DNA of 64,000 bases from Streptacidiphilus melanogenes (GTDB lineage Bacteria > Actinomycetota > Actinomycetes > Streptomycetales > Streptomycetaceae): NCBI RefSeq assembly GCF_000787835.1, contig NZ_BBPP01000036.1, positions 1 to 64,000 on the forward strand, written 5' to 3'. Position 1 is the stretch's first letter. Each line of letters begins with the position of its first letter. This document shows positions 1 to 64,000 of the stretch, piece after piece. The notes beneath the pieces were generated by a model that was given only the letters and a program-made list of their open reading frames with translations, was not told the origin of the DNA and did no database searches. Position numbers and translations under genes: made by a program.

Positions 1-147
1 GGCGCCGGGGATCGAGGACAGGAGGGTACGACGCAGGGAGTTGCCGAGGGTGTAGCCGAAGCCCGGCTCCAGCGGCTCGATGACGAACCGGGAGCGGAAC
101 TCGTCGACGACCTCTTCGGTCAGCGTGGGACGCTGAGCGATCAGCAT
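1..147 (-). CDS. rpoA: RNA polymerase alpha subunit, N-terminal fragment
   Basis: Only the first 49 codons lie in the window; the gene runs off the left edge. The visible protein starts [17 protein letters not shown] and contains the [20 protein letters not shown] stretch typical of the alpha N-terminal dimerisation domain that nucleates RNA polymerase assembly. It is the last gene of the alpha operon, 115 bp after rpsK. There is no rpsD between rpsK and rpoA, unlike E. coli; to my knowledge rpsD lies elsewhere in streptomycetes. The ATG is at 145-147. Confidence 0.97.
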
Positions 148-262
148 GAGGTGAATCCTCCAGATAGATCTTCGGCACCCACTATTTGATGCCGACGAAC
201 AAAGGATACGGCCTCCGGATGAACCGGAGGCCGTATCGAGAGAGCTGTGCAGCTCCGAAGCG

Positions 263-670
263 TCAGACGCGGCGACGCTTCGGCGGGCGGCAGCCGTTGT
301 GCGGGACGGGGGTGACGTCCTGGATGGAGCCGACCTCCAGGCCGGTGGCCTGGATGGAGCGGATCGCGGTCTCACGACCGGAGCCCGGGCCCTTGACGAA
401 GACGTCGACCTTGCGCATGCCGTGCTCCTGCGCACGACGCGCGGCGGCCTCGGCGGCCATCTGCGCGGCGAACGGGGTCGACTTGCGGGAGCCCTTGAAG
501 CCGACGTGGCCCGAGGACGCCCAGGCGATCACGTTGCCGGACGGGTCGGTGATCGAAACGATCGTGTTGTTGAACGTGCTCTTGATGTGCGCGTGGCCGT
601 GAGCGACGTTCTTCTTCTCCTTGCGGCGGATCTTCTTCGCGCCGGCAGCCTGACGGCCCTTGGGAGGCAT
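263..670 (-). CDS. rpsK: 30S ribosomal protein S11
   Basis: A 135-residue protein, normal for bacterial S11. It has the conserved core around residues 30-60 ([19 protein letters not shown], then [17 protein letters not shown]) and the invariant basic tail [11 protein letters not shown]11 sits on the platform of the small subunit and contacts 16S rRNA near the E site and the Shine-Dalgarno helix. It follows rpsM by 75 bp and precedes rpoA, the usual alpha-operon order. Start is ATG. Confidence 0.98.
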
Positions 671-745
671 GAGCTGATTTCTCCTGATGAGGTGGTCGGT
701 CCGCTAGCCCAGCGGGCCGGATGGAAGTCCGGTTGAGGGGGCGGA

Positions 746-1126
746 CTACTTCTTGCCCGGCTTCTTCTTGCCGGCAATCGCGCGACGCGGGCCCTTGCGG
801 GTACGCGCGTTGGTGTGGGTGCGCTGACCGCGGACCGGCAGGCCGCGGCGGTGGCGCAGGCCCTCGTAGCAGCCGATCTCGACCTTGCGGCGGATGTCGG
901 CGGCGACGGCACGGCGGAGGTCACCCTCGACCTCGAAGTTCGCGTCGACGAACTTCTGCAGCTTGACGAGGTCGTCCTCGGTGATGTCGCGGACGCGGAC
1001 GTCCGGGTTCACACCGGTCTCGTCCAGCGCCTTCTTCGCGAGGGTGCGGCCGATGCCGTAGACGTAGGTGAGGGCGATCTCGATCCGCTTCTCGCGGGGG
1101 AGATCAACGCCACTGAGGCGTGCCAT
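746..1126 (-). CDS. rpsM: 30S ribosomal protein S13
   Basis: A 126-residue S13 beginning [20 protein letters not shown], with the [14 protein letters not shown] helix-hairpin-helix region and the basic tail ([17 protein letters not shown]) that reaches into the subunit interface near P-site tRNA. S13 is in the 30S head and forms bridges B1a/b with the large subunit. It lies between rpmJ and rpsK on the same strand. The 191-bp gap upstream to rpmJ is long enough for an internal promoter but shows no convincing one. Confidence 0.98.
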
Positions 1127-1317
1127 GGATCTGGCTCCTGTTGTTTCCTCGGAGGTCTGACGCGACGCCTACCCGTTCAGCTCCCGCTGATCGAGCCCCG
1201 GCCTCCGACCGGGGGTGGCAGTCCGTCCGTCGCAGTGTGCAACGAGCGGATCGGGCGTCCCGTTTCATGTTGTTTTTCGCGTCGCGCGAAGAGTTACGAC
1301 CCGTACAGGGGGTGAAA

Positions 1318-1431
1318 TCAGCCCTGGCGCTGCTTGTGGCGCAGGTTCTCGCAGATCACCATGACCCGGCCGTGACGGCGGATCACCTTGCACTTGTCGC
1401 AGATCTTCTTGACGCTCGGCTTGACCTTCAT
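1318..1431 (-). CDS. rpmJ: 50S ribosomal protein L36, zinc-binding form
   Basis: A 37-residue protein starting [19 protein letters not shown] and ending in RHKQRQG. Conserved Cys at positions 11, 14 and 27 plus a His near residue 32 give the Cys3-His zinc ribbon, so this is the C+ paralogue, not the zinc-independent one that streptomycetes often keep at a second, Zur-controlled locus. It lies between infA and rpsM, as in most actinobacteria. It stabilises 23S rRNA domain contacts close to L6. Confidence 0.96.
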
Positions 1432-1464
1432 CTGACTGTCAATCTCCGGGTCTGGATCTGCTGG

Positions 1465-1686
1465 TTACTTGTACCGGTAGACGATGCGACCACGGGTCAG
1501 GTCGTACGGGCTGAGCTCGACGACGACCCGGTCGTCCGGGAGGATGCGGATGTAGTGCATGCGCATCTTGCCGCTGATGTGCGCGAGAACCTTGTGACCG
1601 TTCTGCAGCTCCACCTTGAACATCGCATTCGGCAGAGACTCGATCACGGTGCCCTCGATCTCGATGGCGCCTTGCTTCTTGGCCAT
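1465..1686 (-). CDS. infA: Translation initiation factor IF-1
   Basis: A 73-residue S1/OB-fold protein starting [16 protein letters not shown] and ending GRIVYRYK, essentially full length for bacterial IF-1. IF-1 occupies the 30S A site during initiation and helps IF-2 and IF-3 select fMet-tRNA. An upstream in-frame start would add residues with no family support, so the ATG at 1686 is used. It follows map by 180 bp and precedes rpmJ by 33 bp, the standard context. Confidence 0.97.
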
Positions 1687-1866
1687 AATCCTGCGGAATT
1701 CGCCTTCCGGAATCGACTACCGTAGTCGGCACTCACGCAGGGACCTCGGACAGGTCCACCCTCAGCCCCGTACGGGCGAGGACATGCGGAAGCAAGCTAC
1801 GAGTGAGCCGACACAGCAGTCTACGTCAGTGGGCAAGTGAACGCGAAATCAACCCAGCGGCTGTGC

Positions 1867-2700
1867 TCAACCCAAAGGATCCGGCGCCACGGTCACGCCG
1901 AGCTCGGCGAGCTTCGCCTTGCCGCCGTCGAAGGCGGTGAGCACGAACGGGCCCTCCTCCGTCAGCGCGACGGAGTGCTCCCAGTGGGAGGACCAGGTGC
2001 CGTCGTTGCTGATGACCGTCCACTCGTCCTCGAGCACGTGGGTCTTCGGGGTGCCGAGGGTGATCATCGGCTCGATGGCGATGCAGAAGCCCGGCACCAG
2101 CTTCATGCCGCGGCCGCGACGGCGGTCGACGTAGTTCAGCAGGTGCGGGTCCATGTGCATGGCGGAGCCGATGCCGTGGCCGCCGTAGTCCTCGACGATG
2201 CCGTACTTGCCGCGGGGCGGCAGCGGCTGGCGGCGGATGAACGACTCGATGCCGCGGCTGATGTCGGAGAGCCGGTTGTTCTTCTTCACCTGGGCGATGC
2301 CGGCCCACATCGAGCCCTCGGTGGTGGCGCTGAGCGCCTGCAGCTCCGGCCCGTGGCCGCCGCCGACGAAGACGGTGACGGCCGCGTCACCGTGCCAGCC
2401 GTCGACGATCGCGCCGCAGTCGATGGAGATGATGTCGCCGTCGTTCAGCACCCGGTCGCCGGGGATGCCGTGGACGACCTCCTCGTTGACGGAGGCGCAG
2501 ATCACACCGGTGAAGCCGTGGTAGCCGAGGAAGTTGGACTTGGCGCCGTGGCCCTCGATGACCTTCTTGGCGATGGCGTCGAGCTCACCCGTGGTGACGC
2601 CGGGGACGGCCGCCTCGCTCGCCGCCTTCAGCGCCTCGGCCACGATCAGCCCGGCCTCCCGCATCTTCGCGATCTGCTCGGGCGTCTTGATCTCAACCAT
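1867..2700 (-). CDS. map: Methionine aminopeptidase, type I
   Basis: A 277-residue cytosolic dimetal enzyme that removes the initiator Met from nascent proteins. Metal ligands recognisable by family pattern are Asp94 (SIDCG), Asp105 (HGD, 11 residues later), the His in GGHGIG, the Glu in CIAIEPMI and the Glu in VALTEEGP. The protein starts MVEIKTPEQIAKMREAG, with no SH3-type zinc finger extension, so it is the short type I form. The gene follows adk by 111 bp; that gap contains a strong hairpin, so map may be partly uncoupled from secY-adk. Confidence 0.96.
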   Translation of the reverse strand: MVEIKTPEQIAKMREAGLIVAEALKAASEAAVPGVTTGELDAIAKKVIEGHGAKSNFLGYHGFTGVICASVNEEVVHGIPGDRVLNDGDIISIDCGAIVDGWHGDAAVTVFVGGGHGPELQALSATTEGSMWAGIAQVKKNNRLSDISRGIESFIRRQPLPPRGKYGIVEDYGGHGIGSAMHMDPHLLNYVDRRRGRGMKLVPGFCIAIEPMITLGTPKTHVLEDEWTVISNDGTWSSHWEHSVALTEEGPFVLTAFDGGKAKLAELGVTVAPDPLG

Positions 2701-2742
2701 GCACTCTTCCCGCTCTCCTCAACCAAGGGCCGCACAAGACAA

Positions 2743-2781
2743 CTGCGGCCGTGACATCCCTCAAGGGTGTCACGGCCGCAG
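2743..2781 (-). terminator. Hairpin between adk and map
   Basis: An 18-nt arm (2743-2760) pairs with a 17-nt arm (2765-2781) with one bulged base and a four-base loop. In the minus-strand direction it is followed by a modestly T-rich stretch. It could be a leaky terminator that lowers map expression relative to secY-adk, or an mRNA processing or stability element. Confidence 0.55.
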
Positions 2782-2811
2782 CCCAGGCATGAAACTGCCC
2801 AGAGTGGAAAC

Positions 2812-3471
2812 TCAGTCGTTCGCGTTCTCCCGCAGCGCGGCGATCGCGCGCTCGGTGACCTCGTCGACCTTGCCGAGGGCCGAGATCGTGGTGACCAGGC
2901 CCTGCTTGGCGTAGTACTCGATGATCGGCTCGGTCTCCGTGTGGTAGACCTCCAGCCGGGTGCGGACGGTCTCCTCGCTGTCGTCCGAGCGCTGGTAGAG
3001 CTCGCCACCGCACTCGTCGCAGACGCCCTCGGCCGCCGGCGGGTTGTACAGCACGTGGAAGATGTGGCCGCTGTCGTTGCGGCACAGGCGGCGGCCGGCG
3101 ATGCGCCGGACCACCTCGTCCTCGGGAACCTCCAGGTCCAGCACGCCGTCGAGGGCGATGCCGAACTCCGTGAGGATCTCGTCCAGCGCGATGGCCTGCG
3201 CGGTGTTGCGCGGGAAGCCGTCCAGCAGGAATCCGTTGTCGGAGTCGTCGTGCTGGAGGCGGTCCCTCACCATCGCGATGGTGACCTCGTCGGGTACCAG
3301 CTTGCCCGTGTCCATGATGCTCTTCGCCAGGCGACCGAGCTCGGTGCCCTGCGAGATGTTGGCGCGGAACAAGTCGCCGGTGGACACGTGCGGGATGGAC
3401 AGGGTCTTGGCCAGCAGCGCGGCCTGAGTACCCTTCCCGGCCCCCGGGGGTCCGACGAGGACGATACGCAT
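2812..3471 (-). CDS. adk: Adenylate kinase, long form with zinc-type lid
   Basis: Interconverts ATP + AMP and 2 ADP. The P-loop GPPGAGKGT is at residues 7-15, the DGFPRN nucleotide-binding motif near 84-89, and a lid insertion spans about 127-165. The lid carries Cys130, Asp133, Cys151 and Cys154: a CxxD/CxxC metal site in place of four cysteines. At 219 residues it is the long bacterial type. The ATG overlaps the secY stop by one base (TGATG), so the two are translationally coupled. SecY-Adk-Map order is typical of the spc operon. Confidence 0.97.
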   Translation of the reverse strand: MRIVLVGPPGAGKGTQAALLAKTLSIPHVSTGDLFRANISQGTELGRLAKSIMDTGKLVPDEVTIAMVRDRLQHDDSDNGFLLDGFPRNTAQAIALDEILTEFGIALDGVLDLEVPEDEVVRRIAGRRLCRNDSGHIFHVLYNPPAAEGVCDECGGELYQRSDDSEETVRTRLEVYHTETEPIIEYYAKQGLVTTISALGKVDEVTERAIAALRENAND

Positions 3472-4784
3472 CAGCGGAGGAACCCTTCGTAGTTGCGCTG
3501 CTGGAGCTGGCTCTCGATCTGCTTCACAGTTTCAAGGCCGACACCCACAACGATGAGGATGCTCGTGCCGCCGAACGGGAAGTTCTGCGACGCCGAGAAC
3601 AGCCCGAGTGCGATCAGGGGCACCAGGGCGATGATGCCCAGGTAGAGCGAGCCCGGCCAGGTGATCCTGGTCAGCACATAGTTCAGGTATTCCGCCGTCG
3701 GGCGGCCGGCCCGGATGCCCGGGATGAACCCACCATACTTCTTCATGTTGTCGGCCACTTCTTCGGGGTTGAAGGAGATGGCCACATAGAAGAAGGCAAA
3801 GAAGACAATCAGGACGAAGTACAGAATCATGTAGAGCGCGCTGTCACTGTTCTTCGCCAGGTTCTGCTCGATCCACTGGCCCCAGCCCTTCGAGGTGGAG
3901 CCGCTGAGCTGCACGACCAGCGCCGGGATGTAGAGCAGCGAGCTCGCGAAGATGACAGGGATCACACCCGCCTGGTTCACCTTGAGCGGGATGTACGTCG
4001 ACGTACCGCCGTAGGCGCGGCGACCGATCATGCGCTTCGCGTACTGGACCGGAATGCGGCGCTGGGCCTGCTCGACGAAGACCACCAGGCCGACCATGCA
4101 CAGACCCATCGCGATGACGATGAAGAAGGTCAGCCAGCCCTTGCTCGCCTTGATGCTCCACAGCTGCGACGGGAACTGCGCCGCGACCGAGGTGAAGATG
4201 AGGATCGACATGCCGTTGCCGATGCCGCGGTCGGTGACGAGCTCACCGAGCCACATGATGACGGTGGTGCCGGCGGTCATCGTGATGACCATGGTGGCCA
4301 CGGTGAAGACCGACTGGTTCGGGACGACGGTGCTGCCCGAGCAGGCGCTGCCGAAGAGCGCGCCGTTCTGGGCGGTCGCGGAGATCGCGGTCGCCTGGAG
4401 GATCGCGAGGGCGATGGTCAGGTAACGCGTGTACTGCGTGATCTTCGCCTGACCGGCCTGGCCCTCCTTCTTGAGGGCGTCGAGGCGCGGAATCACGACG
4501 GTCAGCAGCTGCAGGATGATGCTCGACGTGATGTACGGCATGATCCCGAGCGCGAAGACGGTGATCTGCAGCAGCGCGCCGCCGGAGAACAGGTTCACCA
4601 GGCCGAGCAGCTGGTTGCCGCCGCCCTTGTTCATGTTCGTGAGGCACTGCTGCACGCCCGCGTAGTTCACGCCCGGCACAGGGATGTGCGCGCCCATCCG
4701 GAACACGACCATGATGCCCAGCGTGAACAGCAGCTTCTTGCGCAGGTCGGGCGTCTTGAACGCCCGGGCGAACGCGGTGAGCAC
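3471..4784 (-). CDS. secY: Preprotein translocase subunit SecY
   Basis: A 437-residue polytopic membrane protein starting MLTAFARAFKTPDLRKKLLF, with about ten hydrophobic segments across the whole length. The conserved HIPVPGVN (plug region) and TDRGIGNG (second signature) are present, and the C-terminus ends in IESQLQQRNYEGFLR. It is the channel of the Sec translocon, with SecE encoded at 38.1-38.4 kb. The preceding r-protein gene rplO is over 1.8 kb upstream, beyond an opposite-strand gene, so secY must start its own transcript; a candidate promoter is at 4893-4921. Confidence 0.98.
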   Translation of the reverse strand: MLTAFARAFKTPDLRKKLLFTLGIMVVFRMGAHIPVPGVNYAGVQQCLTNMNKGGGNQLLGLVNLFSGGALLQITVFALGIMPYITSSIILQLLTVVIPRLDALKKEGQAGQAKITQYTRYLTIALAILQATAISATAQNGALFGSACSGSTVVPNQSVFTVATMVITMTAGTTVIMWLGELVTDRGIGNGMSILIFTSVAAQFPSQLWSIKASKGWLTFFIVIAMGLCMVGLVVFVEQAQRRIPVQYAKRMIGRRAYGGTSTYIPLKVNQAGVIPVIFASSLLYIPALVVQLSGSTSKGWGQWIEQNLAKNSDSALYMILYFVLIVFFAFFYVAISFNPEEVADNMKKYGGFIPGIRAGRPTAEYLNYVLTRITWPGSLYLGIIALVPLIALGLFSASQNFPFGGTSILIVVGVGLETVKQIESQLQQRNYEGFLR

Positions 4785-4892
4785 GGGGCCTCCTGCTGCT
4801 CCCGGCCGACTGCGGCGGGGAGGGACGGTGGATCAGGGGGGCGCCGTCTGGGTGGTACTGCCGGGTTGCGGCTTGTACCGAGACGGGGGGCC

Positions 4893-4921
4893 AACCTACA
4901 AGTGGACTCCACGGACTCTAA
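4893..4921 (-). promoter_or_regulatory. Candidate vegetative promoter of secY-adk-map-infA
   Basis: On the minus strand a TTAGAG box (4916-4921) and a TAGGTT box (4893-4898) are spaced 17 bp, about 110 bp before the secY start. The site is needed because the spc operon is interrupted here by a plus-strand gene. The boxes are only partial matches to the sigma-70/HrdB consensus. Confidence 0.42.
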
Positions 4922-5065
4922 CAGCCAGTGGCCGCGTGAAAGAAGCACGGAACCCAGGCGGGGTAGGACCAGTTCCTCTGCTGACGACCTTTGCACAAGA
5001 CCGAACGAGGCACTTGTCCGTTCTGTCCACCGTCTGTCCACCCGCCCGGTGCTCCTTAGGAGTAA

Positions 5066-6613
5066 TTGAGTCGTGAATTGCCCATGAACAGCGCCTCGAG
5101 GCCCACGTCGGCGCATCCCGGACTGGTAGACAGGACTCCATCCGGGGGACGCCCAATCGAACGACCGAGGCTTTCTTTGCTGCTCCGCGCGCTCCGACGC
5201 ACGCCCGTATGGCTTCCTCCCGCCGTATTGGCGCTCCTGCTCGGTTTCCGGCATCTCGGGCGCCCGCTGCTCTGGCGTGACGAACTCGCCACCTGGAGCG
5301 CGACCAGCCGCAGCCTCGGACAGTTGTGGGGTCTGCTGGGCAACGTCGACGCCGTCTCCGGCGCCTACTACGTCTTCCTGCACGGCTGGACGGCGGTGTT
5401 CGGCGACTCCGCCGTGGCCCTGCGCACGCCCAGCGTGCTGGCCGTCGGCCTCACCGCGGGCCTCACGGCGGCGCTCGGCAAGCGCCTGTTCGGTGCACGG
5501 GCCGGCCTGTGGGCGGGCCTGCTCTTCGCCCTGGTCCCGGCAGTCCTGCGGTACGCCCAGGAGGCGCGGTCCTACGGCATGGTCACGGCGGCCGCGGTGC
5601 TGGCCACCTGGCAGCTGGTGCGCATCCTCGACTGCAAGCCGGACTGGTCGCGGCGCAGGATGCGCCTGGAATGGCTCGGCTACGCGGGCGCGCTCGTCCT
5701 GACCGGCCTGCTGCACCTCGTCGCCCTGGCGGTGCTCACCTCCCACCTGTGGCTCGTGCGGACGCGCCGCCGCCGCGCCTGGCGCGGCCTGCTGGCCGCG
5801 ACGGTGCTGGCGCTGGCCCTGCTGGCGCCCCTGCTGCTCGCGGGCCGCGCGGAGTCGGGGCGGCAGATCAGCTGGATCCAGAGGCCGAACCTGCTGGCCT
5901 TCCCCGGCATGATCCACGACCTCACCTTCGCGTGGCCGGTCAGCATCGCGCTGCTGGTGCTGGCGCTGGTCGCCTGCACGACCCGGGACGGCCTGCGCTA
6001 CCTGCCGGTGCCGTTCCTGCCGATCGTGGCCGTCTGGATCGCCTCCCAGGGGTCCAACTCCTACTGGGTGGAGCGCTACCTGCTCTTCACGGTCCCCCTG
6101 TGGACCGTCCTGGCCGGCGCGGGCGCCGAGCGCCTCCTGCGAGCCCGCTGGACCGCCCCGGCCGCGGTCGTCGTGGTCGCCGCGCTCGCCTTCACCGGCC
6201 TGCGGCAGCAGAGCGGTCTGTGGGGCCACACCGGCACGGACTGGCGCGACGCCGCCCGCACCATCGCCGCCGGGTACCGGCCGGGCGACGCGATGGTCCC
6301 GGAACGGGGCGGCGCGTCGGTCTACATGCTCGACCTGGGCCTCGACTACTACCTCCCGGCGAAGGCGCACCCGAAGGACCTCTTCCTCGCGCGGACGGCC
6401 GTCGCCCGCGACGACCTGGTGCCCACCGAGTGCGCCGACCCGGCGGCCTGCCTCGACGGCGCTCCGCGGGTCTGGGTCGTCACCTTCGGCCACACCCACG
6501 ACCCGCTCGCCGGTCTCCCCCGGTCCCAGCAGGACGCCCTGCGCGCGCACTACACGGTCCTCAAGACGGACCACGTGAAGGGCCTGACGGTCGGCCTGCT
6601 GGTACAGGACTGA
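5066..6613 (+). CDS. Polytopic membrane glycosyltransferase, PMT/GT39-like
   Basis: A 515-residue membrane protein with roughly nine or more hydrophobic segments. An acidic loop after the first segment (RPLLWRDELATWSATSRS, about residues 68-85) corresponds to the DE motif of dolichyl- or polyprenyl-phosphate-sugar transferases, and QEARSYGM after the third segment is typical of bacterial PMT_2 proteins. It probably transfers a sugar from a polyprenyl-phosphate donor to a cell-envelope acceptor; the substrate is unknown. The TTG at 5066 has AGGAG just 3 bp upstream; the ATG at 5084 (509 residues) is the alternative start. It is inverted relative to the spc operon around it, between rplO and secY, and ends in a shared bidirectional terminator. 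Confidence 0.85.
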   Translation: MSRELPMNSASRPTSAHPGLVDRTPSGGRPIERPRLSLLLRALRRTPVWLPPAVLALLLGFRHLGRPLLWRDELATWSATSRSLGQLWGLLGNVDAVSGAYYVFLHGWTAVFGDSAVALRTPSVLAVGLTAGLTAALGKRLFGARAGLWAGLLFALVPAVLRYAQEARSYGMVTAAAVLATWQLVRILDCKPDWSRRRMRLEWLGYAGALVLTGLLHLVALAVLTSHLWLVRTRRRRAWRGLLAATVLALALLAPLLLAGRAESGRQISWIQRPNLLAFPGMIHDLTFAWPVSIALLVLALVACTTRDGLRYLPVPFLPIVAVWIASQGSNSYWVERYLLFTVPLWTVLAGAGAERLLRARWTAPAAVVVVAALAFTGLRQQSGLWGHTGTDWRDAARTIAAGYRPGDAMVPERGGASVYMLDLGLDYYLPAKAHPKDLFLARTAVARDDLVPTECADPAACLDGAPRVWVVTFGHTHDPLAGLPRSQQDALRAHYTVLKTDHVKGLTVGLLVQD

Positions 6614-6627
6614 CACAGGGAAAAGCA

Positions 6628-6665
6628 TCGGGCCCGGCTCCCCCCGAAGGGGAAGCCGGGCCCGA
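6628..6665. terminator. Bidirectional terminator between membrane GT and rplO
   Basis: A long inverted repeat: TCGGGCCCGGCT pairs with AGCCGGGCCCGA, with a C-rich/G-rich upper stem. It lies in the 67 bp between the convergent stops of the plus-strand glycosyltransferase and minus-strand rplO, so it would end both transcripts. It closes the rplN-rplO half of the spc operon. Confidence 0.75.
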
Positions 6666-6680
6666 GTGTCAGCGACGAGC

Positions 6681-7136
6681 TCAGATGAGCTCGGTCACCG
6701 TGCCGCCGGCGGCGGTGATCTTCTCGGCGGCGGAGCCGGAGACGGCGTCCACCGACACCTGCAGCGCCACGGAGATCTCGCCGGTGCCGAGCACCTTGAC
6801 GAGCGCGTTCTTACGAACCGCACCCTTCGCGACCAGGTCCTCGACCGTGACCTCGCCACCCTGCGGGTAGAGCGCGGCCAGCTTGTCGAGGTTCACGACC
6901 TGGAACTCGACGCGGAACGGGTTCTTGAAGCCCTTCAGCTTCGGCAGACGCATGTGGAGGGGCATCTGCCCACCCTCGAAGCGCTGCGGAACCTGGTAAC
7001 GGGCCTTGGTGCCCTTGGTACCACGACCAGCGGTCTTACCCTTGGACGCCTCACCACGACCGACACGGGTCTTGGCGGTCTTGGCACCCGGGGCGGGACG
7101 CAGGTTGTGGATCTTCAGCGGGTTCTGCTCCGCCAT
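6681..7136 (-). CDS. rplO: 50S ribosomal protein L15
   Basis: A 151-residue L15 with the N-terminal [10 protein letters not shown] and the glycine/lysine-rich loop [17 protein letters not shown] at about 27-43. Its C-terminal half has the [15 protein letters not shown] fold core. It is a late-assembly protein at the centre of the 50S solvent side. It abuts rpmD (1-bp gap), so the pair is coupled. It is the last gene before the interruption of the spc operon, where secY would normally follow directly. Confidence 0.97.
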
Positions 7137-7137
7137 C

Positions 7138-7320
7138 TCAGTCCACCTCCTCGACCGTGACGAGGTGGCGGACGGTCTGGGCCATCCCGCGGATCTCGGG
7201 ACGGTCCTCCTTCACGACCACGTCGTGCATGCGCTTGAGACCAAGCGAACGCAGGGTGTCACGGTGGTTCTGCTTGCTACCGATGTAGGACTTGACCTGG
7301 GTGATCTTCAGGCGAGCCAT
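7138..7320 (-). CDS. rpmD: 50S ribosomal protein L30
   Basis: A 60-residue L30 starting [20 protein letters not shown] and ending [10 protein letters not shown]. It has the single ferredoxin-like fold and lacks the extension of archaeal L30. The start ATG at 7320 overlaps the rpsE stop by one base (TAATG), showing translational coupling, and the gene ends 1 bp before rplO. Confidence 0.96.
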
Positions 7321-7946
7321 TACGCAGCCCCCTGCCCAGCAGCCCGGGCGCGCAGCAGCGCGGCCGGAGCAACGTCCTCCAGCGGCAGACCACGACGGGC
7401 GGCGATCTCCTCGGGGCGCGAAAGGCCCTTCAGCGCGGCCACGGTCGCGTGGACGATGTTGATCGCGTTGTCGGAGCCCAGGGACTTCGACAGGATGTCG
7501 TGAACGCCGGCGCACTCGAGCACGGCACGCACCGGACCACCGGCGATAACGCCGGTACCCGGGGAAGCCGGCTTGAGCAGGACGACGCCCGCGGCCTTCT
7601 CACCCTGGATGGGGTGAGGGATGGTGCCCTGGATACGGGGGACCTTGAAGAAGTGCTTCTTGGCCTCCTCCACACCCTTGGCGATGGCGGCCGGCACCTC
7701 CTTGGCCTTGCCGTAACCGACACCCACGGTGCCCTCGCCATCGCCCACCACGACCAGCGCGGTGAAGGAGAAGCGACGACCACCCTTGACAACCTTGGCG
7801 ACACGGTTGATCGCTACGACGCGCTCGACGTAGGCGGTCTTCTCGACGGCAGCGCCGCCGTCACGACCGTCACGCTTACGGTCACGCCGCTCGCCACCGC
7901 CGGTGCCGCCGCCGGCGCCGCTGCCGCGGCGCTGGGGTCCAGCCAT
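7320..7946 (-). CDS. rpsE: 30S ribosomal protein S5
   Basis: A 208-residue S5. The first 35 residues are a Gly/Arg-rich extension usual in streptomycetes; the double-stranded RNA-binding domain follows ([19 protein letters not shown]) and then the S5 C-terminal domain ([19 protein letters not shown]). S5 lines the mRNA entry tunnel and affects fidelity. A 45-bp gap separates it from rplR upstream and it overlaps rpmD downstream. Confidence 0.97.
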
Positions 7947-7991
7947 TGGATTACCTCTCTCGTTTACGTCCGTCAGCCTGTGGCCAGCGGG

Positions 7992-8375
7992 TCAGAAGTC
8001 CAGACCGGCCTCACGGGCGGCGTCCGCCAGGGCCGCGATGCGGCCGGCGTACTGGTTGCCCGCGCGGTCGAAGACGACCTGCTCGATACCGGCAGCCTTG
8101 GCGCGCTCGGCGACCAGGGCTCCGACCTTCTTGGCCTGCTCGGTCTTGTCAGCCTCGTTGCCCTTGATGGACACGTCGAGGGTGGACGCCGAAGCCAGGG
8201 TGTGGCCCGCGAGGTCGTCGATCACCTGCGCCACGATGTGGCGGTTGGACCGGGAGACCACGAGGCGCGGACGAACCGGAGTACCGGAGACGCGCTTGCG
8301 GACGCGGATGGCGCGGCGCTTGCGGGCGGCGGCCTTGTAGCCGTTGCCCTTGCCGATCTTCACACCGACAGTCAT
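7992..8375 (-). CDS. rplR: 50S ribosomal protein L18
   Basis: A 127-residue L18 starting [20 protein letters not shown], with the [18 protein letters not shown] core and C-terminal [20 protein letters not shown]. It binds 5S rRNA in the central protuberance together with L5. It begins 3 bp after the rplF stop, in the standard spc order. Confidence 0.97.
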
Positions 8376-8378
8376 GGG

Positions 8379-8918
8379 TTACTTACCACTCTTTCCGACC
8401 TTGCGGCGGATGACCTCGCCCGCGTACTTCACGCCCTTGGCCTTGTACGGGTCGGGCTTGCGCAGCTTGCGGATCTTCGCGGCGACCTCGCCGACCTTCT
8501 GCTTGTCGATGCCGTCCACGTGGAACTTGGTCGGCGACTCGACCACGAAGGAGATGCCCTCCGGGGCCGGGACCAGGATCGGGTGGCTGTAGCCGAGGGA
8601 GAACTCCATGTCGGAGCCCTTCGCCGCGACGCGGTAACCAACACCGCTGATCTCGAGCGACTTGCGGTAGCCCGCGGTCACGCCGGTGATCATGTTCGCC
8701 ACCAGCGTGCGGGTCAGGCCGTGCAGGGCCTTCGACATGCGCTCGTCGTTCGGGCGGGAGACGACGAGAGTGCCGTCCTCAGCCTTCGCGATCTCGATCG
8801 GCGCGGCGACGGAGTGGGTGAGGGAGCCCTTGGGGCCCTTCACCGAGACCGTCCGGCCATCGATGGTGACGTCCACGCCGGCGGGAACCGGGATGGGCAG
8901 CCGTCCAATGCGAGACAT
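8379..8918 (-). CDS. rplF: 50S ribosomal protein L6
   Basis: A 179-residue L6 made of two repeated alpha/beta domains. It starts [17 protein letters not shown] and has the signature [20 protein letters not shown] near the C-terminus. It sits next to the sarcin-ricin loop and the GTPase centre. It lies between rpsH (23 bp) and rplR (3 bp). Confidence 0.97.
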
Positions 8919-8941
8919 TGCTGTACCTCCGTTTCCCTTAG

Positions 8942-9349
8942 TTACCAGACGTAGGCGAGGACTTCCCCACCCACGCCCTTCTTGGCAGCCTGCTGGCCGG
9001 TGAGCAGACCCTGCGACGTGGAGATGATCGCCACGCCCAGGCCGCCGAGCACCTTCGGCATAGCGGTGGACTTGGTGTAGACCCGCAGACCCGGCTTCGA
9101 GATCCGCTTGATGCCCGCGATCGAGCGCTCACGGTTCGGGCCGAACTTGAGGTCGATGGTCAGCTTCTTGCCGACCTCGCCCTCGCTCGGGTCCTCGACC
9201 TTCCAGGAGGTGATGTAACCCTCCTGCTTGAGGATCTCAGCGATGTGAGTCTTGATCTTCGAGTGGGGCATCACGACGGAGTCGTGGTAGGCCGAGTTCG
9301 CGTTTCGCAGACGCGTCAGCATGTCTGCGATCGGGTCGGTCATGGTCAT
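8942..9349 (-). CDS. rpsH: 30S ribosomal protein S8
   Basis: A 135-residue S8 starting [20 protein letters not shown], with the conserved C-terminal signature [16 protein letters not shown]. It organises the central domain of 16S rRNA; in E. coli S8 is also the translational repressor of the spc operon. The 175-bp gap upstream to the S14 gene is unusually long for this operon and contains no gene. Confidence 0.97.
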
Positions 9350-9524
9350 GATGGCCTGTGGCCTCTCTCACCGTGGTTTCCGCGCGCCTCGTTTGCGTAA
9401 AGGGGCACGGGACCTGCGGTGTAGTAAGACGAATTCGGGGCAGCACGGGCCCCGACCTCCAAAGGTTACAGGAGGCCGGGAGCCCGGCTGTTCCGAGGTT
9501 GCTTACCTCAAAGCTTCTGGAGGA

Positions 9525-9710
9525 TTACCAGGAGCTCTTGGTCACGCCCGGCAGCTCGCCGCGGTGCGCCATCTCACGAAGGCAGACACGGCAGAGGCCG
9601 AACTTGCGGTACACGGAGTGCGGACGGCCGCAGCGCTGGCACCGGGTGTAGCCCCGGACGCCGAACTTCGGCTTGCGCTCCGCCTTGGCGATCAGCGCCT
9701 TCTTCGCCAT
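9525..9710 (-). CDS. rpsN: 30S ribosomal protein S14, type Z (zinc-binding)
   Basis: A 61-residue S14 of the short zinc-ribbon type: CQRC near residue 24 and CRVC near residue 40 give the four zinc-binding cysteines, and the protein ends [15 protein letters not shown]. The longer cysteine-free paralogue, if present, must lie outside the window. It lies 3 bp after the rplE stop, between rplE and rpsH. Confidence 0.97.
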
Positions 9711-9713
9711 GGG

Positions 9714-10283
9714 TCAGCTCTCCTTGAACGGGAAGCCGAGAGCCCGCAGCAGTGCCCGGCCCTCGTCGTCGGTCTGGGCGGTGGTCACCACGGTGATGTC
9801 CATACCACGGGTGCGGTCGACCTTGTCGGGGTCGATCTCGTGGAACATGACCTGCTCGGTCAGACCGAAGGTGTAGTTGCCCTTGCCGTCGAACTGCTTC
9901 GGCGACAGACCACGGAAGTCGCGGATACGCGGGAGCGCCAGCGAGATCAGGCGGTCCAGGAACTCCCACATGCGGTCACCACGAAGGGTGACGTGGGCGC
10001 CGATCGGCTGACCCTCACGCAGCTTGAACTGCGCGATGCTCTTGCGAGCCTTGGTCACGGTCGGCTTCTGGCCGGTGATCGCGGTGAGGTCCTTGACCGC
10101 ACCGTCGATCAGCTTCGAGTCGCGGGCGGCGTCGCCCACACCCATGTTGACCACGACCTTGACCAGGCCGGGGATCAGCATGACGTTCTCGTAAGCAAAC
10201 TGCTCGTTCAGCTGACCCTTGATCTCGGAGCGGTAGCGCTCCTTGAGACGGGGGCTGACCTTCGGGGTCGAGGTGTCGGTCAT
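9714..10283 (-). CDS. rplE: 50S ribosomal protein L5
   Basis: A 189-residue L5 with the conserved [13 protein letters not shown] region at about 42-54, [12 protein letters not shown], and the C-terminal [20 protein letters not shown]. It binds 5S rRNA and P-site tRNA in the central protuberance. Its ATG overlaps the rplX stop by one base, giving coupled translation. Confidence 0.98.
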
Positions 10284-10615
10284 CAGATGTCCTCACCGGT
10301 GCGCTTGGCAACGCGGATCTTGTTGCCCTGCTCGTCGAATCGGTAGCCGACGCGGGTGACGACCTTCTTGCCGTCCTTCTCCACAACGAGCTGAACGTTG
10401 CTCACGTGGATCGGGGCCTCGACGGTCACGATGCCGCCGGCCTTCGAGCCGTTCGCGGTGGGCGTGGCCTTGGTGTGCTTCTTGACCCGGTTGACACCCT
10501 CGACGAGGACCTTGGACTCCGTCGGGAAGGCCTGGATGACCTTGCCCTGCTTGCCCTTGTCCTTGCCGGTGATGACCTGGACCAGGTCACCCTTCTTGAT
10601 CTTCATGCCTGCCAT
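10283..10615 (-). CDS. rplX: 50S ribosomal protein L24
   Basis: A 110-residue L24 with an N-terminal KOW motif ([20 protein letters not shown], residues 6-25) and [20 protein letters not shown] near the end. It is an early-assembly protein that nucleates 50S folding near the exit tunnel. It overlaps rplE by one base and lies 3 bp from rplN. Confidence 0.97.
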
Positions 10616-10618
10616 CGG

Positions 10619-10990
10619 TTACAGCACCTCCGGCGCAAGCGAGATGATCTTCATGAACTTCTTCTCGCGCAGCTCACGGCCGACGGGGCCGAAGATGCGG
10701 GTGCCACGGGGGTCACCCTCGGTGTTCTTGAGGATGACGGCGGCGTTCTCGTCGAACCGGATGTAGGAACCGTCCGGACGACGGCGCTCCTTCACGGTCC
10801 GGACGACGACGGCCTTGACCACGTCACCCTTCTTCACGTTGCCACCGGGGATCGCGTCCTTGACGGTCGCCACGATGACGTCGCCGATACCCGCGTAGCG
10901 CCGGCCGGAGCCACCGAGAACGCGGATGCAAAGGATCTCCTTCGCGCCCGTGTTGTCGGCGACACGCAGTCGCGACTCCTGCTGGATCAC
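10619..10990 (-). CDS. rplN: 50S ribosomal protein L14
   Basis: A 123-residue L14 starting [20 protein letters not shown], with the [15 protein letters not shown] and [20 protein letters not shown] signatures. It forms bridges B5 and B8 with the small subunit. It is the first gene of the spc operon; the 117-bp gap from rpsQ upstream contains a nested hairpin. Confidence 0.98.
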
Positions 10991-11038
10991 GTCTTTCTCC
11001 TGATCGTCAACGATCGGGACCGGGCCCGCCGCTGCTCA

Positions 11039-11079
11039 CCCGAGCACCCCTGACCCCTTTTCAGGGGCGGGGCCTCGGG
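11039..11079 (-). terminator. Nested hairpin at the S10/spc operon boundary
   Basis: CCCGAG (11039-11044) can pair with CTCGGG (11074-11079), enclosing CCCCTGA (11047-11053) paired with TCAGGGG (11061-11067). It lies between rpsQ and rplN where the S10 and spc operons meet. No T-run follows, so attenuation, RNA processing or leader regulation are all possible. Confidence 0.4.
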
Positions 11080-11107
11080 CACATACGACGGCACCCAATC
11101 GCGTTCG

Positions 11108-11380
11108 TTACTTGGCCTTCTCGAGGATCTCGACGACGCGCCAGCGCTTCGTCGCGGACAGCGGACGGGTCTCCATGAGGAGAACACGGTCGCCGACACC
11201 GCAGGCGTTGGCCTCGTCGTGCGCCTTCAGCTTGTTGGTACGGCGGATGACCTTGCCGTACAGCGCGTGCTTGACGCGGTCCTCGACGGCGACGACGACG
11301 GTCTTGTCCATCTTGTCGCTGACGACGAGACCCTCACGGGTCTTGCGGAAACCGCGCGTCTCGTTGGTGTTCTCAGTCAT
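11108..11380 (-). CDS. rpsQ: 30S ribosomal protein S17
   Basis: A 90-residue S17 with a short acidic leader ([10 protein letters not shown]), then the OB-fold core containing [19 protein letters not shown] and the [19 protein letters not shown] signature. It is a primary binder of the 16S rRNA 5' domain. Its start overlaps the rpmC stop by one base. Confidence 0.97.
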
Positions 11381-11601
11381 CAGGCGTCCTTCACCGTGTC
11401 GATGCCCAGCTCGCGCTCGCGCATCAGGGTGTAGATCCGCGCGATGTCCTTCTTGACGAGCTTGAGCCGCCCGTGGTTGTCGAGCTGCCCGGTCGCCGCC
11501 TGGAAGCGGAGGTTGAACAGCTCCTCCTTGCGCTCACGCAGCTGCGCAACGAGACCCTCGTTGTCCAGCTCACGGAGCTCAGCAGCCTTGGTGCCGGCCA
11601 T
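11380..11601 (-). CDS. rpmC: 50S ribosomal protein L29
   Basis: A 73-residue, mostly helical L29 starting [20 protein letters not shown], with [18 protein letters not shown] and [17 protein letters not shown]. It lies at the polypeptide exit, near the trigger factor docking site with L23. One-base overlaps with rplP upstream and rpsQ downstream make these three genes translationally coupled. Confidence 0.97.
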
Positions 11602-12020
11602 CAGCTCTCACCTGCCTCGCGCCGGACGATCCGGCACTTCATCGGGAGCTTGTGAGCCGCGCGCGTCAGCGCCTCACGAGCCATCTTCTCGTTCGGGTAG
11701 GACAGCTCGAACATGACCCGACCCGGGTGCACGTTGGCGATCCACCACTCCGGCGAACCCTTACCGGAACCCATGCGGGTCTCGGCAGGCTTCTTCGTCA
11801 GCGGACGGTCCGGGTAGATGTTGATCCACACCTTGCCGCCACGCTTGATGTGACGCGTGATGGAGATACGAGCGGACTCGATCTGCCGGTTCGTCACATA
11901 CGCCGGGGTGACGGCCTGCAGGCCCCACTCGCCGAACGTAACCTCGGTACCGCCCTTGGCCGCACCACGACGCTTGGGGTGGTGCTGCTTGCGGTGCTTG
12001 ACCCTGCGAGGGATCAGCAT
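11601..12020 (-). CDS. rplP: 50S ribosomal protein L16
   Basis: A 139-residue L16 starting [20 protein letters not shown], with the [16 protein letters not shown] signature at about 81-96. It sits near the A site of the peptidyl transferase centre and is important for A-site tRNA positioning. It is 2 bp from rpsC. Confidence 0.98.
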
Positions 12021-12022
12021 GG

Positions 12023-12850
12023 TCAGGCCTCCGTAGTGGTCTCAGCCGCAGCGGGAGCCTCGGTCGCCGCGGGAGCGGCGGCCTCGGTGTTCTGCTGCTG
12101 CGGACGGCGGCCACGGCCGCCGGCGGGACGGTCGCCGCCCCGACGGGGGCGCTCGCCCGGGCCACCCGCACGCGGCGGACGGTTCCCGGCCTTGGCAGCG
12201 GCGTTGTCGGCGCGGACCTCGGCGATGTTCTTGACATCACCCTTGTAGATCCACACCTTCACGCCGATGCGACCGAAGGTGGTCTTGGCCTCGAAGAAGC
12301 CGTAGTCCACGTTGGCGCGGAGCGTGTGCAGCGGCACACGACCCTCGCGGTAGAACTCGCTGCGGGACATCTCAGCGCCGCCCAGACGGCCGGAGCACTG
12401 GATCTTGATGCCCTTGGCACCGGACTTCATCGTGCCCTGCATGCTCTTACGCATGGCGCGACGGAAGGAGACGCGGGAGGACAGCTGCTCCGCGACGCCC
12501 TGAGCCACGAGCTGGGCGTCCAGCTCGGGGTTCTTGACCTCGAGGATGTTCAGCTGGACCTGCTTGCCGGTCAGCTTCTCGAGGTCGCCGCGGATGCGGT
12601 CGGCCTCGGTGCCGCGGCGGCCGATGACGATGCCCGGGCGGGCGGTGTGGATGTCCACCCGCACGCGGTCACGGGTGCGCTCGATCTCAACCTTCGAGAT
12701 ACCGGCGCGCTCCATGCCGGACGTCATCATGCGACGGATCGCGACGTCTTCCTTGACGTAGTCCTTGTACAGCTTGTCGGCGTACCAGCGGGACTTGAAG
12801 TCCGTGGTGATGCCGAGGCGGAACCCGTGCGGGTTAACCTTCTGGCCCAT
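12023..12850 (-). CDS. rpsC: 30S ribosomal protein S3
   Basis: A 275-residue S3. It has an N-terminal KH domain with the GxxG loop in [10 protein letters not shown], then the C-terminal S3 domain ([19 protein letters not shown]). From about residue 215 there is a low-complexity tail, first Arg/Gly/Pro-rich and then Ala/Thr/Glu-rich, typical of actinobacteria and probably disordered. S3 forms part of the mRNA entry channel helicase with S4 and S5. It overlaps the rplV stop by one base. Confidence 0.98.
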
Positions 12851-13197
12851 TACCGGGTCCCTTCCTTCGACGCGACGACCACGGTGATGTGGCTCGTCCG
12901 CTTGCGGATCCGGTACGCGCGGCCCTGGGCCCGCGGACGGAAACGCTTGAGGGTCGGGCCCTCGTCGACGAACGCCTCAGCGATGTAGAGGCTGTCGACG
13001 TCGTTGTGGTTGTAGTTGTGCGCGGCGTTCGCAACGGCGCTGTTGAGCACCTTGAGAACGGGCACCGAAGCGGCCTGCGGAGCGAATCGCAGGACCGCCT
13101 GGGCCTCCGTGGCATTCATGCCACGGACAAGGTCCACCACGCGGCGGGCCTTCATGGGCGTCACGCGGATGTACCGCGCCTGAGCCCTGGCTTCCAT
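12850..13197 (-). CDS. rplV: 50S ribosomal protein L22
   Basis: A 115-residue L22 starting [19 protein letters not shown], with the long loop that reaches into the exit tunnel and the signature [20 protein letters not shown]. The ATG at 13197 is preceded by AAGGGG at good spacing and gives the usual streptomycete length; an in-frame ATG at 13224 would add nine residues without homology. Loop mutations here are known to confer macrolide resistance in other bacteria; none is apparent. Confidence 0.95.
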
Positions 13198-13243
13198 GGT
13201 TGTCCCCTTGATGGTGTTGGTCATCGTGTCTTCGCTTCGCAGG

Positions 13244-13525
13244 TCAGCGACGCTTGGACTTGCGGTCGTCCTTGACGTGACCCTTGAACGTGCGGGTCGG
13301 CGCGAACTCGCCGAGCTTGTGGCCGACCATCGACTCGGTGACGAACACCGGGATGTGCTTGCGGCCGTCGTGCACCGCGAGGGTGTGCCCCAGCATCGCC
13401 GGAACGATCATGGAGCGACGGGACCAGGTCTTGATGACGTTCTGGGTACCGGCCTCGTTCTGACTGTCCACCTTCTTCATCAGGTGGTCGTCGACGAAGG
13501 GACCCTTCTTGAGACTGCGCGGCAT
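13244..13525 (-). CDS. rpsS: 30S ribosomal protein S19
   Basis: A 93-residue S19 starting [19 protein letters not shown], with the conserved [20 protein letters not shown] and [17 protein letters not shown]. It works with S13 in the 30S head. The start at 13525 is chosen because upstream in-frame codons encode no S19-like sequence. It lies between rplB (11 bp) and rplV. Confidence 0.97.
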
Positions 13526-13536
13526 CGAGACTGCTC

Positions 13537-14373
13537 CTAGCGCTTCTTGTTCGTCTTGCGGCGGCGGACGATCAGCTTGTCGCTCGCCTTCTTCGGCTTG
13601 CGAGTGCGACCCTCCTTCTGGCCCCACGGCGAAACCGGGTGGCGACCACCGGAGGTCTTACCCTCACCACCACCGTGCGGGTGGTCGATCGGGTTCATGG
13701 CGACACCACGCACGGTCGGGCGGACGCCCTTCCAGCGCATACGGCCGGCCTTACCCCAGTTGATGTTGGACTGCTCGGCGTTGCCGACCTCGCCAACGGT
13801 CGCCCGGCAGCGCGCGTCGACGAGGCGGACCTCGCCCGACGGCATGCGCAGGTGGGCGTAGACGCCCTCACGCGCGAGCAGCTGGATGCTGGAACCGGCG
13901 GAGCGGGCCAGCTTGGCGCCGCCGCCCGGACGCAGCTCCACCGCGTGGATGACGGTACCCACGGGGATGTTGCGCAGCGGGAGGTTGTTGCCCGGCTTGA
14001 TGTCGGCGTTGGGGCCGGCCTCAACCCGGTCGCCCTGGCCGAGCTTGGCCGGAGCGATGATGTAGCGCTTCTCGCCGTCTGCGTAGTGCAGCAGCGCGAT
14101 GCGCGCGGTGCGGTTCGGGTCGTACTCGATGTGCGCGACCTTGGCCGGGACGCCGTCCTTGTCGTGACGACGGAAGTCGATCACACGGTACGCGCGCTTG
14201 TGGCCGCCACCCTGGTGGCGAACGGTCACGCGACCGGTGTTGTTGCGACCGCCCTTGCTGTGCAGCGGGCGGACCAGCGACTTCTCCGGCTCGGACCGCG
14301 TGATCTCGACAAAGTCGGCAACGCTGGAGCCGCGACGGCCCGGCGTTGTCGGCTTGTACTTGCGGATGCCCAT
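13537..14373 (-). CDS. rplB: 50S ribosomal protein L2
   Basis: A 278-residue L2 with the OB-fold RNA-binding half ([20 protein letters not shown]), the SH3-like second half, and the signature [20 protein letters not shown] including the histidine implicated in peptidyl transfer. It is one of the largest primary rRNA binders and is needed for subunit association. It lies 41 bp after rplW. Confidence 0.98.
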
Positions 14374-14414
14374 GGCTTCTTCTGTCCTTAACCGTTACGG
14401 GATTCCCTGGCGCC

Positions 14415-14732
14415 TCAGGCGGCCGGGGCGTTCCCGAAGATGTCGATGCTGCCCTCTGCCAGCGTCACGATGGCGCGCTTGGTGTCCTTGCGCTTGCCGA
14501 AACCGGTGCGGGAGCGCTTGCGCTTGCCCTTGCGGTTGATCGTGTTCACGTTGGCGACCTTGACCGAGAAGACCGCCTCGACGGCCTGCTTGATCTGCGT
14601 CTTGTTGGCGTCCGGCGACACGATGAACGTGTACTTCGACTCGTCGAGGAGCGCGTAGCTCTTCTCGGAGATGACCGGCTTGATCAGGACGTCACGGGGG
14701 TCCGTGTACGTCTTGCTCGTGATCTCGCTCAT
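14415..14732 (-). CDS. rplW: 50S ribosomal protein L23
   Basis: A 105-residue L23 starting [20 protein letters not shown], with [20 protein letters not shown] and the basic extended loop [20 protein letters not shown]. It is the docking site for trigger factor and SRP at the exit tunnel. It overlaps the rplD stop by one base. Confidence 0.97.
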
Positions 14733-15409
14733 CAGGCGGCGCTCCCATCGAGCTCGCCCTCAGCAGCGACAGCCTTGGCGGACGCGACCGGACCGGCCAC
14801 GAAACGCTCGAAGGCGGCCTGGGTGAAGACCACGTCGTCGGAGACGAGCACGTCGTAGGTGTTCAGCTGACCGGCGTCCAGGATGTGCACGGTCGGCAGG
14901 TTGCGGGCGCTGAGGAGCGACAGCTCGTCGTCACGCTCGACGACCAGCAGGACGTTCTTGCGCTCGCTGATCTTGCCGAGCAGCGTGCGGGCAGCCTTGG
15001 TGGACGGCGCCTCGGTCGCGGTCACGCCGGTGACGACGTGGATGCGAGCGTTGCGGGCCCGGTCGGTCAGGGCGCCACGCAGAGCGGCGGCCTTCATCTT
15101 CTTCGGGGTCCGCTGCGAGTAGTCACGCGGCACGGGACCGTGCACGACGCCACCACCGGCGAACTGCGGCGCACGGGTCGAACCCTGGCGGGCGCGGCCG
15201 GTGCCCTTCTGGCGGTACGGCTTCTTGCCGCCACCACGGACCTCGCCGCGGCTCTTCGCCTTGTGCGTGCCCTGACGAGCAGCGGCGAGCTGAGCGACGA
15301 CCACCTGGTGCATCAGCGGAACGCTGACCTTGGCGTCGAAGATCTCAGCCGGCAGCTCGACGGTGCCGACGGTCTCACCCGCGGGGGAGAGAACGTTGAT
15401 GGTGCTCAT
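14732..15409 (-). CDS. rplD: 50S ribosomal protein L4
   Basis: A 225-residue L4. The ATG at 15409 ([20 protein letters not shown]) is taken over an upstream in-frame start because the extra 33 codons are out-of-frame rplC sequence. The tunnel loop is rich in Gly/Arg ([20 protein letters not shown]), followed by the globular domain. In E. coli L4 represses its own S10 operon; whether that occurs here is unknown. It lies 4 bp after rplC. Confidence 0.97.
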
Positions 15410-15413
15410 TACT

Positions 15414-16058
15414 TCAGGCCCCCTTCGCCGCAGTGCGGACCAGGACGAGGCCGCCGTTCGGACCGGGGACGGCGCCCTTGATGAGCAGCAGACCCTTCTC
15501 CGCGTCAACGGCGTGGACGGTCAGGTTCTGCGTGGTGACACGCTCGTGGCCCATACGGCCGGCCATCTTCAGACCCTTGAAGACGCGACCCGGGGTGGCG
15601 CAGCCACCGATGGAGCCGGGCGAGCGGTGCTTGCGCTGCACGCCGTGGCCGGCGCCGAGGCCCTTGAAGTTGTGACGCTTCATGACACCGGCGAAGCCCT
15701 TGCCCTTGCTGGTGCCGGTCACGTCGACGCGGGCACCGGCCTCGAACACCTCAGCGGTGATCTCCTGGCCGAGGGTGTACTCGGAGGCGTCGGTCGTGCG
15801 CAGCTCGACCAGGTGGCGGCGCGGGGTCACGCCGGCCTTGGCGAAGTGACCCGCGAGGGGCTTGTTCACCTTGCGCGGGTCGATGTCGCCGAAGCCGATC
15901 TGCACGGCGTCGTAGCCGGTGCCATCGGCGGTGTGGACCTGGGTCACGACGTTCGGGCCGGCCTTGACGACGGTCACCGGGACGATGCGGTTGTTCTCGT
16001 CCCAGACCTGCGTCATGCCGAGCTTCTCGCCCAGGATGCCCTTGATCTGCTTAGCCAT
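15414..16058 (-). CDS. rplC: 50S ribosomal protein L3
   Basis: A 214-residue L3 starting [20 protein letters not shown], with the loop [19 protein letters not shown] that approaches the peptidyl transferase centre and the [14 protein letters not shown] signature. The ATG at 16058 is used; an upstream in-frame ATG at 16100 would add 14 non-homologous residues. It is an assembly initiator of 50S. It follows rpsJ by 16 bp. Confidence 0.97.
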
Positions 16059-16074
16059 TCTCAGCTCACGCCCC

Positions 16075-16383
16075 TCAGAGCTTGATCTCGATGTCGACAC
16101 CGGCCGGCAGGTCGAGTCGCATCAGAGAGTCAACGGTCTTGGGCGTCGGGTCGAGGATGTCGATCAGGCGCTTGTGCGTGCGCATCTCGAAGTGCTCGCG
16201 CGAGTCCTTGTACTTGTGCGGCGAGCGGATGACGCAGTACACGTTCTTCTCAGTGGGCAGCGGCACCGGGCCCGCGACCTGCGCACCAGTACGCGTCACC
16301 GTCTCGACGATCTTCTTCGCCGAGGAGTCGATGACCTCGTGGTCGTAGGCCTTGAGCCGGATGCGGATCTTCTGTCCCGCCAT
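16075..16383 (-). CDS. rpsJ: 30S ribosomal protein S10
   Basis: A 102-residue S10 starting [20 protein letters not shown] and ending [13 protein letters not shown]. Besides its role in the 30S head, S10 (NusE) pairs with NusB in antitermination and with NusG (encoded at 37.2-38.0 kb) in transcription-translation coupling. It is the first gene of the S10 operon and has a leader containing a hairpin element shared with the str operon. Confidence 0.98.
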
Positions 16384-16458
16384 GGCTACTTCGTAGTCCT
16401 TCTGTCTCTGCTGCCTCTACGCCTGCGGGCTCCGGGTGGAACCCTCAGGGGCGTTTCG

Positions 16459-16488
16459 CCGACCCACGCGGTCGGGCGTGTCGTACTC
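16459..16488 (-). promoter_or_regulatory. Leader hairpin element of the S10 operon, shared with the str leader
   Basis: A 30-bp stretch 76-105 bp before rpsJ. It contains CCGACC, a CACGC loop and GGTCGG (16459-16475), a perfect 6-bp stem, then a conserved 13-bp flank. It matches 21292-21321 upstream of rpsL at 28 of 30 positions in the same orientation. It is probably transcribed, so an RNA element acting in both r-protein leaders is likely. Confidence 0.6.
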
Positions 16489-16743
16489 GCCTTCGCAATG
16501 AAGCCTTGGCGGAAACACCGGATCGGCGCCTTTGCCTACGCTTCCCGAAAGATTCCCGTACTTTCGCGCCGCAGCTGCCGCGTCTCGTCCAGACGTGCTG
16601 GATCACAGACAAACGGCCATCACGGGCACGACGAGTACTGTGGGACTCGCTTTCGGTCCTCCGACCCCAGCCACCGACCCAAGGGGCCGGAGCAAAGCGG
16701 AGGCGCGCAACATCGGCGCTCAACCGAGCAACTTGACTAGTGT

Positions 16744-16773
16744 GCCATACCGGACAGCGCGGACGCCAATCAA
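16744..16773 (-). promoter_or_regulatory. Candidate promoter of the S10 operon
   Basis: On the minus strand a TTGATT box (16768-16773) and a TATGGC box (16744-16749) are 18 bp apart, downstream of the tuf terminator and about 360 bp before rpsJ. An overlapping CACACT could be the real -10. The rest of the 478-bp tuf-rpsJ gap holds the tuf terminator, the leader element and no gene. Confidence 0.35.
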
Positions 16774-16802
16774 GCCGACGCACGTGACCGGCGCGACATG
16801 CG

Positions 16803-16836
16803 GAAACCCCCCACCGGTAAACCGGTGGGGGGTTTC
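16803..16836. terminator. Terminator after tuf
   Basis: A perfect 34-bp palindrome with two 16-nt arms (16803-16818 and 16821-16836) made of GAAACCCCCC and ACCGGT. It starts 26 bp past the tuf stop and ends the str operon before the S10 promoter. The stem is flanked by A3/T3 on both sides rather than a long T-run. Confidence 0.85.
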
Positions 16837-16861
16837 TGACGCTAGATCAGCGAGATGTCAA

Positions 16862-18055
<1,194 letters not shown>

Positions 18056-18100
18056 TTTGGGGTCCTCCTGAGGACAGTTTCTGTACGCCGTTCGACGTCA

Positions 18101-18184
18101 GGTGGTCTGGGGTGGGGGGCCGAAGGAGCCCGGGGTCCACACATCACGTGCATCACGCGACGTCACGTGGACCCCAGGACCACC
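18101..18184 (-). promoter_or_regulatory. Structured fusA-tuf intergenic region with competing hairpins
   Basis: In the sense direction GGTGGTCCTGGGGT (18184 to 18171) can pair with ACCCCAGACCACC (18113 to 18101), while the overlapping GGGGTCCAC (18175 to 18167) can pair with GTGGACCCC (18140 to 18132). The two long stems share the GGGGT segment and cannot both be complete. This may attenuate, process or separately regulate tuf. Confidence 0.5.
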
Positions 18185-18237
18185 TCCGTACAGCCTATGC
18201 GAGGTTTCGCACCGGGAAATCCCGGTATGCGAGGTAC

Positions 18238-20343
<2,106 letters not shown>

Positions 20344-20385
20344 GGTGGCTCGTTCTCTCTCTGTCTTTGAGTGACGGGGTTCGGA

Positions 20386-20856
20386 CTACCAGCGGTAGTG
20401 CGCGAAGGCCTTGTTGGACTCGGCCATCTTGTGGGTGTCCTCACGACGCTTCACGGAGGCACCCAGACCGTTGCTGGCGTCCAGGATCTCGTTGAGGAGA
20501 CGCTCGGTCATGGTCTTCTCGCGACGGGCGCGGGAGTAACCGACCAGCCAGCGCAGGGCCAGCGTGTTGGCGCGGCCCGGCTTGACCTCGACCGGCACCT
20601 GGTAGGTGGCGCCACCGACACGGCGGGACTTGACCTCGAGAGTCGGCTTGACGTTCTCCAGGGCGCGCTTGAGCGCGACCACCGGGTCGTTGCCGGTCTT
20701 CTCGCGGACGCCCTCGAGGGCGCCGTACACGATGCGCTCGGCGGTGGAGCGCTTGCCGTGCAGGAGGATCTTGTTGACGAGCTGGGTCACCACAGGGGAG
20801 CCGTAAACCGGGTCGATGATGACCGGGCGCTTCGGGGCAGGGCCCTTACGAGGCAT
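20386..20856 (-). CDS. rpsG: 30S ribosomal protein S7
   Basis: A 156-residue S7 starting [20 protein letters not shown] and ending [12 protein letters not shown], with the [20 protein letters not shown] signature. It nucleates the 30S head and contacts E-site tRNA; in E. coli it autoregulates the str operon. It is 3 bp from rpsL. Confidence 0.98.
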
Positions 20857-20859
20857 TTT

Positions 20860-21231
20860 TTACTTCTCCTTCTTGGCGCCGTAGCGGCTGCGGGCCTGCT
20901 TGCGGTTCTTGACACCCTGGGTGTCAAGGGAGCCGCGGATGATCTTGTAACGCACACCCGGCAGGTCCTTCACACGACCGCCACGCACGAGCACGATGGA
21001 GTGCTCCTGCAGGTTGTGACCCTCACCCGGAATGTAAGCGGTGACCTCGATCCCGCTGGTGAGGCGCACACGCGCGACCTTACGAAGAGCCGAGTTCGGC
21101 TTCTTCGGGGTGGTCGTGTACACACGCGTGCAGACGCCGCGGCGCTGGGGCGAACCCTTCAGTGCGGGCGTCTTGTTCTTCTCGACCTTGTCCTGCCGGC
21201 CCTTTCGGACCAGCTGCTGGATCGTAGGCAC
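20860..21231 (-). CDS. rpsL: 30S ribosomal protein S12
   Basis: A 123-residue S12 starting at GTG ([19 protein letters not shown]), chosen because longer frames add non-homologous residues. The decoding-site lysines Lys43 (TTPKKPNS) and Lys88 ([10 protein letters not shown]) are wild-type, so no streptomycin-resistance or dependence substitution is present at these positions. It is the first gene of the str operon. Confidence 0.98.
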
Positions 21232-21291
21232 CGTATCTCCGATTCTCTGTGCCAAGGCTGGTGAAACTAACCTGGTGCGTCTCACCGACTC

Positions 21292-21321
21292 CCGACCCAC
21301 GCGGTCGGGTGTGTCGGACTC
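21292..21321 (-). promoter_or_regulatory. Leader hairpin element of the str operon
   Basis: The partner of the 16459-16488 element, 61-90 bp before rpsL: the same 17-bp CCGACC/GGTCGG hairpin followed by a 13-bp flank, 28 of 30 identical. It lies downstream of the predicted rpsL promoter, so it is in the mRNA leader. Confidence 0.6.
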
Positions 21322-21439
21322 CCTGCACATGCCCCAGCTGGCTTAGAGCTCGGATGTGTGGTAGCGCGGTATCCCATGCGCGGCGGCCGATGTGCACGCA
21401 CGCGCGAGAGACCCGGGGACACCCCAGGCACAAGGTCAG

Positions 21440-21468
21440 AGCGTACCTAGCGCAAGGGCCCCGGTCAA
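21440..21468 (-). promoter_or_regulatory. Vegetative promoter of the str operon (rpsL)
   Basis: On the minus strand TTGACC (21463-21468) and TACGCT (21440-21445) are separated by exactly 17 bp, a good match to a HrdB-type housekeeping promoter, about 210 bp before the rpsL GTG. Confidence 0.65.
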
Positions 21469-21516
21469 AACAAATGGATGTGGGCGCAATGTACGGCTGT
21501 CAAGTCGGCAGGCAGC

Positions 21517-22083
21517 CTAGCCGTGACGAATCGCGAGAAGGAAGAAGAAAGTCCACAGGACCGTGCCCAGGCTGCCGAGGATGATGCCGGCCGTGGCCAT
21601 GCCGTCCCCCTCCTCGTCCCGCGTGCGCAGCTGGTTCTTGGCGACGATGCCGCAGATCAGCGCGGGCAGGCCGGTCGCCCCGACACTGACCAGCTGAGCC
21701 AGGCCGAGCAGCAGCGACGCTATCGCGGCGCCGTTGGTGCGCCGACGGACCGGAGGCCAGTTCGGCGGGATGTAGCCGTACGGCGGCAGCGACTGCGGCG
21801 GCGGCATCGCCGCGAAGGCCGGCGGGGGCGACATCATCGGCGTGGGCATCGGCCCGACCGGCAGGTCCTGCACCAGCAGCCCGAGCTGCCCGTAGGTCTG
21901 CGCGAACTGGGCGCGCTCGGAGCGGTCGTGGTACTCGTCGGTGCTGAGCCGACCCTCGGCGAAGGCGGCCTTCAACACGTCCACGGTCCGCTCGCGGTCC
22001 GCCTGGGACGCGCGCATCGCGGACTGCGGGACGACAGGGCGCTGCCACGGATTCCCCGGTGGCATCGGCTGCATCATCGACAC
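21517..22083 (-). CDS. DUF1707 and DUF4190 membrane protein
   Basis: A 188-residue protein of unknown function. Residues about 18-70 form a DUF1707 domain (MRASQADRERTVDVLKAAFA then GRLSTDEYHDRSERA), a small actinobacterial module also seen in SHOCT-like proteins. A Pro/Met-rich linker follows, then two hydrophobic segments near the C-terminus matching the DUF4190 pattern. The GTG at 22083 is preceded by GGGGAGG at ideal spacing; ATG codons at 22077 and 22074 are alternatives. It lies just upstream of the rpsL promoter on the same strand. Confidence 0.8.
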   Translation of the reverse strand: MSMMQPMPPGNPWQRPVVPQSAMRASQADRERTVDVLKAAFAEGRLSTDEYHDRSERAQFAQTYGQLGLLVQDLPVGPMPTPMMSPPPAFAAMPPPQSLPPYGYIPPNWPPVRRRTNGAAIASLLLGLAQLVSVGATGLPALICGIVAKNQLRTRDEEGDGMATAGIILGSLGTVLWTFFFLLAIRHG

Positions 22084-22189
22084 TGCGACCTCCCCGCTCG
22101 CCTGCTCTCCCCATATTGCAAGACGAGCGGGGATCCCGCATGGTGCCGCGCTTCTGTGGCCATTGCTGTCACGAGCTTGTGACAGAAGC

Positions 22190-23515
22190 TCAGGAGCTGG
22201 TCTCGACCCTCTCCGCATACCGCTTGCCGAGCTCCGCCCAGTGACGGTCCAGCAGGGCGGGCGACACCTGGACGCCGTACTCGGCGGCCAGGTACTCGCT
22301 CAGCTGCCCCGGGTCCGGTTCCTGGTTGTAGGTCCCCATGAACGAGGTGAGCGCCTCGAAGTACAGGTCGAGCGGCTCCTCGCCCTCGCGCTGCGGCGCG
22401 AACCAGGCCTCCGGGCCCGGCGGCGGGTACGGCGGCTGCTGGTTCGGCAGCCAGCCGATACCGCGGGTCGACGGGTCGGCCGCGGCGGCCTCCTGGTCCT
22501 CCCCCACGGCCTGTCCGGTCTGGTCCGGGACGTTGAGCAGGCGCCGGTGACGGTTGCGGACCACGGTCTGCAGCGTGTTGACCACCAGCGGGTCCACGGA
22601 GGGCTGCGACTCGGCCTGGGGCTGCACGGGCGGCTGGGGCTGCTGAGGCTGCACGGGCTGCTGGGCCTGCTGGGGCTGGGGTTGCTGAGACTGCGGCTGC
22701 GCGTACGGCCGAACGGGTGAGCCGTACGCCTCCGGCTGCTCCGCCTGCTGGGGCTGGTCCACCGGCTGCGGATGCGGTGCGGTGTGCGGCGCCGGGGCCT
22801 CCAGCGCGGGGGCCGCGATCGGCTCGACCTCCTGGAAGTCCCGGTGGCCGCGGACCACGTCCAGGTCGAGCGGGACCCCGTAACGAGCCAGCTTGAGCGG
22901 CAGCAGCAGCTCCAGCGGGGCCCGGTAGCGCCAGCCACGGCCGTACTGGGCGCGCAGGTGCGTCCGGTAGACGAGGCGGTTCTGCTCCAGACGGATGACC
23001 TCGTCGTACGAGCGCAGCTCCCACAGCTTCATCCGCCGCCAGAGCACGAAGGTCGGCAGCGGGGCGAGGATCCAGCGGAACAGCCGGACCGACTCCATGT
23101 AGCGGTCGGCGGTGATGTCGGCGATCCGGCCGACGGCGTGCCGCGCCGCCTCGACGACGACGATGAAGAGCAGCGGGATGATCGCGTGCATCCCCATCGC
23201 AAGCGGGTCGCCGACGGAGGAGGCCGCGTTGAAGACGATGGTGCCGACGGTCAGCGTCCAGGCCGCCTGCCGCAGCAGTGGGAACGGGATGCGCAGCCAG
23301 GTGAGCACCAGGTCGAGCGCCAGCAGCACGGCGATGCCGACGTCGACGCCGATCGGGAACACGTAGGCGAAGAGTCCGAAGCCCTTGCGTGTGGCAAGCA
23401 CGCGGACAGCGGAGTAGGAGCCTGCGAAACCGATGCCGGCGATGACGAACGCGCCGGCGGCCACCACACCGATGAGGGTGCGGTGGGTCTTGGTTATCAC
23501 GGGGCGGTCGGCCAT
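22190..23515 (-). CDS. DUF2637 membrane protein with Pro/Gln-rich linker
   Basis: A 441-residue protein starting MADRPVITKTHRTLIGVVAA. The first 140 residues carry about four transmembrane segments and match DUF2637, a family including the SpdA-like spread proteins of actinomycete plasmids and many chromosomal copies. A soluble stretch (about 140-240) is followed by a strikingly Pro/Gln-rich linker (about 240-305) and a C-terminal domain containing YLAAEYGVQVSPALLDRHWAE, which looks like a small winged-helix or partner-binding fold. Function is unknown. An upstream in-frame ATG at 23572 is possible. It is divergent from the DUF2786 gene. Confidence 0.78.
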   Translation of the reverse strand: MADRPVITKTHRTLIGVVAAGAFVIAGIGFAGSYSAVRVLATRKGFGLFAYVFPIGVDVGIAVLLALDLVLTWLRIPFPLLRQAAWTLTVGTIVFNAASSVGDPLAMGMHAIIPLLFIVVVEAARHAVGRIADITADRYMESVRLFRWILAPLPTFVLWRRMKLWELRSYDEVIRLEQNRLVYRTHLRAQYGRGWRYRAPLELLLPLKLARYGVPLDLDVVRGHRDFQEVEPIAAPALEAPAPHTAPHPQPVDQPQQAEQPEAYGSPVRPYAQPQSQQPQPQQAQQPVQPQQPQPPVQPQAESQPSVDPLVVNTLQTVVRNRHRRLLNVPDQTGQAVGEDQEAAAADPSTRGIGWLPNQQPPYPPPGPEAWFAPQREGEEPLDLYFEALTSFMGTYNQEPDPGQLSEYLAAEYGVQVSPALLDRHWAELGKRYAERVETSS

Positions 23516-23646
23516 GGGGCGTGCTCGCTTCGTGTTGTCGCTGGGGGCCTTTGAGGGGAGACAGCTTGCCATACCGGTGTGCCGGACTGGTGATCGCGTG
23601 GGGTCCGATCTTCGAGCAGCGTCTTTCGACTTGAGACACTGGGGGT

Positions 23647-24867
23647 ATGAGCAGGGATTCAGGGACCCGCGAGCTGGTCGCGCAGGCACTGCGGGACACC
23701 CGGTACGCACCGCCGCGGCAGGCCGAGCGAGCGGTCGAGGACTGGGCCTCGCGGCTGTCCGCGCAGGGCGCCGAACGCGTCGCCGTCGACCGCGAACTCC
23801 TTTGCCAGGCCGAGGAGTTGCTCGGCTCCATGTGGTCGCGCGGCTTCTGGCAGCCGGCCGACGTGGTCCGGCTCACCCGTCGGCAGCTGAAGCCGGCCCA
23901 CGTCTCCCTGGCCGTCGACCTGATCGCGGCGGAGGCCCGCCGCTACTCCCCCGCGGCGTTCGACCGCCGCTGGGCGGAGCAGCTGCGCGAGCTCGACGCG
24001 GAGCGGCCGGGTTGGGCGGAGGACGCCGACTGGCTCGGGACGGCGTCCGCGCGGCTGCGCCTGGACCGCTTCTCCTCGGTGATCCACCTGCTGGAGCTGC
24101 TGCGCCTGTGGGGCACGGCCCCGGTGCTCACCCAGGTCGGCCCGGTGCCCGGGTCCGGCGCCGTGCTCACCGCGCCGGTGCCCGGCGAGCCGAAGCAACT
24201 GGCGCGGATCCGCGCGCTGCTGGCCAAGGCGGAGGCGACGACCTACGCCGAGGAGGCGGAGGCCTTCACTGCGAAGGCGCAGGAGCTGATGGCCCGCCAC
24301 AGCATCGACGAGGCGCTGCTCGCGGCGCGCAACGGGGACCGCACGCTGCCTGCGGCGATCCGGGTGGGCATCGACAACCCGTACGAGTCGGCGAAGGCTC
24401 TGCTGCTGGACGCGGTCGCCTCCGCGAACCGCGCCCAGGCGGTCTGGGACAAGCAGAACGGCTTCTGCACCGTCGTCGGCTTCGAGGCCGACCTGGACGC
24501 GGTGGAGCTGCTCTTCACCTCGCTGCTGGTGCAGGGAGTCACCGCGATGAACAGCGGCAGGGTCCAGCAGGGCGGACGCAGCAAGGCCTTCCGCCAGTCC
24601 TTCCTGGTCGCCTACGCCAGCCGCATCCGCGAGCGACTGACCGCCGCGACGGCCCAGGCGGAGGCGGAGACCTCGGCAGGCAACCTCCTGCCCGTCCTGG
24701 CGGCCCGCCAGGAAGCCGTCGAAGAGCAGACGCTGGCGCTCTTCCCCAGCATCAAGAAGGGCCGCGCGATCCGGGTCTCGGACCTGGACGGCTGGGAGCA
24801 GGGACGAGCAGCTGCGGACAAGGCCCACCTGCACTCGACCCAGGGCCGCGGGGAACTGCGCGAGTAA
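23647..24867 (+). CDS. DUF2786 domain protein
   Basis: A 406-residue soluble protein of unknown function. The DUF2786 segment lies around residues 184-225 (RIRALLAKAEATTYAEEAEA then LMARHSIDEALL). N-terminal to it is an all-helical region (VEDWASRLSAQGAERVAVDR), and after it a mixed alpha/beta part. The ATG has a GGGGG ribosome-binding site just upstream. The last residues (GRGELRE) and the stop codon are encoded by a copy of a dispersed intergenic repeat, suggesting that the native C-terminus was replaced or extended. It converges on rpoC. Confidence 0.78.
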   Translation: MSRDSGTRELVAQALRDTRYAPPRQAERAVEDWASRLSAQGAERVAVDRELLCQAEELLGSMWSRGFWQPADVVRLTRRQLKPAHVSLAVDLIAAEARRYSPAAFDRRWAEQLRELDAERPGWAEDADWLGTASARLRLDRFSSVIHLLELLRLWGTAPVLTQVGPVPGSGAVLTAPVPGEPKQLARIRALLAKAEATTYAEEAEAFTAKAQELMARHSIDEALLAARNGDRTLPAAIRVGIDNPYESAKALLLDAVASANRAQAVWDKQNGFCTVVGFEADLDAVELLFTSLLVQGVTAMNSGRVQQGGRSKAFRQSFLVAYASRIRERLTAATAQAEAETSAGNLLPVLAARQEAVEEQTLALFPSIKKGRAIRVSDLDGWEQGRAAADKAHLHSTQGRGELRE

Positions 24868-24908
24868 CCACGCGAGGCGGACGGCCCCGCGCCCCTGAAG
24901 GTGCAACT
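24843..24908. repeat. Dispersed intergenic repeat overlapping the end of the DUF2786 gene
   Basis: GGCCGCGGGGAACTGCGCGA at the 3' end of the gene and the inverse CGCCCCTGAAGGTGCAAC at 24890-24907 are the two ends of the same repeat family as the tandem block at 55531-55846 (GTTGCAC, then GGGGCGCGG and CTGCGCGA). From memory such elements are widespread in Streptomyces intergenic regions. Confidence 0.55.
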
Positions 24909-24916
24909 GAACGCCG

Positions 24917-24950
24917 GAGGCCCGGCTCCCCTTTCGGGGAGCCGGGCCTC
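24917..24950. terminator. Bidirectional terminator between the DUF2786 gene and rpoC
   Basis: Two perfect 15-nt arms (GAGGCCCGGCTCCCC and its complement) around a TTTC loop, in the 97 bp between convergent stops. On the minus strand it ends the rpoB-rpoC transcript. Confidence 0.88.
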
Positions 24951-24964
24951 TTCGTCTGCGGCTG

Positions 24965-28864
<3,900 letters not shown>

Positions 28865-28989
28865 TCTCGTCAATCCCTTTCGTCACCCCAGAAATCGGGG
28901 CGGGGGTCGAAAACGTCTGTCTGGTCTGAAAGGGGGCCTGGGGGTCGGAGGGCCGGCCTTGCTTGGAATGGAGGCCGGCCCTACCCCTG

Positions 28990-32463
<3,474 letters not shown>

Positions 32464-32671
32464 GAGGGGGTCCTTCCGAGGGCTCGGACTCACTACGCGC
32501 GTACCGGGCCCGCCCGTCTCACGGGTAGCATCCGCGCTCTCGCACCGGACCCTCAGACAGGGGATCTTCCCTGTTCAGAGGCGGTGCGCGGGCGGGGTGC
32601 CACCCCTGGTCGGGGCAGCGCAGACTCCGGGCGACGAGTCACGGAGCAGCTAAAAGGCAGCGCAAAGGGAC

Positions 32672-32700
32672 AGTGTAGCCATAGGCTGCACTGCTGTCCA
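32672..32700 (-). promoter_or_regulatory. Promoter of rpoB-rpoC
   Basis: TGGACA (32695-32700) and TACACT (32672-32677) on the minus strand are 17 bp apart, about 210 bp upstream of the rpoB start and downstream of the rplL hairpin. It would let rpoBC be expressed independently of the rplJL transcript. The remainder of the 655-bp rplL-rpoB gap shows no gene. Confidence 0.65.
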
Positions 32701-33029
32701 GTCCGGATTCGGAGACCGAATCTCAGAACTCCCTACCTCGCGGGACGCCCCCTCCCGGGGACGTCCTCAGGCGGTCACTTCGTCGCCGGGGGAATGCTTC
32801 CCATCGGACGGCGAATCCATGCCTTCTCTGGTGCCTTCGCTCAAGACCTCGCGTCCTGAGAATTGCGCGCTGCTGGCCGTTCGTCAAGGGCACCGGGGCT
32901 CTCACCTCGGTTACGGACCGACATCACCCCTGCTGAGCGACGACGACGATCACCATACTCCCGCCCGCTGACAGCGGAGCACCCACGCTAGACCAGATGG
33001 CCTGAAACGGACCGTTCCGGACATAAACA

Positions 33030-33067
33030 AACCGGGGCGATCACTCAAAAGAGTGATCGCCCCGGTT
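33030..33067 (-). terminator. Attenuator/terminator between rplL and rpoB
   Basis: A perfect 17-bp stem (33030-33046 with 33051-33067) closed by an AAAA loop, followed in the minus direction by TTTGTTTATG. This is a textbook intrinsic terminator 52 bp after rplL. As in E. coli, partial read-through could set the ratio of L7/L12 to RNA polymerase. Confidence 0.88.
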
Positions 33068-33118
33068 CGGCAGAGCGCTCGCGCTCCGATCCCCCAAGGG
33101 ACCGGGCCGCGAAAGGTC

Positions 33119-33502
33119 TTACTTGACCTCGACCGACGCGCCGGCGGCCTTGAGCGCCTCGGCGGCCTTGTCAGCGGCCTCCTTGTTGACCTTCTCGAGC
33201 AGCGGCTTCGGCGCACCGTCGACGAGGTCCTTGGCCTCCTTCAGGCCCAGGGAGGTCAGCTCACGCACGACCTTGATGACCTGGATCTTCTTGTCGCCGG
33301 CACCGGTGAGGATGACGTCGAACTCGTCCTTCTCCTCAGCGGCCTCGGCAACCGGGGCACCCGGAACGCCGGCGGCAACCGCGACCGGGGCGGCGGCGGT
33401 GACGTCGAACTTCTCCTCGAAGGCCTTCACGAACTCGGAGAGCTCGATGAGGGTCATCTCCTCGAACTGCGCGAGCAGGTCGTCCTGGCTGAGCTTCGCC
33501 AT
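33119..33502 (-). CDS. rplL: 50S ribosomal protein L7/L12
   Basis: A 127-residue stalk protein starting [20 protein letters not shown]. The N-terminal dimerisation helices are followed by an Ala/Val/Pro-rich hinge (about 37-55) and the C-terminal factor-binding domain with [20 protein letters not shown]. Several dimers bind the L10 tail and recruit translational GTPases. It is 78 bp after rplJ. Confidence 0.98.
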
Positions 33503-33580
33503 GATTGGCGTCCTTCCACTAAGTCGGCTGGTGCCGGATGTAATGAACGGCGGGCGTGCACGGCCCGCTGCGAGAACGGA

Positions 33581-34153
33581 TTACTCCGCGGCGGGAGCCT
33601 CGTCCTCGACGGCGGGGGCCGGCGTACCGGCACCGCCCTGCTCCTCCACCTTGGCGCGCAGCGCCTCGATGGTGCGAACCATCTTCGACGGCAGAGCCTG
33701 GAAGAGCGCGGCAGCCTGGGACTGCTTCGCCTTCATGGCGCCGGCGAGCTTGGAGAGCAGCACCTCGCGGGACTCGAGGTCCGCGAGCTTCTTGATCTCG
33801 TCACCGGTCAGCGGCTTGCCGTCAAGCACACCGCCCTTGATGACGAGAGCCGGGTTCTCCTTGGCGAAGTCACGCAGAGCCTTGGCCGACTCCACCGGGT
33901 CACCGGTGACGAAGGCGACCGCCGTCGGACCAGTGAACTGGTCGTCCAGCGTCGTGATCCCGGCCTCGTTGGCAGCGATCTTGGTCAGCGTGTTCTTCAC
34001 CACGGCGTACTCGGCGTTCCCGCCGAGCGAGCGACGCAGCGTCTTCAGCTGCGCCACGGTCAGACCGCGGTACTCGGTCAGCACGGCCGCGTTCGAGACG
34101 CGGAACTTGTCCGTGATCTCGGCAACGGCGGCAGCCTTGTCGGGCCTTGCCAT
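33581..34153 (-). CDS. rplJ: 50S ribosomal protein L10
   Basis: A 190-residue L10 starting [20 protein letters not shown], with the rRNA-binding N-terminal domain ([20 protein letters not shown]) and the C-terminal helix that holds L7/L12 dimers. GGAGG lies about 9 bp before the ATG. L10 is known to repress its own mRNA by binding a leader structure; a suitable leader precedes it. Confidence 0.98.
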
Positions 34154-34280
34154 AGGCTTACGCCTCCTTCCGTGATGTCGATGCGGGGCCGACCAATGAG
34201 TCGACCTGCTGGGCCCGACCGTGGGAAGGAAGCTTCGGTAGAACTACGAAGAGCCCCGGCGCAGGCGCACGGGGCTCTCA
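34154..34280 (-). promoter_or_regulatory. Putative L10 leader (autoregulatory RNA)
   Basis: The transcribed region before rplJ starts with a stem of AGAGCCCC (34250-34257) and GGGGCTCT (34271-34278), followed by a second, longer folded region with the GGAAGGAAGC and GGCCCAGC segments. Position and general form fit the L10-leader class. I cannot verify the kink-turn, so the assignment rests mainly on context. Confidence 0.45.
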
Positions 34281-34440
34281 ACCTTCGCTCGACGCCGTCC
34301 GGACTTGCACGGCGGAGCGATGGGACAGAAGTCCTCGAATCAACCTGCGCGGGTCACCCGCAGCTTTCGCTGTGCGGATCCTTCGGCTCCCGCCCGCCCA
34401 GGGGCATACGGGAACAACCAGCGGTCTGTGGCTTGTCTCG

Positions 34441-34470
34441 AGAGTACGGGAACGACCGTCCCAGGGGCAA
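34441..34470 (-). promoter_or_regulatory. Candidate promoter of rplJ-rplL
   Basis: On the minus strand TTGCCC (34465-34470) and TACTCT (34441-34446) are 18 bp apart, giving a leader of about 280 nt before rplJ. The 349-bp gap between the lipoprotein gene and rplJ contains this promoter and the leader and no gene. Confidence 0.5.
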
Positions 34471-34502
34471 ATCGCCCTCGCGGGCGGGCGGTCGTCGGGC
34501 CG

Positions 34503-35351
34503 TCAGCCCGTCGGCAGCAGCGAGGACATGTCCAGGGTGTCGCTCGCCGCCGGCGGCGTGACAGTGACCGGCGTGGTGCCGTAGTCGGTGTAGTCGATCG
34601 TCACGTCCATCGGCACGGACGAGGAGGCGGGCGTGGCCTCGTGCATACGGACCGGCAGGTTCTGGCCGTTGACCCACAGGTCCACGTTCATGGTGCTGAC
34701 GCCCAGCTTGCTGTCCTGCTGGATCAGGGACTTCAGCTGCGGGTCCTGCTGGGCCGCGAGCTTGGCGAAGTCCACCGTGCCCGAGTAGTGGGTGGTGGAG
34801 ACGCCGTTGATCGTCTCGGTGCCGACGCGCTTGATGTCGCCGGACGAGGTGAACAGCTTGACCTGGGTGGACGGGTCCTGCCCGTTGCTCTGGTTCAGCG
34901 AGGAGGCCAGGGCCGCGTTCTTGGACAGGTCCATCTTCATCCAGTGCTTGCCCTTCATGTCGGCGGGCGCGTTGCCGGTGAAGCCGATGTACATGGTCGT
35001 GCCGGACATCATCATGTGCATCGCGGTGCTGCCGCCCAGGCTGGCGGCCATGTCCGGGCTGTTCATGGTCATGTCGAGACCCAACGGCTTCCAGGAGACC
35101 TTGCCGTTCCCGGAGATGTCGACCTGCTTGCCCTGGGCGGTGACCTGCTCCTTCATCGTCATGGAGACCGACGTGTACTGCTGCGTGGCCTTGGAGGCCG
35201 CCGACATCGCGTCGGCCACGCTGGCCATCGGGACGGATGCCGTGCTCGCCGGGCCGGACGCGGAGGCCTGCTTGCCGCCTCCACAGGCCGACAGGCCGAC
35301 GACGGCGAGGGCCACGGTGGCTGCGGCGGCGAGAGTACGGGTGTGACGCAT
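34503..35351 (-). CDS. Secreted lipoprotein, conserved between rplA and rplJ
   Basis: A 282-residue lipoprotein. It starts MRHTRTLAAAATVALAVVG with lipobox LSAC (Cys near residue 23), so it should be anchored to the outer face of the cytoplasmic membrane. The mature part is rich in Met, Ser and Thr with alternating beta-type stretches (VDISGNGKVSWKPLGLDMTM; MYIGFTG; THYSGTVDF) reminiscent of LppX/LprG or LolA-like lipid-binding folds, though I cannot assign a family with certainty. AGGGGGA precedes the ATG at 35351. Its place inside the rpl/rpo cluster is shared with streptomycetes. Confidence 0.82.
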   Translation of the reverse strand: MRHTRTLAAAATVALAVVGLSACGGGKQASASGPASTASVPMASVADAMSAASKATQQYTSVSMTMKEQVTAQGKQVDISGNGKVSWKPLGLDMTMNSPDMAASLGGSTAMHMMMSGTTMYIGFTGNAPADMKGKHWMKMDLSKNAALASSLNQSNGQDPSTQVKLFTSSGDIKRVGTETINGVSTTHYSGTVDFAKLAAQQDPQLKSLIQQDSKLGVSTMNVDLWVNGQNLPVRMHEATPASSSVPMDVTIDYTDYGTTPVTVTPPAASDTLDMSSLLPTG

Positions 35352-35411
35352 GGGAATCCCCCTGTTCGCGAAGCGTGCGAACAACGACGCTACACCCGTC
35401 GTACGACGGCG

Positions 35412-35456
35412 AACGGGCCGGTACCAGGCCTCGAAGAGGCTTGGTACCGGCCCGTT
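35412..35456 (-). terminator. Terminator after rplA
   Basis: Two 21-nt arms (35412-35432 and 35436-35456) with one mismatch and a GAA loop lie about 94 bp past the rplA stop and before the lipoprotein start. The lipoprotein gene therefore probably has its own promoter. Confidence 0.8.
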
Positions 35457-35549
35457 ACAGACCTACGGTCCTACGGCGATCCGGTGGGATCAGACCGCAG
35501 CTGAGCTGTTGGCGGCGCATGCCGCCCTCGCTCGTCCCTCGCTCGGTCG

Positions 35550-36272
35550 TCAGACCGCCGCGGGGTCCTCCTCGACGAGGAGGTTGCGGGTGCGGTTCGG
35601 GTCCACCTGGATGCCCGGGCCCATCGTGGTGCTCACGGCGACCTTCTTGATGTAGCGGCCCTTGGCGGCGGACGGCTTGGCCCGGAGGACCTCCTCGAGC
35701 GCCGCGGCGTAGTTCTCGACCAGCTTCTCGGTGTCGAACGAGGTCTTGCCGATGATCAGGTGCAGGTTCGAGTGCTTGTCGACGCGGAACTCGATCTTGC
35801 CGCCCTTGATCTCGGTGACGGCCTTCGCCACGTCGACGGTGACGGTGCCGGTCTTCGGGTTCGGCATCAGACCACGGGGACCGAGCACGCGGCCGAGGCG
35901 GCCGACCTTGCCCATGAGGTCCGGGGTGGCGACGACGGCGTCGAAGTCCAGGCGACCCTTGGCGACCTCGTCGATCAGCTCGTCGGCGCCGACGATGTCG
36001 GCGCCCGCAGCCTCCGCGGCCGCGGCACGGTCACCGGTCGCGAAGACCAGGACCCGGGCGGTCTTGCCGGTGCCGTGCGGGAGGTTCACGGTGCTGCGGA
36101 CCATCTGGTCGGCCTTGCGCGGGTCGACACCCAGGCGCATGGCAACCTCGACGGTCGCGTCGAACTTGGTGGTGGAGGTCTCCTTGGCGAGGCGGATGGC
36201 CTCGAGGGGGGCGTACAGACGCTCGCGGTCGACCTTGGCGGCCGCGGCAGTCAGAGCCTTGCTGCGCTTCAC
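35550..36272 (-). CDS. rplA: 50S ribosomal protein L1
   Basis: A 240-residue L1 starting at GTG ([20 protein letters not shown]) with AGGAGC upstream. Signature regions [20 protein letters not shown] and [17 protein letters not shown] are present. It forms the mobile L1 stalk at the E site and in E. coli represses the L11 operon. It follows rplK by 104 bp. Confidence 0.97.
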
Positions 36273-36376
36273 TGCTGCTCCTACTGGATTTCTTTGGCGT
36301 GGAGTCGTGGTTGCGACGGGCCGCGCCCGGCCCTACCACGGGAAAAGCTCTGCTCCTGACGGAGCGGTCGGAGGCC

Positions 36377-36811
36377 TCAGCCCTCGACGGTGATGCCCAT
36401 CGAACGAGCGGTACCGGCGATGATGCGCTCGGCCATCTCGATGTCGTTCGCGTTCAGGTCGGGCATCTTGGTGGTGGCGATCTCGCGGACCTGGGCAGCC
36501 GTGATCTTGGCGACCTTGGTCTTGTGCGGCTCGCCGGAGCCCTTCTCCACGCCCGCGGCCTTGAGGATCAGCTTGGCGGCCGGCGGAGTCTTGGTGATGA
36601 AGGTGAAGGAGCGGTCCTCGTAGACCGTGATCTCCACCGGGATCACCATGCCACGCTGCGACTCGGTGGCCGCGTTGTAGGCCTTGCAGAACTCCATGAT
36701 GTTGACGCCGTGCTGACCCAGGGCCGGGCCGACGGGCGGCGCGGGGTTGGCCGCACCAGCGTTGATCTGGAGCTTGATAAGCCCCGTGACCTTCTTCTTC
36801 TTGGGAGGCAT
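36377..36811 (-). CDS. rplK: 50S ribosomal protein L11
   Basis: A 144-residue L11 starting [20 protein letters not shown], with the [20 protein letters not shown] signature at about 26-45 and the C-terminal rRNA-binding domain. It is part of the GTPase-associated centre, the target of thiopeptides and an activator of the RelA stringent response. Confidence 0.98.
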
Positions 36812-37103
36812 GCTCTCTCCGGGTCCTTACGAGAGGTGTTCCCGACCGGCGCGCGCGAGCGCGACGGCGGGGCCTTGGATGATCGTGCGGCGCCGGGCAC
36901 ACGGCCGACAGCGCACACACATCGAACCAGAATAGCCCGAGACCCCCACGCCCCCGAAATCGCTTACCTGCCGAGCGGCCGGACCACCTCCTGGGCCGGG
37001 CCCGGACGCGGAAGTCCTCCGGCGTCAGATCCGGGCCGTGGCCGCCGCCAAGGAGCTGCCGCAGGCTCGGACCGACCCCTCGCCCTGCTCCCCCTCAACG
37101 ACG
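36812..37103 (-). other. nusG-rplK intergenic region
   Basis: Just over 290 bp without a gene between the nusG terminator and rplK. A TATTCT hexamer (36929-36934) is a plausible -10 for rplK-rplA about 120 bp upstream of the start, but no good -35 accompanies it. Nothing else is recognisable. Confidence 0.35.
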
Positions 37104-37134
37104 GGACCCCGCACCCATGATGGGCGCGGGGTCC
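37104..37134 (-). terminator. Hairpin after nusG
   Basis: GGACCCCGCACCCA (37104-37117) pairs with TGGGCGCGGGGTCC (37121-37134) with one mismatch and a TGA loop, 32 bp past the nusG stop. It probably separates tRNA-Trp-secE-nusG from rplKA. Confidence 0.75.
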
Positions 37135-37165
37135 GCGGCTGCCGGCCGAAGCGGCCGAGAGGCGA

Positions 37166-37963
37166 TCAGTCGTTCTTGGCGATCTGGTCGAAGGAGAGCT
37201 CGACCGGGGTCTCCCGGCCGAAGATCTCGACCAGGCCCTTGACCTTCTTCGAGTCCGGGTTGATCTCGTTGATGGTGGCCTGCAGCGTGGCGAAGGGGCC
37301 GTCGGTGACGGTGACCGAGTCGCCGACCTCGAAGTCCAGGACCTGGACCTCGGCGGGACGGACCGGGCTCGGCTTGCCGGCCTCCTTGGCGGCGGCGCGC
37401 TCGACGTCCGGGGCCAGCATCTTGACGACCTCGTCCAGCGTCAGCGGGTACGGGTCGTAGGCGTTGCCGACGAAGCCGGTGACACCGGGGGTGTTGCGGA
37501 CCACGCCCCAGGACTCGTTGGTGAGGTCCATGCGCACCAGGACGTAGCCGGGGAGCTTGTTCTGGCGGATGGTCTTCCGGTCGCCGTTCTTGATCTGGAC
37601 GACCTCTTCCTGCGGCACCTCGGCCTGGTAGATGTAGTCCTCGACGTTCAGCGAGACGGCGCGCTGCTCCAGGTTCGCCTTCACACGGTTCTCATAGCCC
37701 GCGTAGGTGTGGATGACGTACCACTCGCCCGGGGCGGTGCGAAGCTCCTCGCGGAAGGCGGCCACGGGGTCGATCTCCACACCGTCGTCCTCGGTGACGG
37801 CGGAGTCGGACTCCTCGAAGGCCTCCGTCGCCTCGGACTCGTCGGCGCTGACCACGGTCACGGCCTCTTCCTCCGCGGAGCGGCCGGCCGTTTCCTCGGC
37901 AGCCTCGACCTCGTCGACGTCCGCGCCGCTGTCGACGATCTCCTCGAAGTGGGACTCAGACAC
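37166..37963 (-). CDS. nusG: Transcription termination/antitermination protein NusG
   Basis: A 265-residue NusG starting at GTG ([20 protein letters not shown]). The first 75 residues form a highly acidic extension usual in streptomycetes and absent in E. coli. The NGN domain follows ([20 protein letters not shown], about 79-98; [11 protein letters not shown]), and a C-terminal KOW domain ends the protein ([19 protein letters not shown]). It binds RNA polymerase and, through KOW, Rho or S10. It follows secE by 102 bp. Confidence 0.97.
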
Positions 37964-38065
37964 GTTGGCTGCTTCTTCCTGCTTGTTGCGATCGGTGGAT
38001 TCAACGATACCGAAGCAACCGTAGCGGAGCGCCCGGACAACGGGACGAACCGCTCAAGAGAAGGA

Positions 38066-38398
38066 TCAGCCGAAGACGAGCTGCGCGAGTTTCACGAAGC
38101 CGGTGTCGAGACCGTAGACGATCGCCATGATCACCAGCACGAAGACGATGACGACCGTCGTGTAGGAGGTCAGGTCCGAGCGGGACGGCCAGACGACCTT
38201 GCGCAGCTCGGTGATGATCTGACGGTAGAAGAGCGCGGTGCGCTGGAAGATGTTCGGGCCCTTGTCGCGCTTGCGACCGCCCTTGCTCTCCGGGTCGGCA
38301 GCCCGACGGGCACGCTTCCTGTCGCGGCGGGAGAGGTCCTCGCCACTGGCGGAGTTGCCGCTCTCAGGTGTGGCGGTGGAGCCCACGGTCTCCGTCAC
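38066..38398 (-). CDS. secE: Preprotein translocase subunit SecE
   Basis: A 110-residue protein with a GTG start. An N-terminal soluble extension rich in Arg/Lys/Asp (about 1-50) is followed by the SecE motif (RQIITELRKVVWPSRSDL) and a single transmembrane segment (TVVIVFVLVIMAIVYGL). It is the essential clamp of the SecYEG channel. It lies between tRNA-Trp and nusG. Confidence 0.96.
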   Translation of the reverse strand: MTETVGSTATPESGNSASGEDLSRRDRKRARRAADPESKGGRKRDKGPNIFQRTALFYRQIITELRKVVWPSRSDLTSYTTVVIVFVLVIMAIVYGLDTGFVKLAQLVFG

Positions 38399-38509
38399 TT
38401 GTCCCTCACCTGATATCCGGGTACCTGTAGGGGCTCCCGCGTGTCACGAGGCCCCTGATTGCACTGCTGACGGTACCGCCTGTCCGAGGTTTCCGACAGA
38501 GCGGAACAG

Positions 38510-38582
38510 CAGGGCCAGAGGGACTTGAACCCCCAACCGCCGGTTTTGGAGACCGGTGCTCTACCAATTGAGCTATAGCCCT
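38510..38582 (-). tRNA. trnW: tRNA-Trp (CCA anticodon)
   Basis: A 73-nt cloverleaf with a seven-pair acceptor stem (AGGGCTA with TGGCCCT, one G-U pair), D arm GCTCAATTGGTAGAGC, anticodon loop CTCCAAA and T loop TTCAAGT. The CCA tail is not encoded. tRNA-Trp immediately before secE is the usual streptomycete arrangement. Confidence 0.97.
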
Positions 38583-38684
38583 TTGAGCCCGTGGTGCGGA
38601 CTCGCAGTCCCAACCTACAGCATCGCGGCCCCCGCAGATGTCTGCGGCCTGGCGTGCCGTCGGAAGGGCTTCCAACGAGGGTTG

Positions 38685-38715
38685 AGTGTAGGGGGTGGAA
38701 GGCCGGCACGTCGAA
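38685..38715 (-). promoter_or_regulatory. Candidate promoter of tRNA-Trp-secE-nusG
   Basis: On the minus strand TACACT (38685-38690) is preceded, after 19 bp, by TTCGAC (38710-38715). The -10 is strong, the spacing long. It lies about 100 bp upstream of the tRNA, where a promoter is expected. Confidence 0.38.
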
Positions 38716-38807
38716 TGGGTTCACCGCGAGGACCGCGGCTCGGACCCGTTCGGGTCGCATTCCGGAATGCCGCGACCGGGCCGTGAGGCTTCTGCGAGCA
38801 TGCCGAC

Positions 38808-40052
38808 ATGAGCGCTGCCTCCCCCACTCCAGACGCATCCATCCGTCCTGCCGACCGCCGGGTCTCGGCCCGCGTCGGCGCCATCGCGGAGTCCGCGACG
38901 CTGGCCGTCGACGCCAAGGCCAAGGCCCTGAAGGCCGCCGGGCGTCCGGTGATCGGCTTCGGCGCGGGCGAGCCGGACTTCCCGACGCCGGACTACATCG
39001 TCGAGGAGGCCGTGGCCGCCTGCCGCGACCCGAAGAACCACCGCTACACCCCCGCCGGCGGCCTGCCCGAGCTCAAGGCCGCCATCGCCGCCAAGACGCT
39101 GCGCGACTCCGGATGGGCCGTGGACGCCTCCCAGGTGCTCGTCACCAACGGCGGCAAGCAGGCCATCTACGAGGCCTTCGCCGCGATCCTGGACCCGGGC
39201 GACGAGGTGATCGTCCCCGCGCCGTACTGGACCACCTACCCCGAGTCGATCCAACTCGCGGGCGGCGTGGCGGTCGAGGTCGTGGCCGACGAGACCACCG
39301 GCTACAAGGTCTCCGTCGAGCAGCTGGAGGCCGCGCGCACCGAGAACACCAAGGTGCTGCTCTTCGTCTCCCCCTCCAACCCGACGGGCGCGGTCTACAC
39401 TCGCGCGGAGGTCGAGGCGGTCGGCCGCTGGGCCGCCGAGCACGGCCTGTGGGTGCTGACCGACGAGATCTACGAGCACCTGGTGTACGGGGACGCCGAG
39501 TTCGTCTCCCTGCCGGTCGCGGTGCCGGAGCTGGCCGACAAGTGCATCGTGGTCAACGGCGTCGCCAAGACCTACGCGATGACGGGCTGGCGCGTGGGGT
39601 GGGTCATCGGCCCGCAGGACGTCGTCAAGGCCGCGACCAACCTGCAGTCGCACGCCACCTCCAACGTCAGCAACGTCGCCCAGCGTGCGGCGCTGGCGGC
39701 CGTCGCCGGGGACCTGGCGGCGGTCGACGAGATGAAGGTCGCCTTCGACCGGCGCCGGCGCACCATCGTCTCGATGCTGAACGAGATCCCCGGCGTGCTC
39801 TGCCCCGAGCCCGAGGGCGCGTTCTACGCCTACCCGTCGGTCAAGGCGCTGCTGGGCAAGGAGATCCGGGGCCGGCGCCCCGCCACCTCGGCGGAGCTGG
39901 CCTCGCTGATCCTGGACGAGGCCGAGGTCGCCGTGGTCCCGGGCGAGGCCTTCGGCACCCCCGGCTACCTGCGGCTCAGCTACGCGCTGGGCGACGAGGA
40001 CCTGGTCGAGGGCGTCAGCCGGATCCAGAAGCTCTTGAGCGAGGCGCAGTAG
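38808..40052 (+). CDS. aspC: Pyridoxal-phosphate aminotransferase, AspC family
   Basis: A 414-residue fold-type I class I aminotransferase, probably aspartate (or aromatic/prephenate) transaminase. The PLP lysine is Lys254 in [35 protein letters not shown] and [10 protein letters not shown] are the cofactor-binding and substrate-loop motifs, and the final arginine for the substrate carboxylate lies in PGYLRLSYA. It is divergent from tRNA-Trp-secE; the same neighbour is found in Streptomyces. Substrate preference cannot be read from the sequence. Confidence 0.92.
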
Positions 40053-40059
40053 CCCTGTC

Positions 40060-40090
40060 GAGGGGCGCGAGGAGCCTCCTCGCGCCCCTC
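40060..40090 (+). terminator. Terminator after the aminotransferase
   Basis: A perfect 14-bp stem (GAGGGGCGCGAGGA with its complement, loop GCC) starts 8 bp after the stop codon. It separates aspC from add. Confidence 0.75.
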
Positions 40091-40112
40091 GGCGCCCCGG
40101 TAGGATCTGTGG

Positions 40113-41189
40113 ATGGAACAGGTACTAGCCCCGTCCCGTCCGTCGACGCTGCCTTCCGCGCCCCGTGATGTCCGGCTGCTGCCGAAGGCCCACCTGCACC
40201 TGCACTTCACCGGCTCCATGCGTCCCACGACGCTGCTGGAGCTCGCCGACAAGCACGGCATCCGGCTCCCGGAGGCGCTGGTCAGCTCCGAGCCGCCCAA
40301 GCTGCGGGCCACCGACGAACGCGGCTGGTTCCGGTTCCAGCGCCTGTACGACGCCGCGCGGAACTGCCTGCAGGACGAGGACGACATCCGGCGGCTGGTC
40401 CTCGAGGCCGCCGAGGACGAACGGGCCGACGGCTCCGGGTGGCTGGAGATCCAGGTCGACCCCACCTCCTACGCGCCGCGTCTCGGCGGCCTGATCCCCG
40501 CGCTGGAGCTGGTCCTGGACGCCGTGAACGACGCCTCGCGCCGCACCGGCGTGGGCATCCGGGTTCTGGTGGCCGCGAACCGGATGAAGCACCCCCTCGA
40601 CGCCCGCACGCTGGCCCGCCTCGCGGTGCGCTACGCGGACCAGGGGGTCGTCGGGTTCGGCCTGTCGAACGACGAACGCCGGGGCCTGGCACGGGACTTC
40701 GACCGCGCGTTCCGGATCGCCACCGAGGCCGGGCTGCTGGCCGCGCCGCACGGGGGCGAGCTCGCGGGTCCGTCGAGTGTCCGGTCCTGCCTCGACGACC
40801 TGGGCGCCCGCCGCATCGGGCACGGCGTACGGGCCGCCGAGAACCCGGAGTTGATGCGAAGGCTGGCACAGGAGCAGGTCACCTGCGAGGTGTGCCCGGC
40901 GTCCAACGTCGCCCTCGGCGTCTACGAGCGCCCCGAGGACGTGCCGCTGCGGAAGCTCTTCGAGGCGGGCGTGCCGCTCGCACTGGGCGCGGACGACCCG
41001 TTGCTGTTCGGCTCGCGCCTCGCCGCGCAGTACGAGTCGGCGCGGCAGCACCACGGTTTCACGGACGAGGAGTTGGCCGAGCTGGCCCGCCAGGGCGTGC
41101 GCGGCTCGCTGGCCCCCGAGCCGGTCCGGGCCCGGCTGCTGTCGGGCATCGACGCCTGGCTGGCGCAGCCCGACGGGCAGCCGGAGTAG
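40113..41189 (+). CDS. add: Adenosine deaminase
   Basis: A 358-residue metal-dependent hydrolase that deaminates adenosine or deoxyadenosine. Zinc ligands are His29 and His31 (AHLHLHFTGSM), a His in the AAPHGGELAGP segment and the Asp pair in LGADDPLLFG; RRIGHGVRA carries the catalytic His. The loop after the HxH motif reads FTGS rather than the common LDGS/LEGS. It converges on murB with a 20-bp gap. Confidence 0.9.
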   Translation: MEQVLAPSRPSTLPSAPRDVRLLPKAHLHLHFTGSMRPTTLLELADKHGIRLPEALVSSEPPKLRATDERGWFRFQRLYDAARNCLQDEDDIRRLVLEAAEDERADGSGWLEIQVDPTSYAPRLGGLIPALELVLDAVNDASRRTGVGIRVLVAANRMKHPLDARTLARLAVRYADQGVVGFGLSNDERRGLARDFDRAFRIATEAGLLAAPHGGELAGPSSVRSCLDDLGARRIGHGVRAAENPELMRRLAQEQVTCEVCPASNVALGVYERPEDVPLRKLFEAGVPLALGADDPLLFGSRLAAQYESARQHHGFTDEELAELARQGVRGSLAPEPVRARLLSGIDAWLAQPDGQPE

Positions 41190-41209
41190 GCCCTACCGCC
41201 GCACCGGCG

Positions 41210-42268
41210 TCAGAGTTCGACGCCCACCATGACGGGCTCGTTCACCAGCGTCACCCCGAACGCGTCGGCGACGCCGCCCTGGACCTCGCGGGCCAGGGCC
41301 AGCAGGTCGGCGGCGGTGGCGTTGCCGCGGTTGGTGAGGGCGAGGGTGTGCTTGCCGGAGAGGCGGGCCGGGCCGGTGCCGTAGCCCTTGGTGAAGCCGG
41401 CCTTGTCGATCAGCCAGGCCGCGGAGGTCTTCACGCGGCCCTCCCCCGCCGGATACGCCGGCGGCTGGGCGTCGGGGCCGAGGCGCTCGGCGACGCGGGC
41501 CAGGAAGGCGGCGTGCTCGGCCTCGGTGAGGATCGGGTTGGTGAAGAAGGAGCCTGCCGACCAGGTGTCGTGGTCTTCCGGGTCGAGGACCATGCCCTTG
41601 CCGGAACGGAGCTTCAGCACCGTCTCCCGGGCCGCGCGCAGGTCCGCGCGCTCGCCTTGGCCGACGCCGAGGGCGCGGGCCGCCTCGGCGTACCGGACGG
41701 GGCTGGACGCGCCGCCCTCGTCCGAGAGCCGGAAGGTGACCCGCAGCACGACGTACCGGTCGGGCTCGGCCTTGAAGCGGCTGTGCCGGTAGGCGAAGCC
41801 GCATTCGGCGGCGGGGACGGTCACCGTCTCCCCCGCGCGGCGGTCGTAGGCGACGACCTCGGTGATCGTGTCCGCGACCTCCTGGCCGTACGCGCCGACG
41901 TTCTGCACCGGGGTGGCCCCCGCCGAGCCCGGGATACCGGCCAGGAACTCGATGCCTGCGAGCCCGTGGTCGAGGACGGCGCGGTCGACGACCTGCGACC
42001 AGACCTCGCCCGCGGCGACGGTGAGGCGGTCGCCGTCGAGCACGCAGCCCTCGGTGGCGACGCGCAGCACGGTCCCTGGGAAGCCGGCGTCCCCGATCAC
42101 CAGGTTGCTGCCGCCTCCCAGCACCAGCAGCGGCTCGCCCGCGGCATCGGCGGCACGAACGACGGCGACGACCTCGTCGTCGGTCGTCGCCGCCACCAGC
42201 CGGGCGGCGGGCCCGCCGATCCGGAGCGTGGTCAGGGGGGCCAGGGGCGCGTCATGGAGTTCCTGCAC
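41210..42268 (-). CDS. murB: UDP-N-acetylenolpyruvoylglucosamine reductase
   Basis: A 352-residue FAD enzyme that reduces UDP-GlcNAc-enolpyruvate to UDP-MurNAc, the second committed step of peptidoglycan synthesis. FAD-binding GGGSNLVIGDAGFPG and GIPGSAGATPVQNVGAYGQE are present, with FAYRHSRFK, and the catalytic Ser lies in WSAGSFFTNP. The GTG at 42268 (VQELHDAPLAPLTTLRIG) is chosen because the longer frame reads through repetitive DNA. No Shine-Dalgarno sequence is evident, so the mRNA may be leaderless. Confidence 0.93.
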   Translation of the reverse strand: MQELHDAPLAPLTTLRIGGPAARLVAATTDDEVVAVVRAADAAGEPLLVLGGGSNLVIGDAGFPGTVLRVATEGCVLDGDRLTVAAGEVWSQVVDRAVLDHGLAGIEFLAGIPGSAGATPVQNVGAYGQEVADTITEVVAYDRRAGETVTVPAAECGFAYRHSRFKAEPDRYVVLRVTFRLSDEGGASSPVRYAEAARALGVGQGERADLRAARETVLKLRSGKGMVLDPEDHDTWSAGSFFTNPILTEAEHAAFLARVAERLGPDAQPPAYPAGEGRVKTSAAWLIDKAGFTKGYGTGPARLSGKHTLALTNRGNATAADLLALAREVQGGVADAFGVTLVNEPVMVGVEL

Positions 42269-42476
42269 GGGGTCTAGCGTACGGGCCGCGGGCCGCCGTC
42301 CCGGCAGGCCACCGGCCCCCGGGGGCGGCGTCCGCGCGGGCCGGCGGCCTGCCGGGACGGCGAGCGGCAGGGCGGCGGCCTTCGGCCAGGCCCGGCGGCC
42401 GCACCGGCAAGTCGGCCTGCGGCCGCGGCTCCCCTGGGCCACCCTCCGGCTCGCCACCACGAGGGCTCCCTGCCGC

Positions 42477-43095
42477 AGGCCGGTGGGAGGGGGTGGCCGT
42501 CAGGCCACGGGTACCGGGGGCGCCCACGGCATCCGCCGTACCCGCAGGGGCGCCGGGAGGCGACCGGGTGGGCGCCCACAGCACCGGGGTATCCGCAGGG
42601 ACCGGCATCCGCCGTACCCGCAGCGGCGCCGGAGCCGACCAGGTGGACCGCTGCCGCGAGGGAGCCCGGTGGGGCGGCGATGCGCCGACAGGTCGGCAGG
42701 TCACCGAAGCACCGCCGGCCTCCGGCCGGGCTCCCCGCAAGCGCACTCGCTCGACGGGGCTCCCGGCCGAAGGCCGGTGGGAGGGGGTGGCCGTCAGGCC
42801 ACGGGTGCCGCGCTGGTGTCCACGGCATCCGCCGTACCCGCAGCGGCGCCGGAGGCGACCGGGTGGGCCGTCGCCGCGAGGGAGCCCGGTGGGGCGGCGA
42901 TGCGCCGACAGGTCGGCAGGTCACCGAAGCACCGCCGGCCTCCGGCCGGGCTCCCCGCAAGCGCGCTCGCTCGACGGGGCTCCCGGCCGAAGGCCGGTGG
43001 GAGGCCGGTGGCCGTCAGGCCACGGGTGCCGCGCTGGTGTCCACGGCATCCGCCGTACCCGCAGCGGCGCCGGAGGCGACCGGGTGGGCCGTCGC
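42477..43095. repeat. Tandem duplication of the MFS gene 3' end
   Basis: Three direct copies of a unit of about 220 bp: 42477-42770 (degenerate, with a roughly 75-bp internal rearrangement), 42771-42990 and 42991-43095 (partial, overlapping the end of the MFS gene). Copies two and three are almost identical for about 105 bp. A 20-bp subsequence (GGCATCCGCCGTACCCGCAG) recurs at 42528, 42604, 42824 and 43045. Each full copy re-encodes, on the minus strand, the exporter C-terminus ending TADAVDTSAAPVA and its stop. The whole 746-bp murB-MFS gap is made of or bordered by these repeats. Confidence 0.85.
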
Positions 43096-44463
43096 GGTGC
43101 GGGAGCGGCGCGGGGCGCAGAGGATGGCGACGGTCGCCGCGGCGATCGCCGCCGCGCCCACCCACAAGGCCGGGGTGAGGCCGTCCACGTAGCTCTGGCC
43201 GCTGGCGTAGCTGCCGTGCGCGGTGAAGACCGACGTCAGCACCGCGACGCCGAGCGCGCCGCCGACCTCGCGCAACGCGTTGTTCGCACCGGAGGCCACG
43301 CCCTGTTCCTGCGGCCGGACGGAGCCCATCAGCACGGCCGCGACCGGGCTGAAGAAGAGCGCCATGCCGATCCCGGAGATGACCAGCGGCGGGACCTGCG
43401 CGGCGTAGCTGACGTGCGGCGAGACGATCACCGCGAACCAGGCCAGCCCGAGGGTCTGCAGGGCCAGGCCCATGGCGATGACCACCCGGCCGCCGATCCG
43501 GTCGACCAGCAGGCCGGCCAGCGGGGCGACGAGCATCGGCATGCCGGTCCAGGGCAGCATCCGCACGCCCGCGGTCATCGGGCTGTAGCCCTGGACGTTC
43601 TGCAGGAACTGGCTGAGCAGGAAGATCGCGCCGAACATGCCGAGCGACATCAGCATCGAGGCCGCGTTGACGGCGGAGAAGGTGCGGATGCGGAACAGGC
43701 GCAGCGGCAGCAGCGGCGTGGCGGTGCGGGACTCCCAGACGAGGAAGGAGAGAAGCAGCGCGGCCCCGACCACCAGCCCGGAGAGCACGGGCGCGCTGGT
43801 CCAGCCGTCGGAGTTGCCGCGGATCAGGCCGTAGACGATGCCGAAGAGTCCGAGGCTGGCCAGGGCGGTGCCGACGACGTCGAGGCGGCTGTTAGGGCCG
43901 TGGGACTCGGTCAGCCGCAGGCGGGCCAGCGGCAGCAGCGCCACGCCGATGGGCACGTTCAGCGCGAAGATCCACTGCCAGGAGAGGTGCTCGACGACCG
44001 TCCCGCCGATCAGCGGGCCGAGCGCCACGGCCATGCCGTTGACGGCCCCCCAGGCGCCGAAGGCGAGCCCGCGCCGTGCGGCGGGGACCGCCGCGGTGAG
44101 CAGGGTGAGGCTGACCGGGGTGAGCAGCGCCGCCCCGACGCCCTGCGCGGCGCGGGCCGCGACCAGCGCGCCGATGTTCGGCGCGAGCGCGGCGGCGAGC
44201 GAGGAGAGCGTGAACAGCGCGAGGCCGACGGTGAAGACCCGCCGTCTCCCGAAGCGGTCGCCGAGGGCCGCGCCGAGCATGAGCAGCACGGCGAAGGTCA
44301 GGGTGTAGGCGTTGACGGTCCACTCGAGGTCGGTGATGCCGCCGCCGAGGTGGGCCCGGATGGAGGGCAGGGCGGTGGTCACCACGAGGTTGTCGAGGGC
44401 GGCCATGAAGCCTGCGGTACTGGTGATGAGGAAGGCCCAGACGGCCGGGCTGATCTTGCGCAT
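43015..44463 (-). CDS. MFS multidrug exporter, DHA2 (EmrB/QacA) family
   Basis: A 482-residue transporter with about 14 hydrophobic segments. It contains the DHA2 motif in TAGFMAALDNLVVTTALPSI, the loop 2-3 motif GDRFGRRRVF and motif C-like GPLIGGTVVEHLSWQWIF in segment 5. It should expel a hydrophobic or cationic compound using the proton gradient. GGGGGA precedes the ATG at 44463. The last 25 residues (from TAHPVASGAAAG) are low-complexity and encoded within a tandem repeat. A TetR gene lies upstream on the same strand, and an operator-like inverted repeat sits in between. Confidence 0.92.
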   Translation of the reverse strand: MRKISPAVWAFLITSTAGFMAALDNLVVTTALPSIRAHLGGGITDLEWTVNAYTLTFAVLLMLGAALGDRFGRRRVFTVGLALFTLSSLAAALAPNIGALVAARAAQGVGAALLTPVSLTLLTAAVPAARRGLAFGAWGAVNGMAVALGPLIGGTVVEHLSWQWIFALNVPIGVALLPLARLRLTESHGPNSRLDVVGTALASLGLFGIVYGLIRGNSDGWTSAPVLSGLVVGAALLLSFLVWESRTATPLLPLRLFRIRTFSAVNAASMLMSLGMFGAIFLLSQFLQNVQGYSPMTAGVRMLPWTGMPMLVAPLAGLLVDRIGGRVVIAMGLALQTLGLAWFAVIVSPHVSYAAQVPPLVISGIGMALFFSPVAAVLMGSVRPQEQGVASGANNALREVGGALGVAVLTSVFTAHGSYASGQSYVDGLTPALWVGAAAIAAATVAILCAPRRSRTATAHPVASGAAAGTADAVDTSAAPVA

Positions 44464-44485
44464 GCTGTCCCCCAGGCGCAGCTTG

Positions 44486-44507
44486 AAAGTAATCAATCAA
44501 TAACTTT
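44486..44507. promoter_or_regulatory. Second TetR operator, upstream of the exporter
   Basis: An inverted repeat with AAAGTAAT and ATAACTTT arms. Its complement matches the TetR-upstream operator at 16 of 18 core positions (AGTTA, TG, TTGATTACT). It lies 23 bp before the exporter start, ideal for blocking transcription. Confidence 0.65.
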
Positions 44508-44538
44508 GACGGGCAAAAAACACGCTTCAGGGGACGAC

Positions 44539-45111
44539 TCAGACCGCGGGGCAGCCGAGGTACTCCTTGCCGAAGCCCTGCCACAAGCGGTGATCCACCG
44601 GAAAGCCCATGGCGACCAGGTTGTTGATCAGCATCCCGTAGGCGAAGAACTCGGTGACCTCCTCCGGCGTCGCACCGGAGGCCGAGGCCACCGTGTCCCA
44701 CAGATCCGTCCAGAGGGCGCGGACGGCCTCGCCCACCTCGTGGTCGCCGGCAGCCTCGGCGGCCGCCGCGGAGACGTACATCTGGAGCTGCATGAGCAGC
44801 CGAGACCTGTCCTCGATCAGCTTGAAGTAGACCTCGCCCATCGCCCGACGGGCCTCCTCGCCGTGCTTGCCCTCGGCCGCCTCGAGGAAGCTCTGCTTGA
44901 TCTCCTCCGTACAGCGGCGGACGGCGGCCTCGAAGAGCGCGCGCTTGTTCTCGAACAGGCGGAACAGGTACGGCTGCGACACCCCGACCCGGCGAGCGAT
45001 CGCCGCGGTCGAGGTGCCGTTGTAGCCGTGGTCGGCGAACTCGATCACGGCGGCACGGATGACGCTCTCGCGTCGCTCCTCCGCGCTCATCCGCATGCTC
45101 GTCTTCGCCAT
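44539..45111 (-). CDS. TetR-family transcriptional repressor
   Basis: A 190-residue regulator. The N-terminal helix-turn-helix spans about residues 14-60 (RRESVIRAAVIEFADHGYNG, TSTAAIARRVGVSQPYLFRL). The C-terminal ligand domain contains HEVGEAVRALWTDLWDTVAS. It is followed by the DHA2 exporter on the same strand and has matching palindromes upstream of itself and of the exporter, so it very probably represses both until an exported ligand binds. Confidence 0.93.
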   Translation of the reverse strand: MAKTSMRMSAEERRESVIRAAVIEFADHGYNGTSTAAIARRVGVSQPYLFRLFENKRALFEAAVRRCTEEIKQSFLEAAEGKHGEEARRAMGEVYFKLIEDRSRLLMQLQMYVSAAAAEAAGDHEVGEAVRALWTDLWDTVASASGATPEEVTEFFAYGMLINNLVAMGFPVDHRLWQGFGKEYLGCPAV

Positions 45112-45117
45112 GGTTCA

Positions 45118-45141
45118 AAGTTAGTGGTTGATTACTAACTT
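45118..45141. promoter_or_regulatory. TetR operator
   Basis: A perfect palindrome: AAGTTAGT (45118-45125) and ACTAACTT (45134-45141) with an 8-bp spacer, 6 bp before the TetR ATG and in the 56-bp gap to the MaoC gene. It is strikingly AT-rich against the surrounding DNA. Confidence 0.75.
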
Positions 45142-45167
45142 CGTCAAGAGGTGTCGCGCGGCCGGTC

Positions 45168-45596
45168 TCAGGCCAGCTGGACGACGGCCCGGGACATGCC
45201 CAGCACCTTCTGGCCCGCGCTGGTCGCGACCAGGTCCACGCGGACCCGGCGGTCGTCCAGCTTGGCCGCCACCTTGCCGCTGACCTCGATCCGGGCGCCC
45301 GACTCGTCGTTCGGCACGACGACCGGCTTGGTGAAGCGGACGCCGTACTCGACCACCGCACCCGGGTCGACCACCCAGTCGGTGACCACGCGGACGGCCT
45401 CGGCCATGGTGAACATGCCGTGGGCGATCACGTCCGGCAGGCCCACGGACGTGGCGAAGGCCTCGTTCCAGTGGATCGGGTTGAAGTCCCCGGAGGCTCC
45501 CGCGTACTGGACCAGAGTGGCCCGGGTCACCGGGAAGGACTGCGCCGGCAGCTCGGTGCCGACCTCGACCTCGTCGTAGTTGACGATCGCGCTCAT
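45168..45596 (-). CDS. MaoC-like dehydratase
   Basis: A 142-residue single hot-dog domain protein. It has the hydratase-2 motif YAGASGDFNPIHWNEAFA (about 31-48) with the catalytic Asp and His, and VIAHGMFTMAEAVR. It probably hydrates an enoyl thioester or dehydrates a 3-hydroxyacyl thioester as a heterodimer with the neighbouring protein, like mycobacterial HadA/HadB. It follows its partner by 8 bp. Confidence 0.9.
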   Translation of the reverse strand: MSAIVNYDEVEVGTELPAQSFPVTRATLVQYAGASGDFNPIHWNEAFATSVGLPDVIAHGMFTMAEAVRVVTDWVVDPGAVVEYGVRFTKPVVVPNDESGARIEVSGKVAAKLDDRRVRVDLVATSAGQKVLGMSRAVVQLA

Positions 45597-45604
45597 CGCT
45601 GACC

Positions 45605-46057
45605 TCACTCCCCCTCGGCGGCGCGCGCCACCAGCGTCATGTAGGACGTCACCACGTGCTCGCCGCTCTCGTCGGCCACCTCGCCGCGGACGGTGAGGAC
45701 CTCGTTCCCGGCGAGCGACTTGATGGAGTCGATCACGCAGGTCACGCTCAGCCGGTCGCCGGCCCGGACCGGGCGGGTGTAGACGAAGCGCTGGTCGCCG
45801 TGGACGACACGGGAGTAGTCCAGGCCGAGCTCCGGGTCCTGGACCACCTGCGCGGCGGCGCGATAGGTGATCACGAACGGGAAGGTCGGCGGGGCGACCA
45901 CGTCCGGGTGGCCGAGCGCCTTGGCGGCGTCGCGGTCCGTGTACGCCGGGTTGGCGTCGCGGACGGCCTCGGCGAACTCGCGGATCTTCTCCCGGCCCAC
46001 CTCGTAGGCCGGGGTGGGCGGGTAGGTCCGCCCGACGAAGGCGGGGTCCAGCGGCAT
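45605..46057 (-). CDS. MaoC-family dehydratase N-terminal domain protein (HadA-like)
   Basis: A 150-residue hot-dog protein starting MPLDPAFVGRTYPPTPAYEV, with VAPPTFPFVITYRAAAQVV and HGDQRFVYTRPVRAGDRL. It lacks the D-x4-H catalytic motif of its neighbour, as expected for the stabilising, substrate-binding half of a HadAB-type dehydratase. The ATG at 46057 is preferred; a longer frame gives unrelated residues. It lies between rpmG and the catalytic partner. Confidence 0.88.
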   Translation of the reverse strand: MPLDPAFVGRTYPPTPAYEVGREKIREFAEAVRDANPAYTDRDAAKALGHPDVVAPPTFPFVITYRAAAQVVQDPELGLDYSRVVHGDQRFVYTRPVRAGDRLSVTCVIDSIKSLAGNEVLTVRGEVADESGEHVVTSYMTLVARAAEGE

Positions 46058-46201
46058 GCGTGACTCCTGACGTGACGAGGATGGTGCCTGGTGCTTGGTG
46101 TGCGGATGCGGACACGACGAAAGGCCGCCCCCATGAACTGGGAGCGGCCTTCGTCTGAAAACCATTCGGTCGAGACCGACCCTGTGCCTTGCGGCCTGGG
46201 G

Positions 46202-46366
46202 TCAGCGGGTCTCGCGGTGCGCGGTGTGAGCGTTGCAGCGGGGGCAGTGCTTCTTCATCTCAAGACGGTCCGGGTCGTTACGCCGGTTCTTCTTGGTGAT
46301 GTAGTTCCGCTCCTTGCACTCCACGCACGCCAGCGTGATCTTCGGACGGACATCAGTGGCGGCCAC
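46202..46366 (-). CDS. rpmG: 50S ribosomal protein L33, zinc-binding form
   Basis: A 54-residue L33 starting at GTG ([20 protein letters not shown]), with CVEC and CPRC giving four zinc-ligand cysteines (C+ type). It is downstream of tRNA-Thr and tRNA-Met and is probably transcribed with them, an arrangement shared by streptomycetes. Confidence 0.96.
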
Positions 46367-46452
46367 GGGAGTGCCTTCCTCGGACAGACAACGTTACAGA
46401 CAGACAAGAGTAGCCGATCGAGTGGTTACCCGAAAATCGGCTACAGGCGTGG

Positions 46453-46525
46453 TAGCGGTGACCGGACTTGAACCGGTGACACAGCGATTATGAGCCGCTT
46501 GCTCTACCAACTGAGCTACACCGCC
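46453..46525 (-). tRNA. trnM: tRNA-Met (CAT anticodon, elongator)
   Basis: A 73-nt cloverleaf: acceptor GGCGGTG with CACCGCT (terminal G-U), D arm GCTCAGTTGGTAGAGC, anticodon loop CTCATAA, T loop TTCAAGT. It lacks the C1 mismatch of initiator tRNA. CCA is not encoded. Confidence 0.96.
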
Positions 46526-46571
46526 ACGACGATCGCGCTCCCCGCCTTGCGACGGGGAACCCTCTCATCCG

Positions 46572-46644
46572 AGCCCCCATGCGGAATCGAACCGCAGACC
46601 TTCTCCTTACCATGGAGACGCTCTACCGACTGAGCTATAGGGGC
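46572..46644 (-). tRNA. trnT: tRNA-Thr (GGT anticodon)
   Basis: A 73-nt cloverleaf: acceptor GCCCCTA with TGGGGGC, D arm GCTCAGTCGGTAGAGC, anticodon loop ATGGTAA, T loop TTCGATT. It is the first gene of a tRNA-Thr, tRNA-Met, rpmG unit. Confidence 0.96.
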
Positions 46645-46820
46645 GAACGGGGAAGACATTACACGGTCCGCAGCCCAACCGTGAAATCCGTTCAGCGCCA
46701 CCCCGGTACGACTAATCCCGCCCCGGCCCGTGCGCCCCACGCGCCTCCCGGACGACCCGTCCACCGGGCCCTAGGCTCACTGGTCTGCGATCTTGCGAGC
46801 GAGGGAGCGAACCGGCATGG

Positions 46821-48029
46821 ATGCGGGCCATGGGGGCTGAGGCCGGGGCCGAGGCGCAGCCAGGGACCGACGGTCCGGGCGGCCTGCTGCTGACCGGCGC
46901 GCGTTTGGCCGACGGGCGGACGGTGGACGTCCGCCTGAGCGGCGAGCGGATCGAGGCCGTCGGCGCCGCCGGCTCCCTGCACGCGGCCGAGCGGCTCGAC
47001 CTCGGCGGCTTCCTGCTGCTGCCCGCGCCCGCCGAGCCGCACGCCCACCTGGACGAGGCGCTGACGGCCGACGCCCCGGCCCCCGACCACGAGGACGTAC
47101 GCCGCCGGATCACCGAGGCCGCGCTCATGTGCCTCGGCTACGGCTCGACCGTCGTGCGCACGCACATCCTGGTCACGCCGGCCACCGGCCCGGCCCGGAT
47201 CGACGCCGCACTCCAGGCTGCCCGCGACCTGAGCGGGCTGATGGACCTGCAGATCACCGCCATGCCCGGCCCGTTGACGGGCGCTGCGGCGCGCGAGGCC
47301 CGCGCGCTGCTGCGCGAGGCGGCGCGTGCGGGCGTTCACGCGCTGGGCGGCCGTGGCGAGAACGGGCCGGAGCCCGGAACGGACCTCGCGACCCTGCTGG
47401 AGCTGGCGGACACCTGCGACCTGCCGCTGGACCTGCATCTTCGCTCACCGCAGGAGCTGGACAGGCTGCCGTTGGACCGGCTGCCCGCCGGATCGCTGCT
47501 CACCCTGGCTGGACCGCCGCCGCGCCCGTCGGCGATCGGCGCGCTGGCCGGCGCGGCGGCGCGGGTGGGCGTGGTGCTGCTGCCGCAGGGCGGCTGCTGC
47601 GCCGGGCTCCCCGGGCCGCAGGGGTTCGACGCGGCGACGGCTCGGCGGCTTGCCGAGGCGGGCGTCCAACTGGCCGCGGGCGGCGGGGCGTTGCGCGACG
47701 CGGTCCGCCCGGTGGGCCGCGCGGACCCGATGGAGGCGGCGTTCCTGCTGAGCGCGCAGGCGGGCCTTTCCGTGCCCGCGGCCTACGACGCGATCGGGCC
47801 GGGCGCGCGGGCGCTCCTCGGGCTGCCCCGCCCGGCCGTCGAGCCCGGCCACCCCGCGGACCTGCTGGCGCTGCGCGGCGACTCCCTCCTCACCGCGCTG
47901 AGCGGCGGCCACAGCCGTGTCGTCCTGCACGCCGGCCGCGTCGTCTCCCGCACCAGCGCGGTCCGCGAGTACGCGGAGACGACCACCGCAGCCGTGCCCC
48001 GCCAGGTCCGCCCACCACGGCCCGCCTAG
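46821..48029 (+). CDS. Amidohydrolase, cytosine-deaminase-like, with degenerate active site
   Basis: A 402-residue TIM-barrel protein of the CodA/cytosine deaminase branch. The first metal motif is present (EPHAHLDEAL), as are the VVRTHILV strand and the LPLDLHL strand with its His. However, the expected HxxE after that His reads HLRS, the His-bearing strand that should follow appears as LLTLAGPPPRPS, and the normally invariant Asp before the RDP-like motif is Gly (AAGGGALRDAV). Three catalytic or metal residues therefore seem lost. It may be a regulatory pseudoenzyme or have different chemistry. The ATG at 46821 is uncertain; 46830 is an alternative. Confidence 0.75.
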   Translation: MRAMGAEAGAEAQPGTDGPGGLLLTGARLADGRTVDVRLSGERIEAVGAAGSLHAAERLDLGGFLLLPAPAEPHAHLDEALTADAPAPDHEDVRRRITEAALMCLGYGSTVVRTHILVTPATGPARIDAALQAARDLSGLMDLQITAMPGPLTGAAAREARALLREAARAGVHALGGRGENGPEPGTDLATLLELADTCDLPLDLHLRSPQELDRLPLDRLPAGSLLTLAGPPPRPSAIGALAGAAARVGVVLLPQGGCCAGLPGPQGFDAATARRLAEAGVQLAAGGGALRDAVRPVGRADPMEAAFLLSAQAGLSVPAAYDAIGPGARALLGLPRPAVEPGHPADLLALRGDSLLTALSGGHSRVVLHAGRVVSRTSAVREYAETTTAAVPRQVRPPRPA

Positions 48030-48264
48030 CCCTCCGGGCGAAAGGGCTGGGCCCTCGTCAGCGGTGGGAGCGGCGATGAGGTGATGAGGCGGGCGCCCGC
48101 CGGCTGGGCGGGGACGATCCGGGACGGCCCGGCGCCGAGTGCGCGCAGCCGGAATCGCGATGTTGCTCGGGGCCTGGGCCGAAGTCGGCCCCGCCGCGGC
48201 GTCGGCCGCCGGTTCCGTGCCTGGTCGCGCCTCCTGGCCCAGGGCGGGCTTCGCCCGAGGCCGA

Positions 48265-48377
48265 GCGCGGAACCGGGCGCAGTACCGGGGCGCGGAGCCG
48301 GGCGCGGAGCCGGGCGCGGAGCCGGGGCGCGGAGCCGGGGCGCGGAGCCGGGGCGCAGTGCCGGGGCGCAGTGCCGG
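48265..48377. repeat. GC-rich minisatellite
   Basis: Nine tandem units of 12-13 bp with the pattern GCGC, AGT or GGA, then RCCGG(G). Neighbouring units are nearly identical. It lies in the 393-bp gene-free gap between the amidohydrolase and the convergent GNAT gene; the rest of that gap shows only a small inverted repeat near 48243. Confidence 0.8.
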
Positions 48378-48422
48378 GCGCAGGGGGCTGGAGGCGCCCA
48401 TCGTGGGCGGCTCTACGGGCCG

Positions 48423-48947
48423 TCAGGAGTCGGTCAGCGGTCTTCGGTAGTGGACGAGGAGTTCGCCCCAGTCGTCGATCTTGACGCGGCCGGTGCGGCG
48501 GAAGCCGAGGGCGCGGTAGAGGCGGTTGGCGCGCAGGTTGTCGGCGTGGGTCCAGAGCTGGGCCTCGGTGTAGCCGCGTGCGCGGCCGTCGGCGGTGATC
48601 CCGTCGAGCAGGCTGCGGCCGACGTGCTGGCCCCAACGGTCGGGGGCGACGCTGAGCAGGCTGAGGTGCAGCAGCCCCGGGCGGGGCGGGCCCGCGCCGT
48701 CGTCCTCGAGGCCCTGCAGGCCCAGGATCGTGCCGATGATGCCGGGCCCGCCCTCCTCCCCGCGGCCGTCCTCGCGCGCCAGCAACAGCTTCGCTCCGGG
48801 CGCGGCCATCCGCGCGTACGCCGAGCGCACGTGCGCCCGCGCGAGCGGGCGGCCGTTGCGCCGGATCATGTGCGAGTGCTGCCAGACCGCGATCGCCGCC
48901 TCGATCTCCTCTGCGGTGGCCGGGCTCACCGTCACGCTGCCGCTCAT
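48423..48947 (-). CDS. GNAT-family N-acetyltransferase
   Basis: A 174-residue acetyltransferase. The acetyl-CoA-binding motif A is LLSVAPDRWGQHVGRSLLDG (about 104-123: the Q/R-x-x-G-x-G/A pattern), followed by WTHADNLRANRLYRALGFRR, the classical motif B. The ATG at 48947 has GGGGGAGGGA upstream. The substrate is unknown; such genes acetylate small amines or proteins. It is divergent from the flavin monooxygenase. Confidence 0.88.
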   Translation of the reverse strand: MSGSVTVSPATAEEIEAAIAVWQHSHMIRRNGRPLARAHVRSAYARMAAPGAKLLLAREDGRGEEGGPGIIGTILGLQGLEDDGAGPPRPGLLHLSLLSVAPDRWGQHVGRSLLDGITADGRARGYTEAQLWTHADNLRANRLYRALGFRRTGRVKIDDWGELLVHYRRPLTDS

Positions 48948-49123
48948 CGAGTCCCTCCCCCGGGAACGTTCCCCCACGTGGCGGGGCACAAGCTTTCCAC
49001 CCACCCGCGCCGCCCGCGCAAGAGGCGTGACACAGCCGAAACCGCAGCGTGACTGCCGCGCTCAAGCCGTACTGGACCGCGCACGGAGAGAGTGGGGCGC
49101 GGTGCAGGGAGGGAGAAAGTGCG

Positions 49124-50419
49124 ATGGCGGACGCAACCACCGACGTCTGCATCGTCGGAGCCGGGCCCGCGGGGCTGACCCTGGCCCTGGAACTGGTCCG
49201 GCGCGGAGTCCGGGTCACCGTGCTGGAGCAGCGCGCGGACTTCGCCCGGACCTTCCGCGGGGAGTCGCTCTCCCCCGACTCGGTGTGGCTGCTGCGCGGG
49301 ATGGGCTTGTTCGAGCGGCTGCGCGGCTCCTGCCTGGAGATGCGCGCCCTGGAGATCACCGACGCCGGCCGGACCGTGCTGCGGGCCGACTTCGCCGACT
49401 TCCCCTATCCGCAGCGCTCGCCCGTGGAACTGCCGCAGTCGGTGCTGCTCGCCGAGCTTGCGAGGGAGTGCCGCCGGCACCGGGGCTTCCGGCTGCTGCA
49501 CCGGGTGACGGCCGTCGGGCTGCTGGGCGCGGACCGGGTGACGGGCGTGCACTGCCAGGGGCCTGACGGCCGGTTCGAGGTGCGGGCCGCGCTGACCGTG
49601 GCCGCGGACGGCCGCTACAGCCGGGTGCGCGACCTGTCGGGCCTGACCGCGGAGAAGACCCAGCTGGGCCGTGACGTGGTGTGGCTGCGGCTCCCGCGCC
49701 CCGACGTCTGGGACGCGGCCACCTACCGGATCCGTATCGACGCCGGTCGGCACGCGCTCTTCCTGCCCACCCATCCCGACGACGTCCGGGTCGGGCTGAA
49801 CATCCCCAAGGGCGGCGTGCGCAAGCTGCGCGCCGAGGGCATCGAGGGTCTGCACCGGCGCCTGGACGCGCTGGCGCCGGAGCTCTCCGAGCTGGTCCGC
49901 GCAGGGGTGCAGGAGTGGGGCGACACCAGCGTGCTGGACCTGTTCACCACCGTCGTGCCGCGCTGGTCCCGTCCGGGCCTGGCCCTGGTCGGCGACGCGG
50001 CCCACACGCTCTCGCCGATCCTCGGGCAGGGCGTCAACCACGCGCTGGCGGACGCGGTCACGCTCGCGCCGCTGATCGCGCCGCTCATCGACGCCGACCC
50101 GGCCGGCGCGGCCGTCGGCGAGGCGCTGCGCGCCTTCCAGCGCGAACGCGAACCGCTGGTCGCCCGTTCCCGGGCGCTCCAGCTGCGGCAGGAGCGGCTC
50201 TTCGCGCTGGAGCGCCCGCTCGCGGCGGCGGCGCGACGGGCGCTGTACCGGGCCGTGGACCGCAGCGCGACGTTGAAGCTGCGTGTGCTCGCCCCCGCCT
50301 ACTTCCAACTCCAGAGTCGCCAGGAACAGCGCCGCCGGCAGGAGAGCCCTCGGGAGCAGAGCCGTGACGGGCAGAACCGTGACGGTCAGGGCCGTGACGA
50401 GAGAGGAGTGGCGGCATGA
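49124..50419 (+). CDS. FAD-dependent monooxygenase (PHBH class A), first of three
   Basis: A 431-residue flavoprotein hydroxylase. The dinucleotide-binding GxGxxG is at residues 12-17 (CIVGAGPAGL), the DG motif in VAADGRYSRVRD, and GD at 290-291 (LVGDAAHTLSPILGQGVN). It probably hydroxylates or epoxidises a cluster intermediate using NAD(P)H and O2. The last 30 residues form a hydrophilic Arg/Gln/Asp/Gly repeat tail absent from typical family members, encoded by an imperfect 15-bp tandem repeat. Its stop overlaps the start of the fkbH-like gene (ATGA), so the two are coupled. ATG at 49124 has GGGAGGGAG upstream. Confidence 0.9.
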   Translation: MADATTDVCIVGAGPAGLTLALELVRRGVRVTVLEQRADFARTFRGESLSPDSVWLLRGMGLFERLRGSCLEMRALEITDAGRTVLRADFADFPYPQRSPVELPQSVLLAELARECRRHRGFRLLHRVTAVGLLGADRVTGVHCQGPDGRFEVRAALTVAADGRYSRVRDLSGLTAEKTQLGRDVVWLRLPRPDVWDAATYRIRIDAGRHALFLPTHPDDVRVGLNIPKGGVRKLRAEGIEGLHRRLDALAPELSELVRAGVQEWGDTSVLDLFTTVVPRWSRPGLALVGDAAHTLSPILGQGVNHALADAVTLAPLIAPLIDADPAGAAVGEALRAFQREREPLVARSRALQLRQERLFALERPLAAAARRALYRAVDRSATLKLRVLAPAYFQLQSRQEQRRRQESPREQSRDGQNRDGQGRDERGVAA

Positions 50420-52317
50420 CCGGGTCGAACACGGGCGCCGAGGCGCTGGAGCGGGTCCGCTCCCTGCAGGCGGGCGGAAGGCTCGCGGCCGAGTACGCCG
50501 GGCTGTCCCGGCTGCTGTCCCCCCTGGACGCCGGGGACCCGGCGCTGGTCAAGGCCGGGCGGCTGCTGGCGCGCCTCGACCCCGACGAGGTGCTGGCGCA
50601 CCGGCCGGACACCCCGGCGGTCAGGGTCGCGGCCACCGGGAGCAGCACCTTGGGCGCGCTGACGCCCTCGCTGTGCGCGGAGTTCGCCCGCCACGGGCTG
50701 CTGCCGCGGCTGACGGTCGGCGACTACGACGGGTGGCAGGTCGACCTGCGCGACCCTGAGAGCACGCTGCACGCGCCGGACACCGACCTCGCGCTGGTGC
50801 TGCTGGACGCCTCCGTGGTCTTCGACCGCCTGCCGCCCGTCTGGAGCGCTGCGGACGCGGTCGAGGCCGTGTCAGCAGCGGGCGAGGAGATCGCGGCCCT
50901 GGTGCGGGGGTTCCTGTCCAGATCCCGGGCCACGCTGGTGCTGACCACCCTGCCGCTGAGCCGCCTGCACACGCACCGGCTGGTCGACCTGCGCTCGCGC
51001 GCCGCGCTCGGCGCGGCCTGGCACGGCCTCAACTCCCGGCTGCTGGGCCTGGGCGCGGAGCTGGAGCGGGTGGTCGTGCTCGACCTGGACGTGCTGCTGA
51101 CGCAGGGCGGTCCGCTCTGCGACCCGCGCCTGGCCGCGTACGCGGGCGAGGAGCTGGGCGAGGAACTGCTCGCCCGCTGCGCCCGCGAGGTCGGGCACCT
51201 GGCCCGCGCGCTGACCGGCCGGACGCGGAAGGTGCTGGTGCTGGACCTCGACAACACGCTGTGGGACGGCGTGCTCGGCGAGGACGGCGCGGAGGGGATC
51301 GCGGCGCGCTCGACGCTGCGCGGCGAGGCCTTCGGGCGGGTGCAGCGGCTGGCCCGGCAGCTGGGCTCGCAGGGGGTGCTGCTCGCGGTGTGCAGCAAGA
51401 ACGACCGCGGTCCGGTGCTCGACGTACTGCGCGATCACCCGGACATGCAGCTGCGCGAGGCGGACTTCGTCGCCGTGCAGGCGGACTGGGGTCCGAAGAA
51501 CAAGGGCCTGGAGGAGATCGCTGAGCGGCTGGGCCTGGGCCTGGACAGCTTCGTCTTCGCCGACGACTCGGCGTTCGAGACCGGTCTGGTGGCCGCGGCG
51601 CTGCCGCAGGTCGCGGTGGTGCCGCTGGGCGCCGAACCGGCGCTCGCGCCCGAACGGCTGCTTGCCGACGGCTGGTTCGACACCCTGGAGCTGACCGAGG
51701 CGGACCGGGAGCGCACCGCGCGCTACCGCGTCGAGGCGGCCCGCTCGGACCTGCGCGAGGCGGCGACCTCGGTCGAGGCGTACCTGCGGGAGCTGGGCGT
51801 CCGCGTCTCGGTGGAGCGGGCACATCTGGGCGACGTCGGCCGGCTGGCCCAACTGACGCAGCGGACCAACCAGTTCAACCTCACCACGCGCAGACTCACG
51901 GCCGCCGAGGTGCGGTCGATGACGGAGGACCCGAGCCGTCTGGTGCTCACGGTGCGGTCCGCGGACCGCTTCGGGGACGACGGGGTGGTCGGCGCGCTCT
52001 TCGCGTGTCGCGAGCGGGACGGGCTGCGGGTGGAGAACCTGCTGCTGAGCTGCCGGGTGCTCGGGCGCGGCATCGAGCGGGCGGTGGTGGCGTCGGTGCT
52101 GGACCACGCCAAGGCGGAGGGCCTGGCGGAGGTGACCGCCGCGTACCGGGCGACGCCGCGCAACCACCGGGTGGCGGACTTCTGGCCCTCGGTCGGCTTC
52201 GCGGCGCTCCAGGAGCGGGCCACCGAGGCCGGGTCGCCGGATGCCCTGGTGTTCCGTCACCCGCTGGACCGGCCCTTGGAACTGCCCGAGCACGTGCGTC
52301 TGGACGTGGGGTTCTGA
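50416..52317 (+). CDS. FkbH-like HAD-IIIC family protein
   Basis: A 633-residue three-part protein. Residues about 1-265 form the N-terminal SGNH-like domain of FkbH proteins (ATGSSTLGAL near 75). The HAD domain starts at 272 with LVLDLDNTLWDG (Asp277, Asp279, Thr281), motif II CSKND at 326-330, Lys in PKNKG, and motif IV ADDSAFE at 382-388, a variant of the common DDNPxER. The C-terminal GNAT-like region includes LAQLTQRTNQFNLTTRRL. Known relatives dephosphorylate 1,3-bisphosphoglycerate and load glyceryl onto a carrier protein for glycerate-derived extender units or tetronates. No carrier protein or PKS lies in the window. Confidence 0.9.
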   Translation: MTGSNTGAEALERVRSLQAGGRLAAEYAGLSRLLSPLDAGDPALVKAGRLLARLDPDEVLAHRPDTPAVRVAATGSSTLGALTPSLCAEFARHGLLPRLTVGDYDGWQVDLRDPESTLHAPDTDLALVLLDASVVFDRLPPVWSAADAVEAVSAAGEEIAALVRGFLSRSRATLVLTTLPLSRLHTHRLVDLRSRAALGAAWHGLNSRLLGLGAELERVVVLDLDVLLTQGGPLCDPRLAAYAGEELGEELLARCAREVGHLARALTGRTRKVLVLDLDNTLWDGVLGEDGAEGIAARSTLRGEAFGRVQRLARQLGSQGVLLAVCSKNDRGPVLDVLRDHPDMQLREADFVAVQADWGPKNKGLEEIAERLGLGLDSFVFADDSAFETGLVAAALPQVAVVPLGAEPALAPERLLADGWFDTLELTEADRERTARYRVEAARSDLREAATSVEAYLRELGVRVSVERAHLGDVGRLAQLTQRTNQFNLTTRRLTAAEVRSMTEDPSRLVLTVRSADRFGDDGVVGALFACRERDGLRVENLLLSCRVLGRGIERAVVASVLDHAKAEGLAEVTAAYRATPRNHRVADFWPSVGFAALQERATEAGSPDALVFRHPLDRPLELPEHVRLDVGF

Positions 52318-52333
52318 CGACGCACCCGGACCC

Positions 52334-52374
52334 GTCCGCCGCCGCGGCCCGTGGGGGGCCGTCGGCGGCCGGAC
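52334..52374. terminator. Hairpin between fkbH-like gene and reductase
   Basis: An imperfect GC stem (52334-52350 with 52355-52374, bulged) in the 77 bp between convergent stops. It could end both transcripts. Confidence 0.5.
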
Positions 52375-52394
52375 GAGTCCGGGAGGCGGCGCCG

Positions 52395-53360
52395 TCAGAG
52401 GTCGAGGACCAGACGGGGCGTGCGGGCCCTGGAGACACAGATCAGCATGGTCCGGCCGGACTCGCGGTCGGCCGGGGAGAGGACGCTGTCCCGATGGTCG
52501 GGTTCGCCGCCCAGGACGTCCGTCTCGCAGGTGCCGCAGGTGCCCTCGCGGCAGGAGGAGAAGCAGTCGTCGACGCCCTCGTCCTCCAGCACATCGAGGA
52601 TGCTCTGGTCCGCCGGGACGATCACGGTCCTTCCGGTGCGGGCGAGTTCGATCTCGATCGCGGTGTCGGGCCCGGCCTCCACGCCCTCGGCGGCCTTGGG
52701 GTGGAACCGCTCCAGTCGCAGGCTCGCCCCGGCGTCCGGCCAGCCGGCCGTCCGGGCGGCGACCGCGTCGAGCAGGCCCTCGGGACCGCAGCAGTAGACC
52801 AGGGTGCCGGCGAGCGGCTCGCCGAGCGCCGCGTCGAGGTCGAGCAGGCCGGACTCCTCCTCCGTCACGACGGTCACCCGCTCGCCGTGGCGCGCCAGCT
52901 CGTCGCGGAAGGCCATCGAGGAGCCGGCTCGGCCGCCGTAGAGCAGACGCCAGTCGGTTCCCGCGGCCTCGGCTGCGGCGATCATCGGCAGCAGCGGCGT
53001 GATGCCGATGCCGCCGGCGATCAGCAGCAGGGCGGGCGAGGACTCCAGGGCGAAGTTGTTACGGGGCGCGCTGACCTGGAGGGTCTCACCGACGGTCAGG
53101 TGGTCGTGGATCCATGCGGAGCCGCCGCGGCCGTTCGGCTCGCGCAGCACGGCGACGCGGTAGCGGTCCTGCTCGGCCGGGTCCCCGCACAGGGAGTACT
53201 GGCGGATCAGCCCGTTGCCGAGGTGGAGGTCCACATGCGCGCCCGGGGTCCACGCGGGCAGGGGCAGTCCGGCCGGGTCCGCGAGGCTCAGGCCGAGCAC
53301 CCCGTCGGCGAGCCGGTCGAGCGCCAGAACGGTCAGTTTCCGGGTGTCGGTCACGGTCAT
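52395..53360 (-). CDS. Phthalate-dioxygenase-reductase-type oxidoreductase with 2Fe-2S domain
   Basis: A 321-residue electron-transfer protein. The flavin-binding barrel comes first (residues 1-105, RQYSLCGDP), then the NAD(P)H domain (LLLIAGGIGITPLLPM, about 118-133; VYCCGPEGLLDAV), then a C-terminal plant-type ferredoxin with CFSSCREGTCGTC and a fourth Cys in MLICVSRA. Such reductases feed electrons to Rieske oxygenases (VanB, PDR) or, less often, P450s. No Rieske oxygenase is in the window. GAAGGGA precedes the ATG at 53360. It is divergent from the PadR gene. Confidence 0.92.
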   Translation of the reverse strand: MTVTDTRKLTVLALDRLADGVLGLSLADPAGLPLPAWTPGAHVDLHLGNGLIRQYSLCGDPAEQDRYRVAVLREPNGRGGSAWIHDHLTVGETLQVSAPRNNFALESSPALLLIAGGIGITPLLPMIAAAEAAGTDWRLLYGGRAGSSMAFRDELARHGERVTVVTEEESGLLDLDAALGEPLAGTLVYCCGPEGLLDAVAARTAGWPDAGASLRLERFHPKAAEGVEAGPDTAIEIELARTGRTVIVPADQSILDVLEDEGVDDCFSSCREGTCGTCETDVLGGEPDHRDSVLSPADRESGRTMLICVSRARTPRLVLDL

Positions 53361-53415
53361 GGGGTTCCCTTCGGCCAAGCTGATAGTCACAACGAAACTA
53401 GGTTGCTTGTTACTA

Positions 53416-53441
53416 CTCGTCTGCGTATGCTCGTAGACGAG
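53416..53441. promoter_or_regulatory. Inverted repeat between reductase and padR
   Basis: CTCGTCT (53416-53422) and AGACGAG (53435-53441) with a 12-bp spacer, 23 bp before the PadR start and in the 103-bp divergent promoter region. It is a candidate PadR operator, although its sequence is not the ATGT/ACAT type described for several PadR proteins. Confidence 0.45.
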
Positions 53442-53463
53442 CACCGGAAAGCGGGGTGGATCG

Positions 53464-54120
53464 ATGGCTAAGCAACGCAAGGTCGGGAATCTGTTGGCGC
53501 TCGCACTGCTCTCCGCTGCCTTCCAGCGGCCCATGCACCCGTACGAGATGGCGTCGGTACTGCGCGCCAGGGGCAAGGACCAGGACATGACGATCAAGTG
53601 GGGCTCGCTCTACACGGTCGTACGCAACCTGGTAAAACACGGTCTGCTCGAAGCAGCCCTGAGCACCCGTCAAGGGGGCCGCCCGGAGCGGACGGTGTAC
53701 GAGATCACCGCCGCGGGGCGCGCGGAGCTGGAGGACTGGATCCGCGAGCTGGTCGCGGTCCCGGAGGCGGAGCATCCGCACTTCGCAGCGGGCCTCTCCG
53801 AGCTCCAGGTCCTCTCGCCGCAGGAGGCGACACAGCTGCTGGAGCTGCGGCTGCTGCGGCTGAACGCGGAGATCGCGGCGGACCGGGCCCGGCTCGACGT
53901 CGACGCGACAGAGGTGCCGCGGCTCTTCCTGATCGAATCGGAGTACCAGCTCGCGCTGCGCGAGGCGGAGGCCGCCTGGGTCGCCTCGCTGCTGCGCGAA
54001 CTCGCGGACGGCTCGCTGCCCGGCGTGGCCGAATGGCAGTCGTTCCACAGAACCGGACGGATACCGCCCGAACTGCTCGAGCTCGCCGAGCTCGGCGGGG
54101 CGGAGATACCGGCCGAGTAG
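53464..54120 (+). CDS. PadR-family transcriptional regulator
   Basis: A 218-residue regulator with an N-terminal winged helix (LALALLSAAFQRPMHPYEMA, SLYTVVRNLVKHGLLEA, ERTVYEITAAGRAELEDWI) and a long helical C-terminal domain typical of the PadR-s2/Vir-like group. It lies between the divergent reductase and the second flavin monooxygenase, both likely targets. PadR proteins usually de-repress on binding a phenolic or other small ligand. Confidence 0.92.
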   Translation: MAKQRKVGNLLALALLSAAFQRPMHPYEMASVLRARGKDQDMTIKWGSLYTVVRNLVKHGLLEAALSTRQGGRPERTVYEITAAGRAELEDWIRELVAVPEAEHPHFAAGLSELQVLSPQEATQLLELRLLRLNAEIAADRARLDVDATEVPRLFLIESEYQLALREAEAAWVASLLRELADGSLPGVAEWQSFHRTGRIPPELLELAELGGAEIPAE

Positions 54121-54301
54121 GCCAGCGGACCCCTGGTCAGGTGCGGGAACACCGGACCAGGGTCCACGTCCTCGACGCGCAACCGCTCGCACGGCCCCGC
54201 CCACGAGGTGGCGACCCAAGGATAGCCGGGGCAGTGCCGATCGGGCCGAAAACGTACGCGATTACCAAGAGCAATCCCGGATCCTTGAACAGGAGTTCGT
54301 C

Positions 54302-55507
54302 ATGACTGACAGCACCGCACGCAGCGCCCTCGTCATCGGCGGCGGCATCGCCGGTCCCGTCACCGCGCTCGCGCTGCGCCGCGCGGGCATCCAGGCCACC
54401 GTGTACGAGGCCTACAACACGAGCGACGACGGCGTCGGCGGCATGCTCGGCATCGCCTCCAACGGCATCAGCGCGCTCGACGTCGTCGGCGCGGGCGACG
54501 CGGTCCGCGGCATCGGCATCGCCGTCAAGTCGATGATTCTGCAGAGCTGGACGGGCAAGCGGCTGGCCGAGTTCGGCACCATGCCCGGCCTCGACCCGAC
54601 GCAGACCGTCTGGCGCCACGAGCTCTCCCGGGTGCTGCGCGAGGCCGCGCAGGCCCAGGGCATCCGCTACGAGACCGGAAAGCGCCTGGTCACCGCCGAG
54701 GAGTACGGCGACGGCGTCAACGCCGTCTTCGAGGACGGCAGCACCGCCCGCGGCGACATCCTGGTCGGCGCGGACGGCATCAAGTCCGTGGTCCGCGGCC
54801 TGATCGACCCCAGCGCACCCGGCCCCCGCTACACCGGCCTGGTCGGCATCGGCGGCCGCCCGCGCGGCCGGATCTCCGGGGTGCCGCTGGGCGACACCGG
54901 CATCATGTTCATGATCTTCGGCAAGCAGGCCTTCTTCGCCTACCAGGTCTACCAGGACGGCAGCGTCGGCTGGTTCGCGAACCTTCCTCGCCCGGAGCCG
55001 ATCTGGCACGCCGAGGCGCAGGCCATCGGCGCGGAGGAGTGGCTGCGCCGACTGCGCAAGATCTTCGCGGAGGACCGCACGCCCGCCCCCGCGATCCTGG
55101 CGCATGCGCGCCCCGAGGACCTGATCATCGTGGGCGGTCTGCAGGACATGCCCACCGTCCCGCACTGGAGCCGTGGGCGCATGGTTCTGGTCGGCGACTC
55201 CGCGCACGCGACCTCGCCGAGCTCCGGCCAGGGCGTCTCGGTCGCGGCGGAGAGCGCGGTCGAACTGGCCCGCTGCCTGCGGGACCAGCCCATCGCCCAG
55301 GCCTTCCGCACCTACGAGTCGATCCGCCGCCCGCGGGTGGAGCGGATCATCCAGAACGCGGCGCGGACCAACAGCCACAAGGCCGCGGGCCCGATGGGGC
55401 GGGTCATCCGGGACACGATCTTCCCCATGATGATCAAGTTCGCCAAGCCGGACCGCTTCGCCTGGCAGTTCGCCCACCGCATCGACTGGGACGCGAAGGT
55501 GCACTGA
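54302..55507 (+). CDS. FAD-dependent monooxygenase, second of three
   Basis: A 401-residue class A flavoprotein. GGGIAG at residues 13-18 is the FAD Rossmann motif, LVGADGIKSVVR the DG motif and VGDSAHATSPSSGQG (Gly298-Asp299) the GD motif. The sequence around GGMLGIASNGISALDVVGAG resembles flavin oxygenases of aromatic polyketide and indole pathways; substrate unknown. The 181-bp gap after padR may hold its own promoter. A Gly-Ile-Ala at the FAD site and the C-terminal HRIDWDAKVH are intact, so the gene looks functional. Confidence 0.9.
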   Translation: MTDSTARSALVIGGGIAGPVTALALRRAGIQATVYEAYNTSDDGVGGMLGIASNGISALDVVGAGDAVRGIGIAVKSMILQSWTGKRLAEFGTMPGLDPTQTVWRHELSRVLREAAQAQGIRYETGKRLVTAEEYGDGVNAVFEDGSTARGDILVGADGIKSVVRGLIDPSAPGPRYTGLVGIGGRPRGRISGVPLGDTGIMFMIFGKQAFFAYQVYQDGSVGWFANLPRPEPIWHAEAQAIGAEEWLRRLRKIFAEDRTPAPAILAHARPEDLIIVGGLQDMPTVPHWSRGRMVLVGDSAHATSPSSGQGVSVAAESAVELARCLRDQPIAQAFRTYESIRRPRVERIIQNAARTNSHKAAGPMGRVIRDTIFPMMIKFAKPDRFAWQFAHRIDWDAKVH

Positions 55508-55530
55508 CGCTGCGCTGAGCAAGCGAGCCG

Positions 55531-55846
55531 GTTGCACTCACCTCAAGGGGCGCGGGGCTGTACCCGATACGCGGCTCCGCCGCACGGGCACGACCCGACC
55601 ACAGGCCTCGCACCCCAGGTAGTTGCACCCAACCAGGGGCGCGGGGCTGTACCCAATAAGCGGCTCCGCCGCGCGGGCGCGACCCGACCGCAGGCCTCGC
55701 ACCGCAGGTGGTTGCACCCACCCGGGGGCGCGGGGCTGCGCCCGAAAAGCGGCTCCGCCGCGCGGGCGCGACCCGACCGCAGGCCTCGCACCGCAGGTAG
55801 TTGCACTCACTCAGGGGCGCGGAGAACTGCGCGAAAAGCCACTGGT
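55531..55846. repeat. Tandem 89-91 bp repeats with inverted terminal copy
   Basis: Units start with GTTGCAC at 55531, 55622, 55711 and 55800 (periods 91, 89, 89 bp); the fourth is partial and diverges after CTGCGCGAAAAGCC. Each unit holds GGGGCGCGGGGCTG, GCGGCTCCGCCG and CAGGCCTCGCACC. An inverted copy of the unit start (CGCGCCCCTTGATAGTGCAAC) lies at 55907-55926, so the block ends in an inverted repeat. The family also occurs at 24843-24908. It fills the 450-bp gap between the second monooxygenase and the glycosyltransferase. Confidence 0.88.
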
Positions 55847-55882
55847 GTGCGGATGGTCCTCAACGCGGAGGGCCATCCGCAC
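55847..55882 (+). terminator. Terminator in the repeat-rich gap
   Basis: GTGCGGATGG (55847-55856) and CCATCCGCAC (55873-55882) enclose a CCTC/GAGG stem, giving about 14-15 bp with one G-T pair and an AACGC loop. It would stop transcription from the second monooxygenase before the glycosyltransferase unit. Confidence 0.65.
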
Positions 55883-55957
55883 GGGGTGGTTGCTCGCGCC
55901 GTTCCTCGCGCCCCTTGATAGTGCAACTCAAGTCCCTGCCTAGTGGTTGCTGCTGCC

Positions 55958-57157
55958 ATGGGCCGCATGCGGATGGTGTTCACGTGTTGGGCTTGGCCGA
56001 CGCACCTGCATGCGATGGTGCCGTTGGCGTGGGCGGCGCGGGCCGCGGGGCATGAGGTGGCCGTCGCGGTGCCGCCGGCGCTCCGCGGTCTCGCCGCGGC
56101 GAGCGGGCTGCCGTATGCGGTGGTGGGGCGGGACGTGGACGCCGTGGCGGCGTTCCGGGAGATCGTGTCCGCCCCGGGGGGCGGGGGCGGTGGCCCCCGG
56201 GTGCTGAAGCTGATCGGGGCGCTCACCGAGGCGATGGCCGAGGACCTCGCCGACCTCGTCGGCGGCTGGCGGGCGGACCTCGTGGTGCACGACCCGACCG
56301 CCTTCGCGGGGCCGATCGCGGCCGCCGCCGCAGGCGTGCCCGCGGTGCGGCACCTGTACGGGACGGACCTGCTCGGCGCGCCCGCCGCGCGCAACTTCCT
56401 GCCGGCGGTGCTGGAGCCGGTCGCGGACCGGCTGGGGCTGGGCGCGGTGGACCCGTTCGGGGTGGCGTCCGTCGACCCGTGCCCGGGGTCGCTGCAACTG
56501 CCCACCGCCTCGCGGCGGCTGCCGATGCGGTACGTGCCGTCGAGCCCGCACGGGCGCTCCGTCGCCCCGCTGCCGCCGCGCGGCTCCCGCAGGCGGGTCG
56601 CGGTGACCTGGGGGACCACGCTGGACCGGCTCGACCCGTCGCTGCACCTGGCCGGAGAGGTGGCCCGGGCGATCGCGGGGCCGGAGACCTCCGTCGTGCT
56701 CGCGGTGACCGCCGAGCAGGCGTCGCGCCTGAGCGAACTGCCGCCGTGGACCCAGGTGGTGAGCGACGGCGCGCTGCACCAGGTGCTGCCGGGGTGCGAC
56801 GCCGTCGTCGCGCACGGCGGGGCGGCGAGCATCCTCACCGCCGTCGCGGCCGGAGTGCCGCAACTGCTGCTGCCCCGACTGCCGGACCACGTGCGGCACT
56901 CCGCGCGGCTCGCGGAGGTGGGCGCGGGGCTGGTCGTGCCGGCCGTCGAGGCGCAGGGGCAGCCGGAGCTGGTGCGCGAGCGGCTGGCCGCACTGCTGGA
57001 CGAGCCGGGCTACGCGGCGCGGGCCCGCGAGCTCGGTGCGGAGTCGCGGCTGCAGCCGTCCCCCGCCGAGGTGGTCACCGAGCTGGAACTGCTGGTCACC
57101 ACCGAGACGGCGGCGGACCGTCCAGTCGGACTCAAGCCGGGCTCCGCTCCCCGATGA
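55958..57157 (+). CDS. MGT-type (GT1) glycosyltransferase of natural-product type
   Basis: About 399 residues with the GT-B fold of macrolide and angucycline sugar transferases. The N-terminal acceptor domain has the family start MRMVFTCWAWPTHLHAMVPL and GHEVAVAVPP; the C-terminal donor domain has VAVTWGTTL and the nucleotide-sugar loop VVAHGGAASILTAVAAGVPQ, with PRLPDHVRHSARL. It should attach an activated sugar to the cluster product. Deoxysugar synthesis genes are not in the window. Starts at GTG 55943, ATG 55958 or ATG 55967 are all possible and no clear ribosome-binding site distinguishes them. Its stop overlaps an ATG of the next frame. Confidence 0.9.
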   Translation: MGRMRMVFTCWAWPTHLHAMVPLAWAARAAGHEVAVAVPPALRGLAAASGLPYAVVGRDVDAVAAFREIVSAPGGGGGGPRVLKLIGALTEAMAEDLADLVGGWRADLVVHDPTAFAGPIAAAAAGVPAVRHLYGTDLLGAPAARNFLPAVLEPVADRLGLGAVDPFGVASVDPCPGSLQLPTASRRLPMRYVPSSPHGRSVAPLPPRGSRRRVAVTWGTTLDRLDPSLHLAGEVARAIAGPETSVVLAVTAEQASRLSELPPWTQVVSDGALHQVLPGCDAVVAHGGAASILTAVAAGVPQLLLPRLPDHVRHSARLAEVGAGLVVPAVEAQGQPELVRERLAALLDEPGYAARARELGAESRLQPSPAEVVTELELLVTTETAADRPVGLKPGSAPR

Positions 57158-57195
57158 CACGCTCCACTCGTCGGCGAGTCGAAGGGGGTTCCGGC

Positions 57196-58230
57196 ATGGC
57201 CAAGGAAGTGTCCGACCACGAGTCATTCGCCATCCGCCACCGGGGCGGGGTGATGTTCGAACGGTACGACATCGATCTGCATCTGCACCCCTACCTCGGC
57301 TACGCGCTGGCCCGGAACCACCGCTCCGCGATCATCAACACGGACGAGGAGGGGTTCCGGCACGCGGACTCCCCGTTCGGGTCCGTCGACGGGCCCGGCT
57401 GGCGCGCCGCGGGGGGCGGCGGCGTCGTGCTGGGCAACTCCACCGCCTTCGGCATGGCCGCGCAGTCCGACCACGGCACCGTCGCCTCCCACCTGGCCCT
57501 GCTGCGCGGCGACCGGCAGCTCAACCTCGGCGTGGTGGGCGGGAACTCGGTGCAGGAGGTGATCGCGGGCCTGCCGTACCTGGACCTCGCCGACACGGTG
57601 GTGGTCTTCAGCGGCGCCGGCGACTACTGGACCTCGCTGGCCTCCTGGACGCCCCACAGCGCCTGGGGGCCGCTCTTCTTCGAGGGCACGCTGACCTCGC
57701 TCACCTCGATCCCGCTGTTCCAGCTCGCCGCCGTCGCCTCCGGGGCCGACCCGGACTGGCGGCCGCAGGCCCAGCCGAAGCCGGAGGCGGCCGACCGGCC
57801 CGACTTCGCCGACGTGGTGGAGCGTGTGGAGGCCGCCGCCGCCCGGCAGGTCCGGAACCTCTCCGTGGTGCAGCGGCTGGCCCGGCCGGGCGCGCGGCTG
57901 CTGTTCGCGCTGCAGCCCTTCGCGACCCCGCGCAGCCGCGAGCTGAGCGCGGCGGAGATGGAGCACTTCGACTTCCACATGCCGATGTTCGGCCAGGAGA
58001 AGAACCGCCCCTTCGAGCACCACTGGGGCCGCTTCGCCGAACTGGTGGCCAAGGGCTGCTCCGAGCTCGGGGTGCCCTTCACCGACGTCTCCGCGGACCG
58101 CTTCGAGGGCTTCGCCTTCTCCGACCACTTCCACCTGACCGACGAGGGCAACCGGCAGGCCGCCGTGATGATCCACGAGGCCCTCGCCGCGCTGCCCGCG
58201 CCGACCGCGCCCCCGACCGCCCAGCCGTGA
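57196..58230 (+). CDS. SGNH/GDSL-hydrolase-like protein
   Basis: A 344-residue protein. Block I is LGNSTAFG with the presumptive nucleophile Ser (GNS in place of GDS), block II is NLGVVGGNS, and block V is SDHFHLTDEGN with Asp and His. Block III, usually GxND, reads GAGDYW, so the oxyanion Asn is missing. It could be an esterase or acyltransferase, or an O-acyl transfer protein acting on the product. It follows the glycosyltransferase by 38 bp; an alternative ATG at 57154 overlaps the glycosyltransferase stop (ATGA) and would add 14 residues. No signal peptide is visible. Confidence 0.75.
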   Translation: MAKEVSDHESFAIRHRGGVMFERYDIDLHLHPYLGYALARNHRSAIINTDEEGFRHADSPFGSVDGPGWRAAGGGGVVLGNSTAFGMAAQSDHGTVASHLALLRGDRQLNLGVVGGNSVQEVIAGLPYLDLADTVVVFSGAGDYWTSLASWTPHSAWGPLFFEGTLTSLTSIPLFQLAAVASGADPDWRPQAQPKPEAADRPDFADVVERVEAAAARQVRNLSVVQRLARPGARLLFALQPFATPRSRELSAAEMEHFDFHMPMFGQEKNRPFEHHWGRFAELVAKGCSELGVPFTDVSADRFEGFAFSDHFHLTDEGNRQAAVMIHEALAALPAPTAPPTAQP

Positions 58231-58255
58231 CCTGAGGATCCCGAGGAGCCGACCC

Positions 58256-59620
58256 ATGCCGCAGCCCACCCCGGACGCGGAGCTCCGCGTCCTCGTCATC
58301 GGCGCCGGGACCGGCGGCCTGTGTCTGGCCCACGGGCTGCGGCGCGCCGGTATCGACGTGCAGGTCTTCGAACGGGACGCCACCCGCGCCGACGGCCTGC
58401 ACGGCTACCGCGTGGGCATCGACCCCGACGGCAGCCGGGCGCTGCGCGACTGCCTGCCGCCCGAGCTCTACGACACCTTCGTGGCGACCTGCGCGAAGGC
58501 GCCCGAGTACGTCAACTTCCTCACCGAGAAGCGCGGTGAGCTGCTCTCCGTGGGCGGCTTCACCTCGGACGACCCGGACCCGGTGGACAGCGAGAAGTCC
58601 GTCTCCCGGATGACGCTGCGGCAGGTGCTGCTGACCGGCGTCGAGGACGTGGTGCAGTTCGGCAAGGTCTTCACCCACTACACCGAGGAGCCGGACGGGC
58701 GCGTCACCGCGCACTTCGAGGACGGCACCTCGGCGACCGGCACGGTCCTGGTCGCCGCCGACGGCAGCAACTCCCGGGTGCGCCGCCAGTACCTGCCGCA
58801 CGCGGAGCTGAAGGCGCTCGGCCCGATCGGCATCACCGGCAAGGTGCCGCTGACCCCGGAGACCCGAGCCCTGCTCACGCCGAGGATGCAGCGCGGCATC
58901 TCGATGGTCTACGCCCCGCACGCGTACTTCTGCATCTTCCACGTCATGGAGTTCCCCTGGGACGAGGGCGGCCGACCGAAGAGCGGCATCGGCTCGGCCG
59001 ACGCCGAGCTGCTGGCGAGCTGGCCGGGGCTGACCTACGACAACTCCCGGGACTACGTCGACTGGGGCCTGGTCACCCAGTCCCGCCAGCTGCCGGCGAA
59101 CGTGATGGAGATGAAGAGCCCCGACCTGTACCGGCTGGTCGCGGAGCGGACCACCGACTGGCACCCGGACTTCCGCCGCCTGTTCGCGCTGGCCGACCCG
59201 AACAGCTGCTTCCCGATCAACATCCGCACCTCGGTGCCGATCCCGCAGTGGGAGACCACCCGGATCACGCTGCTCGGCGACGCGATCCACACGATGACGC
59301 CGGGCCGCGGCGTCGGCGCCAACACCGCGCTGCGCGACGCGCGCCTGCTCTGCCGCAAGCTCGTCCAGGCCCGCGACGGCGAGCTGCCGCTGCTGGACGC
59401 GATCCGGCAGTACGAGACCACGATGATCGACTACGCCTTCGACGCGGTCCGCAAGTCCGCGCGCTCCGGCGGAGGTTCCGGCCCCAGCGCGCCGGTCATC
59501 GGCCGCGCCCTGCTGGGCCTGCTGCGAACCGCGATGCGGATCGTCAACCACCTGCCCGCGGTGAAGAACAAGATGGCCGAGGGGCACCGCAGCTACCGCG
59601 GCCACGGCCGGGAGGAGTAG
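58256..59620 (+). CDS. FAD-dependent monooxygenase, third of three
   Basis: A 454-residue class A flavin monooxygenase. FAD motif VIGAGTGGL (Gly16-Gly21), DG motif VAADGSNSRVRRQYL, and GD motif LLGDAIHTMTPGRGVGANTA with Gly341-Asp342. The N-terminal sequence after the Rossmann fold (DGLHGYRVGIDPDGSRALRD) and the FCIFHVMEFPWD region resemble flavin hydroxylases acting on bulky terpenoid or polyketide substrates. It has a 60-residue C-terminal helical extension. It starts a tight run of five plus-strand genes, 6 bp before the TenA-like gene. Confidence 0.9.
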   Translation: MPQPTPDAELRVLVIGAGTGGLCLAHGLRRAGIDVQVFERDATRADGLHGYRVGIDPDGSRALRDCLPPELYDTFVATCAKAPEYVNFLTEKRGELLSVGGFTSDDPDPVDSEKSVSRMTLRQVLLTGVEDVVQFGKVFTHYTEEPDGRVTAHFEDGTSATGTVLVAADGSNSRVRRQYLPHAELKALGPIGITGKVPLTPETRALLTPRMQRGISMVYAPHAYFCIFHVMEFPWDEGGRPKSGIGSADAELLASWPGLTYDNSRDYVDWGLVTQSRQLPANVMEMKSPDLYRLVAERTTDWHPDFRRLFALADPNSCFPINIRTSVPIPQWETTRITLLGDAIHTMTPGRGVGANTALRDARLLCRKLVQARDGELPLLDAIRQYETTMIDYAFDAVRKSARSGGGSGPSAPVIGRALLGLLRTAMRIVNHLPAVKNKMAEGHRSYRGHGREE

Positions 59621-59626
59621 CCCGCC

Positions 59627-60304
59627 ATGACCACGGAGACCACGGCCACCCCGCTCCACAAGGAGCTGCTGGAGCTGGCCGCGCCGGTGCGCGACAGCGT
59701 GCTGCGACACCGCTTCTGGACCGGCCTGCGCGAGGGCGGCCTGCCCGCGACGGCGCTGGCCCGCTTCGTCGAGCAGGACACCGCCCACCTGCTGCCCGCC
59801 TACGCCCGGGCGCTGGCGCGCTGCGCGGCCGCCGCTCCCGAGGACGGGGACACGCAGCTGTTCGGCCAGTCCGTCATCGGCACCCTGGAGGCCAGGGACG
59901 GACTGCGCGCCGCCTACCGGCAGCTCGTCCCGGAGCTCGACCTGCCGCTTCTGGCCGCGACCACCGAGGCGCTGCCGGCGACCGCCGCGCACGCCTGCTT
60001 CTTCGGCGCCGCGAGCGCCACGAGCTACGCCGCGGGCGTCGGCGCGCTGCTGCCGATGGTCTGGTTCAACGCCGAGGTGAGCGACCACCTGCGTGACCAC
60101 GTCGTGCCGGGCAGCCGGTACGCGCAGTGGATCAGCGTCTACCACCCGGGGGACGGCTACCGCTACGCCGTGCAGGCGTTCCTGGACCTGACCGACCGGT
60201 TCGGCGAGAGCTGCTCGGCGCGCGACCGGCAGGTGCTGAAGTACCACTTCGCCCAGGGCATCCGCTATGAGCTCGCCTTCGCCGAATCCTGCGCGGGCGG
60301 CTGA
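59627..60304 (+). CDS. TenA-like (heme-oxygenase-fold) protein lacking thiaminase residues
   Basis: A 225-residue all-helical protein of the TenA/PqqC superfamily. The TenA pattern is recognisable: FVEQDTAHLLPAYARAL (helix with the conserved Asp), GALLPMVWFN and QWISVYHPGDGYRYAVQAFL, and the final YELAFAE. But the catalytic Cys of thiaminase II (normally LLPCxWxY) is Met and the Tyr of that motif is Asn, so it should not hydrolyse thiamin derivatives. It may be a cofactor-less oxygenase or cyclase, or a binding protein, in the pathway. It is sandwiched between the third flavin monooxygenase and the P450. Confidence 0.82.
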   Translation: MTTETTATPLHKELLELAAPVRDSVLRHRFWTGLREGGLPATALARFVEQDTAHLLPAYARALARCAAAAPEDGDTQLFGQSVIGTLEARDGLRAAYRQLVPELDLPLLAATTEALPATAAHACFFGAASATSYAAGVGALLPMVWFNAEVSDHLRDHVVPGSRYAQWISVYHPGDGYRYAVQAFLDLTDRFGESCSARDRQVLKYHFAQGIRYELAFAESCAGG

Positions 60305-60359
60305 CTGCCGCTCGGTTTGCTCCCTCCAACGACCGTCGACCGTCGCGAAAGGGCGGCAG

Positions 60360-61574
60360 ATGACCTTCACCGAAATCGACCTGATGGATCCGCGCTCCTT
60401 CGCCGACGGGGTTCCGCACGACTACTTCCGGCAGCTGCGCGCGCTCCCCGGGCTGCTGCCCGGGACCGACGACGACGGCGAGCGCTTCTGGTACGTGGTC
60501 AGGCACCGTGACGTCTCGTCCGTCTCCCGGGACGTGGCCCGCTTCTCGTCCAGCCCGACCACGATGACCTCGGTGCGGAAGGTGGACCCGAGCCCGCCGA
60601 TCATCACCTTCCAGGACGCGCCCGAGCACACCCGCGTCCGCAAGCTGACCTTCAAGGCCTTCGCGCCCGCCCGGTTGGCGCTGCTCGCCGAGCCGATCCG
60701 CCGGATCGTCGACGAGCTGCTCGACGAGTGCGTCGCCAAGGGCGAGTTCGACCTGGCCGAGGACGTCGCGCTGAAGCTGCCCTTCGCGGTGCTGCTGGAG
60801 CTGCTGGACATCCCGGACGAGGACCGGACGATGATGCTCGGCTGGGCCCGGGCCACCGTCAACCTGGGCGACCCCGAGTACGACGACAGCATGAACGGCT
60901 CGGGCGACAACTCCTTCCAGAAGATCTACGACTACCTGATCGACCTGGCCCACCGCCGGGCCGCGCAGCCCACCGACGACGTCTTCTCGATGCTGCTGGC
61001 GGCCCGCTGGGACGGCAGTCGGCTCGGCCTCGCCGACCGCCTCTCCCCCGACGAGGTGGGCCTGTTCGCCTCCACGCTGATCACGGCCGGCAGCGAGACG
61101 ACGTACTGCTCGGTGACCGGCGGCGTGCTGGCCCTGCTGGAGAACCCCGACCAGCTGGAGAAGCTGCGCGGCGACCGGGAGGCCCTGCTCGGCACCGCCA
61201 CCGCCGAGGTGGTGCGCTGGGTCACCCCGGTGACCCACTTCGCCCGCCGCGCCCTGGTGGACACCGAGGTGAACGGCCAGGCCGTGGCGGCCGGGGAGCG
61301 CGTGGTGCTCTGGTACAGCTCCGCCAACCGCGACGAGGAGGCCTTCGCCGATCCGGACCGCTTCGACGTCGGCCGCGCCCGCAACCCGCACGTCAGCTTC
61401 GGCGGCGGCGGTCCGCACGTCTGCATCGGCAACGGCCTGGCCTCGATGGAGCTGCGCGCCTTCCTCGACGGGGTGCTCGACCTGCTGCCGCGGCTGGAGA
61501 TCACCGGCGAGCCGGTGCGTCCCGAGACCAACTTCATGAACAGCGTCAAGCACCTGCCCATGCGCGTGCGGTGA
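60360..61574 (+). CDS. Cytochrome P450
   Basis: A 404-residue soluble bacterial P450. The I-helix oxygen-binding motif is ITAGSETTY (Ala243-Thr247), the ExxR motif is in AEVVRW, and the heme loop FGGGGPHVCIGNGLA carries Cys355. The N-terminus is short and hydrophilic. It probably hydroxylates or couples a cluster intermediate. Electrons could come from the 2Fe-2S reductase at 52395-53360 or from housekeeping ferredoxins; no small ferredoxin gene is adjacent. AAAGGG precedes the ATG at 60360. Confidence 0.95.
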   Translation: MTFTEIDLMDPRSFADGVPHDYFRQLRALPGLLPGTDDDGERFWYVVRHRDVSSVSRDVARFSSSPTTMTSVRKVDPSPPIITFQDAPEHTRVRKLTFKAFAPARLALLAEPIRRIVDELLDECVAKGEFDLAEDVALKLPFAVLLELLDIPDEDRTMMLGWARATVNLGDPEYDDSMNGSGDNSFQKIYDYLIDLAHRRAAQPTDDVFSMLLAARWDGSRLGLADRLSPDEVGLFASTLITAGSETTYCSVTGGVLALLENPDQLEKLRGDREALLGTATAEVVRWVTPVTHFARRALVDTEVNGQAVAAGERVVLWYSSANRDEEAFADPDRFDVGRARNPHVSFGGGGPHVCIGNGLASMELRAFLDGVLDLLPRLEITGEPVRPETNFMNSVKHLPMRVR

Positions 61575-61587
61575 GGGGAGCAGCAGC

Positions 61588-62292
61588 GTGAGCACTTCAG
61601 AACGCACCGCGCTGGTGACCGGTGCGAACCGGGGCATCGGCCGGGCCGTCGCCGCCGAGCTGCTCGGCCGCGGTCTCCGGGTGGTGCTGACCGCGCGCCG
61701 GTTCGACGACGCCCGCGGGGCCGCCCTCGAACTCGGCGCGGGCACACGGCCGCTGGCGCTGGACGTGACCGACGAGGACAGCGTCAAGCGTGCCGTCGCC
61801 GAGGCGGGGCCGGTCGACGTGCTGGTCTGCAACGCCGGAGTGCTGCTGGACGCCGGGACGGACCCGCTGTCGGTGCCGCTGGACCTGGTCGAGCAGACCC
61901 TGCGGGTCAACCTGCTGGGCACCTGGCGGGTGCTGCAGGCCTTCGTGCCGCCGATGGTGGCGCGCGGGCACGGCAGCGTCACCGTCATCTCCAGCGGGAC
62001 GACGGCGGAGTTCGGCGGCCGTCTCTTCGGCCGCACCCCCGGCTACTCGCTCTCCAAGAGCGGCCTGAACGGGCTGACCACGCTGGTGGCCGAGCACACG
62101 GCCGGCACCGGCGTCACCGTCAACGCGGTCAATCCGGGCCGGGTGCGCACCCGGATGATGCCCACCCAGGAGCAACTGCCGGAGCAGGCCGCCCGGTTCG
62201 TCGCCGACGTCGCCCTGCTCCCCACCGACGGCCCGACCGGCCAGTTCCTTACCGAGCACCGCCTCACCGAGGGCGAGCGCCGCGCGTCCTGA
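61588..62292 (+). CDS. Short-chain dehydrogenase/reductase, first
   Basis: A 234-residue classical SDR with a GTG start. TGANRGIG (cofactor loop), NAG in VLVCNAGVLL, catalytic Ser in ISSGTT and the Tyr-x3-Lys motif GYSLSKSG are all present. The C-terminal LLPTDGPTGQFLTEH resembles carbonyl-reductase-like SDRs. It is 13 bp after the P450 and likely cotranscribed; it probably oxidises or reduces a secondary alcohol or ketone made by the oxygenases. Confidence 0.9.
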   Translation: MSTSERTALVTGANRGIGRAVAAELLGRGLRVVLTARRFDDARGAALELGAGTRPLALDVTDEDSVKRAVAEAGPVDVLVCNAGVLLDAGTDPLSVPLDLVEQTLRVNLLGTWRVLQAFVPPMVARGHGSVTVISSGTTAEFGGRLFGRTPGYSLSKSGLNGLTTLVAEHTAGTGVTVNAVNPGRVRTRMMPTQEQLPEQAARFVADVALLPTDGPTGQFLTEHRLTEGERRAS

Positions 62293-62332
62293 GCCGCCCG
62301 CCGACAACCGCGAACAACCCATTGGAGGACCG

Positions 62333-63106
62333 ATGCAGATCGACATGGCCGGCAAGACGGCCGTGGTCACCGGCGCGGGCAGCGGGATCGGGCTCGCCTG
62401 TGTCCGCGCCCTGGCTGGTGCGGGCGCCGAGGTACTGGGCGGTTCCCGGACCGTCAGCCCCGAGCTTCTGGAGGCCACCCCGCACGTCATGGAGGTGGAC
62501 CTGCTCACCCCCGACGGCCCAAGCGCCCTGATCCAGCACGCGCTGGACAAGTTCGGCGGCGTCGACGTGCTGGTGAACAACGTCGGCGGCGGCGTGAAGC
62601 TGGCCAAGGGCTTCCTCGACATCGAGGACGAGACCTGGCTGCACACCTTCGAGCTGAACGTGATGACCACGATCCGGGCGACCCGCGCCGCGCTGCCGAG
62701 CCTGGTCGAGCGCGGGGGCGTGATCGTCAACATCGGTTCGATGAACGCGCACCTGGCCGACCCGACGCTGGGCCACTACTCGATCGCCAAGGCCGCCCTG
62801 TCCAACCTCGGCAAGGCGCTGTCGGCGGAGTACAGCTCGCAGGGTGTGCGGGTGAACACCATCTCCCCCGGGCCGGTGCGGACCCGGCTGTGGACCAACC
62901 CGCACATCGCGGAGCGGCTCGGCATCACCACCGAGGAGTTCCTGAAGATGGTGCCGAAGATGGCGGGCCTGTCCACCGGCGAGATGATCGAGCCGGACGA
63001 GATCGGCACGCTGGCCCTGATGTTCGCCTCCGGCCGGATCCGCAGCGTCACCGGCGCCGACTACCTGATCGACGGCGGCATGACCCGCCCGCCGGCCCGC
63101 GACTGA
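62333..63106 (+). CDS. Short-chain dehydrogenase/reductase, second (FabG-like)
   Basis: A 257-residue classical SDR with TGAGSGIGLA, NNVGGG, catalytic Ser in VNIGSMNAH and GHYSIAKAA (Tyr-x3-Lys). The C-terminus SVTGADYLIDGGMTRP is the usual FabG-type ending. TTGGAGGA precedes the ATG, so its translation is likely strong. It closes the plus-strand run and is followed by a terminator. Confidence 0.92.
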   Translation: MQIDMAGKTAVVTGAGSGIGLACVRALAGAGAEVLGGSRTVSPELLEATPHVMEVDLLTPDGPSALIQHALDKFGGVDVLVNNVGGGVKLAKGFLDIEDETWLHTFELNVMTTIRATRAALPSLVERGGVIVNIGSMNAHLADPTLGHYSIAKAALSNLGKALSAEYSSQGVRVNTISPGPVRTRLWTNPHIAERLGITTEEFLKMVPKMAGLSTGEMIEPDEIGTLALMFASGRIRSVTGADYLIDGGMTRPPARD

Positions 63107-63130
63107 CCTCCGGGCGCCAGGCCCGCGCGA

Positions 63131-63158
63131 AAGGCCCCCACCGCGCGGTGGGGGCCTT
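63131..63158. terminator. Bidirectional terminator between SDR and methyltransferase
   Basis: A perfect 13-bp stem (AAGGCCCCCACCG and its complement) with only CG between the arms, flanked by GAAA. It lies between convergent stops. Confidence 0.85.
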
Positions 63159-63176
63159 CGTCGTGCCCGCGGACGC

Positions 63177-63872
63177 TCAGCCGGCGACGGCGCGGAAGAC
63201 CGCGACGGCGCCGCGGATCCGGACGGTCACCTCCGGGAAGTACTTCTTCAGCTGGCGCTCCAGACCGGCCGGGTCGTCGCCCTGGTTCTGGAAGTTCCCG
63301 CGCTTGTGCTGCTCCAGGAGCATGTTCCGGGTCAGCTTGTTCATCGGCACGCCCTCGGCGAGCACGGAGGTGCCGAACAGCACGCCGCCGGGGCGCAGCG
63401 TCTCGGCCACGTGCTTCAGGATGATGCCCTTGCCGTCCCAGCCGCCGGGGATGGTGTGGAAGACCAGGTTCATCGCGGCCGAGTCGAAGTGGCCGGACGG
63501 CAGCGGCAGCGGCTCCATCAGGTTGGCCTGGCAGGTCTCCGGCCGGTAGCGGGCGAGGACCCGGGCGGACATGTCCAGGCACTCGCGGCTGAGGTCCAGC
63601 AGGGTGATCTCCGGGTTCGCCGGGAACTTGGCCTTGTCGACGAAGTAGCCGGTGCCGGGACCGATGTCGAGGTGGCGGCGGCCCACCTCCTCGTCGTAGA
63701 GGCGGCGCATCACGCTCGGCGGGCAGCGCCAGACCACCGGGCAGAAGACGCCGAGCACCCACTTGTCGTAGATGGCCAGCTTGCCGCGCGTGTACACGGC
63801 CTGGGCGTGCACGATCCGCGGATCGAGCTCGGCCTCGGGGCCCGGCTCGGTGCCGGGTTCGACACTCGTCAT
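63177..63872 (-). CDS. Class I SAM-dependent methyltransferase
   Basis: A 231-residue methyltransferase of the Rossmann type. Motif I is HLDIGPGTGYFVDKA (about 87-101), the acidic residue for the ribose is in ITLLDLS, and motif II/III regions are SAAMNLVFHTIP and LRPGGVLFG. An N-terminal helical part (RGKLAIYDKWVLGVFCPVVW) precedes it. It may methylate oxygen, nitrogen or carbon of the cluster product; the target cannot be told. It is transcribed towards the SDR genes. Confidence 0.9.
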   Translation of the reverse strand: MTSVEPGTEPGPEAELDPRIVHAQAVYTRGKLAIYDKWVLGVFCPVVWRCPPSVMRRLYDEEVGRRHLDIGPGTGYFVDKAKFPANPEITLLDLSRECLDMSARVLARYRPETCQANLMEPLPLPSGHFDSAAMNLVFHTIPGGWDGKGIILKHVAETLRPGGVLFGTSVLAEGVPMNKLTRNMLLEQHKRGNFQNQGDDPAGLERQLKKYFPEVTVRIRGAVAVFRAVAG

Positions 63873-63936
63873 GGCGGGAGTTCCCTTCGGGACGTGACGG
63901 ACGTTCGGGGACGGTGCGGGAGGTGCGGGAAGAGAT

Positions 63937-63974
63937 CCGGCCCCGCTCCGACGGAAGGACGGGAGCGGGGCCGG
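63937..63974 (-). terminator. Hairpin near the window end
   Basis: CCGGCCCCGCTCC (63937-63949) pairs with GGAGCGGGGCCGG (63962-63974). It probably ends a further minus-strand gene whose stop could be the TGA at 63995-63997, but only two codons are visible. Confidence 0.6.
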
Positions 63975-64000
63975 CGGTCGAGCCTTGCGCGCTGTCAGCC

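Follow-up and report, generated by a model that had tools for sequence, protein, structure and literature searches.

A probable type II polyketide–tetronate locus with FkbH encoded apart from its putative operon partners

The tetronate glycerate-utilisation operon is defined, in the available portions of PMC7489565 and PMC3625739, by tetromadurin mad7/8/16/17/18 and abyssomicin abyA1-A5. In the parts of the literature examined, the products released by such tetronate cassettes are modular polyketides or chains resembling fatty acids. Two further groups serve for comparison: the polycyclic xanthone type II polyketide synthase (PKS) clusters (xantholipin xan, lysolipin, albofungin, lanthomicin ltm and arixanthomycin arx), for which the accessible text of PMC9127795 places lanthomicin LtmA at 80% to XanF and 78% to Arx16, and the FAAL-ACAD-KS/AT-FkbH clusters of Kitasatospora indigofera, Streptomyces griseosporeus and Streptomyces flaveus. 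No type II PKS–tetronate hybrid, or product of one, was found in the literature among the matches listed. The locus described here probably joins a type II (pentangular-type) PKS with a tetronate pathway, over about 82 kb of a Streptacidiphilus genome, with FkbH acting in trans.

The window, that is, the whole stretch of DNA analysed, comprises positions 1-64,000 of contig C72. A sequence-only reading had placed thirteen genes of biosynthetic type, with a PadR regulator, together at 49124-63872. All are present, and profile searches confirmed the 13 named genes as open reading frames with family matches; for the SGNH-like protein the reading frame stands, but its family match falls below the cut-off.

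49124..50419, plus strand: FMO1, class A flavin monooxygenase, assigned to the tetronate part (PF01494, 130 bits)
50416..52317, plus strand: putative FkbH-like glyceryl-ACP synthase (HAD-IIIC; TIGR01686, 289.5 bits)
52395..53360, minus strand: Fer2/FAD/NAD reductase (PF00111, PF00175)
53464..54120, plus strand: PadR-type regulator (PF03551, 45.8 bits)
54302..55507, plus strand: FMO2, class A flavin monooxygenase (PF01494, 97.7 bits)
55943..57157, plus strand: EryCIII-like glycosyltransferase (PF21036, PF06722)
57193..58230, plus strand: SGNH-like protein (PF13472, Lipase_GDSL_2, 29.4 bits, below the cut-off of 32.9)
58256..59620, plus strand: FMO3, class A flavin monooxygenase, predicted type II PKS tailoring (PF01494, 73.8 bits)
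59627..60304, plus strand: TenA-like protein (TENA/THI-4) without the TenA cysteine (PF03070, 52.9 bits)
60360..61574, plus strand: cytochrome P450, predicted type II PKS tailoring (PF00067, 79.9 bits)
61588..62292, plus strand: SDR1 (PF00106, 132 bits)
62333..63106, plus strand: SDR2 (PF13561, 157 bits)
63177..63872, minus strand: SAM methyltransferase (PF13489, 40.3 bits)

The set is not a chance assembly: the sister species G042 and G058 retain all 13 genes in unchanged order (89-99.6% identity); among the compared regions, the PadR-type regulator and the SGNH-like protein are present in these two only. The reductase, a possible electron donor, has counterparts at 57% in G050 and G037, within their FkbH-FAAL clusters, and FMO2 has 38-39% homologues in clusters of G079, G044 and G268. 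The glycosyltransferase scores 236 bits against TIGR04516 (cut-off 440). The TenA-like protein likewise stands below the cut-off of TIGR04306 (57 bits against 130), and its best PDB match is 9wdg (210 bits). The active-site cysteine of thiaminase II (TenA) is essential; here it is missing, with Met (ALLPM) at the position of Cys (ALLPC) in TenA 1to9.

Profile searches found no KS or carrier protein among the 13 genes. The earlier statement that a scaffold synthase is missing is thus true of the window genes but not of the cluster, because the window edge cuts the locus. The cluster had been taken to end at 63872; it continues for about 25 kb, up to the end of C72 at 88,993, within metH. The window carries the right-hand part of a large antibiotic-type cluster, its tailoring half; the core enzymes lie outside the window.

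A second contig of the same genome, C58, also ends within metH. The last 27 residues of MetH are encoded at the C72 end and the first 321 at the C58 end, in matching orientations, and no Met_synt_B12 domain was found elsewhere in the genome. The join is further supported by G079, where MetK-AdoK-MetH-MetF and the AhcY frame are consecutive. The outer flanks, YajQ and MaoC, are both matched in 10 other genomes of the genus (G066 has no YajQ match); in all 10 they lie on one contig, 5.5-48.6 kb apart and in the orientation expected from the join, which bears out the suggested insertion beside housekeeping DNA near tRNA/rpmG. The join is spanned by no contig examined, and the contigs of G042 and G058 break in the same stretch. 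We infer that C58 and C72 together form one locus of about 82 kb. The assembly has stretches of N within the KS-AT and KSbeta genes of C58 and breaks the reading frame of KS-AT, which is a single open frame in G042 and G058. When its two parts fall on different contigs, a cluster can, as in this case, look as if it had no synthase.

The type II PKS of C58 comprises KSalpha, KSbeta, a TcmI cyclase (PF04673, 140 bits), a cupin and an SRPBCC cyclase, a cyclase set that we take to be the mark of pentangular polyphenols. Leaving the sister species aside, 17 genomes have a KSalpha with 80-85% identity to this one. Outside the window, the locus also holds an asparagine-synthetase-like (AsnB) gene (C72:66041-67897; TIGR01536, 474 bits) and a halogenase-like flavoprotein, and several class A flavoproteins, possible counterparts of the XanO4-type Baeyer-Villiger monooxygenase of polycyclic xanthone clusters, are present in the locus as a whole. 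On the same contig as the type II PKS is a tetronate operon, FAAL-ACAD-KS/AT-KSIII-ACP-acyltransferase-hydrolase, which lacks FkbH. Its KSIII is FabH-like (PF08545, 42.9 bits; PDB 5by7, 318 bits), its acyltransferase is of the E2 (Agg4-like) type (PF00198, 60.8 bits; L017:10187-11047, equivalent to C58:30187-31047) and its Agg5/AbyA5-like hydrolase matches the AbyA5 structure 5no5 (E 1.1e-71). The candidate stand-alone ACP is an 85-residue ORF (C58:29933-30190) with a GWDS motif, no Pfam match at E 1e-5, and 52-59% identity to ORFs at the equivalent place in G054, G007, G055 and G078. C58 also carries a 3-hydroxyisobutyrate-dehydrogenase-like gene. The core had been suspected to lie beyond the right edge of the window, and these genes, joined through the putative metH link, are where it appears to be.

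By gene content, the predicted combination of type II PKS and tetronate genes recurs in other soil bacteria. In G007, G044, G054, G079 and G268, FkbH lies between KSIII and ACP with KSalpha 21-59 kb away on one contig, and FMO1 orthologues (52-57% identity) sit between the PPTase and the hydrolase of these tetronate operons. The five tetronate genes are together in G054, G007 and G079; no E2 acyltransferase was detectable in the G044 and G268 clusters. In G054, which belongs to the same genus, the hybrid cluster occupies a chromosomal site other than YajQ-MaoC. The full tailoring set of the window is present in none of these five clusters: no gene in them has the window methyltransferase or P450 as best match, and their TenA homologues reach 38-62%. 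The tailoring genes of the window recur in G055, G170 and G036, where homologues of the TenA-like protein (63-66%), P450 (74, 72 and 73%, respectively), SDR1 (77, 78 and 76%), SDR2 (78, 69 and 68%) and methyltransferase (81, 80 and 78%) share a contig with an adjoining type II PKS. FMO3 homologues occur in G055 (73%) and in G170, G036, G054 and G007 (54-58%), and a 57% homologue of the glycosyltransferase is in the G055 cluster. On a single contig, G055 unites a tetronate operon without FkbH, a type II PKS and window-type tailoring genes. Some relatives have, in addition, genes for a putative TOMM peptide, a SagB-type dehydrogenase and a YcaO cyclodehydratase within the cluster.

The 13 genes might instead form a complete cluster of their own whose substrate is imported or taken from primary metabolism, FkbH then acting outside carrier-protein chemistry. 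The lack of a synthase among them fits this account, but seven of them (glycosyltransferase, FMO3, TenA, P450, SDR1, SDR2 and methyltransferase) are linked to type II PKS genes on the single contigs of G055, G170 and G036, and the FkbH and FMO1 orthologues lie inside tetronate operons; we regard it as most improbable. The earlier proposal that this FkbH works outside the usual polyketide setting does not seem to hold either, given the candidate tetronate partners on C58 (KSIII, ACP, E2-type acyltransferase and AbyA5-like hydrolase).

FkbH has no Pfam match and is assigned by NCBIfam TIGR01686 well above the cut-off of 146.65. Its start overlaps the end of FMO1 by 4 bases, its HAD motifs are intact, and D277, D279, T281, D383 and D384 are invariant across 57 aligned relatives. 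It is the sole FkbH match in its genome: tblastn found none on C58, and none lies between KSIII and ACP. The five tetronate genes are therefore not together here; FkbH is on C72, at the opposite edge of the locus from its proposed partners, the other four, on C58. The linkage of KSIII, FkbH and ACP with type II PKS genes in relatives, together with the C58 operon devoid of FkbH, makes it most likely, by comparison of gene neighbourhoods, that FkbH makes glyceryl-ACP for a tetronate, acting in trans.

FkbH is also the first enzyme of the route to methoxymalonyl- or hydroxymalonyl-ACP, and could supply an extender or starter to the polyketide by that route rather than serve a tetronate; two ACAD-like genes and the 3-hydroxyisobutyrate-dehydrogenase-like gene on C58 could be read in this way. 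In other genomes, the ACADs found on C58 (609 and 631 residues) form part of the FAAL operon, and tetronate-specific KSIII, E2 and AbyA5-type genes are present instead, so that this route seems very improbable. As had been noted from the sequence, FkbG/I/J partners are missing: no compact FkbG-I-J-K set is seen beside FkbH, whether in the window or in the remainder of C72, nor in C58 as read by eye. With no such group of adjacent dehydrogenases, ACP and O-methyltransferase in those regions, a role of FkbH in methoxymalonyl-ACP formation is not supported.

Returning to FkbH as the tetronate enzyme, its origin may differ from that of its partners. The KSIII of this lineage is nested in the hybrid clade (support 100/99), but its FkbH falls outside that clade (hybrid clade 100/100; AU p = 0.024). 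Since the two trees differ in placement, they suggest that the lineage's FkbH replaced an original operon copy; the wider group holding its FkbH copies has weak support (90/83), and the AU test is moderate only. The closest group is that of FAAL-FkbH clusters without an adjacent type II PKS (60%; 62% in L082). Among 31 named FkbH loci taken from 80 matches listed, 29 are outside the sister species, and 23 of these 29 have FAAL and ACAD and/or a tetronate KSIII in the flanks read (up to 10 kb, shorter where a contig ends).

Because FAAL-FkbH clusters without a nearby type II PKS exist, the co-location could be one of nesting: a small acyl-tetronate cluster and a type II PKS cluster that by chance share an integration site but give separate products. 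Nineteen of the 29 loci have FAAL and ACAD beside FkbH with no KSalpha or KSbeta match in the flanks read, G050 and G037 likewise have FAAL-FkbH without a type II PKS near FkbH, and the tetronate genes of this genome are placed at opposite outer ends of the locus. Conversely, six relatives have a type II PKS without KSIII or FkbH in the stretches read, so that the tetronate would be optional. Those six, however, retain FAAL, ACAD2 and a PPTase with the type II PKS; the whole combination is kept in G054, G007, G079, G044 and G268 despite differing gene orders; G055 and G078 keep KSIII, without FkbH, with the type II PKS; and two SARP genes and a thioesterase sit between the two parts. Nesting is a possible, if rather doubtful, account.

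For the joined pathway, FAAL would attach a fatty acid to an ACP, the bound chain would be desaturated by two acyl-CoA-dehydrogenase-like enzymes, and the KS-AT-ACP module would extend it by one unit. FkbH, encoded at the far edge, would convert 1,3-bisphosphoglycerate to glyceryl-ACP in trans, which the FabH-like KSIII would join to the beta-ketoacyl chain to give the tetronate; acetylation by the E2-like acyltransferase and elimination by the AbyA5-like hydrolase may then yield an exocyclic alkene. The polycyclic core would come from the type II PKS; its tailoring would fall to the flavin monooxygenases, P450, SDRs, glycosyltransferase and methyltransferase of the window and, outside it, to AsnB and the halogenase-like flavoprotein. 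It is an evenly balanced matter whether the product is a single molecule of a new kind, a fatty-acid-derived tetronate built onto or joined to a pentangular/xanthone polyketide, from a multi-genus family in which FkbH was swapped or lost at least twice and supplied from elsewhere. The recurrence of this union suggests a family of aromatic-tetronate compounds that is yet to be explored and may be related to the antibacterial polycyclic xanthones. With its displaced FkbH, the locus also lends itself as a natural test of whether glyceryl-ACP synthases can be exchanged between carrier proteins.

The FAAL-FkbH clusters of the three species named above have the same FAAL, ACAD, ACP, KS-AT and FkbH genes (49-60% identical); unlike the present locus, they show neither a KSalpha nor a KSbeta match within the flanks analysed (up to 10 kb, shorter where a contig ends). 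With the polycyclic xanthone clusters the locus shares a minimal type II PKS, TcmI-like, cupin and SRPBCC cyclases, an asparagine-synthetase-like amidotransferase, FAD monooxygenases, P450s, methyltransferases and a halogenase-like flavoprotein. By their published descriptions, those clusters differ from it in FkbH, FAAL, KSIII-tetronate, TenA-like and YcaO genes; 'FkbH' and 'TenA' are absent from the main texts, as available, of two albofungin papers and the lanthomicin paper (PMC9127795). As in the tetronate glycerate-utilisation operon, candidates for all five enzyme types are encoded in the one genome: FkbH, a FabH-like KSIII, an E2-type acyltransferase, an AbyA5/Agg5-type hydrolase and, judged by its position and motif, a stand-alone ACP. 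In contrast to that operon, the FkbH gene lies on a different contig, detached at the far edge of the locus; the chain would come from FAAL and a single KS-AT-ACP module rather than from a modular PKS; and the operon adjoins a type II PKS.

All 13 genes claimed by the sequence-only reading were found in the window and, as it stated, no scaffold synthase is visible among them: neither a ketosynthase (KS) nor a carrier protein was found among the 13.

Cluster genes in the window (start or range; minus strand where stated)
49124, flavin monooxygenase FMO1
50416, FkbH
52395, minus, Fer2/NAD reductase
53464–54120, PadR regulator
54302, FMO2
55943, EryCIII-like glycosyltransferase
57193–58230, SGNH-like protein
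58256, FMO3
59627, TenA-like protein
60360, P450
61588, SDR1
62333, SDR2
63177, minus, methyltransferase

Two of these products, PadR and the SGNH-like protein, were found, among the regions compared, in three Streptacidiphilus species only: S. melanogenes and its sisters S. neutrinimicus (G042) and S. anmyonensis (G058). The catalytic residue of thiaminase II is a cysteine, which on comparison with TenA is missing from the window TenA. PDB entry 9wdg is a TenA-family protein, named LysR2.

The window is positions 1–64000 of contig C72, which totals 88,993 nucleotides. The suggestion that a core lies beyond the right edge held: the cluster runs on past the window in C72, and the type II PKS sits on a second contig of the genome, C58.

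C72 genes to the right of the window (named by eye from translations, apart from the second TenA, MetH and those with a profile score)
two-gene ABC exporter
AsnB-type amidotransferase (TIGR01536, 474 bits)
O-methyltransferase
second P450
NmrA-like protein
two further flavoproteins
LLM oxidoreductase
secreted protein
second TenA
third SDR
second PadR
response regulator, then kinase
81983–84343, YcaO cyclodehydratase with a fused leader-binding domain (TIGR03604, 259 bits; TIGR03882, 159 bits)
acyl-CoA carboxylase beta subunit
near the end, AhcY and MetF
extreme end, last 27 residues of MetH

Of the 19 type II PKS neighbourhoods examined, 15 encode the fused YcaO; it was not found in G036, G119, G093 and G145, where the stretches read were short or cut. 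A putative TOMM peptide is encoded ahead of YcaO in G055 and G079 (TIGR04351, 60–61 bits, cut-off 65), and G055 additionally has a SagB-type dehydrogenase (152 bits). In the S. melanogenes cluster, a 66-aa ORF at the putative TOMM position matches no family and no SagB gene was seen. The observation refers to L228:438–4672 as well as to the C72 gene.

KS searches of the S. melanogenes genome led to several loci. C58 carries a type II PKS together with a tetronate-type operon, in which the E2-type gene was missed by the codon-score gene finder and was located by reading all three frames.

Genes of C58 (tetronate-type operon, then type II PKS)
left of the operon, apparent respiratory-complex genes (by eye)
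17108, left of the operon, YajQ
19962, FAAL
21800 and 23623, two ACADs
25550, ACP
25816, KS-AT
28914, KSIII
29933, ACP after KSIII, assigned by position and motif only
about 30187–31047, E2-type acyltransferase
30935, PPTase
31786, hydrolase
with the operon, two SARP regulators and a thioesterase
33410, P450, likewise with the operon
37885, ACP of the type II PKS
40110, TcmI-type cyclase
40442, cupin
40879, KSalpha
42159, KSbeta
43880, SRPBCC cyclase
46305, halogenase-like flavoprotein
type II PKS part, SDRs and a methyltransferase

The KS-AT and KSbeta genes contain runs of N, and the KS-AT frame, broken in this assembly, is a single open frame in both sister species. Other KSalpha/KSbeta-like pairs lie at C69:26771–29289, with carboxylase-like and cyclase-like genes (by eye), C92:4568–6894 and C78:70410–72805.

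In matching orientation, C58 ends with the genes of MetK and AdoK and a metH fragment encoding residues 1–321. Since MetH of the related genome G079 has 1165 residues, against the 321 and 27 present here, about 2.45 kb would be missing between the contigs. The Met_synt_B12 domain was found nowhere in the assembly, as expected if the middle of metH was lost. The three cluster carriers apart, YajQ and MaoC (window 45168) share a contig in all 10 genomes of the genus in which both were found (14 searched), at spacings of 5,500, 6,419, 6,592, 7,352, 8,437, 11,549, 12,714, 20,513, 25,235 and 48,584 bases; in all 10, the two genes are oriented relative to each other as joining C58 forward to C72 reversed would predict. 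No YajQ match was obtained in G066, the match in G070 is partial and G037 has an additional copy on a different contig. This proximity and orientation suggest that C58 and C72 form one inserted locus of about 39.5 + 2.45 + 39.9 kb.

Both halves are also present in the sister species, likewise interrupted in this stretch. Their C58-type contigs terminate within metH, and the C72-type contig stops after the carboxylase gene in G042 and extends beyond AhcY in G058 (all but the last 863 bases read), where the MaoC gene is on a third contig. In G054, of the same genus, a related cluster lies far from the YajQ–MaoC pair, which counts against a fixed insertion site. Genes for tRNA-Met and tRNA-Thr adjoin the insertion (window 46450–46644). 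A tRNA-based attachment site was rejected: comparison of window 46201–49200 with C58 15501–20000 for shared stretches of at least 16 bases gave only one 17-base match, chance-like, and the opposite, C58-side border showed no duplicate of a tRNA end.

KSalpha identity reaches 80% or higher in 20 of the 394 genomes searched, S. melanogenes and its sisters counted; 19 of these neighbourhoods, all except that of G355, were read, some over only 20 kb. Eleven have a tetronate KSIII (G000, which is S. melanogenes, G042, G058, G054, G007, G079, G044, G268, G055, G078 and G131, the last on a second contig). In six (G170, G036, G119, G176, G332 and G373), FAAL, ACAD2 and PPTase genes accompany the type II PKS, and no KSIII was found in the stretches read there; G093 and G145 were left outside both classes. 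A separate FAAL–FkbH cluster lies about 110 kb from the type II PKS in G170. In five hybrid clusters (G007, G044, G054, G079 and G268), the FkbH gene is flanked by KSIII and ACP and shares a contig with KSalpha at a distance of 21 to 59 kb; the operon of G131 has this gene order too. The five hybrids contain just part of the window tailoring set. One contig of G055 carries a tetronate operon lacking FkbH, the type II PKS and counterparts of the window glycosyltransferase, FMO3, TenA, P450, SDR1, SDR2 and methyltransferase. The last five show 63–81% identity in G055 and G170 and 64–78% in G036, and their conservation beside the type II PKS in these genomes identifies them as its predicted tailoring genes. 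In plasmid records, the best FkbH reaches 55.8% and the best KSalpha 76.6–76.9% identity.

The window FkbH, whose HAD motifs are intact, is the sole match in its genome. Matches at E 1e-60 or better occur in 85 of 394 family genomes, and 31 of at least 80 FkbH loci were read for neighbours (L057–L085, L091 and L132), 29 of them outside the two sister species. FAAL and ACAD genes (19 loci) or at least a tetronate KSIII (4) lie near FkbH in 23 of the 29; neither was found near it in L069, L070, L071, L072, L082 and L132, some of which are on short contigs. The proposal that this FkbH works outside the polyketide setting was rejected on finding the tetronate partners on C58. A methoxymalonyl route was rejected, as no partner gene set was seen in the window, in the remainder of C72 or in C58.

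The KSIII and ACP frames overlap by four bases in the three Streptacidiphilus species, with no FkbH gene between them; FkbH is encoded at the opposite edge of the locus, adjoining FMO1. The trees leave out L057, L029, L058, L028, L034 and L035, whose genomes they already contain. In them, the KSIII of this lineage nests among those of the hybrids, beside G054 (100/99), and FMO1 also clusters with the hybrids (90/88). The FkbH of the lineage does not join the hybrid FkbH clade (100/100) but is placed among the other FkbHs, a group (SOLO) that takes in every FkbH except those of this lineage and of the five hybrids, irrespective of whether its cluster was read; the wider group containing the lineage's FkbH is weakly supported (90/83). 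Constraining own and hybrid FkbHs together was rejected, a moderate result (p-AU 0.024). The simplest reading would be that the lineage lost the fkbH of its operon and acquired in its place one from a different tetronate cluster. A second case of FkbH missing from the operon is seen in G055 (C193) and G078 (C1), which have a second FAAL–KSIII–FkbH cluster elsewhere in the genome; the FkbHs of these two and of G131 are outside the tree.

Excerpts of two papers (PMC7489565, PMC3625739) describe transfer by FkbH of a glyceryl unit from 1,3-bisphosphoglycerate to ACP, its joining to the chain by a FabH-like enzyme, and formation of the exocyclic double bond by an acyltransferase and a hydrolase. 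Candidates for every tetronate enzyme are present in S. melanogenes, that for the ACP by position and motif only. Here, FkbH would load the glyceryl unit onto the ACP and the FabH-like KSIII would fuse it with a chain probably supplied by FAAL, the ACADs and KS-AT-ACP, the E2-type acyltransferase and hydrolase then generating the exocyclic double bond. Because linkage of the two parts recurs, the tetronate and the aromatic core may become one molecule.

Among the matches listed from the open-licence literature, titles and opening lines of abstracts describe no type II PKS–tetronate hybrid, a limited claim. Abyssomicin (PMC3625739, PMC7176366), albofungin (PMC9469721, PMC7902042), tetromadurin (PMC7489565) and lanthomicin (PMC9127795) were considered when seeking a product name; a further paper cited is PMC6066502. 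Foxicin (PMC5318452) was considered too: its FkbH domain lies inside an NRPS/PKS protein. By description in a review (PMC9327801) and in PMC9127795, the type II half of the locus resembles polycyclic xanthone clusters.
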